A stretch of DNA of 64,000 bases from Ilex aquifolium (lineage: Eukaryota > Streptophyta > Magnoliopsida > Aquifoliales > Aquifoliaceae), in assembly GCA_951799425.1 (NCBI GenBank), contig OX637402.1, positions 34,498,492 to 34,562,491 on the forward strand, given 5' to 3'. The position numbers were made by a program, and so were the translations under genes. This document shows, piece after piece, positions 1 through 64,000 of the stretch. Every line of letters starts with the position of its first letter. Positions within the stretch are counted from its first letter, which is position 1. The notes beneath the pieces were generated by a model. The model was not told the DNA's origin. It saw nothing but the letters and a program-made list of their open reading frames with translations, and did not search any database.

Positions 1-2021
1 ATGCAGGGTATACATCTTCGTCTGGATCCGATCTGTCACCCTCTAGTTTTCATTCTGATGCTCAGGTAATGCAATACTCGAGCCTTAAGCTATCCATGCC
101 TTCTAATTATGGTTTATTTTACAGTTTCATTTTATTCTTCTTAGTTTGACTTACCTATTCCTCATGGGATTAAAATTGTCCACCATCTCTGCAGGATCGC
201 ACTGGGCGAATCATTTTCAAGCTGTTTGACAAGGATCCCAGTCATTTGCCGGGGACATTACGAACACAGGTACACAGTTGTCTGGTTTAATTCATAAATA
301 ATTTTATTCTGATTGATGTAAGAGCGTAATGTGTTTTGTTGCTTCTTTTGCTTTAGATCCACAATTGGCTTTCTCGCAGTCCATCAGAAATGGAGGGCTA
401 CATTAGGCCTGGTTGTGTTGTTTTGTCAATTTACCTATCCATGCCATCTTCTGCTTGGGATCAAGTGAGTGAGCTGATGTTGTACAAGTTACATTTTTTT
501 CCTATGTCGTTTTTGTGCTGACCAGTTGCAGGGTACGTGTGGTGTTGGCAGCTTGAAGAAAACCTCTTTCAATGGGTCAGTTCTTTGGTTCAAGATTATG
601 ACACCGATTTTTGGGGAAGTGGAAGGTTTTTAGTTCACACCGACAGGCAGTTGGCATCACATAAATGTGGTGAGTGTTGCTATGAATTTGATTGAGATGA
701 GTGTATTCACGGAAGCTTATATACTAGTTTTTTTTATATAGTTTCTTGAGGCACCACGGTTTATAAACCAGATGGACAAAAATGAGAAATGGTTCTGAAT
801 ATGCCATTTTTTAGTAGAAGTTTGGACGTAATGTTATCACCGTCATTTTTGAACTTCAGATCTTTGTTGTATGTTATTTGATCTTCAGGAAAGATTCATC
901 TCCGCAAATCTAGGAGAGGATGGAATTCCCCAGAAATTATGTCTGTCTCCCCTTTGGCAGTAGTGGGTGGGCAAGAGACCTCTCTTTTACTGAAGGGAAG
1001 AAATATGAGTACTCCTGGTACCAGGTATTTGGACTCCCCCCCCCCCTCTGCCCCCCTCTCTCTCTCTCTCTTCCCTTCTTCTCCCAATTTCTTGATGGGC
1101 CATTCCATTTACTTTAGATCTCGCTTTTTCCGATGTTTAAGGCTGATGATGTTGCAGGATTCACTGTACGCACATGGGAGGGTACATCTCGAAGGAAGTT
1201 CCAAGGTCAGCCTGTAATGAAAATGCATCTGATGAGATAAGATGGGGCTGCTTCACAATTTCTGGTGCAACTTCTCCTGGCCTGGGTCGCTGTTTCATTG
1301 AGGTAGCAATTTTTACTCAATTTGTCTGTGGGCTTTACCATCTGATTGACAATATAGATTAGGGTCTAAATTTTTTACGTTTACTATTTATGTGAATAGG
1401 TTGAAAATGGCTTGAGAGGGACCAGCTTTCCTGTAATTATAGCGGATGCTCCTATCTGTCAGGAATTGAGACTCCTTGAGTCTGAAATTGAAGGTGGAAA
1501 AATGCGTCATGCTATTTCAGAGGACTATGCCCATGATTTTGGCAGGCCCAGGTCAAGGGAAGAAGTCTTGCATTTCTTAAACGAGCTTGGATGGTTATTC
1601 CAAAGAAAAGGGATCCCTTCTGTGCCCGAGGATCCTGATTATAAACTCAGCCGGTTCAAGTTTCTATTGGTGTTTTCGGTTGAAAGAGATTTCTGTGCTT
1701 TGGTCAAAACTCTGGTAGACATACTAATCAAGAGAAACTTTGGGAGGCATGGGCTATCAAAGGAGTCCTTGGAGATGCTATCAGAAATTCACCTCTTGAA
1801 TAGGGCAGTTAAAAGGAGGTGTAGGAATATGGTTGACTTGCTCGTACAGTATTCTGTACTTGGCACTAATGATACCTCCAAGAATTACATCTTTCAGCCA
1901 AATCTTGTTGGACCTGGTGGTGTTACACCTCTACATTTGGCTGCTTGCACATCAAATTCGGATGATATGGTTGACGCACTTACAAGTGACCCACAGGAGG
2001 TAGTTTGGTTTTACTCTAATT

Positions 2022-2057
<36 letters not shown>

Positions 2058-2836
2058 GTTAAACTAATGCCATTAGAATTTCCTGGCTTCTAAAACCACA
2101 AAATTTCCCACCCTCTTTTTTTTTCATATACGTAGCCTTGTGTGATGGAATCAGGATATGCTACCTAAGTTGATATGTGGTACCAGCATGGGGACAAGTA
2201 TTAGCTTCATTTTAGGATTCGCCTGGGTCTTAATTGAACCTGGAAATATTTTGCTTTTGGAATTTGACTATCCACTTATAAACATTTTATTCATGTATTA
2301 TTTGCACTTCGATTGTTTCAATCCCCCCCTCCTTTTTTTTTTTCTTCCCTTTTTTGGGGTGCTGAATGTGTATTTTTTCTGATCTTCTTATCGCTCGCAT
2401 TTTGTAGATTGGGTTGCACTGCTGGGATTCCCTTGTTGATGTGAATGGGCTGTCTCCATATGCCTATGCCTTGATGAGGAATAATCACTCTTATAACCGG
2501 CTAGTGGCTCGAAAACTTGCTGACAAAAAAAGTTGTCAAGTCTCCATATCTATTGAGAATGAGATAGAGCAAAAGATGTTTACAGGGGATCAGGACCACA
2601 GGCCTACTTTCCCCCTTAAGCAAGTACAAAAATCTTGCTCCAAGTGTGCAATTGTTGCTGCAAGATATAATAGGAGAATTCCCAGTTCAGAAGGCTTGCT
2701 TCACCGGCCCTACATTCATTCTATGCTTGCCGTTGCTGCTGTATGTGTTTGTGTCTGCCTGTTCTTGCGAGGCTCCCCAAATATTGGCTTAGTTGCTCCC
2801 TTCATGTGGGAGAATTTGGATTATGGCCCAGTTTAG
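1..2836 (+). CDS. SPL: SPL1/SPL12-type SBP-box transcription factor, 3' part (8 exons)
   Basis: Partial gene, open at the window's left edge. Exons joined in frame: 1-65, 195-269, 357-464, 552-669, 889-1024, 1158-1302, 1400-1999, 2408-2836, all with GT/AG borders, giving about 557 C-terminal residues. The first visible residues ([14 protein letters not shown]) followed by [35 protein letters not shown] and a [13 protein letters not shown] segment are hallmarks of the long SPL clade (Arabidopsis SPL1, SPL12, SPL14, SPL16). Exon 7 carries the ankyrin-like part ([10 protein letters not shown]). The last exon has a Cys/His cluster ([11 protein letters not shown]) and a C-terminal hydrophobic stretch ([14 protein letters not shown]) typical of this clade. 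The zinc-binding SBP DNA-binding domain lies upstream, outside the window. These are nuclear transcription factors that bind GTAC-core sites. The frame is intact, so the gene is probably functional. Intron 7 carries a CT microsatellite. Confidence 0.95.
2026..2056. repeat. (CT)n microsatellite in SPL intron 7
   Basis: An uninterrupted CT run just downstream of the intron 7 donor. A shorter C-rich/CT tract lies in intron 5 near 1036-1072. Confidence 0.9.
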
Positions 2837-3932
2837 TTGGAAAGATAAAGAGAATTATATACACCTACTTTGGAGAGAGGAGATAAAGCAATTTGTAAAG
2901 TAACGGCGGGGGAAGAGCATTATGTTGGCCGAGAAGGTGAGGGCCAGGATTGTGATTGGAGTGGCATTGATTGATTCAGTTCAGACCAAAGGATTATGTG
3001 GCAGGTGAGTTGGATGCTGCATGCAACATTATTCAAACCTGAGATTCGGAATTTTCAAATACAACTGAGTGGATGAGATGAGATGAGAAGGAAATGGAGA
3101 AGAGAAAAGATGATGGGCATGGGGCATTATGAAAAAAGCAAGATATGAAAAGCGTATATTGAAGAGAGAGCAAAAGCGTAAGCAAACTTGCAGTTCTCTG
3201 AGGTGGTTGATCTGTCAACTTTTGTGCTGGTTTATGGTCCTCCTTGACTTGTTTAATAATTTTTTTTTTGTTTTGTTTTGTTGAAACTGGACTGGAGCTC
3301 ATCAAAGAAATACTCTGACACTATGGATTGATTTGGTCATTGTAAAGAATGAGTAGGATAATCAGGAATTACAATAATTATTTAGGTTAATATTTTTTTG
3401 AAGTATATTTATTCACAATAACAAATTTAAAGTCTTGATCTGTTTTGGTGATTGTAGACTAGTTGACTTTGCATACCCAACAAAAAAACAGTAGAGTAGT
3501 TGACTTGCATCAAAATTAACTCTGGTTAGGTCATGTCGACCTGTGGTGCTAATGTCTACATTCATTGTTGGAAACTTCAAAAATAAAAATGATTTAATTT
3601 ATTAATATATTGATGTGATATTAATGTGGTCTAATAGTATTATTGTAATTCTAGTAGTTGTGCTATATTTTTTATGAAATTTGCTTTAGTTAAATACCAA
3701 ATGAGCCCCCAGACTAATTACTCAAATCGCATGACTATTTCTTGACATTTTAATAATAACACGACTCTCGAAGTTCTAGAAATTATAGAAGACAGACCCC
3801 TCTATTATTTGAAGAAAATGTTATATAATCCAAATTAAATTCAAAAATTAAAATAAAATTGTATATCATCATTTGAATGAATGAATTTCACTAAAAAAGA
3901 TAATAAGATCATCCAAATATAATATATATATA
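2837..3932. other. SPL 3' UTR and AT-rich intergenic DNA
   Basis: The first few hundred bases after the SPL stop codon are of mixed composition and probably 3' UTR; the exact poly(A) site is not evident. The remainder is AT-rich with no open frame that looks coding. The text near 3700-3830, with short C-runs between AT-rich blocks, resembles the interior of plant non-autonomous DNA transposons, but I found no defined ends. Confidence 0.5.
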
Positions 3933-4668
3933 CTAGTCATTACCCGTGCCTGAAGGCACTATATAACAAACAAAAAAGTCTTACACAATTGTCCAAATTC
4001 AAAAAAAATGGGCCAAATATTCATACAAATTCTTCTTTTAAAATGACTCGAAATATATCGCCGATCATATCCTCCATATTAATAGAGCTGTCGTAAAAAT
4101 ATATACAACTCTTCAAAACAACACCATATATACAAATGCCTCCGAAAAAAAAACAAATATTAACATAATCCATTGAAATTTACAATCTTTAAGTAATAAA
4201 TAAAAATTTTCTCATTTATAAGACTCAAGAATTTATCACATTTACCACCACTCAATCCAATAATAGAATATAATTATAAACTTAATCACCATATTTTCAA
4301 TCCACCCTATCTCCATGTAATATATATCTCAAGCAAAAAAAAAAAAAATTACTAACATAACACAATTAAATTCACAATCGTTAAGCGATAAATAAAATCA
4401 ACCAAATCTTACTCATTTATAAAACTCATGAATTTATCACCACTATCACCATTCAACCCCAAATGGCACAACAAAATTATAAATTTAATTACCAAATTTT
4501 CAATCCTTCACATATAAATATACACAGAAACATACTCTCACACATTTTGTTTTTGGCTACCAACAAACCTTTCTAATTAATAACTGATTTTATTAAAAAT
4601 ATAATAATTCAAGTTTTTATGATAAAATAATAATAAATTAATATCTAATTAAAAAATAGGAAAAAAAA
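3933..4668 (-). mobile_element. Helitron-like element, 3' end (copy 1)
   Basis: Read on the minus strand, the element ends with a small hairpin (GTGCC-TTCA-GGCAC, plus-strand 3946-3959), nine spacer bases, then CTAG (3933-3936) followed by host T. This matches the canonical plant Helitron 3' terminus: hairpin, short spacer, CTRR, insertion before T. The stretch 3933-4668 recurs nearly identically at 63260-64000 in the same orientation, and in both copies similarity starts at CTAG. The 5' end was not located; it lies beyond 4668. No Rep/helicase coding is visible, so this is a non-autonomous member. Confidence 0.65.
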
Positions 4669-6146
4669 TACCGACTTCCCCTGAGTTTTGACAATATTAT
4701 GAAGACACCCCCTGATATTTTATAAATAACACGGAAATCCCCAAAATTTAAAATTTATTACACAGAGACCCATTTGTCTCCCTTCCTTCAATATTGCTAA
4801 CGTAAAGTGATGATTTTATCCCAAAAAAATTATTATTTTTATAATTGCCTTTCTCCAACTTGAGTACCCAAAAAAATTAAAAATTTAATAAAATAAAATA
4901 AGATTTGATTTAGTACCCAAAAAATTGATATAATTTAGTACCCCCAAAAAATTGATTGAATGAATTTTAATATTAATTTGATAACAATAAAAATTAATTT
5001 GATATTAATTTGACAAAGTTGAATATAAATTGAACAAAATTAAATGTCAATTTCTGACAAAAATATATATTAATTTACAATTTAAGGTTCATTTCGTGTT
5101 TAATATTATTTGTTGTTGATTAAACCAACATGAAATTGACCTTAAATTCTAAATTTTTTTGTTGTATATAAACTTAAAAATTTGTATTTTAACCCATATA
5201 ATTTAAATACAGATTTTTTCATAGCATAGCGTATTCTCACTTACTATATAATTTAATTATTCTTTATTATTTTTACAATCAATTTCAATTTTGACTTCAA
5301 CTTTGAATATTCGTAAAATTCAAGCAAAGTTTAGTTTAAACAAAAATATATACTTTATACTTGATAATCAAATTCAGCTAAATTCGAATTCTAATCATAA
5401 TCACGTCAAACTGATAATTGAGTAAACAGGTAAAAAAATTTAAAAAATTTTAACACGAACACGAACCATTTAATAAACAGGTAATACGGCACGATTCGTT
5501 TAACCCATTTACAAAAAAATTAAAAAAAAAAATTATTTTAATAAATTTTTACACTCTATTTATTTGCTTCCAACTGTACTTTCCTCAATTGAAAGAATTC
5601 CAGCCAACAGCTCACGTGAAAATCACACCACAAATGTTGGTTAAAATGAGAAGTTCACTACCCTTTTTATAGGTAACTGAAGTCTCCCCTCTCCACTCCT
5701 TGTCGATGTGGGATTCAAAGAAAAGGGGCAAAATGCAATTCAATGCCTCAAGGCTCAAAACTTCACTTTCCTACTATTGATATGCTTTTTTTTTTTTGAA
5801 ATGTTTTCTTTATTTTTTTTTTCTTTACTCATTCATTATTTTATATATATATAATTTATTATTATATTAAATTTATTTAAACGGGTTGATAGGTCTCACC
5901 CGAATATGACCCGTTTATTAAACATATGTTAATAAACCTATACTTTGTTAGCGATAATCCTTGTTATTGTACTATTATTTTGTTAATTTTAAATTATGCG
6001 TTTGAACTGTTTATTATATAAATTGAATTATATATATAGATATAGATATATAAATATGACGGCATATGTTAATGAACTTATATTTTTTTTAGAAATAATC
6101 CTTATTATTAGAGTTTTAATAGATTTTAGATATATTTTATTTTTAT

Positions 6147-6177
<31 letters not shown>

Positions 6178-6789
6178 ATAACCGTCCAAGTCAATCTCTC
6201 CCATGGTTTGAATGGAAATGAGGAGAGATAAAAAAGAATGTAGTAGAGTCTTGTAAGGATATATATATCTCTCCAATGGTTTGAATGGGGATGAGGAGAG
6301 ATAAAAGGAATGTAGTAGAGTCCTATATGAATGTAGATTAATTAGAATCGTTGGATCAAAAACTTAAAAATGATCTGAGCCGCGAAAAGCTAAAGACAAA
6401 GAAATCTAGCTACTTTATTATATATATATATATATATTTAAATTGTAATTTTTTAAGTTTCATTTGAATTTTATAATATTACCTATCATCTTATGGTCAT
6501 TAATTGTACTAGCGAAAATTGATTATGTCGTATAAGAAACAATATATTTGCCCCCTCCCAAAAAAAAAAAAAAACCTCCAGCTGTACAAATAACTTATTT
6601 GTAAGATAATTTTGTTTCTAAAAATGTTAAATGAAAAGACGATTCTATCCCCCAAGATAAATAATTTTGTTTTTAACTACTCTAATAATGACTCCCTATT
6701 TATCAATTTGCTCCTTATTAATTACAATCTAATTGTAAAAAGAATAATATTATTGAGACTTAATTAATGCCCAAGCCAACATTTTTGTC
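4669..6789. other. AT-rich intergenic region without recognisable genes
   Basis: Very AT-rich, with many short homopolymers. The text near 4670-4800 (short C-rich phrases between AT blocks) probably continues the Helitron-like element at 3933. A TG microsatellite is at about 6160-6177 and an (AT)n run near 6418-6438. The segment 5640-5760 contains a GATGTGGGA phrase common in plant retroelement LTRs, but no boundaries could be defined. No coding frame is credible. Confidence 0.5.
6195..6341. repeat. 73-bp tandem duplication
   Basis: Two adjacent units start at 6195 and 6268, each containing TGGTTTGAATGG, GAGGAGAGATAAAA and AATGTAGTAGAGTC, with a few differences between them. Confidence 0.8.
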
Positions 6790-7330
6790 CGTACAAGTCT
6801 AATAGTTTATTTAGTAGGGTGAATGAAAAAAATGAAAAGATAAATGATACACTTTCTATCATTCAAGAGAAAAATCATTTACTTTTTCTGTCTTTTGTGT
6901 TTGATAAGAGGGATGGAAAGTAGGAAAATTTAATTTTTTTTTGTATTTGATAAGATGAAAAAAATATTTTTTTAATTTTTAATTAGAAAAAAATATAAAT
7001 ACATATTTAAGCATTATATCTATATATTAAATTAATGTATATATAATAGGTAATTAATAAATATAATATATGTATATATATATCAAAAGATGTATAGACA
7101 AATAACATACATTTCGACAATATAATTAACTTTTCATTCGTTTTTCCTTCTAATTTTAGAGGAATTGATTTTGGTGAGTTGGAAGGAAAGTTAATTCATT
7201 CACTTTTCCATCTTTTTTCTTTTCTTTCCTTACCAAACATGATATTTTATTTATCACTCTAATTTTTCATCCATCCAACTTTCCATCCATCAATTTTTCC
7301 ATCATACAAAAAACAACATAGTTTTCTGGA
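6790..7330. mobile_element. Relic of the same MITE family as the 18488-33091 element
   Basis: The block 7155-7260 is a close inverted match to 18515-18615, the left arm of the Tourist-like MITE: shared phrases include GATTTTGGTGAGTTG, GGAAAGTTAAT and CCTTACCAAACATGAT. The AT-rich centre and the opposite arm (GATAAGAGGGATGGAAAGTAGG near 6902) are also family-like. Clear terminal inverted repeats and a TTA duplication were not found, so the boundaries are approximate. Confidence 0.5.
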
Positions 7331-7501
7331 AAGAAAAGAGATGAGATGGTGGTCAAAAGCATATTTACAAATTAAATTGTTACAAGAAAGCCATATGCTA
7401 ATCAACATCTAAGAACAAAAAGTTACAATGTTTGAAAAATACTCTGAGTTTGACAAGAACGGTGAAGCTTCTTTGAACATCTGAAAACCAACCACCACAT
7501 A

Positions 7502-8087
7502 TGATGATGCACAAATCGGTTTCGGTGCAAGTTTATCAGTCAAGAAGGTGAATAAGTATAATCAATGTGCAGTAAACAAACAATCAATGACCAAAATAGC
7601 AAATAAATGATCAACACAGAGGTTTATAGTGGTTCGGTCGTGGCCTACGTCTACTTTGAATGGCAGCGGTGGCCTTGGTGTTTTTTATTAACAAATAATC
7701 GTCACCGGAGGGTTTACACCGGAGAACTACAGTGCTTTGAGGGAGAGAGGAACAACAATGTTGCGCAAGGTATGAGATGAGGTTTTTTGGGAGGTGTGCC
7801 CTAGATGATGAGAGGGCTTACATTTATAGAGTTAGAGTTTGGAGGTGAGGCGGTGACGTGAGGGAGGGGTTTCCTACTTTGTTTTCGTGCGCCGCATTTT
7901 CCTCCCTCGTATTCCAATTCCTTTGGAGGAGGGGCCCAGCTGGATTAGACTTGAACTTGGACTTGGTAGGTCTTTGCATGGTTGGGCTCTTTGGGCTTCA
8001 TTGGGCCTGCTGGATCTTTATAAAATTGAATCTTTAATTGTAATTGGGTTTGAGCCTGGATTTGAGCCTTTTGGGCCTGACCCATCA
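7502..8087 (-). repeat. 3' LTR of the 7502-12201 element
   Basis: 586 bp, TG...CA. It matches 11588-12201 closely except for about 28 bp absent here (present in the other LTR near 11968-11997) and scattered substitutions. A TATA-like TCTATAAATG reads on the minus strand at 7830-7821. Confidence 0.9.
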
Positions 8088-8101
8088 TTTGCCCCCCAAT
8101 G
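8088..8101 (-). other. Polypurine tract
   Basis: On the minus strand ATTGGGGGGCAAA lies immediately upstream of the 3' LTR start, the expected site of plus-strand priming. Confidence 0.7.
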
Positions 8102-8587
8102 CCCCGTGTCCGAGAAAACTTGGAGAGGGGAACATTTGTTTGAATTTTGGCGGTGGAGACTTCCTATTCTGATAGATGTCTTCTTCCCTTTCACGATGTT
8201 TTTTGTGGATACCCAAGTCTTTTTCTATTTTTGCTTGGATTTTTAAGATCGCCCTTGATTTTCAATTTTGGGGCTTTTCCCTCTTTTGAAAGCCCTAGGC
8301 TATAAATGTGTACTCTTCTCCTTTATTTTACCCATTTCACAAAGAGTTCTTGAGAGAGATGGAGCTCTTCTTAAGATTTTTGAAGACCCAAGACTACCCA
8401 CCTTCACCAACTCATCCAAGAATGCTTTCTTGAGAACTTTGAAAACTTGTGCTTTGGGATTCTTGAGTTTGAGCTTCAAAGAGAAGAAACCCATATTTTT
8501 GTTGAAGAGGGAACAAGTTGCGCCATTGCCGAATCCATTGTGAGCAAGCTTTCTTTGAGACTTTCATGGATCAAGGTAAAGAGGTGA

Positions 8588-9100
8588 GATTCAAGGGGTT
8601 GGAGACCCTAGCCTTAGGCGCTGGGTTGGGCGAGCTGGCGGAGATGGGCGAGCAGGCTGGGCACTACTTGGTGGGCGCCATAGGCGCTGATCTAGGCGGA
8701 GAGCTTCGAGCAGGCTGCTTGGGTGCTGGGTTGGGCGAGCTGCCCGTTGGGCGTGCATCAGAAGAGGGCGGACAACCCCTTGGGCGCGCAGCAGAGGCGC
8801 TGATCAGCGCTGATATGGGCAGTTCTGGCACGCTGGGCAGCAGGCTAGGCGTTGGTACTGCTGTCCTGGACAGCTCAGGAGCGCTGGGCAGCAGCTTGGA
8901 TGTTGTTTCTGTTGTCCTGGACAGCTCTGACGCGCTGGGCAGCGCAGATTCTGCTGTCTTGGGCAGCTTACGAGCGCTGGGCAGCAGTATTTTTTCAACA
9001 AAAAGTGCAGGAAATCAACCCAGGGAGCAGCGTGGAGGGCTGTGCAGTAGCCTGGGTGCAGGGGCAAGTTTGGGCGCCACTCTAGGCGCTGATTGCTAGA
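8588..9100. repeat. GC-rich GGCGC/GCGCTGGGCAGC repeat tract
   Basis: Recurrent phrases GGGCGAGCTG, TAGGCGCTGAT and GCGCTGGGCAGC, spaced irregularly, inside the retroelement. Long open frames on both strands here come from the GC-rich repeat and I do not call them genes. A related tract with GGGCGCCTG spacing lies at 9540-9830. Confidence 0.75.
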
Positions 9101-9539
9101 GTATCAGAACAACCGGCAAATCTTCGAACGGCCATAACTTTGCGCACGAGAGTCCGTTTGAGGCGAATTTTTTTTTTGAATCTGGGTATTTTTTCGAGAT
9201 CTACGACATACAATTTCTGGAGCTCCTGTTGATAGGGAGATGGTGGAGACTCTTTTTGCTTTAGGTATGTTGTCTTCTCTCTTTTCAAGATGACAAGGTT
9301 TGATGCCCCCAGTGCTTCTCGGTCAAGGTCCGATTGCCAGGTTGCTTCCCGGGAGATGGGTCCCGGTGGTGCCCCCATTCTTTTCCAGATTGGGACTTCT
9401 GTGCTAGCTTTGTATGCTATAGGAGTTGAGACTCCTGTGCGGTCTTCTACGGGGACGGTAGCTCCACATAGCTGTCATGATTTGACTTGATTTTGGTCGA
9501 CGAGGGGCTTTGGAGGTCTGTGGCCCCTGGAATTTCAGA

Positions 9540-9830
9540 GAGGCGGGCATTGGGGTTGTCTTGGGCGAGCCTGGGACTGCCATGGGCGCAAAGTTGGGTG
9601 CCTGAGAGCGCTTGGAGGGCTGGGCGCCTGAGGAAGAGACCTGGGCGCCTGAAGAGGAGACCTGGGCGCCTGGTGTGATGGCGGGTGCCTGTGCTGGGCG
9701 TCTGAGAGGTGCTGAGTGCCTGTGCTAGGCGCCTGAGAGGTGCTCGGCACATGTGCTGGGCGCTTGAGAGGTCTGGGCGCCTGTGCTAGGCGCTTGAAAG
9801 GTGTTTGGGCGCTCGAGGAGTGCTGTAAGG
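9540..9830. repeat. GGCGCCTG-rich degenerate tandem repeat
   Basis: Repeated TGGGCGCCTG / GGCGCCTGAGAGGTG phrases at about 20-50-bp spacing within the retroelement interior. The same GGCGCC core recurs in the gag-coding part (11210-11290), where it encodes repeated Gly-Ala-Pro. Confidence 0.7.
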
Positions 9831-9969
9831 TTTAGGCTACCTGGGTGCCAATGGAGAGGCCCCGATTGTTGACATTCAATCTAATGTAGTCCCTCGGGTT
9901 GCAGACTACCTGAGTTTCAATATCCTGCCTAGAGATGGTAAAAATAATGTTATTCCAAACATTAAAATA

Positions 9970-10110
9970 TTTAACATGATTACCTGGAAAGAGAGGCAGA
10001 CTACTTGCGTGAGAGCAAAGATAGAGTCTGAGGTTACTCGTGAGAGAGCTACACTTTTTAAGACCGAGCTTTTGGCGACCCATGAGAGAGTCCTTAAGCT
10101 TGAGGTATAG
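9970..10110 (+). other. Possible relic of an antisense coiled-coil ORF
   Basis: On the plus strand, antisense to gag, the frame reads RAKIESEVTRERATLF and then LLATHERVLKLE, which has coiled-coil-like periodicity. A similar phrase (FLATCE...AAKLE) recurs at 10299-10340. An antisense ORF ending in a coiled coil is also present in the larger Gypsy element of this window (27839-25897), so this may be its decayed equivalent. Short and uncertain. Confidence 0.3.
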
Positions 10111-10140
10111 GCTGCCTGTTTGAGAACAGTGCAGAAGTAG

Positions 10141-10290
10141 GTGGGCTGCCTGCTTGAGAGCAGTGCAGATGTAGGCTGCCTGCTTGAGAGCAGTGCAGAG
10201 GTAGGCTGCCTGCTTAAGAGCATTGCAGGGGTAGGCTGCCTGCTTAAGAGCAGTGCAGAGATAGGCTGCCTGCTTAAGAGCAGAGCAGAG
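10141..10290. repeat. 30-bp tandem repeat, five exact-length units
   Basis: Units start at 10141, 10171, 10201, 10231 and 10261 with consensus GTAGGCTGCCTGCTTGAGAG plus CAGTGCAGAG. Degenerate units flank them near 10107-10136 and 10339-10366. The 30-bp length keeps all reading frames open, so 10-residue peptide repeats appear on both strands; which strand, if either, was coding is unclear. Confidence 0.9.
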
Positions 10291-10384
10291 ATATGTCAAG
10301 CTTTTTTGGCGACCTGCGAGTGAGCCGCTAAGCTGGAGATAGGCTGCCTGTTTGAGAACAGTGCAGAGGCAGGTTAGGCTTTTG

Positions 10385-11536
10385 GCGATCCGCGAGATGA
10401 TTCATCTCGCCTAGACCTGTTGATTTCCTCAGCATTTATATATTTTTGAGCTTTTGCCAATAGTTCTGGCATCTCTTTGGTGGACGTTTCATCATGGAGA
10501 AAAGGAAGCTCGATGATCGGAGGCCTCCCAGGAAGGCGGTCATGCTGACTTTTTCATCGGGCTCTTCGACCTGAAGGACCCCCTCGTTAAAACGAGTGAG
10601 GTAGCTTCTCAGGCTCTCATCTTGGTCCTACTTTATGCTAAGTAGATGGGTGACAGGTTTCTGCTGGCGGCGTCCACCAATGAACTGTGTCACAAAAGAT
10701 CTGCTCAATTCGGCGAAGGAGCCTATGGAGGCCGGGGTGAGTTTGGCTAACCATTGTCGCGCTGATCCCTTCAAGGTGGTTGAAACCGTCCTGCACATGA
10801 TTTCGTCAGGGATGTTGTGCAGCTGCATCAAGGTCTTGTAAGTTTCCAGATGGTCCAGTGGATCCTTCGTACCATCAAAGGTCTCCACGGATGGCATTTT
10901 AAATTTTTGAGGGAGGGGGTAGTTCGCTACGTCAGGTTTAAAAGGCGTGTCAGTTCGCCTAACAAGGTAGTCCACAGTCTCAAGTCCTTGTGCCTTCATG
11001 GCGTTGAAGACGTCACCTAGTTGATTTTGTACCTCCTTAATTTTCTCATCCCAATGGTTGGGAGCTCCTATGGAATGGTTATGGAAATGGCTATGGAAAT
11101 GGCTTCCATGCTCCATGCTCTGGTTCTCCCCCTCGTCTTCTTGGAAAAGAGGGTCTCCACCGTGGGAAGCAGGAGCTGGAGGAGGAGGTGGTGGAAGTCC
11201 CTCATGGGGAGCTCCCCTATGCTGGGCGCCCAAGGGGGCTCCCATAGGCTGGGCGCCCAAGTGGGCTCCAAAAGTGGCGCCCTGATGGGGGGCACCCATG
11301 TGGGGAACTTCTTGTTGCCCAAGGCGTGGAGCTCCTATCCGTTGAGGTCCAGGTAATGCTCCTCCTTGCGTAGCGATCATTAATTGAAGGATTTGCTGGT
11401 TCTGGGCCACAAGCTCCTGCATGGTCTCTAGCATCTGCTGCGTGCTCGGGACGGAATTGGCCGGTGGAGGTGCAACCTCCTCCTCTTATGGTGGATTGTC
11501 CTCATGTTGGTTCATCGATCTGGTAGTAATTGCCAT
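10385..11536 (-). pseudogene. Degenerate gag polyprotein gene
   Basis: The start at 11536 (MAITTRSMNQHE) lies shortly after the primer-binding-like site. The frame is broken by TAA at 11488-11486 and TAG at 10630-10628, and a frameshift near 10490 is needed to reach the expected end of the capsid region. The N-terminal part has Gly-Ala-Pro repeats and a proline run. The part from about 10900 down to 10490 has Retrotrans_gag features: FDGTKDPLDHLETYKTLM, then GSARQWLAKLTPASI, then FVTQFIGGRRQQK. Gag forms the particle in which reverse transcription occurs. This copy cannot make a full-length product. Confidence 0.85.
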
Positions 11537-11569
11537 CGATCCAACAGAGAATGAGAATTTTGTCGATTC

Positions 11570-11587
11570 CCACAGACGGCGCCAAAC
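11570..11587 (-). other. Primer-binding-like site
   Basis: On the minus strand TTTGGCGCCGTCTGTGGG directly follows the 5' LTR. A near-identical motif follows the 5' LTR of the unrelated insertion at 18703. The matching tRNA was not identified. Confidence 0.7.
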
Positions 11588-12201
11588 TGATGATGCACAA
11601 ATCGGTTTCGGTGCAAGTTTATCAGTCAAGAAGGTGAATAGGTATAATCAATGTGCAGTAAACAAACAATCAATGACCAAAATAGCAAATAAAGGATCAA
11701 CACAGAGGTTTATAGTGGTTCGGCCGTGACCTATGTCCACTTTGAATGGCAGCGGTGGCCTTGGTGTTCTTTATTAACAAATAATCGTCACCAAAGGGTT
11801 TACACCGGAGAACTACAGTGTTTTGAGGGAGAGAGGAACAGCAATTTTGCGCAAGGTAGGAGATGAGGTTTTTTGGGAGGTGTGCCCTAGATGATGAGAG
11901 GGCTTACATTTATAGAGTTAGGGTTTGGAGGTGAGGCGGTGACGTGAGGGAGGGGTTTCCTACTTTGTTTTGGTAATTATAAATTTGGTAGGGTTTCTCC
12001 GTGCGCCGCATTTCTCTCCCTCGTATTCTAATTCCTTTGGAGGAGGGCCCCAACTGGATTAGACTTGAACTTGGACTTGGTAGGTCTTTGCATGATTGGG
12101 CTCTTTGGGCTTCATTGGGCCTGCTGGATCTTTATAAATTCGAATCTTTAATTGTAATTGGGCTTGAGCCTAGATTTAAGCCTTTTGGGCCTGGCCCATC
12201 A
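11588..12201 (-). repeat. 5' LTR of the 7502-12201 element
   Basis: 614 bp, TG...CA, followed on the plus strand by the ACATA duplication. A TATA-like TCTATAAATG reads on the minus strand around 11916-11907. Confidence 0.9.
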
Positions 12202-12654
12202 ACATACATTCAGTTGAACCTCATAAAACTTACTGTGAAGTTTTATGATTCAGCCAGCAACCATGACCATGAGGGAACCATGACATCTTTACCTTATTTG
12301 CATATTCAATCCAACCAATCAATAACTTCATAAAAGAGCCATTTAGAACAAAGGACATGACATTGGTGACAATATTATATAAGTGCAAACTACTGTTACA
12401 TGCACGTACGCTGAAAACTTAACAGATGAGTGAATCAATAAAAAGAACCAGTACCAACTATTTAACATATTTGATGGTTGCTAATGACATATTTGACGTG
12501 TTACACACATACATACTCAAGGGGTATGAGTGTTATTTGTCAAACATGAGGGGTTCATCTAATTAAGTGATAAATTTTAAGAGGCCGAATGTAATTTACC
12601 CAAATAAATATAAAACAATGTCCTTTCAAGCTTTAAATAAATCAAACCACATCG

Positions 12655-13049
12655 TATTGAATTAAAATTTTTATTTCGGTAGCTTACCGAAGTTAATACC
12701 TTTTTTTTGTTGTTTTGGCACCTTATTGAAGTAAATACACATTTTTTTTGTTTCGGGACTTTTGTTGAAACAAATATTCAATTTTTTGCTTCGACATTAA
12801 TTGACAAAGCAAAAAATTGAGTAAAGCCGAAGCAAAAAAGTTGGACTAAAAAACCCATTTTTGTTGCAGTGAGTTTTTATTTCAGTTGAATATCGAACCA
12901 AAAACTCTATTTTTTGTTTCAGCATAATTTATTGAAATAAAAAATTAGAATATTTACTTCAACATTCAGTCAAAACAAAAAAAATTTAAATATTCAGCCT
13001 AATACTGATGCAAGTAACTCTAAAGTACCAAACTCTTTTTCTTGTAGTG
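12655..13049 (-). mobile_element. CACTA-type transposon terminus (fragment)
   Basis: Read on the minus strand from 13049, the sequence begins CACTACAAGAAAAAGAG, the classic CACTA terminal motif. It is followed by irregular repeats such as TTGAAGTAAATA and a hairpin with 13-bp arms (12779-12791 / 12807-12819, CAATTTTTTGCTT and its complement), in keeping with subterminal repeats. No opposite CACTA end or transposase was found, so this is a truncated or very short non-autonomous element. The left limit is approximate. Confidence 0.5.
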
Positions 13050-16000
13050 CTATGACCACCGACATGGACTATATTAGTTGAAGTGATAGACTCTCTCTCT
13101 CTCGCATTCATTTAGTTATCTCTTAAGTTTTCTTCTTTTAACTAATATCCAAATCTCCCTCGACACTAATATGTGAGTTAAACTATTTGCAGTTACACAG
13201 CTGAATTGTCTGTGCCTGAAGACACTATATAACTCAAAAAAAAAATTACAACTATTTGTACATACATGAAACCGATCCATAATACAAAATTTTGACCATC
13301 GTCAATCAATATATATTTTTTTTAAAAACAAATAAAACGATCTCCTTTAATTTTTGTAACCAGTATTGAGATTTTTGTAGCATTGAAGATAGACTTTTGT
13401 AATTTTATTCCCTAAAAGCCTCTGCCACCACAGCCCATTGACCTACCATGAGATGTCCTTAGCAGTTGTTAAAACCAAATAGATCTTCACCACAAAACTT
13501 AGGATGCGTTTAATCCCTCCTTTGAAGCTGTACCGGACACTATGACGATACACATCCCTTGGAATCTACCACTTTCTTCATGTTTCACCTAAAATAAAGC
13601 ACGCATAACAGTTGATTTCCAAAAATAAAGAGCAGCAAATAATATGAAAAAGTTAACTCTGGTGGAAAGAATCCTCATACAATCTCGCCACTGATCTCCT
13701 AATTTTGGTAATCACTACTACTGTTTTACAATTTGGAAAACTTTTGAATTTTGAGATACTTTCCCAAATTTCTCTCTCTAATATTCCACCATTATTAATC
13801 CTTCCAAACTTGCCATTAAACTCACATCCACATTTCCACCACCCCATCTTTTGAGTGCATACACCACATCCGAGTAACCCTTCTAGTTGACCACATTCTA
13901 TCTTAGCAACTACTATCACAACCCATCCATGACCAATCTTATGCCAAAAAACCACTGCATGCCTCTTAAGAATACCAAATAGTTTAATTTTCCAAGAGAT
14001 CCGCTACCCATGTTCTCCAGTCATTCACAGTCCAATTCACTTCTTTCCTAATTCGATTTTATTTTCCCTAATCACCACTCCAATCATCGATGCCTTATAA
14101 TACAACTATTGTGCCGATGTTGAATATATCAAATAGATAGTCACACACAGTCCCACAAATTGTTTAGAACAAAGAACCTACAACTTTTAAACTCCGGAAA
14201 AAAAATGATTGAAAAGTAGAGTATAACTTTGAAAATGTCGAACCTATGCATACACATCGGATGTCGATTGATTGTAATAGAAATTAACATGATTAAACTG
14301 GAATAATTGAAGTTCAAGCCATTACAAATATATCAGGAAATCAAGCAATGAAATCAACTCAGGCCATTGCGAAATCCTTGGTTGTGCTCCTCATTGCAGC
14401 TTTGTGATCAATCAAAATTACTTCTCCATTTCTATATGGTCTGCCCCTGAGTTGAAATATAAGCAAAACACTGCTAGCAAAGAAAGGATGTTGCTGAAAA
14501 AAATTACATCAGAGAAGATGGAATTCAATGGTATTGTTGAAAACAAATTGAACCATATTGCGGGTGCCTGCAACAACTTTGAAAAATTAAGAAAACCCAT
14601 TTCACCTCATGCTAAAGGATTCATTTTTAGCAGAACCTTTCTGAGTTTCTCTCTCTAGTTTAATCGAAATAAAAACACCATTCAAATGAGGACTGTGATA
14701 CAGTAATTGTAACAAACACCGTTCAAAATTTTTGTCCTTGGGTAATGTGATTTTTATGTCTGATAAAGATTAGCAGATTAAATCCATTCCTCATCTCAAT
14801 AAAATAGCTACTTAGTCACCAACTCTTGGGTAAAAATGAAGGTTAAAAAGTAGTTAGAAAGAACATCTTCATATACAAATTTACAACTAGTCCAATATTT
14901 CTTAGACAACAAAATGAATTTCTTTTTTCATTGTTTTAACTTGGGACCCAAGAAATCACCAAATTCATGTGTTCGACCATATAGACTATAGAAATAATCA
15001 ATCAAAAAAAGCTGTAGATGTGTACTTGCTTCCATAATTTTAGTCAAAGAAGTTTTCCAAAGTAGTAAGATGCTACGACATACCCCTACAAAAGCTATTA
15101 CCTCTGCTCGTAAGCTTATATGCCATCCAAATGCTATCACTACTGCTTCAAACACACCAGTACCACTCTAAAGCAATGATAACACCAATATCAATATCAA
15201 CGACATAGCCAGTAAAGCCTACAATACAAAAAAAATGAATTTAATTTAAGTGAATATTTCTATCAAATAGGTGGTGTGTGCGCATATAGGAAGGGGTGGT
15301 TCTCAACTCCTAGCCCCCGGTGTACCCATTCCCTAACGAAGTCAACCGCGCCCTCGATTCTTCTCTTAGCTTTTGAAATAGGTGAATTTCACGACTTCAA
15401 AGAAATGTCAATGAGCATACAAACTTTAGTAGCATATTGTGGTGGAGCAAGATATTCTTTGGGAATTGAGATTGGCAGAAGATTTGAGATTGAGAGAGAG
15501 AGGCAGATGTGAGATTGAGATGGATTCCATGAGAGAGATTTTGAGGATGAGTTTGGAAGACAGGGGTTTCGGGGAATAGAGAGGGTGAGCGTAATAGAGA
15601 TAGAGACGTGAGATTGACAGAAGATTTAAGATTGGAAGAGAGAGGCAGAAGTGAGATTGAGGAAGATTTGAGAAATTTCAGAAGAGAGAGAGGGAGAGAT
15701 GTGAGTCAGGCAATTAACCTTGATTAATTCTAAGAAAATTGGCATTGATCGGTGGCGATAAATGAATAAGGAAGAGAGATTTGGGGAAAGTTAAAAGCCC
15801 TGATAATTAAAAAAGGAAAACGTTGTTGGGCGGAAAAACAAAATTAAGTATTCACTGTAGACCGTCGGATCAGTATTTATGAGATGATTTGAACTGTTTT
15901 TTATGTTGGGATTACGTTGTCTGTTGGATGTGTTTATGTTTTTTTTCAAAACGATCCGGACCTCTCTTATTCTCCAAAATTCAAACTCAGTTCTACTTTA

Positions 16001-16236
16001 TTATATCAATAATGCTATTATTATATAGATGGATAACACGTAATTTGGGTTTACTTTCTTCTTATTGGTGGCCAAGAAACCAAACTGTAGCTTACAAACA
16101 ATGTTATAGAGATTAAAATCAGAAAATATATATGTTCTCATTCAAACGCCAATATCTCAATCATGAATACGAATAAGGTTGATGAAGAGCTAGCGTTGTA
16201 CACACTAGCTTATGCAGTCATTATGTTCATTCTATT
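13050..16236. other. Intergenic region, no supported gene
   Basis: Mixed AT-rich DNA. The short open frames (e.g. 13653-13955 minus, 14404-14658 plus) match no family I recognise and have no codon-like pattern. At 13211-13228 the phrase GTGCCTGAAGACACTATATA resembles the Helitron hairpin at 3946 but lacks a CTRR end. A purine-rich GAGA tract lies at 15470-15720. Confidence 0.5.
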
Positions 16237-17227
16237 CTATTCTATTCTTCTTCTACCCCTCCCTCTTCCGATATTCTGAATGAGAACTTGTCCGAAACCT
16301 TCACCAAGCCCCTCAATTAGCCCTCCCACGAATTCTATAACCACCTGAGAAGCGAGACGAGCAGCAGTCCCCAGCATATTTGGTTTTTCTGGGGGTTTGA
16401 TGCCATTGGCTTGGAGCCCATTAATCATGGCCTTAGCACACACTGCGTGGAGGTGATACTCACAAACGGTGCAACGGTACAATCGACCCGATCTCTTCCT
16501 CTTGCACTCACCGCAGACGAACCCAGGCTCAGTATTTGATGATGAAGTCATCAGTGGTGGTAAGAGCTTTAAGGAGTGTGAATGAGTTGGAAAGTTCATT
16601 TCACTGGAAAGCATAGCACAGCAAGGGTGCATCTGGAAACTACAGGCACTGCATCGGAATGTAAACCCTTTGGTGGACTTGCCACAAACATCACACCTTG
16701 GCCATACAATTCCACCTTTAATCCATAGCAGTTAAAAAATTAGAATATTAATAGGAATCAAAATCCAAGTGATCATCATGAGGAGGAGTATTATTAATTA
16801 GATACATCAATCAAAGTTAAATTCATTTGGAGATCGAACCTGCTGTGCTTGCTGGTTGAATGGTGATCGAAAGACTAATTAAAGAGGAGCATTATTACGA
16901 GAGCATAGTACCTGTTTTGGGTTTAGGATGGAGTACGAGTTGGTGTTGGCCATGGAGGGGATGATTCTTGAGAGCAGGAGGAGATAAGGCACAAAACTCA
17001 TGTAGCTGAAAATCACATTGTGGGCAAGTGAACCTTTTGCCTGCGCCGTACTCCTTGCAACCAGCACAGGTAAAGAGTTCAGGCAGCGTAACTTTCGCTA
17101 GTCGGTGCTTCGAGTGACTGTAATGAGTTATATATTCTCCCACCGTCGGTTGAGGAGAGGTGGGGAATTCCACTGAAAAAGATTTCTTTGGAGCAATTGT
17201 TTTTGAATTAGGGGTTAGGAGTTCCAT
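16237..17227 (-). CDS. DC1 (C1-like) zinc-finger domain protein
   Basis: Two exons, 17227-16912 and 16715-16237, joined in phase 1 across a 196-bp GT-AG intron, give a complete 264-residue protein. Three Cys/His-rich modules typical of plant DC1/C1-like domains are visible: H-x-L followed by LFTCAGCKEYGAGKRFTCPQ and CDFQLHEFC; CDVCGKSTKGFTFRCSAC with FQMHPCC; and CGECKRKRSGRLYRCTVC with YHLHAVC. The C-terminus is a Gly-rich segment with a basic tail (RGRGRRRIE). Plant DC1 proteins bind zinc; some are linked to stress, hormone or defence responses, but the biochemical role of this one is unknown. The start was chosen as the first Met upstream of the first module. No neighbouring gene appears co-regulated. 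Confidence 0.88.
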
Positions 17228-18487
17228 TGAAGGATCTGACTCTGTGTGCTCCTGTGCTTGGCTGTGTCTTGATTCCTACCTTTCAAAATTCCAAACACAG
17301 GGCTTCCCTCAATTGTTGGTGCAATTTGCAATGTGCGAATAGTATTTATGCTTGCTAGCTACAAAAGTTATCACTGTTCTACGATCAATCAGATCAAGAG
17401 GAGGCCAGTAAGGCGCCCAGCCACAATGGCTTGCACGTGCTTAGACTATATACTGTACAAAACAACAAAAAACCGATGTTTGTTGGGGGAAAAAAAGAAT
17501 AATTGGCCAAGGCCAACAATTATGATTGAAAATTTACTTGGGTACCACAGATGATGCTGTTGAACGGTGCATGGCAACATCCATGATTAATAAAAAGGGC
17601 AAAGGTGGAGGATTCTTTTGAAGAAATCTTGTAGTTTTCTGGGGTTGTTCCCTGGAAAAGCAAACAACAGAATAAATTTCTGGCCCATAGAAGTAGTGTT
17701 GATAATTGAGTTAGGGAAATTAAGGTGTAGCTAGACACCAATACCATGGCTCCAAAGTCAAGGTTTTCCTTTTTAACTTTGATTTGATTTGATTGTGGGC
17801 AGTCTGTATTTCTCCAATCAAAGTTTCCCTTTTTCTAGTCCTTAGCATGTATGACAAGAAACCACATCCTTTTAAGAAGGTGGGTTGGGTTCTTATTCGA
17901 TACAAAGTGGAGACGAAGAAATTGTTGCAGACTCTTTTTCTGGTTAATAATTGCCTAGATTCCTTCATCAAAGTGGGGATGTCTTGTTGTTTGAAGTTTT
18001 CTCCATTATGAGTTGTAAAGCGATTTACAAAACAGATATTAATGAAGTTCGTTAACCAATCGTTTGACTTGGGGGTCACTGACGTGTTTAACAAGTGATT
18101 CTCAATAACAATTAAACAAGTTGTTATTTTTTTCGACCAATGTTATTGGAATCTAATTTGTTGACCTAATTTACTGTAATATTTGGATTCACTGTAGTAG
18201 ATCTATCAAACATTAGAACTTGATGTTGATCTAATAATTTCTATGAAGTCACATCATTATTATGTTAACAAATTAAATTATATTTTTGTAGGTCCAATTA
18301 ATATGACTCATTTTCTTGCCTACATTAAGAAAAGCACAAAAGAAACTGAAAAGATAATAAGCCAGCTATATTCGATCACACATCTTATTTTGGCCATACA
18401 ACTATCATTCAATCTCTTTATCTAATTTTGTCTTGTGTATATATATGTGATAATGTTGTTTCATATATGTTAATTTGGAATGTTTTA
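17228..18487. other. Intergenic region upstream of the DC1 gene
   Basis: Probably contains the promoter of the minus-strand DC1 gene, but no clear core element was identified. The segment 18130-18300 has phrases (TTTGTTGACCTAATTTA, GATCTAATAA) resembling the small MITE at 63077-63246. Nothing coding is supported. Confidence 0.4.
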
Positions 18488-18702
18488 TGCTCCGTTTGGT
18501 ACGATGAAAAAATGGAAGGATGAAAAGTGGGAGGGATAAATAAAACATCATGTTTGGTAAGGAAAGAAAGTAGGAAGAATGGAAAAGTGGATGGATTAAC
18601 TTTCCTTTCAACTCACCAAAATCAATCCCTCCAAAATCGGAAGGAAAGTGGATGGAAAGTTAATTATTTGTGTTGAGATGTATCTTATTTATTTATATAT
18701 CT

Positions 18703-19355
18703 GAAGGGGGTGGCTCCCCTTATTACACGTGTCATGTCATTAAATGCACCCACGCGAGGTTGACAAGACAGAGCACGTGACGAAGACATTACCTGCTCAA
18801 ATCAGATGAACCTAGCCGAACTGACTAATGAGTTCGGTAAAATACTTGAAGAGCTCAGCTTGTACCAAGCCGAGTTGATCAATTAGTTCGGCAAACATTG
18901 AAGGTGTTCATTTGTCATTATAGCCGAGCTGTTTGAAAAGATACATAAAGATAGAGATGCGCCTACAACTTCGGTATTCAGATAAGCAAATCAACGAAAT
19001 TGTAGAGATTAGAAGGAATTGTTGGAGAAATATCAGCAACTTCCCAAACTGAATCACTGAATGAAAGGAAGGTGTGCCACCTTGAACCAAAAACCCCGGA
19101 AACCCTAATGAGGTAACGATCTATAAGAGGCAGAAAAGACCAAGGTGAAAGGTACGCTGAACTCTCCCAGTCTTCTTGCATCTTATTTAATTCCATTACT
19201 GACTTAAGCATCGGAGTGCCTTCGATCGAAGCACTTCGATCTTGGGCAGTTTGTTCGTTTTGCAGGAGGGAGATTGGGAAGCCAAGTTCAGAAAATACTA
19301 TCAGAAATATCAATTCATCGTTCCAGTAGGAGGTACTCATTTTTTACCTCTTACA
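18703..19355 (+). repeat. 5' LTR of the Gypsy element
   Basis: 653 bp. By eye it differs from the 3' LTR at about eleven positions, all transitions, suggesting a fairly recent insertion followed by methylation-type mutation. A TATA-like CTATAAGAG lies at 19121-19129. Confidence 0.93.
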
Positions 19356-19373
19356 TTTTGGTGCCGTCTGTGG
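19356..19373 (+). other. Primer-binding-like site
   Basis: TTTTGGTGCCGTCTGTGG immediately follows the 5' LTR, the position where the tRNA primer anneals. It differs by one base from the core of the site next to the LTR at 11588. Confidence 0.65.
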
Positions 19374-19405
19374 GAAATCTTATTTAAACAGAACAAAAAT
19401 CTACT

Positions 19406-21649
19406 ATGTCAAGACTCAGGAGTGCTATTGGATCACCTATAGGCAGTCTTGCCTTGGGTAATTTCGATCCGGTGTCGCTACCATCCGATGGCAACGTCAG
19501 AATACATGTTAACGGAAGCCCTGCTAAGCCCCATGAGGATGACGAGGTATCTTCAACAAGTTTCAGACCTTCTAAGAATCCAAACCAGCAAGTTGGAAAT
19601 CGCGGTGAATCCCTCCGTACCGAGGGGGAAAATCACTCTATGATAAAGCTGGTCCAGTTTATGCAAGACCGGCTGGATGCTCATGACAAGTTATTCAAAA
19701 AATCTTATTCCAGGGAGAACGATCTGCAAAAAGAAAACGAAGAACTGAAAGCCAAATTGAAGGAGCTAACTAGAAAAGAGAAGCGTGAGAGAGAAAACTG
19801 ACAAGAAAGCCCTGAGAAGAAGTTTAGCAGATTCAGAAAAATCGAAACTAAAAAATACCGGCAGACAAAACCTTGGATTTCAGAGGAGGACTCCTGGAAG
19901 CAGTACATCGCTGAAGAGTTAGACAACCGTTTGAAGAAGCTGGAGCAGAGGTTGGCTAGGGATATAGCCAGAAGAGCGACAGGGGAATATGGAGACGGTT
20001 CGGATTCGTCCCCTTTTTCCTCATGGATTGAAAAGGGGCGAATCCCGAGTAAGTTCACCGTTCCGAACTTCAAGCTCTATGATGGAAAAACCGACCCATT
20101 TTCCCACATCAGACATTTCAGACAACTGATGACCATACATCGGAAGAATGAACCCCTGCTCTGCACGATCTTTCCTAGCAGCCTCGGAGAGTCGGCCATG
20201 AAGTGGTTTGACAGCTTGCCGAGGCAGTCGATTGACGGCTGGTCGCAGCTAGCCGAACAGTTCACTGCTCGGTTCATAACGAGTAGCAAACAGCCTAAGG
20301 ACGTCGGTGCTTTGCTGACATTGAAAAAACGAAATAACGAGACTTTGCGCGAGTATGCTCATCGTTATTGGGAGACGATGAATGAGGTAGAAGGTTGCAA
20401 CCCTGAAATTGCGGTGGCATCATTCAAGATCGGGTTGCCAAAGGAAAACCCCCTGTACCAATCCTTAACAAGGAGGCCGGCCGCAAACTTGAAAGAATTA
20501 ATGGCTAGAATCGAGAAATATGCTAAAGTCGACGATGACTTGTCCAGAGACGTAGTAAGGGATCAACATAACAGAAGGCAGTTCGGCAGGGAGAAACAGG
20601 CCGAGCCGAACAGAGAGATAGGGAGAAAGAACGAGAAAGAAGGGTTCTACACGAAATCTCATTTCCTTGGAGTAAACACACTGTTCAAAGAGCCCATACA
20701 CAAGATATTGGGCCAAATCAAAGGAAAACTGTTCTTCAAATGGTCCAACAAGCTGATAGGAGACCCTTCGAGACGAAATCTTAACTTCAGATGTTCATAT
20801 CATCGTGATGTCGGTCATATGACCAAAAATTGCCGAACACTGAAACAGCATTTGGAGGAGTTGGTCCGAGAAGGGCATCTCTCCGAGTTCATCGAGAGCG
20901 AGGCCAGTCCAAACGGAGGAAGATCCGAACTAAAGGGAGATAAGATCACGCCAGCAGGGGTAATAGATGTGATCCACGCTGCGACAAATCCACAGATGTC
21001 CACGAACAACGCTGCTAGGGCGTACATTCAGAAAGCTGCAAAGGAAAGAGAGGTCTATCAACTTCGGCTAACTCCGGAGATAAGAAGCAAAAGGATGAAG
21101 GTGGAAGAATCGATTGACTCCATTTGCTTCACCGAGCAGGATTTGGATGGAATTCATCAACCCCACAACGATGCTTTGGTGGTAACACTTCGGATAGCCA
21201 ACTTTGATGTGAGGAGGGTTTTGATTGATCCTGGAAGTTCGTCTGAGATCATGTATATTGACCTTTTCGACAAACTCGGACTCAGGAGGGAGGACCTCAA
21301 GCCATCCAACACTCCATTAATTGGTTTTAGTGAAAAAACTGTTCTTCCCAGAGGAAAAATCACGCTGCCAGTAAAGACAGGACCGGTCGGTGTCATGATC
21401 GAATTCCTGGTAGTGGATACTGTCTCAGCTTATAACGCAATAATGGGGCAGTCATGGTTACACGAGATGAAGGCAGTACCGTCAACGTACCACCAAATGT
21501 TGAGATTCCCTTCTTTGGAAGGAATAGTAAACATCAGAGGGGACCAGGTCAGTGCCAGGACTTGTTTACTGGCCTCGGTCAAAACAAAAAATGAATTAGA
21601 AGGGGGAGAAAAGAGGTCGGATGCAGAAGGGGAAAATAGCAATCAATGA
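19406..21649 (+). pseudogene. gag-protease region of the Gypsy element, interrupted
   Basis: One reading frame from Met at 19406 to TGA at 21647-21649, broken once by TGA at 19799-19801. Visible in order: Ser/Pro-rich N-terminus; a coiled-coil-like charged segment (about 19640-19800); a capsid domain of Retrotrans_gag type (about 20060-20460, LYDGKTDPFSHIRHF, SAMKWFDSLP, ETLREYAHRYW); a zinc knuckle variant CSYHRDVGHMTKNC (about 20791-20832); and an aspartic protease core VLIDPGSSSEIMY (about 21219). Gag packages the RNA and the protease cleaves the polyprotein. The end overlaps the next ORF by four bases (ATGA), placing pol in another frame. The 5' break means no full Gag can be made without readthrough. 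Confidence 0.9.
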
Positions 21650-24600
21650 TTAACGGCTCGGATGTTTCATACGACCGAGCTGACAAGGAAAGTCCTAAAG
21701 TACCTTTAGGCACCATAAAGGAAGCTGCAGACCGGACAATTGAAGTTCTATCTAAAGTACCTTTAGATAAAGATGGTGATCCGGATAAGTACTTCCTACT
21801 CGGAGCATCCCTTAGCTCCGAACAACAAAAGGGTCTTGTTAACCTGCTTAGAAAATATGCCGACGTCTTCGCATGGAGTACCAGGGAAATGTCCGGCGTA
21901 CCGTCCGAGGTTGCATGTCACCGGCTGAATGTTGACCCGACCTTCAAGCCAGTTAAGCAAAAGCTAAGAAGGTCGGCACCTCAGCATCAAGAAGCGGTAA
22001 AAGAGGAAGTGACACGATTACTCGAGTCTCAAACTATCAGGGAAGTGCAATATCCGACCTGGCTATCGAACACAGTGGTGGTCAGCAAGAAAAACGGGAA
22101 ATGGAGAGTTTGTGTGGACTTCACCGACCTCAACAAAACATGCCCGAAGGATAGTTTCCCTCTGCCCAAAATAGATCAGCTGGTTGACGCAACTGCCGGG
22201 CACGAGCAAATGAGCTTCCTAGATGCCTACATAGGGTATCACCAAATCCCTTTTGCCAAAGAAGATCAATAGAAGACTGCCTTCATAACCCCTGAAGGGA
22301 CATACTGTTACAAGATAATGTCGTTTGGGTTAAAGAATGCTGGAGCAACATACCAAATGTTGGTAACAAAGATGTTCTCGCACATGATAGACGACACTAT
22401 GGAGGTCTACATTGACGACATGGTGGTGAAAAGTCGAAGGGCCACCAATTATTGTACCGACCTGGAAGGTACTTTTGACGTTCTGCGAAGATTCAAAATG
22501 AAGTTAAATGCCTCGAAATGTGCCTTTGGGGTGGGCTCGGGAAAATTCATCGGATTCCTGGTCACACACAGAGGAATAGAGGTAAACCCTGATCAGGTCA
22601 AAGCCATTGAAGAATTGCAATCACCTCGGACCGTGAAAGAAGTACAAAGACTTACAGGGATGGCGGCTGCGCTCGGTAGATTCATATCCCGAGCCTCTGA
22701 TAAGTGTAGACCATTTTTTCAGTCTATCAAAGGAAGGAAGGGAGCACTTTGGAGTCAGGAGTGTGAAGAAGCGTTTCTGAATCTCAAGGCATACTTGGCC
22801 TCACCACCAATCTTATCAACACCATTGCCCGGAGAGAGTCTTTTCCTCTACCTAGCAGTATCTGAAAGCGCTGTGAGTGGAGCCCTGATGAGAAATGACC
22901 TTGAAAGATTAAGGCCCATTTATTATGTGAGCAAAATGCTCCTAGACGCAGAATCGAGGTACACACCACTGGAGAAGCTTGCACTTGCACTGATTAGTTC
23001 GGCTAGGAAACTCAGACACTATTTTCAGGGACATCAGATCACCGTGCTCACCGACCAGCTGTTGAAGTCCATTTTTCAAAAAGCCGACCTATCTGGGCGC
23101 CTTGCTAAGTGGGCAGTCGAGCTCGGGGAGTTTGACATTATATTTGAACCAAGGAAGGCAATCAAAGGCCAGGTAGTGGCTGACTTTATTGCAGAATTCC
23201 AACCCAAAAATAACTCAGAACTGAATGACAAGGAAGACGACAATCAGGTGATGGAGCTCGGGGGCAAATGGACCCTATCTGTTGATGGGTCTTCTAACCA
23301 AAAGGGCGCAGGAATTGGCCTCATTCTAGTGAGTCCGGATGGCTGTGTCCTAGAAAAATCCATTAGGCTTGGCTTCCACGCGTCAAATAACGAAGCCGAA
23401 TATGAGGCCCTGATTGCCGGAGTAAGGCTCGCGGCCGAGTTGGGAGCACCAAAGCTTCAAATATTCTCCGATTCACAGCTGGTTGTAAATCAGATAATAG
23501 GGGAGTACGCGGCTAAGGATGAAAGAATGATGGCATATCAGGCTATTGCCGAAAAGGAATTGAGCAAAATACCGGAGTACTCTATTCAGTAGGTCGGAAG
23601 AGCAAGAAATTCGCATGCCGATGGCCTCGCTTCATTGGCTTCTGCCATTGATCAGGATATTGAAAGAGCTCTCACAATTGAGTTCCAATCCGAGCCGAGC
23701 ATCCAGCATGCTAAGTTTGACGAAGTTTTGTGTAACGAAGCCGAACCAAGCTGGATGGATCCGATCATTGCCTACCTAAAGAATGGTGATTTACCAGAAG
23801 ACAAGAAGGAGGGTCATAAGCTACGATTGACAGCAGCTAGGTATTGGTTATCTCCAAAAGACGAGTTTTATCGACGCTCATTTGGTGGCCCATACTTAAA
23901 ATGTGTGCACCCGAAAATAGTACCGGACTTCCTATCTGAAATTCATGAAGGAAGTTGTGGAGCTCATACAGGGGGGAGGTCTCTAGCTCACCGAGCAATC
24001 TCTCGGGGTTTTTGGTGGCCATACATGCAGAAAGACGCCAAGCAGTTTGTTAGGCGATGTGAAAAATGCCAAAAATTCTCGGCAATTCCAAGAAAACCAT
24101 CACAGGAGTTACTCCCATTGGCTAGCCCGTGGCCATTTGCGCAGTGAGGACTGGACATAGTGGGACCTCTACCTCGGGCCCCTAGCAATAAGAAGTACCT
24201 TCTAGTTGCCACGGACTATTTTACCAAGTGGGTAGAAGCCGAGCCCCTAGCCAACATCAGAGACACTGATACAAGGAAATTTGTTTGGAACAACATTATT
24301 ACCAGATTCGGAATCCCGCATACACTTATCTCCGACAATGGCACACAATTCGATAGCAGTCCCTTCAAGGCTTTCTGTCAGCACTATGGGATTTGAAATC
24401 ACTATTCCACCCCGGCCTATCCTCAAAGTAATGGGCAAGCAGAGATCTCCAACAAGACCATCTTGGATGGTGTCAAGAAAAGGTTAGAAGATGCCAAAGG
24501 GAGATGGGTAGAAGAATTGCCTAGTGTTTTGTAGACGTATCGTACCACACCCCGGCGCTCCACTGGTGAAACCCCCTTCTCCCTAGCTTATGGAATGGAA

Positions 24601-24990
24601 GCAGTAATTCCTTTAGAGGTCGGCTTACTGACCCTCAGAACCGAACTAGTGCAGAACAAAAATAATGACGAAACTATCACCCGAGATCTTGATTTAGCAG
24701 AGGAAAAAAAAGAACGAGCAGCTATTACGATGGCCTCTTATCGGCATCAAATGGCCCGAGCCTACAACAAAAAGGTTATGCCTCGGTCTTTCATGCTTGG
24801 GGACCTGGTGCTCAAACGAGTGATGGGGTCAGCAAAGAACCCAACACATGGAAAGCTTGGAGCGAACTGAGAATGACCGTACAAGGTAACCCGAGTTGGG
24901 GGCAGTGGTTACTACGAGCTCGAGACTATGGATCACAGAGTCGTGCCACGCCCCTGGAACACTGCTAATTTGAGAAAGTTCTATTTCTAA
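21646..24990 (+). pseudogene. pol region (RT, RNase H, integrase) of the Gypsy element, interrupted
   Basis: A single frame from ATG at 21646 to TAA at 24988-24990, broken by stops at 22270, 23590, 24145, 24394, 24532, 24868 and 24874. Reverse transcriptase spans about 21950-22560, with fingers motif KKNGKWRVCVDFTDLNK and catalytic YIDDMVV; RNase H about 23270-23560 (SVDGSSNQKGAGIG, NNEAEYEALIAG, SDSQLVVNQI); integrase about 23900-24990, with zinc-binding HEGSCGAHTGGR...CEKCQK and the DDE residues in LDIVGPL, SDNGTQFDS and [11 protein letters not shown]. Domain order is Ty3/Gypsy. Several stops replace a Trp or Arg position by a single transition. It cannot encode a working polyprotein, although every domain is still readable. 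Confidence 0.92.
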
Positions 24991-25344
24991 AAAGTACATT
25001 TTTAGATAGAACTCCGAAGTACCTTCGGAGAACTTAAGGGTGCCCCTTGAGTCAGTAAAGTGTTTGTCAAAAGTTTAGACGAGAATTGAAGTTATTAAAT
25101 AAAGAGATTTTTTGAAGATCTATTTGCATATTCTACTTTTCATTTACGACCTACTGCTAAGGCAGGGAGGCAAAAATCCTGATAGAAGTAACTACTTAAA
25201 TCAGGCGCAGCCACCCGATCTATTCCAGTCCCACAGCTAGGCATGACGATGTAAGCTGAAAAAGGGATGGATTGGAGTCCAACAAGGTTGGCGGGTCGGT
25301 GCGTGGTAGAGACACTCTTAGATTCCCAAGGGATTATGAGTAAC

Positions 25345-25740
25345 TCTACGAGAGGACCGAGCTCACTGAAGAAGAGCCGAGCACAGGCCATAACTTCAGA
25401 AGAGGTAATGAATTTTCTAAATATTTGAGTCCCCACTAAGGGACCGAACTCTTTGAAGAAAGGCCGAACAAGGGCCATGACTTCAGAAGAGGAAAGAATT
25501 TTCTAAGTGTTGAAGTCCCCACTAATGGACCGAACTCTTTGAAGAAAGGCCGAGCAAGTGCCATAACTTCAGCAGAGGTAAAGTACTTTTCTAAATGTTA
25601 AAGTCCTCACTGAGGGACCGAACTCTTTGAAGAAAGGCCGAACAAGGGCCATAACTTCAGATGAGGAAAGAATTTTCTAAGTGTTGAAGTCCCCCCTAAG
25701 GGACCGAGCTCTTTAGAAAGGCCAAGGGCCAAAACTATGA
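25345..25740. repeat. 86-88-bp tandem repeat between pol and antisense ORF
   Basis: About four and a half units; the phrase GGACCGA(A/G)CTC starts at 25354, 25441, 25527, 25615 and 25701. Each unit includes GAAGAAAGGCCGA and GCCATAACTTCAG. Such arrays downstream of pol are common in Tat-lineage elements. Confidence 0.9.
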
Positions 25741-25896
25741 AAGTTTGATTATTTAGATATTTTTAAAAGATTTGATCAAGTTCTATAAATAATGCCGAAA
25801 GCAAAGATATCCAAAACCAAAGAGTTACTTGCATTAAAAAATTCAAGATATTACATTAGAAAGGGTCATTACACCAAAAAGTTACAAAAAACTCTT

Positions 25897-27839
25897 TTAA
25901 GTACTTTCAGGAGGTTGAGAGGAGCTAGGAAAACAGTGCTTGGAATAGAGCTCGGAAGAAGACGGGACCCCGGCAGCAATCAATGCAGCATGCCAACCCT
26001 TGCTAAAAAACGCATCTTGCAGTTGAGGAATCTGCAAAACCAGGGCGCTCTCTGCTTTCTCAACCCCTTCATCATAAGCGGCATCTTCTTTCCCTTTTGC
26101 CTCGGCCTTGTATTGATCAAACTCCTCAAGGAGACTTGTATAATCGAGCTGGGATTGAGAGAGCTCCACAATAGCTTCATGTTCAGAATCTTTAAGTCTG
26201 CCAATTTCTGCTTTCAGTTGACAGTTCTCTTCTGTAAGGCTCTGATTGTTAGCCTGCAGAACCTTAGCCTCATCGCAGATTTTGGCGTACTCCTCATCTA
26301 CTGACTCCTTCTTGGCAAACGCTGAGGCTCGGGCATGAATAGCATCTTTCATGGCCTTATCCTTTCTTGCTATCCTGGCTCCAACCTCATGCACTTTTTG
26401 AAGACCTTATAAGTTGGAGAGCAAAAAGGCTTGGTAAAATTTTTTAACAAAAGAAAAGCAGACAGAAGTCTTACCAACACCATATGTTGAATTGCTTGGC
26501 GGGACACTTCGTCATCAGTCAATGCCTCATTCATAGCAAGGTCCCGAGGCAGAATAACCCCTCTGGCGATCCCTATTGCGACATTGAAGTCTTCAATGAC
26601 AGAGTCCTTCGAGGTGATCTCTTTCTTTTTTGATCTGAGGATAGGACGGAAAGGAGTATCGGCTGGTTTAGGAGAAACACTTGCCTCGGCCTCACCAGTC
26701 CTACGTCTTTTAGGAGCTGGGTCCTCGGCGAGCTCAAAAATTGAGTCATCTTCAAGAAGCGGAGATTGAAAAGAATTCGGAAGCTCCAACTCTTCTGGAA
26801 TCAGAGTATCTGTATTCTGAACCAGGTCTGCTGCGTCGCTGCTTGGAACAACATCTTCAGTTAAGGGGACAGTTTCGGCAGGGACCTCGGTGTCAGTTTC
26901 ATCCAGTACAGTTATTGAGGGTATGGCAGATGGGGGAGTAGGCTCAGAAGTTTGGGTCGGTTCAACAGTGGATAAGAAATCCAAGAAGTTCTTCACCGTT
27001 CTACGCCCAGAAGCAGCAAGGGAGGACTTTTTGCGAGCTCGAGGGGTTTGCTCCCTAGCATTCTGGATGGCTTCCCGATCTGCCGCTAGGGTGGCGTTCG
27101 GACGGTTCGGCACCGCAATGAAAGAGGTATAGGACGGAGTATACCCAAGAAGAGTGTGGGCAGCTCGGCAGAATAAAGACTCGTTGAAGTCCCAAACTCT
27201 TATGAGTTTTTCCATCTTTATAGCCGACTCATGAATCCTGCCCTTTACGGTCTCGCCTTCAAGCAAAAAGATCATATCAGAAAACAACAACCAGAGAGAA
27301 AATAGCAAGAGACAATTTTAGGAGTAAAAAATTCATATACCTGGAGTGCCTTCTTCGAAAGGACAGCGATAGGAGGGGGTGGCATTTGCAGCGTATTCCC
27401 AATTTCCAGAAACAAAAACAATGTCATTCTCGTGACCCTTGTTAGAATCTGGAAGGTGAGTTACCAGATAACGATCTTTCTTCCTCACCGCCAGATAGTA
27501 GTTGTCCCCAGTTGGTTTAAGAATGTAGCAAAACAGAATCTCCCATAAGCCAAGATTCAAACCCAGAAGTTTGTTCAAAGCAGCTACTTCCATCACAATC
27601 CTAAAGAAGTTGGGGCAGCATTGGAGAGGACAGAGCTTCATAGCAGAGAGCACCCAGAGGAGCAGAGGGTCCAAAGGGAAGCGAACTCCACCCTCTGTAA
27701 TTGCTCGAGTGTGGATGGGAATGCTATCTCTGGTTCCAATCAGGGGCTCATCTTTACCAGCAACTCTTATATCTACATCATCTGGGATAAGGTATTTTGC
27801 TTTGAAAGAGGGTATTTCTGGAGATGTAAGAGGGGCCAT
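25897..27839 (-). CDS. Antisense ORF of the Gypsy element (putative gypsy-type transposon protein)
   Basis: Runs opposite to gag-pol. Block 1 is 27839-27341 (MAPLTSPEIPSFKAKYLIPD, then FPLDPLLLWVLSAMKLCPLQ). A GT-AG intron of 84 bp joins it in frame to block 2 (27256-26475), which contains a Ser/Thr/Glu-rich linker and a basic PKRRR patch. Block 3 (about 26394-25897) is a long charged coiled coil (KVLQANNQSLTEENCQLKAE). The joint to block 3 is not resolved: the obvious acceptors give a frame shift. The composition fits the Transposase_28-type antisense ORF known from plant Tat elements. It is probably nuclear; its function is unknown. Blocks 1 and 2 are free of stops, unlike gag-pol in the same element. 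Confidence 0.75.
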
Positions 27840-28079
27840 TGAGGAAAGTGAACATAGAAAGAAGAAAGGTGGTGTAGAAGAAAGGAAGTCTGAAACAAGG
27901 GAAGTAAAGTGATGGGAAGACGAAGAAGAAACCGTTTATAAAGAGCGAGAATTCTAAAAGGCGGCATTTAAATACTGAGCATGCCGCCAAAACAAAAGGG
28001 GGATGTCACAAAGTACAAAGCAATGATAATGAAAAGGCATAAAAACGGCTGACAGACGAAAAGCGTCTGTCAGACGCTT

Positions 28080-28092
28080 TTCTGGGGGCAAA
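28080..28092 (+). other. Polypurine tract
   Basis: CTGGGGGCAAA directly precedes the 3' LTR start TGAAGG. Confidence 0.7.
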
Positions 28093-28675
28093 TGAAGGGG
28101 GTGGCTCCCCTTATTACACGTGTCATGTCATTAAATGCACCCACGTGAGGTTGACAAGACAGAGCACGTGACGAAGACATTACCTGCTCAAATCAAATGA
28201 ACCTAGCTGAACTGACTAATGAGTTCGGTAAAATACTTGAAGAGCTCAGCTTGTACCAAGCCGAGTTGATCAATTAGTTCGGCAAACATTGAAGGTGTTC
28301 ATTTGTCATTATAACCGAGCTGTTTGAAAAGATACATAAAGATAGAGATGCGCCTACAACTTCGGTATTCAGATAAGCAAATCAACGAAATTGTAGAGAT
28401 TAGAAGGAATTGCTGGAGAAATATCAGCAACTTCCCAAACTGAATCACTGAATGAAAGGAAGGTGTGCCACCTTGAACCAAAAACTCCGGAAACCCTAAT
28501 GAGGTAACGATCTATAAGAGGCAGAAAAGACCAAGGTGAAAGGTACGCTGAACTCTCCCAGTCTTCTTGCATCTTATTCAATTCCATTACTGACTTAAAC
28601 ATCAGAGTGCCTTCGATCGAAGCACTTCGATCTTGGGCAGTTTGTTCGTTTTGCAGGAGTAGGGGTGTCCATGGG

Positions 28676-28895
28676 CCGGATTACCCACGGGTCCCGTTAC
28701 CCGGCCCGAAAAAATAGGCCCGAAGCCCGATAGACCCGATAATTGGCCCGCCCGAGCCCGAGCCCAATATCCTTTAAGAAAGGGCTTGGGTTTACCCCCA
28801 AACCCATTACCCGGCCCGAAGCCCGGAGCCCGAGCCCAGCCCAAATACCCGCCCACATGCCCGAAGCCCGAAGCCCGCCCGAATCCCATATCCGC
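28676..28895. repeat. hAT left subterminal repeats
   Basis: Many copies of CCCG, GGCCCGAAGCCCG and GCCCGAGCCCGAGCCC. The inverted counterpart is at 32275-32520 (AAGCCCGCCCAATAGGCCC-like). Confidence 0.85.
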
Positions 28896-29592
28896 TCATA
28901 TAAGTTTTTTTTTTTATTTTTATCAAACATATATTTATAAGAGGTGGAGAAAAAAAAAAAAAAGTTGGACACTTGAAATGAAAGAATGGTTGTTTTGACT
29001 TTAAAAGAATGGTTGGTGGGTGACTTAAAAGAAAGAATGGTTGGTGACTTTAAAAAAATTTGTTACGTGAGGCAGTGAATCTGTTGCTGTGTTGGTTTCA
29101 AAATTTTGAATTCAAAATTTTGAATGTGAGGCAGTGAAAAAGTCAAGCAAAGCCGGCCAGTGTGGCCAGTGTGAGACAGTGAGTCAGACTTAGCCTCAGG
29201 CCCTTAGCCTATGCAGCTATGCATTGTCTTTTCAGTTCAATCTAATGCATTGGCAGTCAGTCAGTAAAGAGCCTGAACTCTCATTTTTTAAATGATCACA
29301 AATAAACGGTAATAAATAAACGGTCATTTTTTAATGTATAATTTATAAATATATTTGCTCTCAACTTCACAAATCACAATTCACAACTCTCATTTGCTCT
29401 CAAACTCAGTAGCTGAACGAAACTAACAATTGCTCTCAGAAGTCAGAATTATCAAGTGTTCTGAAGTCTCAAGGCCGAAACTCTCATTTGCTCTCAACTC
29501 ACAAGTGACAATTGCCAAGTGGTCTCATTTGATGAAAAAGTTTTTTTACATAATTTAAGTATTTATTTTAGTTTTATAGTTTAATTTACGTA

Positions 29593-31632
29593 ATGGCTTC
29601 ATCTCATTCACAAAATATTTTTTATAACGAAATTCTTGAGTCTAATGATAATGAAAATATCAATGAGGGTGAAGACCCTGATTTATTTTCAACTCCTGAG
29701 ATAGATTCTACTGAGAATGTGCTATCTAATAAAAGAAAAAAGTCCAAAGTCTTGGATCACTTTGAGAAAATCCAAATTAAAAATTCTAATGGGGTCATTA
29801 CATTAGAAAAGTGTATATGTAATTATTGTAAAAAAGAGTTTGCTGGAGGCTCTAAAAATGGAATTAGTCACTTAACTAGACATTTACGTTCATGCTTATT
29901 AAGAGGTCAAACTGATATTAGACAAACAATGTTATCACAATCTGCTAGCACCGGTACACTAAGCACTTTTAATTATGAACCTGATTCTGCTAGAAAAGCA
30001 ATTGTTAGATGGATTGTTATAAGAAATATTCCATTTGTTCTTGTAGACGATGCTGAATTTGAAAGAATGTTACAAAGTGGTTTTAATCCTTCATTCCGAA
30101 AGTTTTCTCGTCAAACATGTCAAAGAGATGTTATTAAATATTATGTACAAGAAAAAAATAATTTAATTGCTTATTTTGGTAATCTTAAAAGTAAAATTTG
30201 TTTGACTTCTGATATTTGGACTTTTTGCCAACAATTAGGATATTTATGTATAACTGCTCATTTTATTGATGATAATTGGGTTATGCAAAAAAGAATTATT
30301 ACTTTTACAAGGATTGAAGATAATTATAGTGCACAAGTTATTTTTGAAGTTATTTATAATCAGTTACAAATTTATCGTATTCAAGAAAAGATTTTTACTA
30401 TTACTTTAGATAATGCAACAAATAATAGTGGGGCTGTAAGTCATTTAAAATGTTATTTAACTTTACCATGTGAATGTAGTTTTTTTCATATGAGATGTAT
30501 GTTTCATATCATAAATCTCATAGTACAAAGTGGTCTCTATGATATTAGATTTATAATTGATAAAATTAGACATATTATTTATCATATAATATGTTCTGAA
30601 AATAGACTTAGGACATTTGGAACTATGTGTAAAAAGAATAATTTAAAATGCAAAAAAATACCATATGATGTACAACATAGGTGGAACTCCACCTATAAAA
30701 TGCTAGATGTGGCAGTTAAATATAAAGCTGCTTTAAATGACTATGTTAGTATAGATACCACTGGTTCATTATCGCGTCCCACCGAAGAAGAATGGGATGT
30801 CAGTGATAAAATGAAAGATTTTTTAAAAGTTTTTTATGAGTCAACTATGGCTTTATCTGGTAATTATTATCCAACTATTACACTTGCCTATGTGAATATA
30901 GTTAGTATCAGTGATATTTTTGAACTATATAGAAATGAACCCGAATTTTCTACTATTTTACATAATATGCAATCTAAATTTAATAAATATTTTTCACCAC
31001 TTCTTATACTTATTGGTTTTGGTATGTTAATTGACCCTCGATTTAAAGAATTTGGTCTTACAAGTGTTTTTATGTCTTTATATGGTATCTTAAATGATGA
31101 CCACATGAACCACATGAATAAAATAAAATATTATTTTGAAATTTTTTTTAATGAATATAGTGTAACATTTGGGAATAGTGGTACACTTAATTCCGTCCCA
31201 GCATCTAGTGATATTGGTAGTAGTAATAAAGGTAAAGGTAAAAGTAAAACATCTATGCTAACATCAATTTTGAACAGAGGAGGTATGTCAACATCTAGGG
31301 GGATAACTGAACTTCAGCAATATTACAATGCTCCACTGGTAAGTGTTGAAGATTCTGATTTTGATATTTTGGCCTGGTGGAAATGATATGAAAGTAGGTT
31401 TCCAATTCTTTCCACCATGGCTCGGGATATACTAACAGTTCCTATGTCGACTGTAGCATCCGAATCTGCTTTTAGTACAGGTGGACGTGTCATTGATGAG
31501 CATAGAAGTTGCTTGGATGGAAAGACAGTGGAAGCCCTTATGTGTCTTCAAGATTGGTATGCTGCTGAAGCGAGAGATCAAAATATGGAAATAAATCCCC
31601 CAATGCTAGAATTTGAAGTTTTAGAAATTTAG
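29593..31632 (+). pseudogene. hAT transposase, one in-frame stop
   Basis: 679 codons from ATG 29593 to TAG 31630-31632, with a single in-frame TGA at 31384-31386; both sides stay in frame. The N-terminal BED zinc finger, at about residues 70-105, reads CICNYCKKEFAGG then HLTRHLRSC. The RNase H-like catalytic core follows (LTSDIWTFCQQLGYLC, ITLDNATNN, CMFHIINLIVQSG, RWNSTYKMLDVA). The C-terminal hAT dimerisation region (TVPMSTVASESAFSTGGRVI, LDGKTVEALMC) lies after the stop. The enzyme excises and inserts hAT elements with 8-bp duplications. Truncation before the dimerisation domain should inactivate it unless the stop is read through. A change from an Arg codon by one C-to-T transition would explain the stop. 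Confidence 0.93.
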
Positions 31633-31799
31633 ATATTAAGATTGATGTATTTTTTTCGTGTATTAAATATTCTAGATTTTCATGTACAAAAGTTTTTAAT
31701 GAATAGAATTGTACAAATGATAGATAGGTGAGTAGGTGCCAACCTAGTTGAGATGTACTCATTCTATAGTGATGCAATTTCTCTTCTATTCATAAATAA

Positions 31800-32175
31800 A
31801 ATTATTCATTATTTAATTTTTATCCATTTTTAACATTCAAATTTATCAAATTGACATTCAATTTCATCAAATGAAAATGTAATTTCACCAAAACAACATC
31901 AAATTAACATGTAATTTTATCCAATTAAAATTTAATTTATCAAATTAAAACCAAATAAACATTCAATTTATCAAATTAAAACCAAATAAACATTCAATTT
32001 ATCAAATTAAGAATTAATTTCATATAATTAACATTCAATTATTTCTAATAAACATTTAATTCACTAAATTAACATGTAATATATCAAATCAATATCAAAT
32101 TAACATGTAATTTTATCCAATTAAAATTTAATTTATCAAATTAAAACCGAATAAACATTCAATTCATTAATGTCA
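31800..32175. repeat. AT-rich degenerate tandem repeats inside the hAT
   Basis: Phrases such as AATTAACATGTAATTT, CCAATTAAAATTTAATT and AAACCAAATAAACATTCAATT recur; a block of roughly 70 bp at about 31898 is repeated at about 32091. Confidence 0.75.
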
Positions 32176-32274
32176 TTATTTAATTTTTGTCCCTTTTAAT
32201 TTTGACTATACTTTTAATCCAATTAAAATATAATTTACAAAAAAATTAAATGAAATTGTATATTTTTTTAATAG

Positions 32275-32520
32275 GGCCCAAGAAGCCCGCCCAATAGGCC
32301 CAACAAAAGCCCGCCCATAAGGCTCGCTCGCAAAGCCCGCCCACAAGTCCGCCCACCCAAAAGCCCGAAAGCCCGCCCGCAAAGCCCGCCCAATAGGTGA
32401 TGGGCTGGGCTGCGGGCAGCTACCCCTACCCGAAGCCCGGCCCGCACTTGCCCAAGTACGGGTTTGGGCCTGCACTACCCAAGCCCGGCCCGAAAAAAAA
32501 TTTCGCGGGCCGGGCCGGGA
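32275..32520. repeat. hAT right subterminal repeats
   Basis: Dense GCCCGCCC and CCCGAAGCCCGGCCCG motifs, roughly the inverted counterpart of 28676-28895. Confidence 0.85.
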
Positions 32521-33094
32521 CAGGCCTATGCAGGAGGGAGATTGGGAAGCCAAGTTCAGAAAATACTATCAAAAATATCAATTCATCATTCCAGTAGGAG
32601 GTACTCATTTTTTACCTCTTACAATATCTTTTAATATATATACATATATTATATATACATTAATTTCATATAAAAATACAATAATAAAATATGTATTTAT
32701 ATATATATATTTTTAAAAAATTTTAAAAATAAATTTAAAAATAAAAAATAAAAATAAAAAAAATAAAAAAATAAAAAATAATAATAAACAGGTCAACTCG
32801 CAACATGACACGACACAATTAATTAAATGAGTTGAGTTAGATTTTACTAACGTTCGACATAAATTCGTAATAATTCAACACGAATTTGACACGATACGAC
32901 TTGATTGTCACCCCTAATCTTATCCAGCACAAAAAAAAAAAAAAATTTAGTCATTTTTATTTTCCATCCATCCAACCAAACACAAAGGAAGGAAAGTGTA
33001 TCCATCCTACTTTCCTTCCTTGAAGGATAGAAAGTGTATCCCTCATATTTTCCATCCTTCCTACTTTCCATCCTTCCTACCAAACGGAGCATTA

Positions 33095-33712
33095 GGGTGT
33101 AATTTGGGTGGATCAATCTAAATTCAATTTGAACCCAACTAAAAAAAAAATACTTGAATTGAAGTTCTTAATACTAGGGTTGAGCCTAAGTTGAAAAAAT
33201 CAACACGAATTAAATTTGGGCAATACCTAAGTTGAGGCCTAAGGTTATTAGATTCAACATGAATATATAAATCGAGTCAACCTGATTATATATTTGGGTT
33301 CAACCCGAATATTAAATCGGGCTCAACCCAAATATTATGGTTAAATATTGAGTCCAATATGTTTTTTTATGTTAATTTGGCTATTATAGTTATTATGTTG
33401 TCGTTATGTTAAGAAAAATATAATTTGATTTTTGTTTTGTATATATTTTTATGCTTTAAATACTATGATTTTTATATTAAACATTTAATTGAAATTATTT
33501 GTTGTTATTTCATGTGAATACTATTTAATATGTATCAAATTTAGAATAATATTTTGATCTGAACAAATCCAATTCGACTTCAAACTTAAAATAAGTTCGA
33601 ATAAGATAATTCAAATTCAACTCCAGTCCATTCAAATTTTGATTGAATAATATTTAAGTTGAGATCAGATTAGAGTCAGCGTTATACTCATTTCCCGCCC
33701 AAATTACACCCC
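33095..33712. mobile_element. Short element with 17-bp terminal inverted repeats
   Basis: Left end GGGTGTAATTTGGGTGG (33095-33111); the right end inverted reads GGGTGTAATTTGGGCGG (about 33695-33711). Internal repeats such as GGGTTCAACCCGAAT and GGGCTCAACCCAAAT are present. No coding frame and no convincing target duplication. The ends resemble hAT-type termini. It starts directly after the TTA duplication of the preceding MITE. Confidence 0.55.
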
Positions 33713-33786
33713 ATGAACACTCTATGTTCATTCAGAAATGATTACATTTACTGAATTTTCTTTTTTTGGGACTCTAATTTGTCTTA

Positions 33787-35995
33787 GGACAACACTACGG
33801 TACAGCGATTGACTTTTGCGGTACCATATCGAAATTACTGTGGGGGCTAAAAGCTGAATAAAACTCTGCAGAATGATGCAAAAAGGGACACGTGTAAAGG
33901 TAAAGCAAAGGCAACCGGAGTGACCTGTTGGGACTTAAACCGTACAACAATAATGGATGAAGGCTGTAGCATAGCATGAGTGAGTTACGAAGTTTATGGA
34001 ATATTTACAATATTACTTGCAAGATTTACAAGAACAATGGGTATAATAACAAAGATAATGGTATTCTTACGAAGTCAGTGGAACCAACTACAAAGACAAT
34101 GGAGGAAAATATACAACTTCAATGGATCATTTACCACTTCACTGGAGCATTTACAACTTTAATGGATCATTTACCACTGTAGTGGATTCTTTACCAAATT
34201 TAAGGCAATACTTAAAACTTCAATGGATCATTCATAACTGTATTTTTACGATATGTAATACTCATGATCGATCATTAAATATGATCGATCGATCAGATTT
34301 TAACGTAAGATATGAGTAACCCAAGAGGATATACAACTTCAATGGATCATTTACCACTTTTAAGGGAATATTTGCAACTTCAATGGATCATTTACCACTT
34401 TTATAGGAATATTTACAACTTCAATGGATCATTTACCATGTGAATGGATCATTTACCGCTTTTATAGGAAAATTTACAATTTCAATGAATCATTTACCAC
34501 TTTATGGGAATATTTACGACTAATAGGGAGTAGTATTTACTAAAGCAATGATATTTTTCACAATAGCTAATAGTCCATGATCGATCATTGAATATGTTCG
34601 ATAGATCATGGCACTAAGGTGAGTTTATAAGTAATGGATAATCCAATAATATATACAATTTTAATGGATCATTTACCACTTTTATGAGAATATTTACAAC
34701 TAGTGGGGAGTAGCATTTACTAAAGCAATGATTTTTTTTACAATATTTAATAGTCCATGATCGATCATGGAATATGTTTGATCGATCATGGAACTCAGGT
34801 GAGTTCGTAAGTAATACCTAATCCAATAAAATATACAATTTTAATGGATCATTTACCACTTTTATCGGAATAGTTACCACTCGTAGTGAGCAGCATTTAC
34901 TAAAGCAATTGTATTTTTTACAATAGTTTATAGTCCATGATCGATCATTGATTATGTTCGATCGATCATGACACTCAGGTGAGTTCCTAAGTAATGGATA
35001 ATCCAATAATATATACAATTTTAATGGATCATTTACCACTTTTATCGGAATAGTTACCACTCGTGGTGAGCAGCATTTACTAAAACAATGGTATTTTTTA
35101 CAATAGTTTATAGTCCATGATCGATCATTGATTATGTTCGATCGATCATGGCACTCAGGTGAGTTCCTAAGTAATGGATAATCCAATAATATATACAATT
35201 TTAATGGATCATTTACCATTTTTATGGGTAAAAAAATTGGATAGGTTACTGTAGATATAACTGTAGATAATTGGAAATCTACAGTAAATAATCACTGTAG
35301 ATATCCGATCGATTGGTAAAAAAATTAGATAGGTCAGTCAATTGTAATTGTAATCGATCGATCTGAGTGATATATTGATCGATGAAATTGTTCCAGATTT
35401 CTAACGTGAATCAGAAGGAAAACAAATACTGGGGATATTTGATTGATCGTTTTAAAAATATGATAGATCAGTATGTAATCAGAAAACTTGATCGATCATA
35501 TATTTATAATGATCGATCAAATTGTTGAAGATCATAAGTACTGGGGACATATGATCGATCAAATATTTATATTGATCGATCAAATTGTTTCAGACCATAA
35601 CTCCTAAGTACTGGGGACATCTGATCGATCATATATTTATTATGATCGATCAAATAGTTGCAGATGTTAAGTACTGGACATATGATAGGTCAAATATATA
35701 TATTGATCGATCAAATTGTTGAAGATCAGAACTCTGAAGAAATGGGGACATCTGATCGATCACATATATGTATATGATCGATCAATTTGTTGCAAATGTT
35801 AAGTACTGTGACATATGATCGATCAAATATTTATATTGATCGATCAAAATGTTCCAGATCAGAATTCATATTGACTGGGGACATCTGATCGAGCTGACAT
35901 GTATATTGATCGATCATTGAGTTATTTAGGTAGAAGTTGAATGGGCAAGTGGAATTTTGATCGATCGAAAGTAAATATGACCGATTAGTTATTAT
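33787..35995 (+). repeat. Left inverted terminal region of the giant MULE
   Basis: From the end inward: about 190 bp of unique terminal sequence; about 40-bp units with AATGGATCATTTACCACTTT and ATATTTACAACTTC (33990-34540); four 180-bp units (34540-35225); then a GATCGATC-rich zone with repeated AAATTGTT...GTACTGGGGACAT phrases (35300-35970). The same order appears inverted at 59700-56570. Confidence 0.85.
34540..35225. repeat. 180-bp tandem repeat, about four units (left)
   Basis: TAGTCCATGATCGATCAT recurs at 34571, 34751, 34931 and 35111, an exact 180-bp spacing. Units contain AATGGATCATTTACCACTTT and paired GATCGATC sites. Confidence 0.92.
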
Positions 35996-36414
35996 TTATT
36001 TACGTAAATGCCCGCAAAGAGGAACTGATTGAAGCGTTGTAATGGGGGTATTGTTGTAAATAAACATCGCAGTATCCACAAATAAATCCCCAAATCGCAC
36101 GAAATAAGTCCTAATCAACTCGCGCCAACCGAAGCCATTCAAAAATCCATTCCAAATCCTGTACACCAAGAAAAACCCATTCCAAATACCGAAAAACCAA
36201 ATCCAAATCCTACAAAACCCAATCAAAATCTCCGAATTCCATAAACCCAAAATCGCAAACCACTCGAAATACATTTCATGAGATCGGGGATGCCTACACA
36301 CACTACTTCCATTGTGAATCTTCCATTGTTCGTTGTGAATCTTCCATTGTTCGTTTTGAATCTCCCATTGTGAATCTTCCATTGTTCGTTGTGAATCCCT
36401 TTGGAGCTTTGCTG

Positions 36415-37509
36415 ATGTCGGGTGGAGAGAGGAAGAAACGGAAGAAAGTGGCTACGGGGGGCAGTGCTGGCAATGCGAAACTGTTTGTGGATAATGATGC
36501 GAAGAAGAGGTATGATACATTAATTGTTAAACGTCCGCTTATACTTGAGCGTGGTGTTTACCTTGATGAGCTAATAGGAAGTGTGGATTGCCCTGAAATA
36601 CTTCGGGCTCGAAAATGGGATCCTTTGTTTCAAGTGAATGTGGAAAATAAAACATTTGTTGATCTTGTTAGGTATTTTTATGCAAATATTCATGACTACA
36701 AAGAGAATGAGCTGACATTTAAGACAATGGTTAGGAAGAAAGCCATAACTGTTTCGCCTGATCTTATCTCAAAAATAATAAAAATTGATAGACCAGTCAT
36801 TCCTGAGAATTCCATTGTCTTTCCATACTCAAGTAAGGAGCAGGTTCCCGAAATGTCGACGGTTATTCGACATATTTGTATTGGGAGTGTCAATTGGGTG
36901 AATGAGAAAAGCAAAATTGCTCACATTGACCTTACTCCAACGTTTAGGATGATAAACCGAATTGTTGCTTGTAATATTCATCCAAGGGGGCATACTGCTG
37001 AGATTGGATACGATACGGCCCAACTATTACATGCTATTGGTGAACATGGGATTATTATTGATCTACCCCTTTACATATTCAACCATGTTCGTGAATCATC
37101 TACCGTCGAGGATTGCAGGCCATGTCTTCCATTTCCAATATTAATTACCAAGATTTTGAAGCATAATGGGGTTAAATTTCAGCATAATGACAGTTTTATG
37201 TACCCCATGAATGCAATGGGTATGGGTACACTTAATAAAAGTGTGGGAGAAATTTTGGGTAAAGGGAAAAGGGGGAAGCGTGTGAAGCAGCCACATGCGG
37301 TGTCTGAGGTTGTGGGCAGTGAAGCTGGGCCTAGTCAAGGTGGTTCTGATGTTGGTACTACTGAGGTGCAACAAACACTTCAGCAAATGGTTGAAAAGTT
37401 GGAGGCCCGATTTGAAAAGTTCGAGGATGAAATGAAGGGGTCGTTACAACGTCTGGAGTCAAAATTAGATTGTTTTTATAAGGACTTTAAAGAGTATATC
37501 AACAAATGA
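36415..37509 (+). CDS. Putative plant transposon protein with coiled-coil C-terminus
   Basis: A single uninterrupted exon; I prefer Met at 36415 (MSGGERKKRKKVA) over an in-frame Met at 36370, because it begins with a basic, NLS-like patch; this gives 364 residues. The middle part (YDTLIVKRPLILERGVYLDE, then VDLVRYFYANI, then KKAITVSPDLISKIIKI, then IVACNIHPRGHTAEIGYDTA, QLLHAIGEHGIIIDL) resembles the putative plant transposon protein domain (Transposase_32 type). A Lys-rich GKGKRGKRVKQ patch and a C-terminal coiled coil (VEKLEARFEKFEDEMKGSLQ, RLESKLDCF) follow. Function unknown; probably nuclear and possibly oligomeric. It lies just inside the left inverted end. No break is seen, so it may be expressed. 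The repeated CTTCCATTGTTCGTT phrase at 36305-36390 is in its leader. Confidence 0.75.
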   Translation: MSGGERKKRKKVATGGSAGNAKLFVDNDAKKRYDTLIVKRPLILERGVYLDELIGSVDCPEILRARKWDPLFQVNVENKTFVDLVRYFYANIHDYKENELTFKTMVRKKAITVSPDLISKIIKIDRPVIPENSIVFPYSSKEQVPEMSTVIRHICIGSVNWVNEKSKIAHIDLTPTFRMINRIVACNIHPRGHTAEIGYDTAQLLHAIGEHGIIIDLPLYIFNHVRESSTVEDCRPCLPFPILITKILKHNGVKFQHNDSFMYPMNAMGMGTLNKSVGEILGKGKRGKRVKQPHAVSEVVGSEAGPSQGGSDVGTTEVQQTLQQMVEKLEARFEKFEDEMKGSLQRLESKLDCFYKDFKEYINK

Positions 37510-38402
37510 CACGTTGGTTTTGGGGGGTTTTGGTGAATCTTTTGTTTTATAGTAATATTTGGCATTTTGGAAAAGGTTGTTGTAGATGTTGAGTGGATGG
37601 TTGTTAAATATATTGGGTTGTTGTTAGAAATGTTGACATGTTGTAGCTGATTTTTTGGCCTCTTTTGCTGTTCAAGGATTAAAGTCATCTTTTGTGATGA
37701 TCTATATTATGGCAGACTGTGTGGGCAACTTTTATGTCTCGGCAGTTGGTCTTTATGCTTGGCTGCTGGACTGGTTTGCTGTATTGCTTTGTTTCAGTAG
37801 CTGTATGATATTCTTATAGACTGGTGGTCTGCTGTGACATGGGCTGTGAGCAAAGGTGCAGGAGCTTAGTTTGGGTACATATCAAACTAGCTGGGCCCGC
37901 ATGGGTGCTGTACTGGTTTGTTTCTGATCTGGGGATTCTGCATGAGGAGTTGTGTGGAAGTTCAGGAGCTGGAGTGAAGATCAGAAGACACAATTTTGTA
38001 GCTTACAATGGTTTTAATAATCTTGAAGGATTAAAGCCATTTTTGAATTTTGTAGGAACTGTTTGTTCTTTGCTTCTTGTAATTACTTATTCGATCAATA
38101 AAATTTCCACTTTTTGAGGAAAAAAAGAAGTTGAACCTTCCATGCAACTTTAAGAAAGCTGCATTGTGGCGTCAGCTGCAGTAGAGCAATAGGGTGATTA
38201 TCCCAGAATATTTCAGTGGCCATATGTGTACACGTTAAACAGTTCAAAAAGTATTCAGTGCAGTATGATAATGAAATCGTGGAATAGTGTGTAGCAAATA
38301 ACTGAAGGCAATGAGACAATCACATGTAGTCGTGCTCACCTAAAAAATGTTTAAAGAAGTATTAATCTACTGCCCGTGCACAATTGAATCAAAAGCAGGG
38401 AT
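37510..38402. other. Gene-A trailer and repeated 3'-tail sequence
   Basis: No credible gene. The block 38020-38115 (AAGGATTAAAGCCA, then TTGTTCTTTGCTTCTTGTAA, then AATAAAATTTCC) is shared with 51215-51310 and in part with 51620-51690, suggesting a common transcript tail or retroposon 3' end. Confidence 0.45.
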
Positions 38403-38985
38403 CTTTTTTTTTTTAATCAAAAGGGAATTATATTTATTCATAATGCAAAATATTTACAAGAAACAAAGGAAAAGGCACAGACGCCCATCCATAAGCAGTA
38501 TAAGCCAAAACTAACAATGCAAAGCCAAAAATACACAACAGCAAAGTATAAATTTTCAGCAAAACTCCCCATCACAGTCCAAATCCATAAGCACATATCA
38601 ACAATAAAGAGCATTATATCTGTTTCCCTTGTTTCAAACAAATCAATACTTAATCATCCAAAACAAAAAGCTCCCCATTAGCAACTCTTATTACCCCTTA
38701 TCATCGTAGATTTTCTTCCTTCTTTTTTGCAACACAGGGAGACTTTGTTGATCAGATGACAGATCCAATGTAACATCAGAAGGCAATGTCAAACCCATTG
38801 GAAAATCAACCGAATTCCTACTCTTTACTGCATGCCCATGAAGACTATCAGCCACAACATTTGCCTCACGAAAAATATGCACCAATATATAAGCCAGACC
38901 CCTCAAGAAGCCACTGATCTGTCTCAAATAGTTGAAACATGTCCAAGGACAGTCACAAATACCCAGAACAACATTCACCAAAATA
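38403..38985 (-). mobile_element. 5'-truncated LINE-like fragment (RNase H-like tail)
   Basis: On the minus strand an open stretch (38981-38691) contains LVHIFREANVVADSL, the conserved end of the RVT_3/RNase H-like domain of plant L1 elements. The sequence ends in a T-run on the plus strand (38407-38417), equivalent to a 3' poly(A) on the minus strand. Target-site duplications were not found, so limits are approximate. A host RNase H-like gene fragment is an alternative. Confidence 0.45.
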
Positions 38986-39190
38986 AATTAATCACATTAA
39001 ATTTCAAACCTGCAACCAGTCAAACCATATGCCAAAACAAGTTTCACTCCATTGCACAATGCACATATATCCGGCAAAATGCAGTATATCAATTGCTGTT
39101 AAAAAAATTAAAAAATGGAAATCAAAACCTCGTTGGTATGTATAGAATTACCAAAAGTAAGTAAAAGGTGATAATGTATGAAACCTTATA

Positions 39191-41560
39191 TCAGAGGACA
39201 TTGTAATTGTAAGTTGGATTCCAATGGTCGTCTTCTTGAGTTGATGCCATGGGATCTTGGGAGCCACCAGGTTGTGAGAAGGGCATGTCATCATGTGGGT
39301 CGTCCGCATTGCACGTAAGCTGCGGACACTTACGAATAGTATGTCCAATGCCACGACATTTACTACATCGTCGCAGAGCTATTGGTAAGTTCTTCCTTAC
39401 ACGGCCCGGATTCCCTTTAGTTGTCACTGTCTTGAGATCGACGACGCCAAATTTTATGTTCGACACAGTCTCATTATAATCTTGATGTGATGATGACAAC
39501 TGTCTTGCCTCCCGTGTATCATGACGTTGTTTCATGCGGTTGGTTACTGCAGTTATTGTTGTTCGAAGCTCCTGTGTGTCCTCATGCAAATGGGATGCGT
39601 AGTAACACATCCGGCTACACATTGACATTAATCCAGCATATCGACAAGAAATTGAAATGGTTCTTGATGTTTGAGGCACAGAGGTCGGTGGGCAAGCTGA
39701 TTTTGCAGTAACTGTCCATCGCTTTACAATAGTACTAGGAGGGAACTCTGTTATGTGTTCAGTTTTCAAAACTGTTATGATGTGTGAGCAAGGAATTCCA
39801 ACAGATTGTAATTTCTGGCAATTGCAGAGGATGGTGTGATTCTGAAAATCATATATCACATTCCAACTGGATGTTGGTTTTGTGTACTTCGACAGATAAT
39901 AACTGGAATGAGTACTGTGCTGAAGTTTTTGGACCACGAAGAAGAGTCCTTCGGCCGTTATATGATCCCGCACTTTAAAAAATATTGACCTGGTATACAG
40001 TGATGCAGCGTGCTGCTCTAAGCAGCGTAGTGAAGTGGTCAACACTGGTGTACTGTTTTCAGAATAATGGGTGTCATAGGCTTCGGTCTCTCGGATTCTT
40101 GAGACACCCCTATCATATTGTCTAACAAACTCATACAAACGTAGCCTTGTTTTCAAGAAACGATTCAAGTAACCATTCAAGCTTTCTGAGCGTTGCGTGC
40201 TTTTGATGCCGCCAAAGAAATGACCCCTCAAGAATGCTTCAGCCCATTTCCACCGCTTTGTGTACACATCTCTAATCCAGCTGTTATCCTCTAGGCCAAA
40301 TGAATGTACCATTGATTCCCACATAACATCAAATTCCTCAGGTGTACATCGGCAGCACATACAGTTCTTGAACTCGCGAAGGAAATTTTCAGCATGAATA
40401 TTTTGAAGCGCATTTCTCTCCAAATGCCAGCTGCATAGTCTGTGTTTTGCATCAGGAAAAATTATTTCGATTGCGGCGGTCATGGCCTTGTCCCCATCGG
40501 TCACAACTGATATAGGCTTTTTATTTTCTATTGCATCAAGAAATGTCTCCAACACCCAGACATATGTGTCCACTGTCTCATATGAAAGTAATGCACATCC
40601 AAAAATGCAAGTAGCATTATGGTTGTTTACACCTGCAAGTATGACAAATGACTTTTTGTACGCATTGGTGCGGTATGTTGTATCGAATACCAATACATCA
40701 CCGAAACATCCATAGTCAACACGAGAAGTTGAATCCGCCCAAAAGAGGCAATTCAATGAATTATCATCTTCAACACTGTACCTGAAAAAAAATAATGGGT
40801 CTAACTCCTCTTTCGCGCTCAAGTATGCTAGTGCACCTTCAGCATCCCCATCAATCATTTCCTCTCTTCTTTAGCTTGCAACAGCGTTGTACAAATCCTT
40901 TCGCGTAAAGCCAACATTTTGGTAGCCGCCAGCTTGATTCAACATAAAATCTCGTATTTGGCTAGTGCGTATGCCAACACTGCGAAGTGCTGTTGCTTGC
41001 TCTATGTCTGGGCTTTGAACACGGCGGTGGGACCGAAGGAACGACACTCCACTGGGGGGAACCAACGGATGATTATGATCATTCACGAACTCCTTTATTA
41101 CCCAAGTTTGTGACTTTTTGTCATACTTAACGCGGAATACCGCCAAACAACCAACTCGAGTTATTCCCCTTGGTTCCCGTGCCCTTTCATCTCTGTCTAA
41201 GTATTTTGCAGCTCGAAACCCTTGTCGGGAACATACCCACTTCCTTGACACCGGTACGTGGTTTTTGTCATATTTTAAGTCATCTTTCCTGACGTTGAAA
41301 TCTACAAACTTTGCGTATGTGTTATAAAAATGACCTGCTTCATCTTCTGAGTTAAACTTCATTTCACTGACTTCCGCTGCCGATAATTCTGTTAAAGCTT
41401 TTTCCATTTCAAGGGGTTGTAACGTACCCGAAGTTGATTTACCGTGACGATGTCCATATTCACCATTCCATGTGTCAACCTCATAAATTTCACTTTCATC
41501 AGGTGTTTCATTCAAGTCTATAACGACATTCTTTCCCTTTTCTAAGCCAGTACGAGCCAT
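39191..41560 (-). pseudogene. FAR1-type MULE transposase, one nonsense codon
   Basis: 789 codons in one frame from ATG 41560 to TGA 39191-39193, interrupted once by TAA at about 40873-40871; the frame continues unchanged. Domains in order: acidic N-terminus; FAR1/WRKY-GCM1-like DNA-binding domain (about residues 65-150, SEDEAGHFYNTYAKF, KWVCSRQGF, VGCLAVFRV, HNHPL); MULE catalytic core with DDE residues in LVFDTTYRTNAY, VTDGDKAMTAA and STQRSESLNGYL; SWIM zinc finger CNCQKLQSVGIPCSH; C-terminal CCHC knuckle CSKCRGIGHTIRKC. A leader intron (41782-41575) precedes the ATG by 14 bases. FAR1/FHY3 transcription factors derive from this family. The enzyme would act on the terminal inverted repeats. 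One C-to-T change can explain the stop, so inactivation is recent. Confidence 0.92.
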
Positions 41561-41782
41561 TTTATTCGTGAAACCTAAAATACATAATTATTATTTAGGT
41601 TTCACTATTATAATTATTTACAAAAAGTGAATAATTTTGTGAAAGTATATGGAAAAAAATTTGTTGTTGGACATATATTTATTAAAATAATTCAATTACT
41701 GTAAGGATCACATAATCAAACATTAATCTAATGTATTCAAAATAAATGACATTCAAAATAATTGGTATCATGTATGACATAC

Positions 41783-43590
41783 CTGTGGGATTTCCTCTCC
41801 TCCTCTCAGGCAGATGTAGATAGTTAAGCAAGGATAGGTGTTGTTCGAAGTGAGTTCACGGCTATTACAAATCTTTTTGCCTTCCCAAATGCCCAAATGG
41901 TAAGTGCAGGTAGGTGAGGGTCAGTAACTTCAGTCTTTTATGTGGTTGGAAGCTGTTAATGTTATGTAATAAATTACAATTAAGGTTGCATGACTTTTCA
42001 TCAAAATTGTAACCCATTTACCACAATTGAGTTCAAATACACTCATAACAGTTCTAAATTCTATGGGTGTAACTATATATATATATATATTTTTTTTTTT
42101 TGCATGTAAAAAAACAAATTTGTGGATAACATTTTAATAGTTATTATTAGGATATTATTATATTAATGTTCTTAAATGGATAGGCGAGTATGAAAAGGGT
42201 GGACATGAATCACCTAAAAATTAACTATTTAATAAACGTGTATGTCGGGTTAAACTGTTTACCACATGATTGAGAAATTTTATCATATGAAAAGCTGCTT
42301 AATTCTTTATGATTTTTGTTGTTTAATCGTGGCGTATATGTGTTGCACATTATTGTAATTCCGTTAACAAATTAGTTTTAATATATATACGCATTTGATT
42401 GGATTAGTTTACACTTTTTTATATTTGGTCCCAAATTTGTTTATTATTTTAATCAATTATTATGCTTAATTTAATTGTAATTATAAATTTATTTGGATGA
42501 ATTATATTACATGTTATGTTAGTTGGAAGATAATAAAATTTTATTTTAATTATTAAAATCGAATTAAGTTATCTATCTATACTAATTAGATAGAACCCAA
42601 TTTGAATTTTTTTCCACTTTAAAATTTAACCCAATTTTAATTTATTTGGGAAAGCACAATGATGGCTCAGATTAAATCCACTTTTAATTCAAAGGCCCAC
42701 ATTTCATCTCACTTCTTCTATTTCAATCCAATGGCTTGCAATGCATGTCAACCGAAAAAATATTCCCGCCCATTAAAGCTACACCCACACGACACCCCCC
42801 AAGCAACCCAATTCAAACACTCTCCTTTTCTCTCTCTCAATCTCTCACCTCTCGCTCCTCTGCGGAAGACGACCAGACTCAGGCCCCTCGCTCTTCTGGT
42901 ACCTCTCTCTCTCTCTCTCTCTCCCACACAGACACACACACACACACACAGAGCAGTAGCATCAACAACACACACACAGACACAACATCACACACAACAG
43001 TGGGTGTTTTGTATTGGTTTGATATTTTTGGGAATTTTGTAACTTTTCAATGAATTTTCTCATATTGGGTGTTAATTTGGGTGTTTTCTGATAATGGTTT
43101 GATGAGTTTTAAATGATAGGATTGTAAGATTTTTCATAGTTAGGGTTTTGTAGTTGTCAATGGTATTTGATTTAATGTTGTTAAGTTTATTTGATTACGA
43201 TTGGGCTTTAATTTCATTTTTTCAATTTTGTATGAAATTGGATGTTAAGGTTTGTGATGTTGATTTCATTATTTTCAAATTTGATGTTAATTTTATAACA
43301 TGGACTTGGAAGTTAGGTTTGCAATTGACCGTTGGATCTTTAAAAGTTATTGTTAGGGTTATTTTGATTGGAATGGGTGTTAATTCATTTGGGAAATCAC
43401 AAACACACACGCACATACACACAGCAGCAAACATATGCACACAACGCAACAACATTCAATTTGGGTTTTCCAATGTTTGTGTTTAATTTGGGTGTTTTAA
43501 ATTTGGTTTTTTTTTATATTTGGGTATTTTTAATTGAGATGTCTTTACAATGGGTGTTTATATTTGTGTTTAAAACCATGTACATCCTCC
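41783..43590. other. Upstream region of the transposase; AT-rich, no gene
   Basis: The transposase leader exon ends at 41783. Further on lies AT-rich DNA with an (AT)n run (42076-42090) and leader-like text with CT and CA microsatellites (42905-42950). The open frames at 42659-43053 are microsatellite artefacts. Confidence 0.5.
42905..42950. repeat. (CT)n/(CA)n compound microsatellite
   Basis: A CT run followed by CACACAGACACACACACACACA. Similar CT-plus-CA tracts recur at 43590-43660, each resembling a plant 5' leader. Confidence 0.9.
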
Positions 43591-44069
43591 TCTCTCACTC
43601 TCACTCTCTCTCTCCCTCTCTCGCTTCCACGACAACCAGTCGCAAACACACACACAGACCTCACCAAAACACACCCACAGCTCACCACCAACCAGCTCTT
43701 CCCTAATTTCCTCCTCGATAAGGTTCGTTTCTTGCTTCCTTTCGATGGAACATTTGATTGACTTACATTGTTCTAAAAAACCTTATCGAGCTAAAAATTT
43801 ATGCACATGAGCGAATTGGAATTTGGATATATATATATATATATATGTTGCGTTCAAAACAGGACCTGAACATCCAGTACTAGTTCAGACTAATTCATGT
43901 GCTTATTATGATTTGATATTATCTGCTGACTGTTAAAGAGGGTATTTATAATTTTTTGTCTAGTTTGTAGTATCTCTGATTGTCTGATTTCCGTATGGTT
44001 TGCATCTTGAAATGATATACTTGAACATGCAGCTTATCGATATAAGGTTTCTGTGTACCACATTTGTAG

Positions 44070-44147
44070 CTATTGAAGAAGACTTTTGCTCGCCAAATAT
44101 CAAAAACTGCCTCCCCTGTAGAACAATTTCGTCAGGCATTGGTTAAG
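44070..44147 (+). pseudogene. Possible captured exon of an unidentified gene
   Basis: A 78-bp segment bounded by TTTGTAG and GTCAGT, open in exactly one frame, encodes LLKKTFARQISKTASPVEQF followed by RQALVK. Upstream, 43590-43720 looks like a CT-rich 5' leader ending in a donor-like CGATAAG/GTTCG. Together this resembles a host gene 5' portion carried inside the MULE. I do not recognise the protein. Confidence 0.3.
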
Positions 44148-46394
44148 GTCAGTTTGATTTAGAAAATTTTAATGACAGTTTCTTCTCATATTTTTTAAAT
44201 TACTCATTATAAACCCTAATTAGTAATTTTGTTGATCCATATCAAATCATAGTTATACGTAATTGTTATTTTATGTCCCTATTGGTTGTTATCCAAGCAT
44301 TTAAAATATCTGCCAAGCTGTGAGTGCCAAGCCTCTAAATGTGTTGTGAAATCTGGGGTTTATCATCAGTTGGATCTTGGTTTCTTCTTGATCATTTGGC
44401 TAGCAAAGTTAGCATCACCTTATTGTCTAAGTCTTTAGTGATAATTATCAGTTTCTTAGAACAATATGTTTGTCCATGGCATTTTCTATCTGCTCATTAA
44501 CCTGGTTTTCTGTGTCATCACTCATCAGTTTGTTTTGATTTTTTGGGTCCACACCTGCATAGCATCATAGCCGTCCTTGTCTAGCTTATTCTGTCACTGC
44601 CAAACATGTTTCATCTCAGTACCATGCAATGCCAAATATGGGGTGCAGCAAAACCAAAATGCAGTATTTGTGTCAGAACGATAGGATAAACCTAACTGTT
44701 GGGTGGCAAGCCGCCAAATGGTGAGCCTACATTGTCGAGGACGTTTTCCTTCTTCTTACGGCATCCTTAGTTGATGTTTCATGTCACGTGTGATGCAAAC
44801 TTACCTAGAGGTAATTTAAAGTATTATCTGAGTGACAAAGTTCCAAGAAACAAACAGAGGGACCATGTCAATTAATATCTTTCTGAGATATTTTCAAAGG
44901 CTCAACTCTTTCTATTGAATTGAACAAATTTCTTCTTATAATTCTAATGAGGACTGAGGTAGGACTTAGTAGTTACATAAATAGACCACATAAAGCCACC
45001 TCGATGACATAACTTGATCCAAAAATTTGCCATGACTGCAGTCAATGTGCGACACATCTTGCAATTTCCATAATATTCTTAATTTCTAGATAAGGCTAAA
45101 TGCAAATTGAACCCCCCACCCCACACACAGAGACAGACACCCAAAAAAAAAAAAAATGAATAAAAACTCATTAAATCAAACTTGGAACCGAGACTTGATA
45201 TGTAGCTCTCCCTCCCAATTAAGCCGCATAGTAGCTTGGTGTCCCATAACTTTATCCCATGTTTTGTATCAAATTTCTAGCTGCATTGTTATCCCAATCT
45301 GTAATGGTAAAGTGAGGTGGGATTGTGCAATGATGAGTGTACCCATACATCATGCTTTCTGAACTTCATAGCCATTTTCTTCCTTCTGTATCTCATCAGT
45401 TTAGGGGTAATTTTCTCAAGCTCTCTGTGTGCTTATAAAATAATTAATTGATAGATATCATTGTATCATTTTATACATTGTATTGAAGTTGCATTTTGCA
45501 TTATTACATTTAAGACTTTTCAATTTATTGCTAGGTTTATAATTAGCACGTACACAAACACCTACAGACACAAACAGTCAAACACAAACACCTACAGACA
45601 CAAACAGTCAAACACAAACACCCACAGACACAAAAACTCAAGCACATTGAATATGCAAGTCACTAAATAGCAGCATTTATATTTACTTACACTCACCAAT
45701 TAATGTAGCACTCACACACAATCCATGCAACATTTGCGTGTGTGTGGTACCATGCTTGGGGTTGTATCTAATTGATTTTTATTTGAGAAAAACAAAATTT
45801 ATATTTGTTTGTCATGTGTTTCTCACTAATAATCAGATTTGTATAAAAGTCGATATTTTTTTATTCATGTTATTTAAGTAAACTTTATCATATATTTTTA
45901 TATATTCATTATGGGTTTAGATTGATTCAAAATGGCATAACTAAGAAAAAATAAAAATGAAGTTACCGGTGGCCTAATACCTTTGGAGCCCGTCATTATA
46001 CTGATATGTTGCGGATTCGAGCTTCATCATACCCTCTCTTATAAAATGTGTAATATTACGAAAAAAAAATTTAAAAAATTACAAATAAATTGATTCGTAA
46101 GCCTAATATTTGTAATTAGATATAGTGGACTCGATTCTTTTGGGTGCTTGATGTGCTGTGATATTCTGGTTGCTGTGTACATTCCATTTATAATCAAATC
46201 TAATCCAATAATTGGTGTTTTGTAGGTACTGGTTGCTGTGTATTATTAGCCAGATTGTTGTTAAACAGCTGTAATTAACTCTGCATCAAACACAATGTAA
46301 AGACATTTGATTGGGCTTACAATATTTTTTAATGGTATTTTTCAGTATTCTTATTATATGACAACAAAATTGCACCAGGCCAAAGAAAAAACAA
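44148..46394. other. No supported gene; promoter side of the first Ulp1 gene
   Basis: Mixed sequence without credible coding frames. A 30-bp minisatellite (ACACAAACACCTACAGACAC-type, three units) lies at about 45553-45642, and an A-run at 45141-45154. Confidence 0.45.
45553..45642. repeat. 30-bp minisatellite, three units
   Basis: CACAAACACCTACAGACACA plus AACAGTCAAA repeated three times with minor change. Confidence 0.85.
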
Positions 46395-49300
46395 ATGGTT
46401 GATACCGCCACGTCCAGGAAGAGACAAAGAAGACGACGGGCGGATAGTTTAGGCCATACAGATGTAGAAGTATGTTATACATCCTTACATTTAGTTATGG
46501 AGAAAATTATGCATATGCATCATTAGTTTATTCAACTTGACATGTGCCGTTCCGTATTAATTGTTCAATTACTTAATGTGTACAACATTATGTGGGGACC
46601 AGATGTTCACCTAAAAGACTCAAAAAATTCGCATCAAATCTAAATGCCGCACAAAAACAAGCCATCATCGAAATTGGCTTGGGAGGATTGCTGAACATAG
46701 CATGCACATATATCAGGCATGATTTGTGTGCATGGTTGGCTGGACGATTTGATCCCCAGCGTTGTGCTTTCAATTTGTATGGCAAATGGGCGAAGTTCAG
46801 CCCCCAAGATGTAACCTACATACTAGGTTTGCAATTTTCTGGGACAAATGTCGTCACCACGGGTACAAAGGACAGCATTAATGACCTTTGTACGTCTATA
46901 TTTAACGGACAACCGGAGGTATCTGTGAAACATTTGTCGGAGCGCCTTAGTTCAATCACAGATGCCTCTAACGATTTTATAAGGCTGTCTGTTTTATATA
47001 TTATTGCTTGTATGCTTCGTCCAACAATGAGAATAACAATAAGTGTTGCTGCATTACACTCTGTTGTTGATGTGCCTTCATTACGACATACAAATTGGTG
47101 CAAGTTCGTATTTGATGGAGTCCTCGAAGGCATTACAAAATTTCAAGCATCCGGTCGGGGATCATTGGGTGGCTGTCTTGTTGTTCTGATGGTAAAGCAC
47201 TTATACAGGACGTGTTTGTTAATGTGTATGTTGTATACCAATGGTAAATAGTGTGTTATGGTCTTCAGTTTCTGTTGTATGCAAGTTTTTTATCTTGAAC
47301 GAGTTACACCGAGAGGGCAAACCATCATTCCTATGGTTTTTCGTGAGGTACCCCGAATTGTAGAGTGGGGTGACAGCGATGTCAGTAAAAGAATGAATGA
47401 TATCTTCAATTGTGGCGGGTTCAATCTGAAGGAGGTATACATTTTCTAATTACATGAATTTTTCCAAATGCACTGTTGTATGGTATAGTCTTACATAGTA
47501 TTTGACAAGAATGGGTGATTACATTCATTTTATGTATGTAGTTGGATGTTTTTGTGGAGGAGGAGATCATTGATGATGCACTTGGTACTGCATCCCAGCA
47601 AGCAGTGTCTGACGTATGTACATATACCATGTATAATCTATATATTTCCCGAATAAACATAATATTTGTCTGCAAATATTTGACTGTACTGTGAATTATT
47701 ACGTATGTTGTTTTTAGGATTTGCGGATAAGAGTTGGAAGACTTGTGGTTCTTGCAGAGCGCATGGAAAAAAAGTTTGATACTTTTGCATCAAACTGCAC
47801 AACTACATTGTCTGTGATGGATAAACGACTGGGTGATATAGGACAGCTGATGTCAAAATTTCTTGATAAATCGGGGAATGCGAAGGATGTCAGACATGAA
47901 ATGGGGGGAAATAAAGAAGAAGATGAAATTGATCTGACGAAGTTGTGTATTAAATCCGTTGTACTGGTGCAACCTTAAATGTGTTGTTCATTGTTTAACG
48001 ACATCCATTACTGCTTACTTGTTGACGTGAACTGACAATTGCGAACTTTATATTTTAGGTTGATTTGGATGATCCACATGCTGTAGAGGAACACCAACCA
48101 TATGAAGTATGATATATTGATTTGTTATATTAAAAATTGAACATGTATTTTCAGGTGAGTGTCATTTTGAATGAATTATACGCTAAATTGCGCTGTAGAA
48201 GGCAGATGTGGTGTTCCCAAGAATAACTCATATCGATGATGATGTGGAACGCGCAATCTACCTTTACATATTTGACAAACACTTGCCATCTGAGTATGTG
48301 CCGTTTTAATTTTATTTTGGCCCAGCCCATTATGCTTAACGTGTGTGCTAGTTTTATCGTTTTCCAATGCACCTGTGCATAAAATTAATGCAGTTTTGTT
48401 TACGTATAGTGAGTGTATGGTATCAGTTGGTGACCATGCTGCAGGCACGAGGGAGGTGTTACAGACCCTTGCCTCGAACCAATGGCTGAGTGGAATTGTT
48501 TGTGAAATTTAATTTTTTGACTGTTATTGTTGATACGTTATGAGAAAGAAACTAAAATATCGTGTAAACAATGTTATTAGGTAATTGATATGTGTGCCTG
48601 CATCGCTCCGCAAACGGGACGATGGTACTGTAAGTATATGTTTTCATCATTTATGCACAATTTTTAGTTTCATTATGCAATTAAAAGTTCGGGTCATGTG
48701 AAAAACAAATTAATGTGTGTTTGCTCGTGACTGTATGCAGCAACAAGCCATGGGAATGCAGGAACAACCAATGTCACGCCGCAGCACCCGCAGTCAAGGT
48801 GCAAGGGTAACTAAAAAAAAAAAGAATTTTAGTCGCCTTCCACTCCCTGATTTTACAGCAACTACAAAGGTAGTCTGTATTGGTTTAATGCGTTTTCTAA
48901 TTCAGTTTGCACGTTAGTCTATATTATGAAGTATTGTTTGTTTGTATGTAGATTTATATCCCAATGAACGATGAAAAATCACATTGGTATCTAATTTTGG
49001 TGGATATAGAGGAGAAACAAACATTCATACTCGACCCTCTGCCAAATCCAAAAAGAAACAATATTCGACTCACAAATGCGAATAGAGTTGTAAGATACTT
49101 ATTGTTTTCATTTAGCATATGATACTTGTCAACAACTTTGTGTATTTGGCCAATTACATTCAAAACTGGTTTTGTAGATTTAGGTGTTGGACGACATTCT
49201 TGCAACTAGGGCGGCCGATTTTAAACACAAATTGCGCACGTTCCAGGTTGTTAAACCAGCATGGATGCCCAAACAAGACAATGGTTTTGATTGCGGAATT

Positions 49301-49564
49301 TTCGTTGTGAAGATGATGCAATCATCACATTTGGGGCAAGGTTTTACAGTAAAGGTGAATAACAATAAATATTCCGTGCTGACCTTGCCGCATATCTTTA
49401 ACAGTAAAACAAAAAAAAAAAAAGTTTTATGTGTAATGTTTATAGTTTGTTAAATGCAGGGTAGGAGTAAAGACATTCGAACGGAGGTGGCTATTAACTT
49501 GGTCACCGCTGAGGAGAACAATTTCAGAGATAAAATCATACATATGGCACTACACACACCTTGA
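46395..49564 (+). CDS. Ulp1-like (C48) protease with plant-mobile-type N-terminal region
   Basis: About 13 exons, among them 46395-46469, about 46595-47191, 47542-47613, 48952-49089, 49184-49354 and 49460-49564. Exon 1 is short and very basic (RKRQRRRRA, NLS-like). The second exon carries a conserved region of the kind found upstream of Ulp1 domains in plant transposon proteins (LCAWLAGRFDPQRCAFNLYG, then DVTYILGLQF, then GCLVVLM). Middle exons are acidic and linker-like. The C-terminal peptidase keeps the C48 residues: His in KSHWYLILVD (48982), Asp in ILDPLP, Gln in PKQDNG and Cys in FDCGIFV (49292). Ulp1/ULP enzymes remove SUMO; the substrate here is unknown. The exon 1/exon 2 acceptor is not clear, so the 5' structure may be damaged. 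Convergent with the gene at 51917-55926. Confidence 0.8.
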
Positions 49565-51916
49565 CGTGTGTATTGGTTCATTTGAGAGTCGATGAAGACA
49601 CATGTATCTGATGGTGGTGGCCAAATTGATTACATTCATATGTTTTCTTTCATATGTACATTTACAGTTTTAGACAGATGTATATACGGTTATGCACATT
49701 TTAATCAATATTGAATTGAATTTCTAACGTTGGATCTGTATTTAGGCAGATGCATACAAACAAATCAAGTATACTATATTTTGACTTGCAGAAATCACAT
49801 TATTTAAGAGTTTGACAACGTGCTCATATGAACATCTATCTATGATTGCAACGTAGCAACTGCCTGCCTCAGATTTTCAGTGGCGATGTGATAGGTGTCA
49901 ACAGACCGTTTATGAATGTGATTATAGGTATATTCTCCTTTTCCAGTTACAGGATCACACTGGCTTGACATGGGTAAACTTTAAATGCAATATATTTGGC
50001 CGTTGACATGACATATTGTCATTGTAGTAATGTTCATCCAGATTATGGAAGTGGCAATGTAGATGGCAGATATGGTGGTGTGCCAAAAGGTTTTACATTC
50101 ATGGTGTCTAATCGAAGTGAAATTAAATTTTTTTAACAGTGCTGTGATTCTCCCTTCTTTGTGTACAGGGAGGCTAATGATGGTAGCTGCCTTATTTTGG
50201 CTTATTGATCCCCATTAAGTCTGGTGGCCTTTGTGTTTTTCCATCTGCAGGTATTCTGCCATTGGATTGATACATGCTTTTGCAGCAAGATACACCTCAG
50301 GCCTACTGTAAACATTAGGAGGTTGTGTTAATTGGCCGGCATGTGTTTTCTGTGGATTCAACATGTATCATGGTCTGTTGTACAGAAGGTGGGTGCTGGT
50401 ATGCTGATGATCTGGACTGCAGCAGCTGAACATGAATTTTTTTAACGTCTTTGATTGTAACAGTTTGCTTGTTTTTGTGAAGCTGTAACTGTTTTCTGTT
50501 GTAATATGTTGGGGATTTTTTTTATTCTTGTAATTTGGGAGGTTAATTAATAAAATATGTCTATAATTTTGACTTATTTATAGACGGTATATTATGACAA
50601 TGGTAAGGTAGATCAATAGGATAAATTCATGTGTCAGACATGGTTGATGATATCCTGCAAATCAATGCATTTCTCTTTAGCTAGTAACAAATTTATGGCA
50701 TACTGGTGGTGTGAATGTTCGCATGATGCATTTGTGCCGGTTATTGCATGTGCCACTGGTTGTGCAGCGGATCATAGGTGTCAAGCTCTCTGTTTAGGGA
50801 CTTAACAGCTGCCTATCCGGCTTTATCTTCGACCACTGAAGCAGAGTCTCTTCGTTGATTTTTTAACGAAAGATCAACAGTCTGTTAAAGAGGCAGGGCT
50901 TCATATTGATAAGGAGAATGCCTTATCTGCTGACTTTTCATGTTTCTTTATCAGACTTGCTCGTTGCTCAATAATTATCAGCTGAGCTCTCAGCTGACGT
51001 CTCAGCTCAGTTGAATTATGTGTCTCCCACCTTCAGAAAGCTGATGAAGTGGATTACGCCTGCTTCCTACAATGGGTGTTTTCAGCTGCCTATGATTTTC
51101 ACTGGAGCACATTTATTACATATAGGCCATTAATTTCTGATTGTTTTGTCTGAATTTTTTGGCAGATTGTGGTTTAATTTTGGATACTCATACTGTAATA
51201 ATGATTTGGTTAATCCATTGAAGGATTAAAGCCAACTCCCACACTTTAGAACATTTTTGTTCTTTGCTTCTTGTAAAGTCTTCAATTTTTTGGAATAAAT
51301 TTCCTCTTTTACACAAAATTTTTTTTTATATATTTACGTCAAAAAAAATTTAACAACACGTGTTTCTCCGCATCCAATAAGACGCGTATGAAGTATTCAC
51401 ACGGAATGACTTGACTCACATCAAACCCACTGCAAACTTTTTCATTACCGACAGATATACTAGCTTTTGACTGCACAGATCTGAAAAAGTAACATTGATT
51501 AAATATTCTATTCATTATAGCTATATTCACGGTTATTACCCATATGTAGTAGCTTTTGACTTCACACATGAAAAAAGTAAAAGTGATTCAAGAATGATTT
51601 TTTGACATATTATATTTTCTTGAAGGATTAAAGCCATCATCTTGGCTAAGATATTTGTTGTTAACAAGTGTTGCTTCTTGGTATTTTGGTTCTACTCAAT
51701 AACATGTATCTTTTCCTTAAAACTGTCCACATTGTATTCCAGTATATAAATACCGACTACATAAGCACATTTCATTCACCAATAAATATTGTATTCCAAT
51801 AAATATATCATGCCTATCAAAGCACATTCCAGATCTCAGGCAACTTTGTATTCCAATATATACATCCCGTCTAACAAAGCACATTGTATTCCACTATATA
51901 CATACCGAACCCATTC
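49565..51916. other. Region between the two convergent Ulp1 genes
   Basis: No credible ORF. It contains transcript-tail-like text ending near 51310 that is shared with 38020-38115 (GAAGGATTAAAGCCA, TTGTTCTTTGCTTCTTGTAA), and a further partial copy at 51620-51690. At 51740-51905 a short phrase, TTGTATTCCA(A/C)TATATAC, recurs four times. Confidence 0.45.
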
Positions 51917-54900
51917 TCACATTCCTGCTAATATACTTCTACATTTCCCCGTTTCTATCCCTCGTTCTCGCGCCTTATGTATGAGTTTGTTGCGAACTTT
52001 GTTGTCAGCGTGAGTAGCTAATGAAAACGTAAAGTTCATCCGCATTTCATTCGAATCTTCCTGCGATAACATGATACCACCTTGTTAACAAAATGCGATT
52101 ACATGAGGGATATAAACAAATTATAGAATTACAAGCGCGACATGTCGTAGGTTGCCTATGTTATATATTTCACCTTAATGCTAAAGCCTGGACAAAGCAC
52201 TGGAGCAAGGATCATCTTGACAACAAACATTCCACAATCATATGCATTCCCCTGACGTGGGGCCCAAGACGGTGCGGACAAAGTGAATGTTCCCAAATAA
52301 GGTTGGTAGTTATGCTGTGTAGCTTCAAGGACATCATCTAATTCAAAGACCACATTATGCACAACATTCAGCCGAGTTGAAATATCGTCACCAGGAAGCG
52401 GGTCCAACAAAAGAGCTTTCTGTTCAGTTACGTCAATGACGCATAGATACCAATGGGAGTTGTTCTCGTTGATCGGGATGTATATCTAAATTTGTTTACA
52501 CATCAATACATTGTTAATAAGCGTGGATCAATGTAACTAATGTTAGACCATAATTAATCAAAAGGATTAATTATATGGTTAATACAGACCTTGTCACAGT
52601 ATGTAAAATCTTTTATGTACTTCCCATTCGCAGCACACATGGATTGAAGCAAAGCTTTTTTACTTGCACTGTCAGCCGTTCCAGCACGAGCCAGTGCCTG
52701 TTGCTAAATACAACAAACAAATTTATAATCAACATATTGTATGTATTATATTTTTTTTTAAAAATAAAATAATTAGGTCCTACAAATAAACACAAGTTTA
52801 TTACCGAGAACCACGTGGGTAGATACCACCTCTCTAACCCAGTTTTTGGATTTGTCTTATCTTCATTAGATAACAAATTGTGCGCCAAATCCACAACCTG
52901 TGACAGTCATTGAAAAAATACAAAAGTAAATTGCCAGTGGTTTAAGTTATGGTACCGACATATGGATAAAACTTGAAAAAAATAAAAATTTGTTCCTAAT
53001 TTTCCAACCGAATCAAGTAACCACTGCTTTGGTAATAGTGTCATGAGACAGTGGCGTCCAGCATGGTCATGTTCAAACCTAATTAAATCCTCTCTGTTTG
53101 AAAAAAAAATGTAATATTACACAAAAATCCGGTAAGCATACAAATACTTTCACTCACATAGTAATTAATTTTTTAAATTGTATCAATTGGTACATTAAAA
53201 ATAAAGATACATCATGTCAAGATTCTTGTCAAATATGTAATTCAGAATCAATTGCTTATCTTCAGGATACAGTATGTCTACATTTGCATATTCCTCAACG
53301 TGCTGTGGAATACCCAAAGTAGAATCTGAAATCTGTTTCCCCAATCTGTGTCATTAAACTACCATTCAAGTTTGTCACATAATCAATAATGTAAAAAACC
53401 TTACCTTATGAATTTCAGCAACTGATGCACTTGTACAAGACAATTTCGATGCCTTGTTGTCATAACAATTCATGTTGTAACCGCCCTGTGGATAGATAAT
53501 TTGAACATAAAGATATACAAAACCTTGGATAATAATAATAACTGATGTCAGAACCTTGGGCATTATTTCTTTATGAATGGAATTGTCCATTTCTTGAATG
53601 TGATCCGGGGGATTATTCACCTCCCCCTTGCCCTCTTTGTTATCATCCTTCTTCACCCAACGATTCTGTGGTTAAAGGGAGTAAAATATAAGTGAGGATA
53701 ACGTATAATGTACTTAATTAATACAGTAAGTTTGATGTATGTTATACCTTTGGTTGTTCATATGGTGAAATCACATATTTGCTTGGCCTCCGTTTAGAAT
53801 CTCTTCTTAGCTGCATTGGTGGGAACGATGTTTGGGTGCATGAGTAAGAAGCCTCTTGCATGTCACCAACGTCATTATGTTTGTAACCGTCATTGTCAGT
53901 ATTCACTGGCCGCCGTCATGCCTCCTGAAATGGTTTTGGTGGTGGGGTGTGGATAGCGGCAATGGGTGTCCAAATCCGGTAGTCCACATCCACTTCATTC
54001 CGGGAATTGGCATTTACACCTTCATTCAAGTCAATTTTATTTTTTTTCTCATCAACTTCTCCGACAGCAGCAGCATTCTCTATGTCTTGGTAATTTGATG
54101 GTTTAGGAAACGATCCACCCATGAACATTTGCATCATGTTAACCATTGACCCCACCATGCCAGTAAGGTTAACAATCGCATTCTCCATCTTAACCATTTT
54201 GGCCTCCCATTCCTACACATTTACACAATTAATCACGTGTCCTAAACTTATTATAAATCAATGTGATTTCAGTATCATGGTATATACGTACCGGTGGTTT
54301 TTCATCTGATGTCAAAATAGGTTGCTTTACTTCATGGGTGGATCGTTTACTAAGGCTTACTGTAGCGACTGCTTGGAGTTTATTCATGGTGTCGTCCAAA
54401 ACTTTGCAAGTAACTTCTTGACATGCTAGTCGTTTGGACTTCTTCAACATGCTTACATGTTTCTTAATTTCCTTATCCCCCCATGCAGCAATTCGAGGGA
54501 TGCTCCTACATGGCGGTTGTTTAACAAACACCGCTTTGGGTGTGACCCGCTCTAGATATACTATCTACATTAAAAAATTAAACGAGGTCATTCAGTAAAA
54601 GTTTTGTGAAACAAGCACAACATAAAAATACTAAACAAAAAAAATGATACCTTACCATAAGAACAAGTAAACATCCACTAACATTTTTATGATGACGTGT
54701 TTGATATTTTCGTACCCCTTCAACCATACCATCAAATACAAATTTCGCCCAATTTCTCGTCCCTATAGAAGGAAAGTCTACAACACTGTGAAGATACCCG
54801 CTGCTAATTGAAGTACGCATGGTTGGGTATAGAAGATGTCCAATAAGAAATAGCACAAAATATATCCTAAACTCATCCGAAACCACTTTAAGTACACAAA

Positions 54901-55926
54901 GTCTCTCACTCACATGTCTCAACGGGATATCCTTAACGCCATTGAATAATGAATTCCAAATGCCATTAATTCTTTCACTGGGCCCAGTAGTCTCCACGTC
55001 CAAGCCTTCATTTCTCAAACCCATGACACATTCAACATCCATGGCTGATAACTGAATAGCTTCACCGTACACATTTAATGTCAATGACACAGTGTCAAAC
55101 CGTTCAATCAACCATGCACATAAACCCCGCTTCAGTTCCCCACATTTGAGGCTCAACATCCCTCCAAAACCAAGTTCTTTTATTGCAGCTTTCTGCTCAT
55201 CACATAAAAGTTGTATCATTTTTACAATTTTCCCAGGCGAACACCTTGTACCAAGCGTCCCCTTTGATTATTTGTCAAAACATAGACAGAAATGTCAGTT
55301 GGAGAGGTGCAGTAAATGTAAACGATGAATTGTGAAAATTAGCATCGAAATTATATAATTACCCGTACTGTTATTTTCCTAGAATTATCTTTCACACGAT
55401 CATATTCACTCTTCGCATGTATAGACATTTCTTTGTATTTCTCTTTCTCACAATCTGCCATCTTCCTCCATTGGTCAGCCAGTTGTTTAGTCACCTTATG
55501 AGTACAAGTTCAATTGGAAGACATTATTAATTTCACTATTCCAAACAATACTCGCTCGTTGTAACAAAAATTATACCTCGCGTGTCACTTTTTGATCAGC
55601 ATTTCCTTTGATATTCTGCATTTGTTCCTTACTGTAATGGAAGTACAACAAATGCGTACATTATCAAATATACATTAACCACAAAATAATTTTACACTAC
55701 AATACACAAATTTTTCATACTAGAAAAATAGCCATGCAGTAGGTGGACGTTGTGCTTTCAAGTCTTCGACCTTTGTCTCCTGTGACCTCTTCTTCCCCCT
55801 GGAATATGTACCATAATATGAAGTCTGAAATGTGATGATTCTGAAATATTTTCAACAATATAATCATATCTTACATTACAAAAATCGCCAAATTGGACTT
55901 CCCAAGTCTATTGCCTTGCTACTACC
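51917..55926 (-). CDS. HMG-box / plant-mobile-type / Ulp1-like protease fusion gene
   Basis: Minus strand, at least 14 exons; the first exon(s) upstream of 55926 are not identified. Exons 55926-55877 (approx.), 55798-55721, 55631-55577 and 55494-55363 join in consistent phase to encode an HMG box (AQRPPTAWLFFYKEQMQNIK, then ADQWRKMADCEKEKYKEM, then AKSEYDRV), next the region 55261-54656 (GTRCSP, LCAWLIERFDTVSLTLNVYG, GCLLVLM), then acidic and basic linkers, and finally a C48 peptidase ending at TGA 51919-51917. Catalytic residues are visible: His in NSHWYLCVID, Asp in LLDPLP, Gln in APRQGN, Cys in YDCGMFVV. One in-frame TGA lies at 53918-53916 (EA*RR); it may be a real break or an intron edge I placed wrongly. 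The protein would combine DNA bending and SUMO cleavage, presumably in the nucleus. Confidence 0.78.
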
Positions 55927-56570
55927 CTGCAAATAACACATGGTATATAGGTCATATAAATAAGTATATGCTACACATACACTTCTCTAAACCAGTCAGA
56001 CATCCTTCTCAAACACACTCACTCACCAACACATTCATTCACAACTATAACATCATTACCAGTACGTAAATGTTTCCAATTATGACACACACAGAGATGT
56101 CAAACACTGAAAACATACCATTTATAAAAAATAATATTTCATAGATTCACTACTAAGTTGATGATACCTTATTATGTATCTCCTCCTGGTCGTTAATCAC
56201 AACAAGCCGAAACTAAGACAAATGAGGAGGAGTGTACACACTTCTACGTAGACCAATACAAACCTTTTTTGAAATACTGAAAGGGGATACTTATGACCTC
56301 AAACCCATATTGCAAGGAATAAAAAGCTTGTGATGCAGAGGGAGGCACAGAATTCGGAACAAAGAAGATGGAGTCGGATGAATAGGGGAGTGATGATTTT
56401 TTGGAAGATAGAAAGAGGAGACTAGTGAGCTCAATGTTTAGAGGATGGAGGGAGCTGGGTAGTGGTTTTTGGCGGGATTATGGAGGAAATAGGAGGGAAC
56501 TGCTGTAGCTAGTTGTCACAACCTGATTGGTTGGTATGGAAATAAACACTAAACGACGTCGTTCAGCCTG
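55927..56570. other. 5' region of the HMG-Ulp1 gene
   Basis: Probably holds the leader and first exon, reading leftward. A segment ending with GACCAGGAGGAGATACATAA then TAAG/GTATC (56163 side) looks like an exon-donor border, but I cannot assign a start codon. Host-like GC content compared with the flanking repeats. Confidence 0.35.
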
Positions 56571-57001
56571 GGAAAAAAATTAACTTCCGATTGATCAAAC
56601 TAATATACGATCGATCGAATAGTTTCAGCCTACCACATTTAACCCGCTAATATGAGGGACTGAAACACCATTCTTCTTCTACAACACCTCTACATTGATC
56701 TATCGCAAAATAAATGATCGATCATGAAGTGGCAAAAGGTTAATGATAGATCGAATAACTAAGTGATCGATCACTAACTTTCAGAATGTGACCAATTTAG
56801 ATCTATCTAACTGATCGATCACTACAATTTGATCGATCGTTAACTTGTTCATATGTACACGATCGATCATTATTCAGTGATCGAATAATCCATTACAATA
56901 TTTGATCGATCTAATATATTTATGATCGATCTTATATTAAATTAAATTATATTTAATATTTTAATTAAATAAAATTACATGAATTAATTAAAAAATTAAA
57001 T

Positions 57002-57284
57002 TACATGAAATAGATCGATCAAACATAAATTAAGATCGATCATACTGTCACAGTTGTTTCAATCAGAGTTTTAAAAGTACTGTGGCGTTCTGATCGATCG
57101 TTTTCAAAAAATGATAGATCAAATAAGTATTCTGTGATGGATCAAATTCGAGTTTTGTACATATTTGATCTATCATTTTTTTATACGATCGATCAGACCG
57201 CCACAGTACTTTTAATCTCTGATTGAAACAACTGTGACATTCTGATCGATCAGAATTTATGTTTGATCGATCTAATTCATGTAA
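57002..57284. repeat. Large near-perfect inverted repeat (hairpin)
   Basis: Arms of about 120 bp: 57002-57125 and 57160-57284, with a loop of roughly 35 bp. Left-arm landmarks TAGATCGATCAAACATAAAT, CACAGTTGTTTCAATCAGAG and AAAAGTACTGTGGCG have inverted partners in the right arm. No equivalent was seen in the left terminal region. Confidence 0.88.
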
Positions 57285-57309
57285 CTCGATTTTCCTCCAT
57301 CACAGAATA

Positions 57310-58500
57310 CATATTAATCGATCGAACAAATAATATGATCGATCATGAACCATTAAATATTGTAAAAAATACCATTGATTTGGTAAATGCTTCCCCCCAT
57401 TAGTTGTAAATATTCCCATAAAAGTGATAAATGATCCATTCAAGTTGTATATATTATTGGATATCCATTACTTACGAACACACCTGAGTGCCATGATCGA
57501 TCGAACATATAATATGATCGATCATGGACCATTAAATATTGTAAAAAATACCATTGATTTGGTAAATGCTTCCCTCCATTAGTTGTAAATATTCCCATAA
57601 AAGTGGTAAATGATTCATTCAAGTTGTATATATTATTGGATATCCATTACTTACGAACACACCTGAGTGCCATGATCGATCGAACATATAATATGATCGA
57701 TCATGGACCATTAAATATTGTAAAAAAATACCATTGCTTTAGTAAATGCTTCCCCCCATTAGTTGTAAATATTCCCATAAAAGTGGTAAATGATCCATTC
57801 AAGTTGTATATATTATTGGATTAGCCATTACTTACGAACTCAACTAACTTCCATGATCGATCGAACATATGCAATGATCGATCATGGACCATTAAATATT
57901 GTAAAAAAATACCATTGCTTTAGTAAATGCTTCCCCCCATTAGTTGTAAATATTCCCATAAAAGTGGTAAATCATCCATTCAAGTTGTATATATTATTGG
58001 ATATCCATTACTTACGAACACACCTGAGTGCCATGATCGATCGAACATATAATATGATCGATCATGGACCATTAAATATTATAAAAAATACCATTGATTT
58101 GGTAAATGCTTCTCCCCATTAGTTGTAAATATTCCCATAAAAGTGATAAATGAGTCATTCAAGTTGTATATATTATTGGATTAGCCATTACTTACGAACT
58201 CACCTGACTTCAATGATCGATCGAACATATGCAATGATCGATCATGGACCATTAAATATTGTAAAAAAATACCATTGCTTTAGTAAATGCTTCCCCCCAT
58301 TAGTTGTAAATATTCCCATAAAAGTGGTAAATGATTCATTCAAGTTGTATATATTATTGGATTATCCATTACTTACGAACACACCTGAGTGCCATGATCG
58401 ATCGAACATATAATATGATCGATCATAGACCATTAAATATTGTAAAAAATATCATTGCTTTCGTAAATGCTACTCCTACTAGTCGTAAATATTCTCATAA
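57310..58500. repeat. 180-bp tandem repeat, six units (right)
   Basis: The landmark ATGATCGATCGAACATA recurs near 57493, 57672, 57853, 58033, 58213 and 58394, about 180 bp apart. Each unit has two GATCGATC sites flanking about 12 bp, then AAATATTGTAAAAAATACCATTG-like text. Related in inverted orientation to 34540-35225. Open frames here are artefacts of the repeat. Confidence 0.93.
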
Positions 58501-59709
58501 AAGTGATAAATGATCCATTGAAGTTGAAAATTTTCCTATAAAAGTGGTAAATGATCCATTGAAGTGGTAAATTATCCGTTGAAGTTGTAAATATTACTAT
58601 AAAAGTAGTAAATGATCAATTGAAGTTGTAAATATTCCCATAAAAGTGGTATTGATCCATTAAATTTGTAAATATTCCATTAAAAGTGGTCAATAATCCA
58701 TGAAAGTTGTAAATATTTCTTTAAAAGTGGTAAAATCATCCATTGAAGTTGTATATCTTCTTGGGTTACTCATATATTACGTTAAAATATGATCGATCGA
58801 TCATATTTAATGATCGATCATGGAGTATTAAATATCGTAAAAAATTCATTACTGTTGTAAACGATCCATTGAAGTTGGAAATTTTCCTATAAAAGTGGTA
58901 AATGATCCATTGAAGTGGTGCATTATCCATTGAAGTTGTAAATATTACTATAAAAGTAGTAAATGATTAATTGAAGTTGGAAATTTTCCTATAAAAGTGG
59001 TAAATGATCCATTGAAGTGGTACATTATCCATTGAAGTTGTAAATATTACTATAAAAGTAGTAAATGATCAATTGAAGTTGTAAATATTCCCATAGAAGT
59101 GGTATTGATCCATTAAATTTGTAAATATTCCATTATAAGTGGTCAATAATCCATGAAAGTTGTAAATATTTCTTTAAAAGTGGTAAAATCATCCATTGAA
59201 GTTGTATATCTTCTTGGGTTACTCATATATTACGTTAAAATATGATCGATCGATCATATTTAATGATCGATCATGGAGTATTAAATATCGTAAAAAATCT
59301 ATTACTGTCGTAAACGATCCATTGAAGTTGTAAATTTTTCTATAAAAGTGGTAAATAATCCATTGAAGTGGTAATTGATCCATTGAAGTTATAAATATTC
59401 CCATAAAAGTGGTAAATAATCCATGAAAGTTGTAAATATTTCCATTGAAGTTGTAAATATACCCAAAAATTTGGTATACAATTCATTCAACTTGTAAATA
59501 TTCCTTTCATTACGTTACACAATTTCCTAGTCCTCATATGTACTATCTGACATGTCTAGCAGCCGGTATCCAACCGGTAACCGGTAAGTCTTTGGAAAAA
59601 TAAAATCAACGGCTCAGTTTTCTTGTTAAACAGATCTACGGTGCACATTGAATTTCGGTACCATACCGAAAATTCATTTGGCTGTACCGTAGTCGGCTCC
59701 TTTGTCTAA

Positions 59710-62540
59710 ATGAGAGGGCCCCACTTTACATGGAAGAACCCACAATCTATCACATCAACGCAAGTTTTGGGGGTTATGAATCTACAGCCGGCCAGCATAG
59801 TGCTGCTCAAACTCTGTCGGAATCGACGAGAATAAATTTAATATCTTATTTTAGAATTTTTTTAGATGAAAATAATAAATTTTTTACTCAATAATATTGA
59901 AATTAAAACAGAGAATTAGAGTATCTCCAAAGAATTAACTATTTTATATTTACTAGCTAAAATAAAGAGTTAAATCATAAAATTTTATACCAAGGGGTTA
60001 ACTATTTTATCTTTGGACTAAATGACTCTTTATATTTAGAAAACCTTTTTAGCTAGTTATTTTACATTTTGAGAGCCAAATTACTCTTTTTGTATTTCAA
60101 GGGGCTAGTTATTTTATATTTTGTTAACATGTCAAGCTATGAAATATTTTTAACTTAAAATATCAATAATAGTTAGATAAAATAGAGAATATGGTTGAAA
60201 TAATTTTGTAAAAATAATTTTTTAAAATAAAGAATGTAATATTTTAATATATTTTGACTACCTATTTTGAAAAGCAACCTTAGAGACGCCGAAGAAACTC
60301 TTTTATTAATCCAATTAAAGGACTTCAATTACAAGAGACCGAATGAACAACCTTGATTACAATACTAATTACGCCTAAAATTAATTTAAAACTATTTTTA
60401 AAAGTGCCCTCATGGTGGGTTTAGAAAGGTGTTTTTCTTCCTTTATTAAATGTCTTTTTATAGTCATCTTCTTTTTTCATCGACGATTACTTAATGAGAA
60501 CTCCCAATTGGTTATTATTATTTTTTTTAAATGTGGCTGTAATTGATCATCTCTTACATTTTCTTTGAAATCTGCCACATGACACTTTCTTAGCAAATCT
60601 GGAGATGTAAATATCAATACATTGAGTATTCTTGGGATTTTATAATTTAGGCCCAAACACAGCCTCTACTAAAAAGTGGCTTTCAAACACACTAATAATT
60701 TTTTCATAAAAAATATAAATTTTATATGTAATTAAATTGAATAATAAATTATATAATTTTTATTAATTTTTATTTTAATTATTGATTTATTCGAATATCT
60801 AATCTGTTATTTGTTTAAGTATCTCTCCGATCTCTTAAATATTTCTCTTTTGTTTATAATGAATCTTTATTGTAATATTGTCATTATTGAGTATTTACAC
60901 ATCTAATTAAATTATAAATTTATTATATTTTTGTCAAAAAAATTAATTAAATTGCAATACTATTATTTATATTGTAATAATATGATATTGTTGTATTTCA
61001 AAAAATCATCTATAACATATATTGGACTATAAAGTAATAGAATATAGATTGAATTTTATTTTTTCAAATAAATATAGACATAGATATAGAAAACTGTATG
61101 TAAGTAAATTACTAATAAATGAGTTTAAAAGAATTTAAAAATTAGATACGATTAATAAAAGAGTTTAAAAGAACTTAGAAGTCAAATAGGTATAAGAAAT
61201 AAAAAGTGAATAAAAGTAATATAAACTTTAGAAGACAAATAATGTTAATAAAAAAGTTCAAAAGAACTTAGAAGTTGAATATGTATAAGAAATACAAATG
61301 AGAGAAAGCTAATATATGAGTATTATTGACTTTATAATAAAAATTAAGCATAAAATAAAAATTAATTTTTTTTTCACAAATACTGGCATTTATAAGTAGT
61401 AGAGGAGGCCCAAACATATGAGCACTTCGGCTCTACATTCTATAAACACACAATTATCATTTTTCATTATTATATACACTCGTCTATTCATGTATTGATC
61501 GCAATATTGATTTAGGCATCGGAGAGACCTCTCCTAACTCAACACTAGAGGTCCTTCTAACATCTTTTCGATTTTTGTAGTTCACATATTGAATGATATT
61601 GAATAATTGGCGGATTTTTACCCATACATAGACCATTTCTCTTAATAGATTGGAAAATTATATCTATAATATAAAACATGATATGTTTTAATAAATTCAT
61701 CCGACAGTTTCAAATAGATTCATCCAATGACTACCAACATCTTTCTTAAAATTATTCACATTGCACCGTGCCTTCAAACACTGGTTACCCTAGTATATAT
61801 CTAAATTGATTGGTTAAAGCGGAATTTTTTTGTGACATCACCAAAAGGAAAGATGGGTTTTAAATATGGATAGGGATATAAACTTTTTTTTTCCACTAGT
61901 TTGAAAAATGTATGTTATTTCTTCCAAATGAAATTTCTTTTTCTTTTTCTCAAACTAAACTTTCCTTAAGTTAAAAAAAAGACCCTCTTAACATTTATCG
62001 TTAATTCTTATTATACCCTACAAGGATGAAAAATAATGCAATGAACCCATCTTTGAATTTTGATTTCATGTAAAACATAGTCCCCTCACGTTATAATTCA
62101 TTTGGATAGTTGTCAAATTTTGATGGCACCAGTATACTTTTTCCACAAATTTCCAACTAGCCATGGAGACCCACTATCATACATAGAACCTCGTAACATC
62201 TGAATTTTCGTAAAATACCCTCAAACAAAAATTTATTTCATATCGTGTATATGTATGGGTACGCTGTATTGAATTTTTTTATATTTTATGTTTTATTTTA
62301 TTATTTTTTCTATCTTGAATTTCTATCTTCTTATTGTGCACAAATAACCCTAACCTATTTAGCTAAACCTAACATACCCAAGAAGCCACATCCACCTCTG
62401 GGGAATCCATTCAAACACTACTACCATCACTCGTCAGTCGTCATAGTGACAAAAACCAAATAATAACCAACACTTCTACTATTTCAGAAACCACCGGTTT
62501 AAAAAGGAATTCACAATCACCTACTCAGAATGACACACCA
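59710..62540. other. AT-rich intergenic region, no supported gene
   Basis: Beyond the MULE flank. Short direct repeats occur at 59930-60120 (GGGGTTAACTATTTTAT / GGGGCTAGTTATTTTAT) and 61090-61280 (AAAGAGTTTAAAAGAACTTA-type, spaced about 60-110 bp). No coding frame or clear element ends. Confidence 0.5.
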
Positions 62541-62559
62541 CAACTCACCAGAACACAAA

Positions 62560-62741
62560 TCCCTACTCACAGGCCTCCTCAATTTTAGGGGATTGTGGTC
62601 TTGATTGTCCGGAGTCCTTGTCATCCCAAAATTGGCAATCTTAGCCCTCATTTTACCTTCCAAAAGGATATTGTTGCACTCAAAGTTCTTCTGGATGTAA
62701 AGTATAGTTGTTGAGGAAATTAAAAGCATATGTGACATCAT
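62560..62741 (-). pseudogene. Receptor-like kinase fragment
   Basis: The minus strand encodes CNNILLEGKMRAKIANFGMT, matching the catalytic-loop end and DFG region of plant LysM/RLK-type kinases (NFG instead of DFG occurs in that group). Only about 60 residues remain, with no kinase sequence on either side; a decayed fragment. Confidence 0.6.
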
Positions 62742-62776
62742 ATGATCATAGGCAATTTGAACCCTCTATTTCCTGC

Positions 62777-62945
62777 TAGGGGTGTGCAACTATCTAAAAA
62801 TTTGACTCTGACTTCGTCCCTGCCACCATCAGAGTCCGAGAAAAAACAGACTCCGATCAAAGTTAAGAGTCTAAAATCCTTTGCGAAAAAATTTCGACTT
62901 TGACTTTGACTTTGACTTTGTTTTTGATTTTTATTAATTGATAAT
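62777..62945. mobile_element. Possible hAT-type terminus
   Basis: TAGGGGTGTGCAACTATC resembles a hAT end and is followed by repetitive TTGACTCTGACTT / GACTTTGACTTTGACTTTG text. No partner end or 8-bp duplication was found. Confidence 0.3.
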
Positions 62946-63076
62946 TTTATATAAATTATATAATCTATACTACTTTAAAATATCAGTATACATGAAAAAT
63001 ATTTTTTTCCACTTTTATCTTTTAACACTACAACTATGCCATGTTTATCCTACAAATTTAATGCCACAATCTATAT

Positions 63077-63246
63077 GAGTAATGCTATTTAGACCTAAAA
63101 ATTTGACATAATTTGTTGACCTAATGATGTATGACTTTATTGGAACCATTGAATTAACGCTAAGTTCTGATGTTTGATGTAGCCCACAACCAATCCAAAA
63201 ATATTAATAAATTAGATCAGCAAATTAGGTCTCAATAGCACTGCTC
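63077..63246. mobile_element. Small MITE, about 170 bp
   Basis: Ends GAGTAATGCTATTTAGACCTAA and, inverted, GAGCAGTGCTATTGAGACCTAA: imperfect terminal inverted repeats of about 22 bp with further inner symmetry (TTTGTTGACCTAA / TTTGCTGATCTAA). Superfamily and target duplication not determined. Confidence 0.6.
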
Positions 63247-63259
63247 CAATATATATATA

Positions 63260-64000
63260 CTAGTCATTACCCGTGCCTGAAAGCACTATATAACAAATAA
63301 AAAATTCTTACACAATTGTCCAAATTCAAAAAGAATTGGCCAAAAATATTCATATCAATTCTTCTTTTAAAATGACTCGAAATATATCGCCGATCATATC
63401 TTCCATATTAATAGAACTGTCGTAAAAATATATAAAACTCTTCAAAACAACACCATATATACAAATGCCTCCGAAAAAAAAACAAATATTAACATAATTC
63501 ATTGAAATTTACAATCTTTAAATAATAAATAAAAATTTTCTCATTTATAAGACTCAAGAATTTATCACATTTACCACCACTCAATCCAATAATAGAATAT
63601 AATTATAAACTTAATCACCATATTTTCAATTCACCCTATCTCCATGTAATATATATCTCAAGCAAAAAAAAAAAAAAATATTACTAACATAACACAATTA
63701 AATTCACAATCGTTAAGCGATAAATAAAATCAACAAAATCTTACTCATTTATAAAACTCAAGAATTTATCACCACTATCACCATTCAACCCCAAATAGCA
63801 CAACAAAATTATAAATTTAATTACCAAATTTTCAATCCTTCACATATAAATATACACAGAAACATACTCTCACACATTGTTTTTTGGCTACCAACAAACC
63901 TTCCTAATTAATAACTGCTTTTATTAGAAATATAATAATTCAAGTTTTTATGATAAAATAATAATAAATTAATATCTAATTAAAAAATAGGGAAAAAATT
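63260..64000 (-). mobile_element. Helitron-like element, 3' end (copy 2, runs off the window)
   Basis: CTAG at 63260-63263, preceded on the minus strand by the hairpin GTGCT-TTCA-GGCAC, keeping pairing through one G-T wobble. The following 740 bp match 3933-4668 closely, with the same landmarks, such as AAAATGACTCGAAATATATC. Same orientation as copy 1. Confidence 0.65.

Follow-up and report, generated by a model that had tools for sequence, protein, structure and literature searches.

A family of giant FAR1/Jittery-type Mutator-like elements with foldback-like ends, four genes and a candidate system for evading silencing

In the current analysis the segment 33787-59700 of the window (the whole stretch of 64,000 nucleotides that was analysed) has been identified, with near certainty, as a single mobile FAR1/Jittery-type Mutator-like element (MULE). 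The window copy is one damaged member of a family of giant MULEs with foldback-like ends. That this giant MULE protects itself by anti-silencing of the VANC/Kaonashi kind, with its Ulp1-type genes acting on arrays of the motif GATCGATC, is suggested by analogy and stands at about an even chance. The features are as follows.

33778-33786, no strand: left target-site duplication TTTGTCTTA, identical to the right one at 8 of 9 positions
33787-33836, plus: left terminal inverted repeat, GGACAACACTACGGTACAGC and the following bases, placed by end comparison and family edge
34112-34521, plus: outer array, units of about 20.5 bp (ATTTACMACTT...)
34475-35228, plus: 4.2 copies of a 180-bp tandem repeat that contains paired GATCGATC
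35340-35966, plus: inner array of GATCGATC, with a unit length of about 61-71 bp
36115-37509, plus: PF20167 (Transposase_32, putative plant transposon protein) open frame, 464 aa from stop to stop
39191-41587, minus: FAR1/MULE transposase gene (FAR1 domain, MULE DDE domain, SWIM), private in-frame stop at 40871-40873
46395-49564, plus: Ulp1-type gene A (PMD/DUF1985-like domain and Ulp1, C48), about 13 exons, start tentative
51917-56308, minus: Ulp1-type gene B (HMG box, PMD/DUF1985-like domain and Ulp1, C48), 14 hand-modelled exons, start tentative, private in-frame stop in exon 7
56501-57316, minus: inner array of GATCGATC, not tandem, the surroundings differing from motif to motif
57317-58526, minus: 180-bp tandem repeat, 6.7 copies, mirroring its left counterpart
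58481-59504, minus: outer array of about 20.5-bp units with a 453-bp higher-order repeat, mirroring its left counterpart
59651-59700, minus: right terminal inverted repeat, ending in GCTGTACCGTAGTCGGCTCC, placed by end comparison and family edge
59701-59709, no strand: right target-site duplication TTTGTCTAA

The related ends, flanking duplication, mirrored arrays and four genes that an earlier note had claimed for this DNA have all been recovered. GGACAACACTACGGTACAGC begins at 33787, and GGAGCCGACTACGGTACAGCC, as its reverse complement, finishes at 59700; the arms are inverted, with the 20-bp, 180-bp and GATCGATC arrays ordered alike from the outside inward, and the longest listed pair (34733-35000 and 58002-58269) matches at 87%. 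Such long composite inverted ends made of tandem repeats are those of foldback-like MULEs. Over their first 30 and 60 bases the two ends match each other better than any of 2000 random segments, and over 120 bases 4 of 2000 are equal or better, the segments being drawn from the window, those inside the arms included. Agreement of the flanks at 8 of 9 positions is reached by 53 of 200,000 random 9-mer pairs from the window. The terminal inverted repeats adjoin the duplications, as is characteristic of MULEs, and so is the 9-bp length of the latter.

Searches for the ends with their duplications, for empty sites and for the four-gene order, which the earlier note had proposed, were carried out in the window's own genome of 800 Mb, and its claim of unity as one mobile unit is supported by each of them. 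A correctly oriented right end lies 15-60 kb from the left end for 32 of 40 scored left ends (about 0.05 expected by chance in all); the opposite case, in which the ends never occur in this pairing elsewhere, was looked for among these and not encountered. The 9-bp duplications are perfect in 22 of the 30 other copies with ends read and agree at 8 or more positions in 25, and they are absent at the exact edges in 4. With shuffled partners, agreement at 7 of 9 positions or more is seen in a mean of 0.9 of 30 copies (maximum 5). Chance pairing of two ends has been ruled out by these pairing and duplication statistics. The boundaries have also proved exact, none of the 39 other left-end matches starting more than 3 bases outside 33787 and duplications adjoining these edges in most copies (the 25 of 30 given above). 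Paralogous empty sites spanning the junction have been found for 7 of 22 joined flanks of other copies; the window copy yielded none in this assembly, where its flanks match only themselves. The gene order is identical in all 7 other copies read through, one being without gene A and another holding part of it. The family is represented by dozens of copies in this genome.

The transposase gene encodes the MULE DDE transposase domain typical of MULEs (PF10551, 89.4 bits against a cut-off of 27.6; PF00872, 22.9 against 21), preceded by an N-terminal FAR1 DNA-binding domain (PF03101, 75.2 against 28.1) that assigns it to the Jittery/FAR1 branch. Among the best 120 of 449 matches, FAR1-RELATED SEQUENCE 5-like proteins from Rhododendron, Vitis and Camellia are some of the closest that bear a name, a placement that is based on sequence matches. 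The PF20167 gene, compared between copies over 36403-37506, is present in 7 of 7 other copies.

Proteins A and B are paralogous, with 44% identity over their shared domain. Their similarity to PMD and DUF1985 lies below the Pfam cut-offs of 34.9 and 35.1 bits in gene A (15.7 and 20.6) as well as in gene B (23.8 and 16.6-19.4), which leaves kinship with VANC tentative, and an AlphaFold model of the PMD-like exons was discarded at a mean pLDDT of 36.5. The Ulp1 domain (PF02902) scores 67.2 bits against a cut-off of 20.7, and a C48 protease with His-Asp-Gln-Cys is encoded inside the element, a feature of Kaonashi-type MULEs. When gene B is aligned to yeast Ulp1, whose His, Asp, Gln and Cys we take to be the catalytic residues, the first three are found in 7 of 7 copies and Cys in 6 of 7; since these residues are kept in the compared copies, the enzymatic activity of the protease may be important. 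Protein searches for relatives of gene B returned none among 6169 and 1200 candidates, which may reflect a limit of word-based search. Beyond what the earlier note described, each of the two protease genes has several exons, an HMG box is present in gene B and the window copy is not intact. Its gene A is damaged, the PMD exon lacking a splice acceptor in front of it and a short deletion lying near exons 11-12. A phase break first suspected at exon 6 of gene A was ruled out by a frame-consistent acceptor.

Comparisons between copies reveal purifying selection on FAR1, A and B, and a weaker one on PF20167. Measured in two sets of three disjoint pairs of copies, on three exons for A and five for B, pN/pS is 0.39-0.40 for FAR1, 0.31-0.35 for A, 0.43-0.46 for B and 0.65-0.71 for PF20167 (Fisher p between 8.5e-23 and 4e-6 for the first three, 0.018 and 0.058 for PF20167). 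Matches below 75% identity and codons with stops were left out, as were copy pairs with fewer than 100 codons in another codon comparison; the copy C5a was left out of the pN/pS, motif-change, private-stop and Ulp1-residue comparisons. The gene B Ulp1 exon gives 0.41-0.44 (p 0.031-0.036). No constraint is seen in the gene A Ulp1 exons (1.04 and 1.53) or in the tested HMG exon of gene B (0.97 and 0.96 over 44 codons). From these substitution patterns the genes appear to have been functional during the spread of the family.

The motif GATCGATC, a CpG-bearing palindrome, occurs 57 times in the arms, spread over 2.2 and 3.2 kb, and not once in the 58.6 kb that make up the remainder of the window, with 0.45 occurrences expected in the whole window. 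This density in the element's own non-coding DNA, with rarity elsewhere as judged within the window, resembles that of VANC systems. Seven other copies have 56-74 occurrences each, nearly all at the ends, and the commonest spacing is 21 bp, or two helical turns. All 8 copies examined have the motif at both ends, unlike the outer array, which is absent at the left end of two of them (C4a and C3a). The two ends match in inverted orientation in 6 of 8 copies, the exceptions being C4a and C3a. The target duplications of these two are nonetheless perfect, and the outer array is therefore dispensable at the left end.

A first test between copies, biased by the choice of sites in the window, gave 68 differences in 2484 motif bases against 11.2% for the rest, with the motif the less changed in all 12 comparisons of arms. 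In its corrected version, with motif positions defined in the window copy and differences counted between other copies, motif bases differ at 310 of 5844 and the rest of the arms at 9573 of 62180, about three times less change; both tests depend on the best local alignment of repeat sequences, and such alignments may be out of register. The most variable positions of the motif are the central C (7.8%), the central G (10.5%) and the last C (8.7%). CpG stands at 0.97 and 1.16 of expectation in the window's arms, at 0.57 and 0.66 once the motif is masked and at 0.61-0.62 elsewhere in the window; the motif has retained it, whereas the sequence outside has lost it. Statistics of repeat-unit conservation are based on ten units. 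On these patterns GATCGATC is probably a functional target of a protein.

VANC proteins, which contain DUF1985, are described as binding a 9-base motif in tandem repeats of the non-coding DNA of their own MULEs, with loss of methylation as the outcome (PMC5735166, in the passages cited), and an Ulp1 domain is reported for some VANC genes (PMC13317346, likewise). A MULE-borne gene with a C48 protease domain is common to the present element and Kaonashi (KI-MULE/KIU) of Arabidopsis in the accounts cited (PMC13317346, PMC6117577, PMC10398659). Kaonashi and VANDAL are presented there as non-TIR MULEs or as having degenerate TIRs, whereas the present element, with clear terminal repeats and a FAR1-type transposase, is not a non-TIR MULE with a MuDR/VANDAL-type transposase. 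It also has two paralogous genes with DUF1985/PMD similarity below cut-off, in contrast to the DUF1985 of VANC as cited, and the VANC21 motif is without CpG, which GATCGATC bears.

By analogy we infer an anti-silencing module of the VANC/Kaonashi kind that acts on the arrays. The FAR1-type transposase would recognise the terminal repeats and move the whole unit, leaving 9-bp duplications. Genes A and B would most likely encode anti-silencing proteins, which may bind the GATCGATC motifs densely arrayed at either end; the ends would then stay free of silencing marks and the family could go on moving. The PF20167 gene is the fourth common part and is assigned no task. That the protein reading GATCGATC is A or B, and that its effect is anti-silencing, we rate at slightly under an even chance. 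A doubtful extension is self-protection in two channels, in which A and B would each read one array (the 20.5-bp TTTACMACTT units or the 21-bp-paired GATCGATC) and B would use its HMG box and Ulp1 protease to strip SUMO-dependent silencing from the ends; if true, it would explain the spread of a DNA transposon of 26-32 kb to dozens of copies. Together, the palindrome arrays, which are conserved, and the pair of Ulp1-type proteins form a direct, testable candidate for silencing evasion in elements that do not belong to the VANDAL group of Arabidopsis, where anti-silencing was discovered. As the genome has dozens of copies with the same four genes and motif-packed ends, the likely self-defence becomes open to test.

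An alternative, unlikely but the better of the rivals, retains the same giant MULE and regards GATCGATC and the 20-bp arrays as subterminal binding sites of the transposase, such as are present in En/Spm and Ac, the Ulp1 proteins acting elsewhere, for example on SUMO-modified host silencing factors. A palindrome in both ends, often paired at 21 bp, is what a transposase dimer would be expected to bind; FAR1 is clearly constrained, and the conserved Ulp1 residues and low pN/pS of the gene B Ulp1 exon suit a protease that acts as an enzyme. However, a motif spread over more than two kilobases at each end reaches far beyond the subterminal regions known for other plant transposons, and the duplications and sharp edges are located at the short terminal repeat. 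Quite improbable is the proposal that the arms are passive satellites growing by unequal exchange, with GATCGATC as a hitch-hiker read by no protein. The 180-bp and 453-bp higher-order repeats and their strong homogenisation speak for it. Of 56 control 8-mers abundant in the arms, one changes less than GATCGATC and several come close, so that array homogenisation may account for part of the conservation. In the non-tandem inner right part, however, where the surroundings are unlike, 24 of 1588 motif bases differ (1.5%) against 1062 of 9529 others (11.1%); the retained CpG and the presence of the motif, unlike the outer array, at both ends of the eight copies argue in the same direction. That the segment is no single unit, but a pair of unrelated MULE ends or several elements assembled by chance, is extremely improbable in spite of the 8/9 flanks of the window copy, its missing empty site in this genome and the four other pairs with no duplication at the exact edges, this being already refuted for the family by its end pairing, duplications, empty sites and gene order.

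Grapevine Jittery-like MULEs share with the present family a Jittery-type transposase, large size (Jitvine-1 11.9 kb, Jitvine-2 14.4 kb) and, in some families, Ulp1-like coding sequence, according to the sections cited (PMC2528002). Table 4 of that paper gives neither terminal inverted repeats nor target duplications for the Jitvine families (PMC2528002), whereas the terminal repeats here are sharp and accompanied by 9-bp duplications; the present element is about twice the size and adds two Ulp1-type genes, an HMG box and the PF20167 gene. The foldback MULEs FARE of Arabidopsis and Tm1 of root-knot nematodes have long composite inverted ends and a MULE transposase, Tm1 also having ends of tandem repeats and 9-bp target duplications; they differ in host or transposase type, and the portions cited mention no Ulp1 pair or conserved palindrome arrays (PMC3169594, PMC4486113). 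Maize Jittery, of the same transposase type by the naming of the grapevine paper, is credited in the cited portion with 181-bp terminal repeats and only a mudrA-like frame (PMC4486113), one gene against four. The combination, claimed earlier to be unusual, is so in size, which exceeds the largest grapevine MULE in the cited section (17.7 kb, PMC2528002); MULEs carrying Ulp1 genes, however, have been described before, and so, separately, have MULEs whose ends consist of tandem repeats (foldback).

Among the other copies with ends read, lengths range from 21.6 to 46.1 kb with a median of 29.4 kb, and of the 31 copies measured, 22 fall within 26-32 kb. Maize Jittery is far smaller. DNA transposition is stated to fall markedly over 6 kb of cargo, yet cargoes of 100-200 kb have been mobilised (giant-transposon review, PMC6431247, as cited). 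A family mostly of 26-32 kb copies, with duplications, empty sites and at least three of four genes under selection, raises the question of how so large a DNA transposon stays mobile. Rfam and tRNA scans gave no matches. A nested LTR element as the cause of the window copy's size was considered and rejected, as no LTR pair was found inside and six other copies cover 99% of its sequence. The 46-kb copy C5a owes its extra length to copy-specific stretches of 3.3, 11.7 and 1.7 kb that other copies do not cover.

The left end of the giant MULE has GGACAACACTACGGTACAGC, which starts at 33787 in the window sequence, and its inverted partner stops at 59700, exactly where the two ends had been placed in the earlier note; the copy is flanked by TTTGTCTTA and TTTGTCTAA. 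The two ends align better with each other than all of the 2000 random window segments over their terminal 30 and 60 bases, and over the terminal 120 bases 4 of 2000 segments equal or beat the end-to-end match. The mirrored arrays claimed before are also borne out. The arms, the repeat-rich ends of the element, are inverted copies of each other (about 87% over stretches up to 268 bases) with an identical order of layers: outermost an array of 20.5-bp units, next a tandem repeat of 180 bp and, innermost, an array in which the palindromic motif GATCGATC is abundant.

A search of the 800-Mb Ilex aquifolium assembly (103 contigs) with both ends, as proposed in the earlier note, has revealed at least 40 left-end matches (40 of 71 candidates scored) and at least 41 right-end matches (40 of 145 candidates scored). 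Pairs were defined as ends on one contig, in correct orientation and separated by 15-60 kb. On this rule 32 of 40 left ends, including that of the window, have a partner, the chance expectation being about 0.05, and 8 have none among the scored right ends. Both ends have been read in 30 other pairs; the 31st, at C7:18656708, which has three right-end matches, is excluded. The target duplication at the exact edges is 9/9 in 22 of these 30 copies, 8/9 in three, 7/9 in one and less in the following four.

Copies with target duplications under 7/9 at the exact edges
C18b: 4/9
C1a: 5/9; a 9/9 duplication is legible by eye if the right tip shed a few bases
C15a: 1/9
C15b: 1/9; a one-base shift gives 8/9

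With shuffled partners, 7/9 or better is obtained in 0.9 of 30 on average and in 5 of 30 at most. The recurrence of the ends in pairs with 9-bp duplications supports, by way of the family, the earlier proposal that the element is a single unit. The 31 copies, the window's included, measure 21.6-46.1 kb (median 29.4 kb), and 22 of them fall within 26-32 kb. In a grapevine paper (PMC2528002) the longest MULEs listed reach 17.7 kb and the longest CACTA elements 21-25 kb. No MULE family of comparable length was found among the papers listed in a literature search of mostly titles and abstract openings, with subscription papers largely outside it, which is not proof of absence in print.

Joined flanks of the 22 copies bearing 9/9 duplications were used as queries for empty sites, and the resulting count is a lower bound because 40 of 179 candidates were scored. 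Empty sites are present elsewhere in the genome for at least 7 of the 22 (C11a, C10a, C11b, C1d, C1b, C18a and C9a), each crossing the junction with a single target 9-mer and with 79-86 identities in 88-90 columns. That 9-mer is identical at 9/9 positions in five and 8/9 in two, and the site of C9a has two additional bases adjoining it. C20 is an eighth candidate, whose match crosses the junction in part. The expectation of empty sites thus holds for these other copies. For the window copy, whose joined flanks match the window alone in the genome search, the check has no bearing either way. At least five matches to the empty target site of C11a lie at C11 27150898-27277773, upstream of that insertion and no more than about 130 kb from it, and point to a repeated target sequence.

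The four genes described earlier have been confirmed in the window copy.

36115-37509, plus strand: T32, a reading frame with PF20167, 92.9 bits against a Pfam cut-off of 45
41587-39191, minus strand: transposase gene with FAR1, MULE and SWIM domains (Pfam)
Gene A, plus strand: Ulp1-type (C48) protease gene, a paralogue of B (44% identity over 202 residues)
Gene B, minus strand: Ulp1-type protease gene of 14 exons, every intron GT...AG, in a hand model with no transcript support

The transposase has one internal stop, through which P0001, at 62% identity its closest relative among the matches listed, reads uninterrupted; the two pieces match P0001 residues 1-212 and 214-789. Gene B encodes an HMG box, PF09011, at 41.2 bits (cut-off 22.4) and a C48 protease domain at 67.2 bits (cut-off 20.7); its PMD/DUF1985-like domain is weak and falls under the Pfam cut-off. 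A counterpart of the HMG peptide was not found at gene A, and none of the papers listed in the same literature search, of mostly titles and abstract openings, dealt with a Ulp1-carrying MULE with an HMG box. Among the best 120 of 449 transposase matches, two gene models of Rhododendron simsii and R. molle (P0028 and P0094) continue from a FAR1-type transposase into a PF20167-like domain, under the Pfam cut-off in both. Each is probably a fusion, made by gene prediction, of two adjacent MULE genes, and they suggest that the pairing of T32 with the transposase is older than this family of elements.

Seven other copies (C7a, C9a, C2, C4a, C1c, C3a and the long copy C5a) have been read end to end. 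A shared four-gene order, which the earlier note proposed to look for, is seen in all seven as T32 (+), FAR1 (-), A (+) and B (-), with the qualification that gene A was not found in C2, read whole, and is partial in C3a. Several of them also carry copy-specific stops or breaks in various genes. Where the window copy has its stops in FAR1 and B, all 6 of the other copies that were compared have sense codons; the splice acceptor before the PMD exon of gene A, present in 3 of 5 copies, is absent from the window copy, and its exon 11-12 region is without 17-19 bases found in 4 of 4 copies. These private lesions mark the window copy as damaged; in the family at large the genes, judged from their sequences, were kept functional until recently. 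In the 46-kb copy C5a, a direct repeat of 2.1 kb, at 99.5% identity, flanks a stretch of about 10 kb specific to that copy; the repeat begins within gene A, part of which is therefore doubled.

Selection was assessed as pN/pS on disjoint copy pairs, taken as two sets of three. The values are 0.40 and 0.39 for FAR1, 0.31 and 0.35 for gene A (three exons) and 0.43 and 0.46 for gene B (five exons), each at p < 1e-5. For T32 they are 0.65 and 0.71 (p 0.018 and 0.058). Pooling over all pairs agrees (T32 0.65, FAR1 0.38, A 0.39, B 0.43). Within B, the Ulp1 exon has values of 0.44 and 0.41 (p 0.036 and 0.031); no constraint is seen in the two sets for A's Ulp1 exons (1.04, 1.53) or the tested HMG exon (0.97, 0.96; 44 codons). 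Of the residues aligned to yeast Ulp1, His, Asp and Gln are present in 7/7 copies and Cys in 6/7 for gene B, and in 5/5 and 4/5 respectively for gene A.

All three MULE features tested are present in the element. Its domains and its closest relatives, without a tree, place it in the FAR1/Jittery branch. Its protease genes are Kaonashi-like, but it is not a non-TIR KI-MULE, and its ends resemble those of foldback MULEs.

The window holds 57 copies of the palindrome GATCGATC, every one in the arms, where 0.45 would be expected over its whole length and shuffled windows never have more than 3. Seven other copies have 56-74 each, at their ends, except for one in C9a and six in C4a that fall in the middle as set by fixed cut-offs. 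A distance of 21 bp is the most frequent (15 of 56 successive spacings). Among ten 180-bp units, 2 of the 20 motif columns vary, compared with 58 of the other 154 (p 0.013). With positions taken from the window sequence, the other copies differ from one another at 5.3% of motif bases against 15.4% of the rest; the figures are 1.5% and 11.1% for the inner right part, and 8.1% and 17.8% for the right 180-bp array. Of 56 other abundant arm 8-mers one lies below the motif (4.9%), the median being 14.2%. CpG is retained in the motif and depleted elsewhere, with 35 of 727 CpG bases differing inside and 115 of 821 outside. In C4a and C3a the outer TTTACMACTT array is missing from the left end, although the GATCGATC array is still there and the target duplications are perfect.

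The sequences show that the copies have terminal repeats and 9-bp duplications, that empty sites exist for some of them, that their gene set is conserved and that both ends carry a constrained palindrome. The FAR1-type transposase would cut and join the element, and A and/or B may bind the arrays and hold the ends unmethylated by analogy with VANC, to which they may be related. VANC proteins keep the DNA of their own VANDAL elements unmethylated in Arabidopsis (PMC5735166, PMC10398659), and some VANC genes have an Ulp1 domain (PMC13317346).

Other repeats and mobile elements have also been identified in the window.

3921-4667 and 63248-63998: two copies of a 750-bp direct repeat (96% identity) separated by 59 kb, with internal repeats of about 190 bp
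7502-12201: second LTR-like pair (7502-8087, 11588-12201; 91% identical) enclosing a gag-like frame and GC-rich tandem repeats (9620-10290)
18702-28659: Ty3/gypsy-like element with 567-bp LTR-like repeats (18702-19268, 28093-28659; 98.4% identical), gag, RT/RNaseH and integrase zinc-binding frames; a further two frames on the minus strand (26370-27935) have no clear Pfam match
29572-31386: hAT-type transposase frame upstream of the MULE, 604 aa stop to stop, with zf-BED and hAT RNase-H domains
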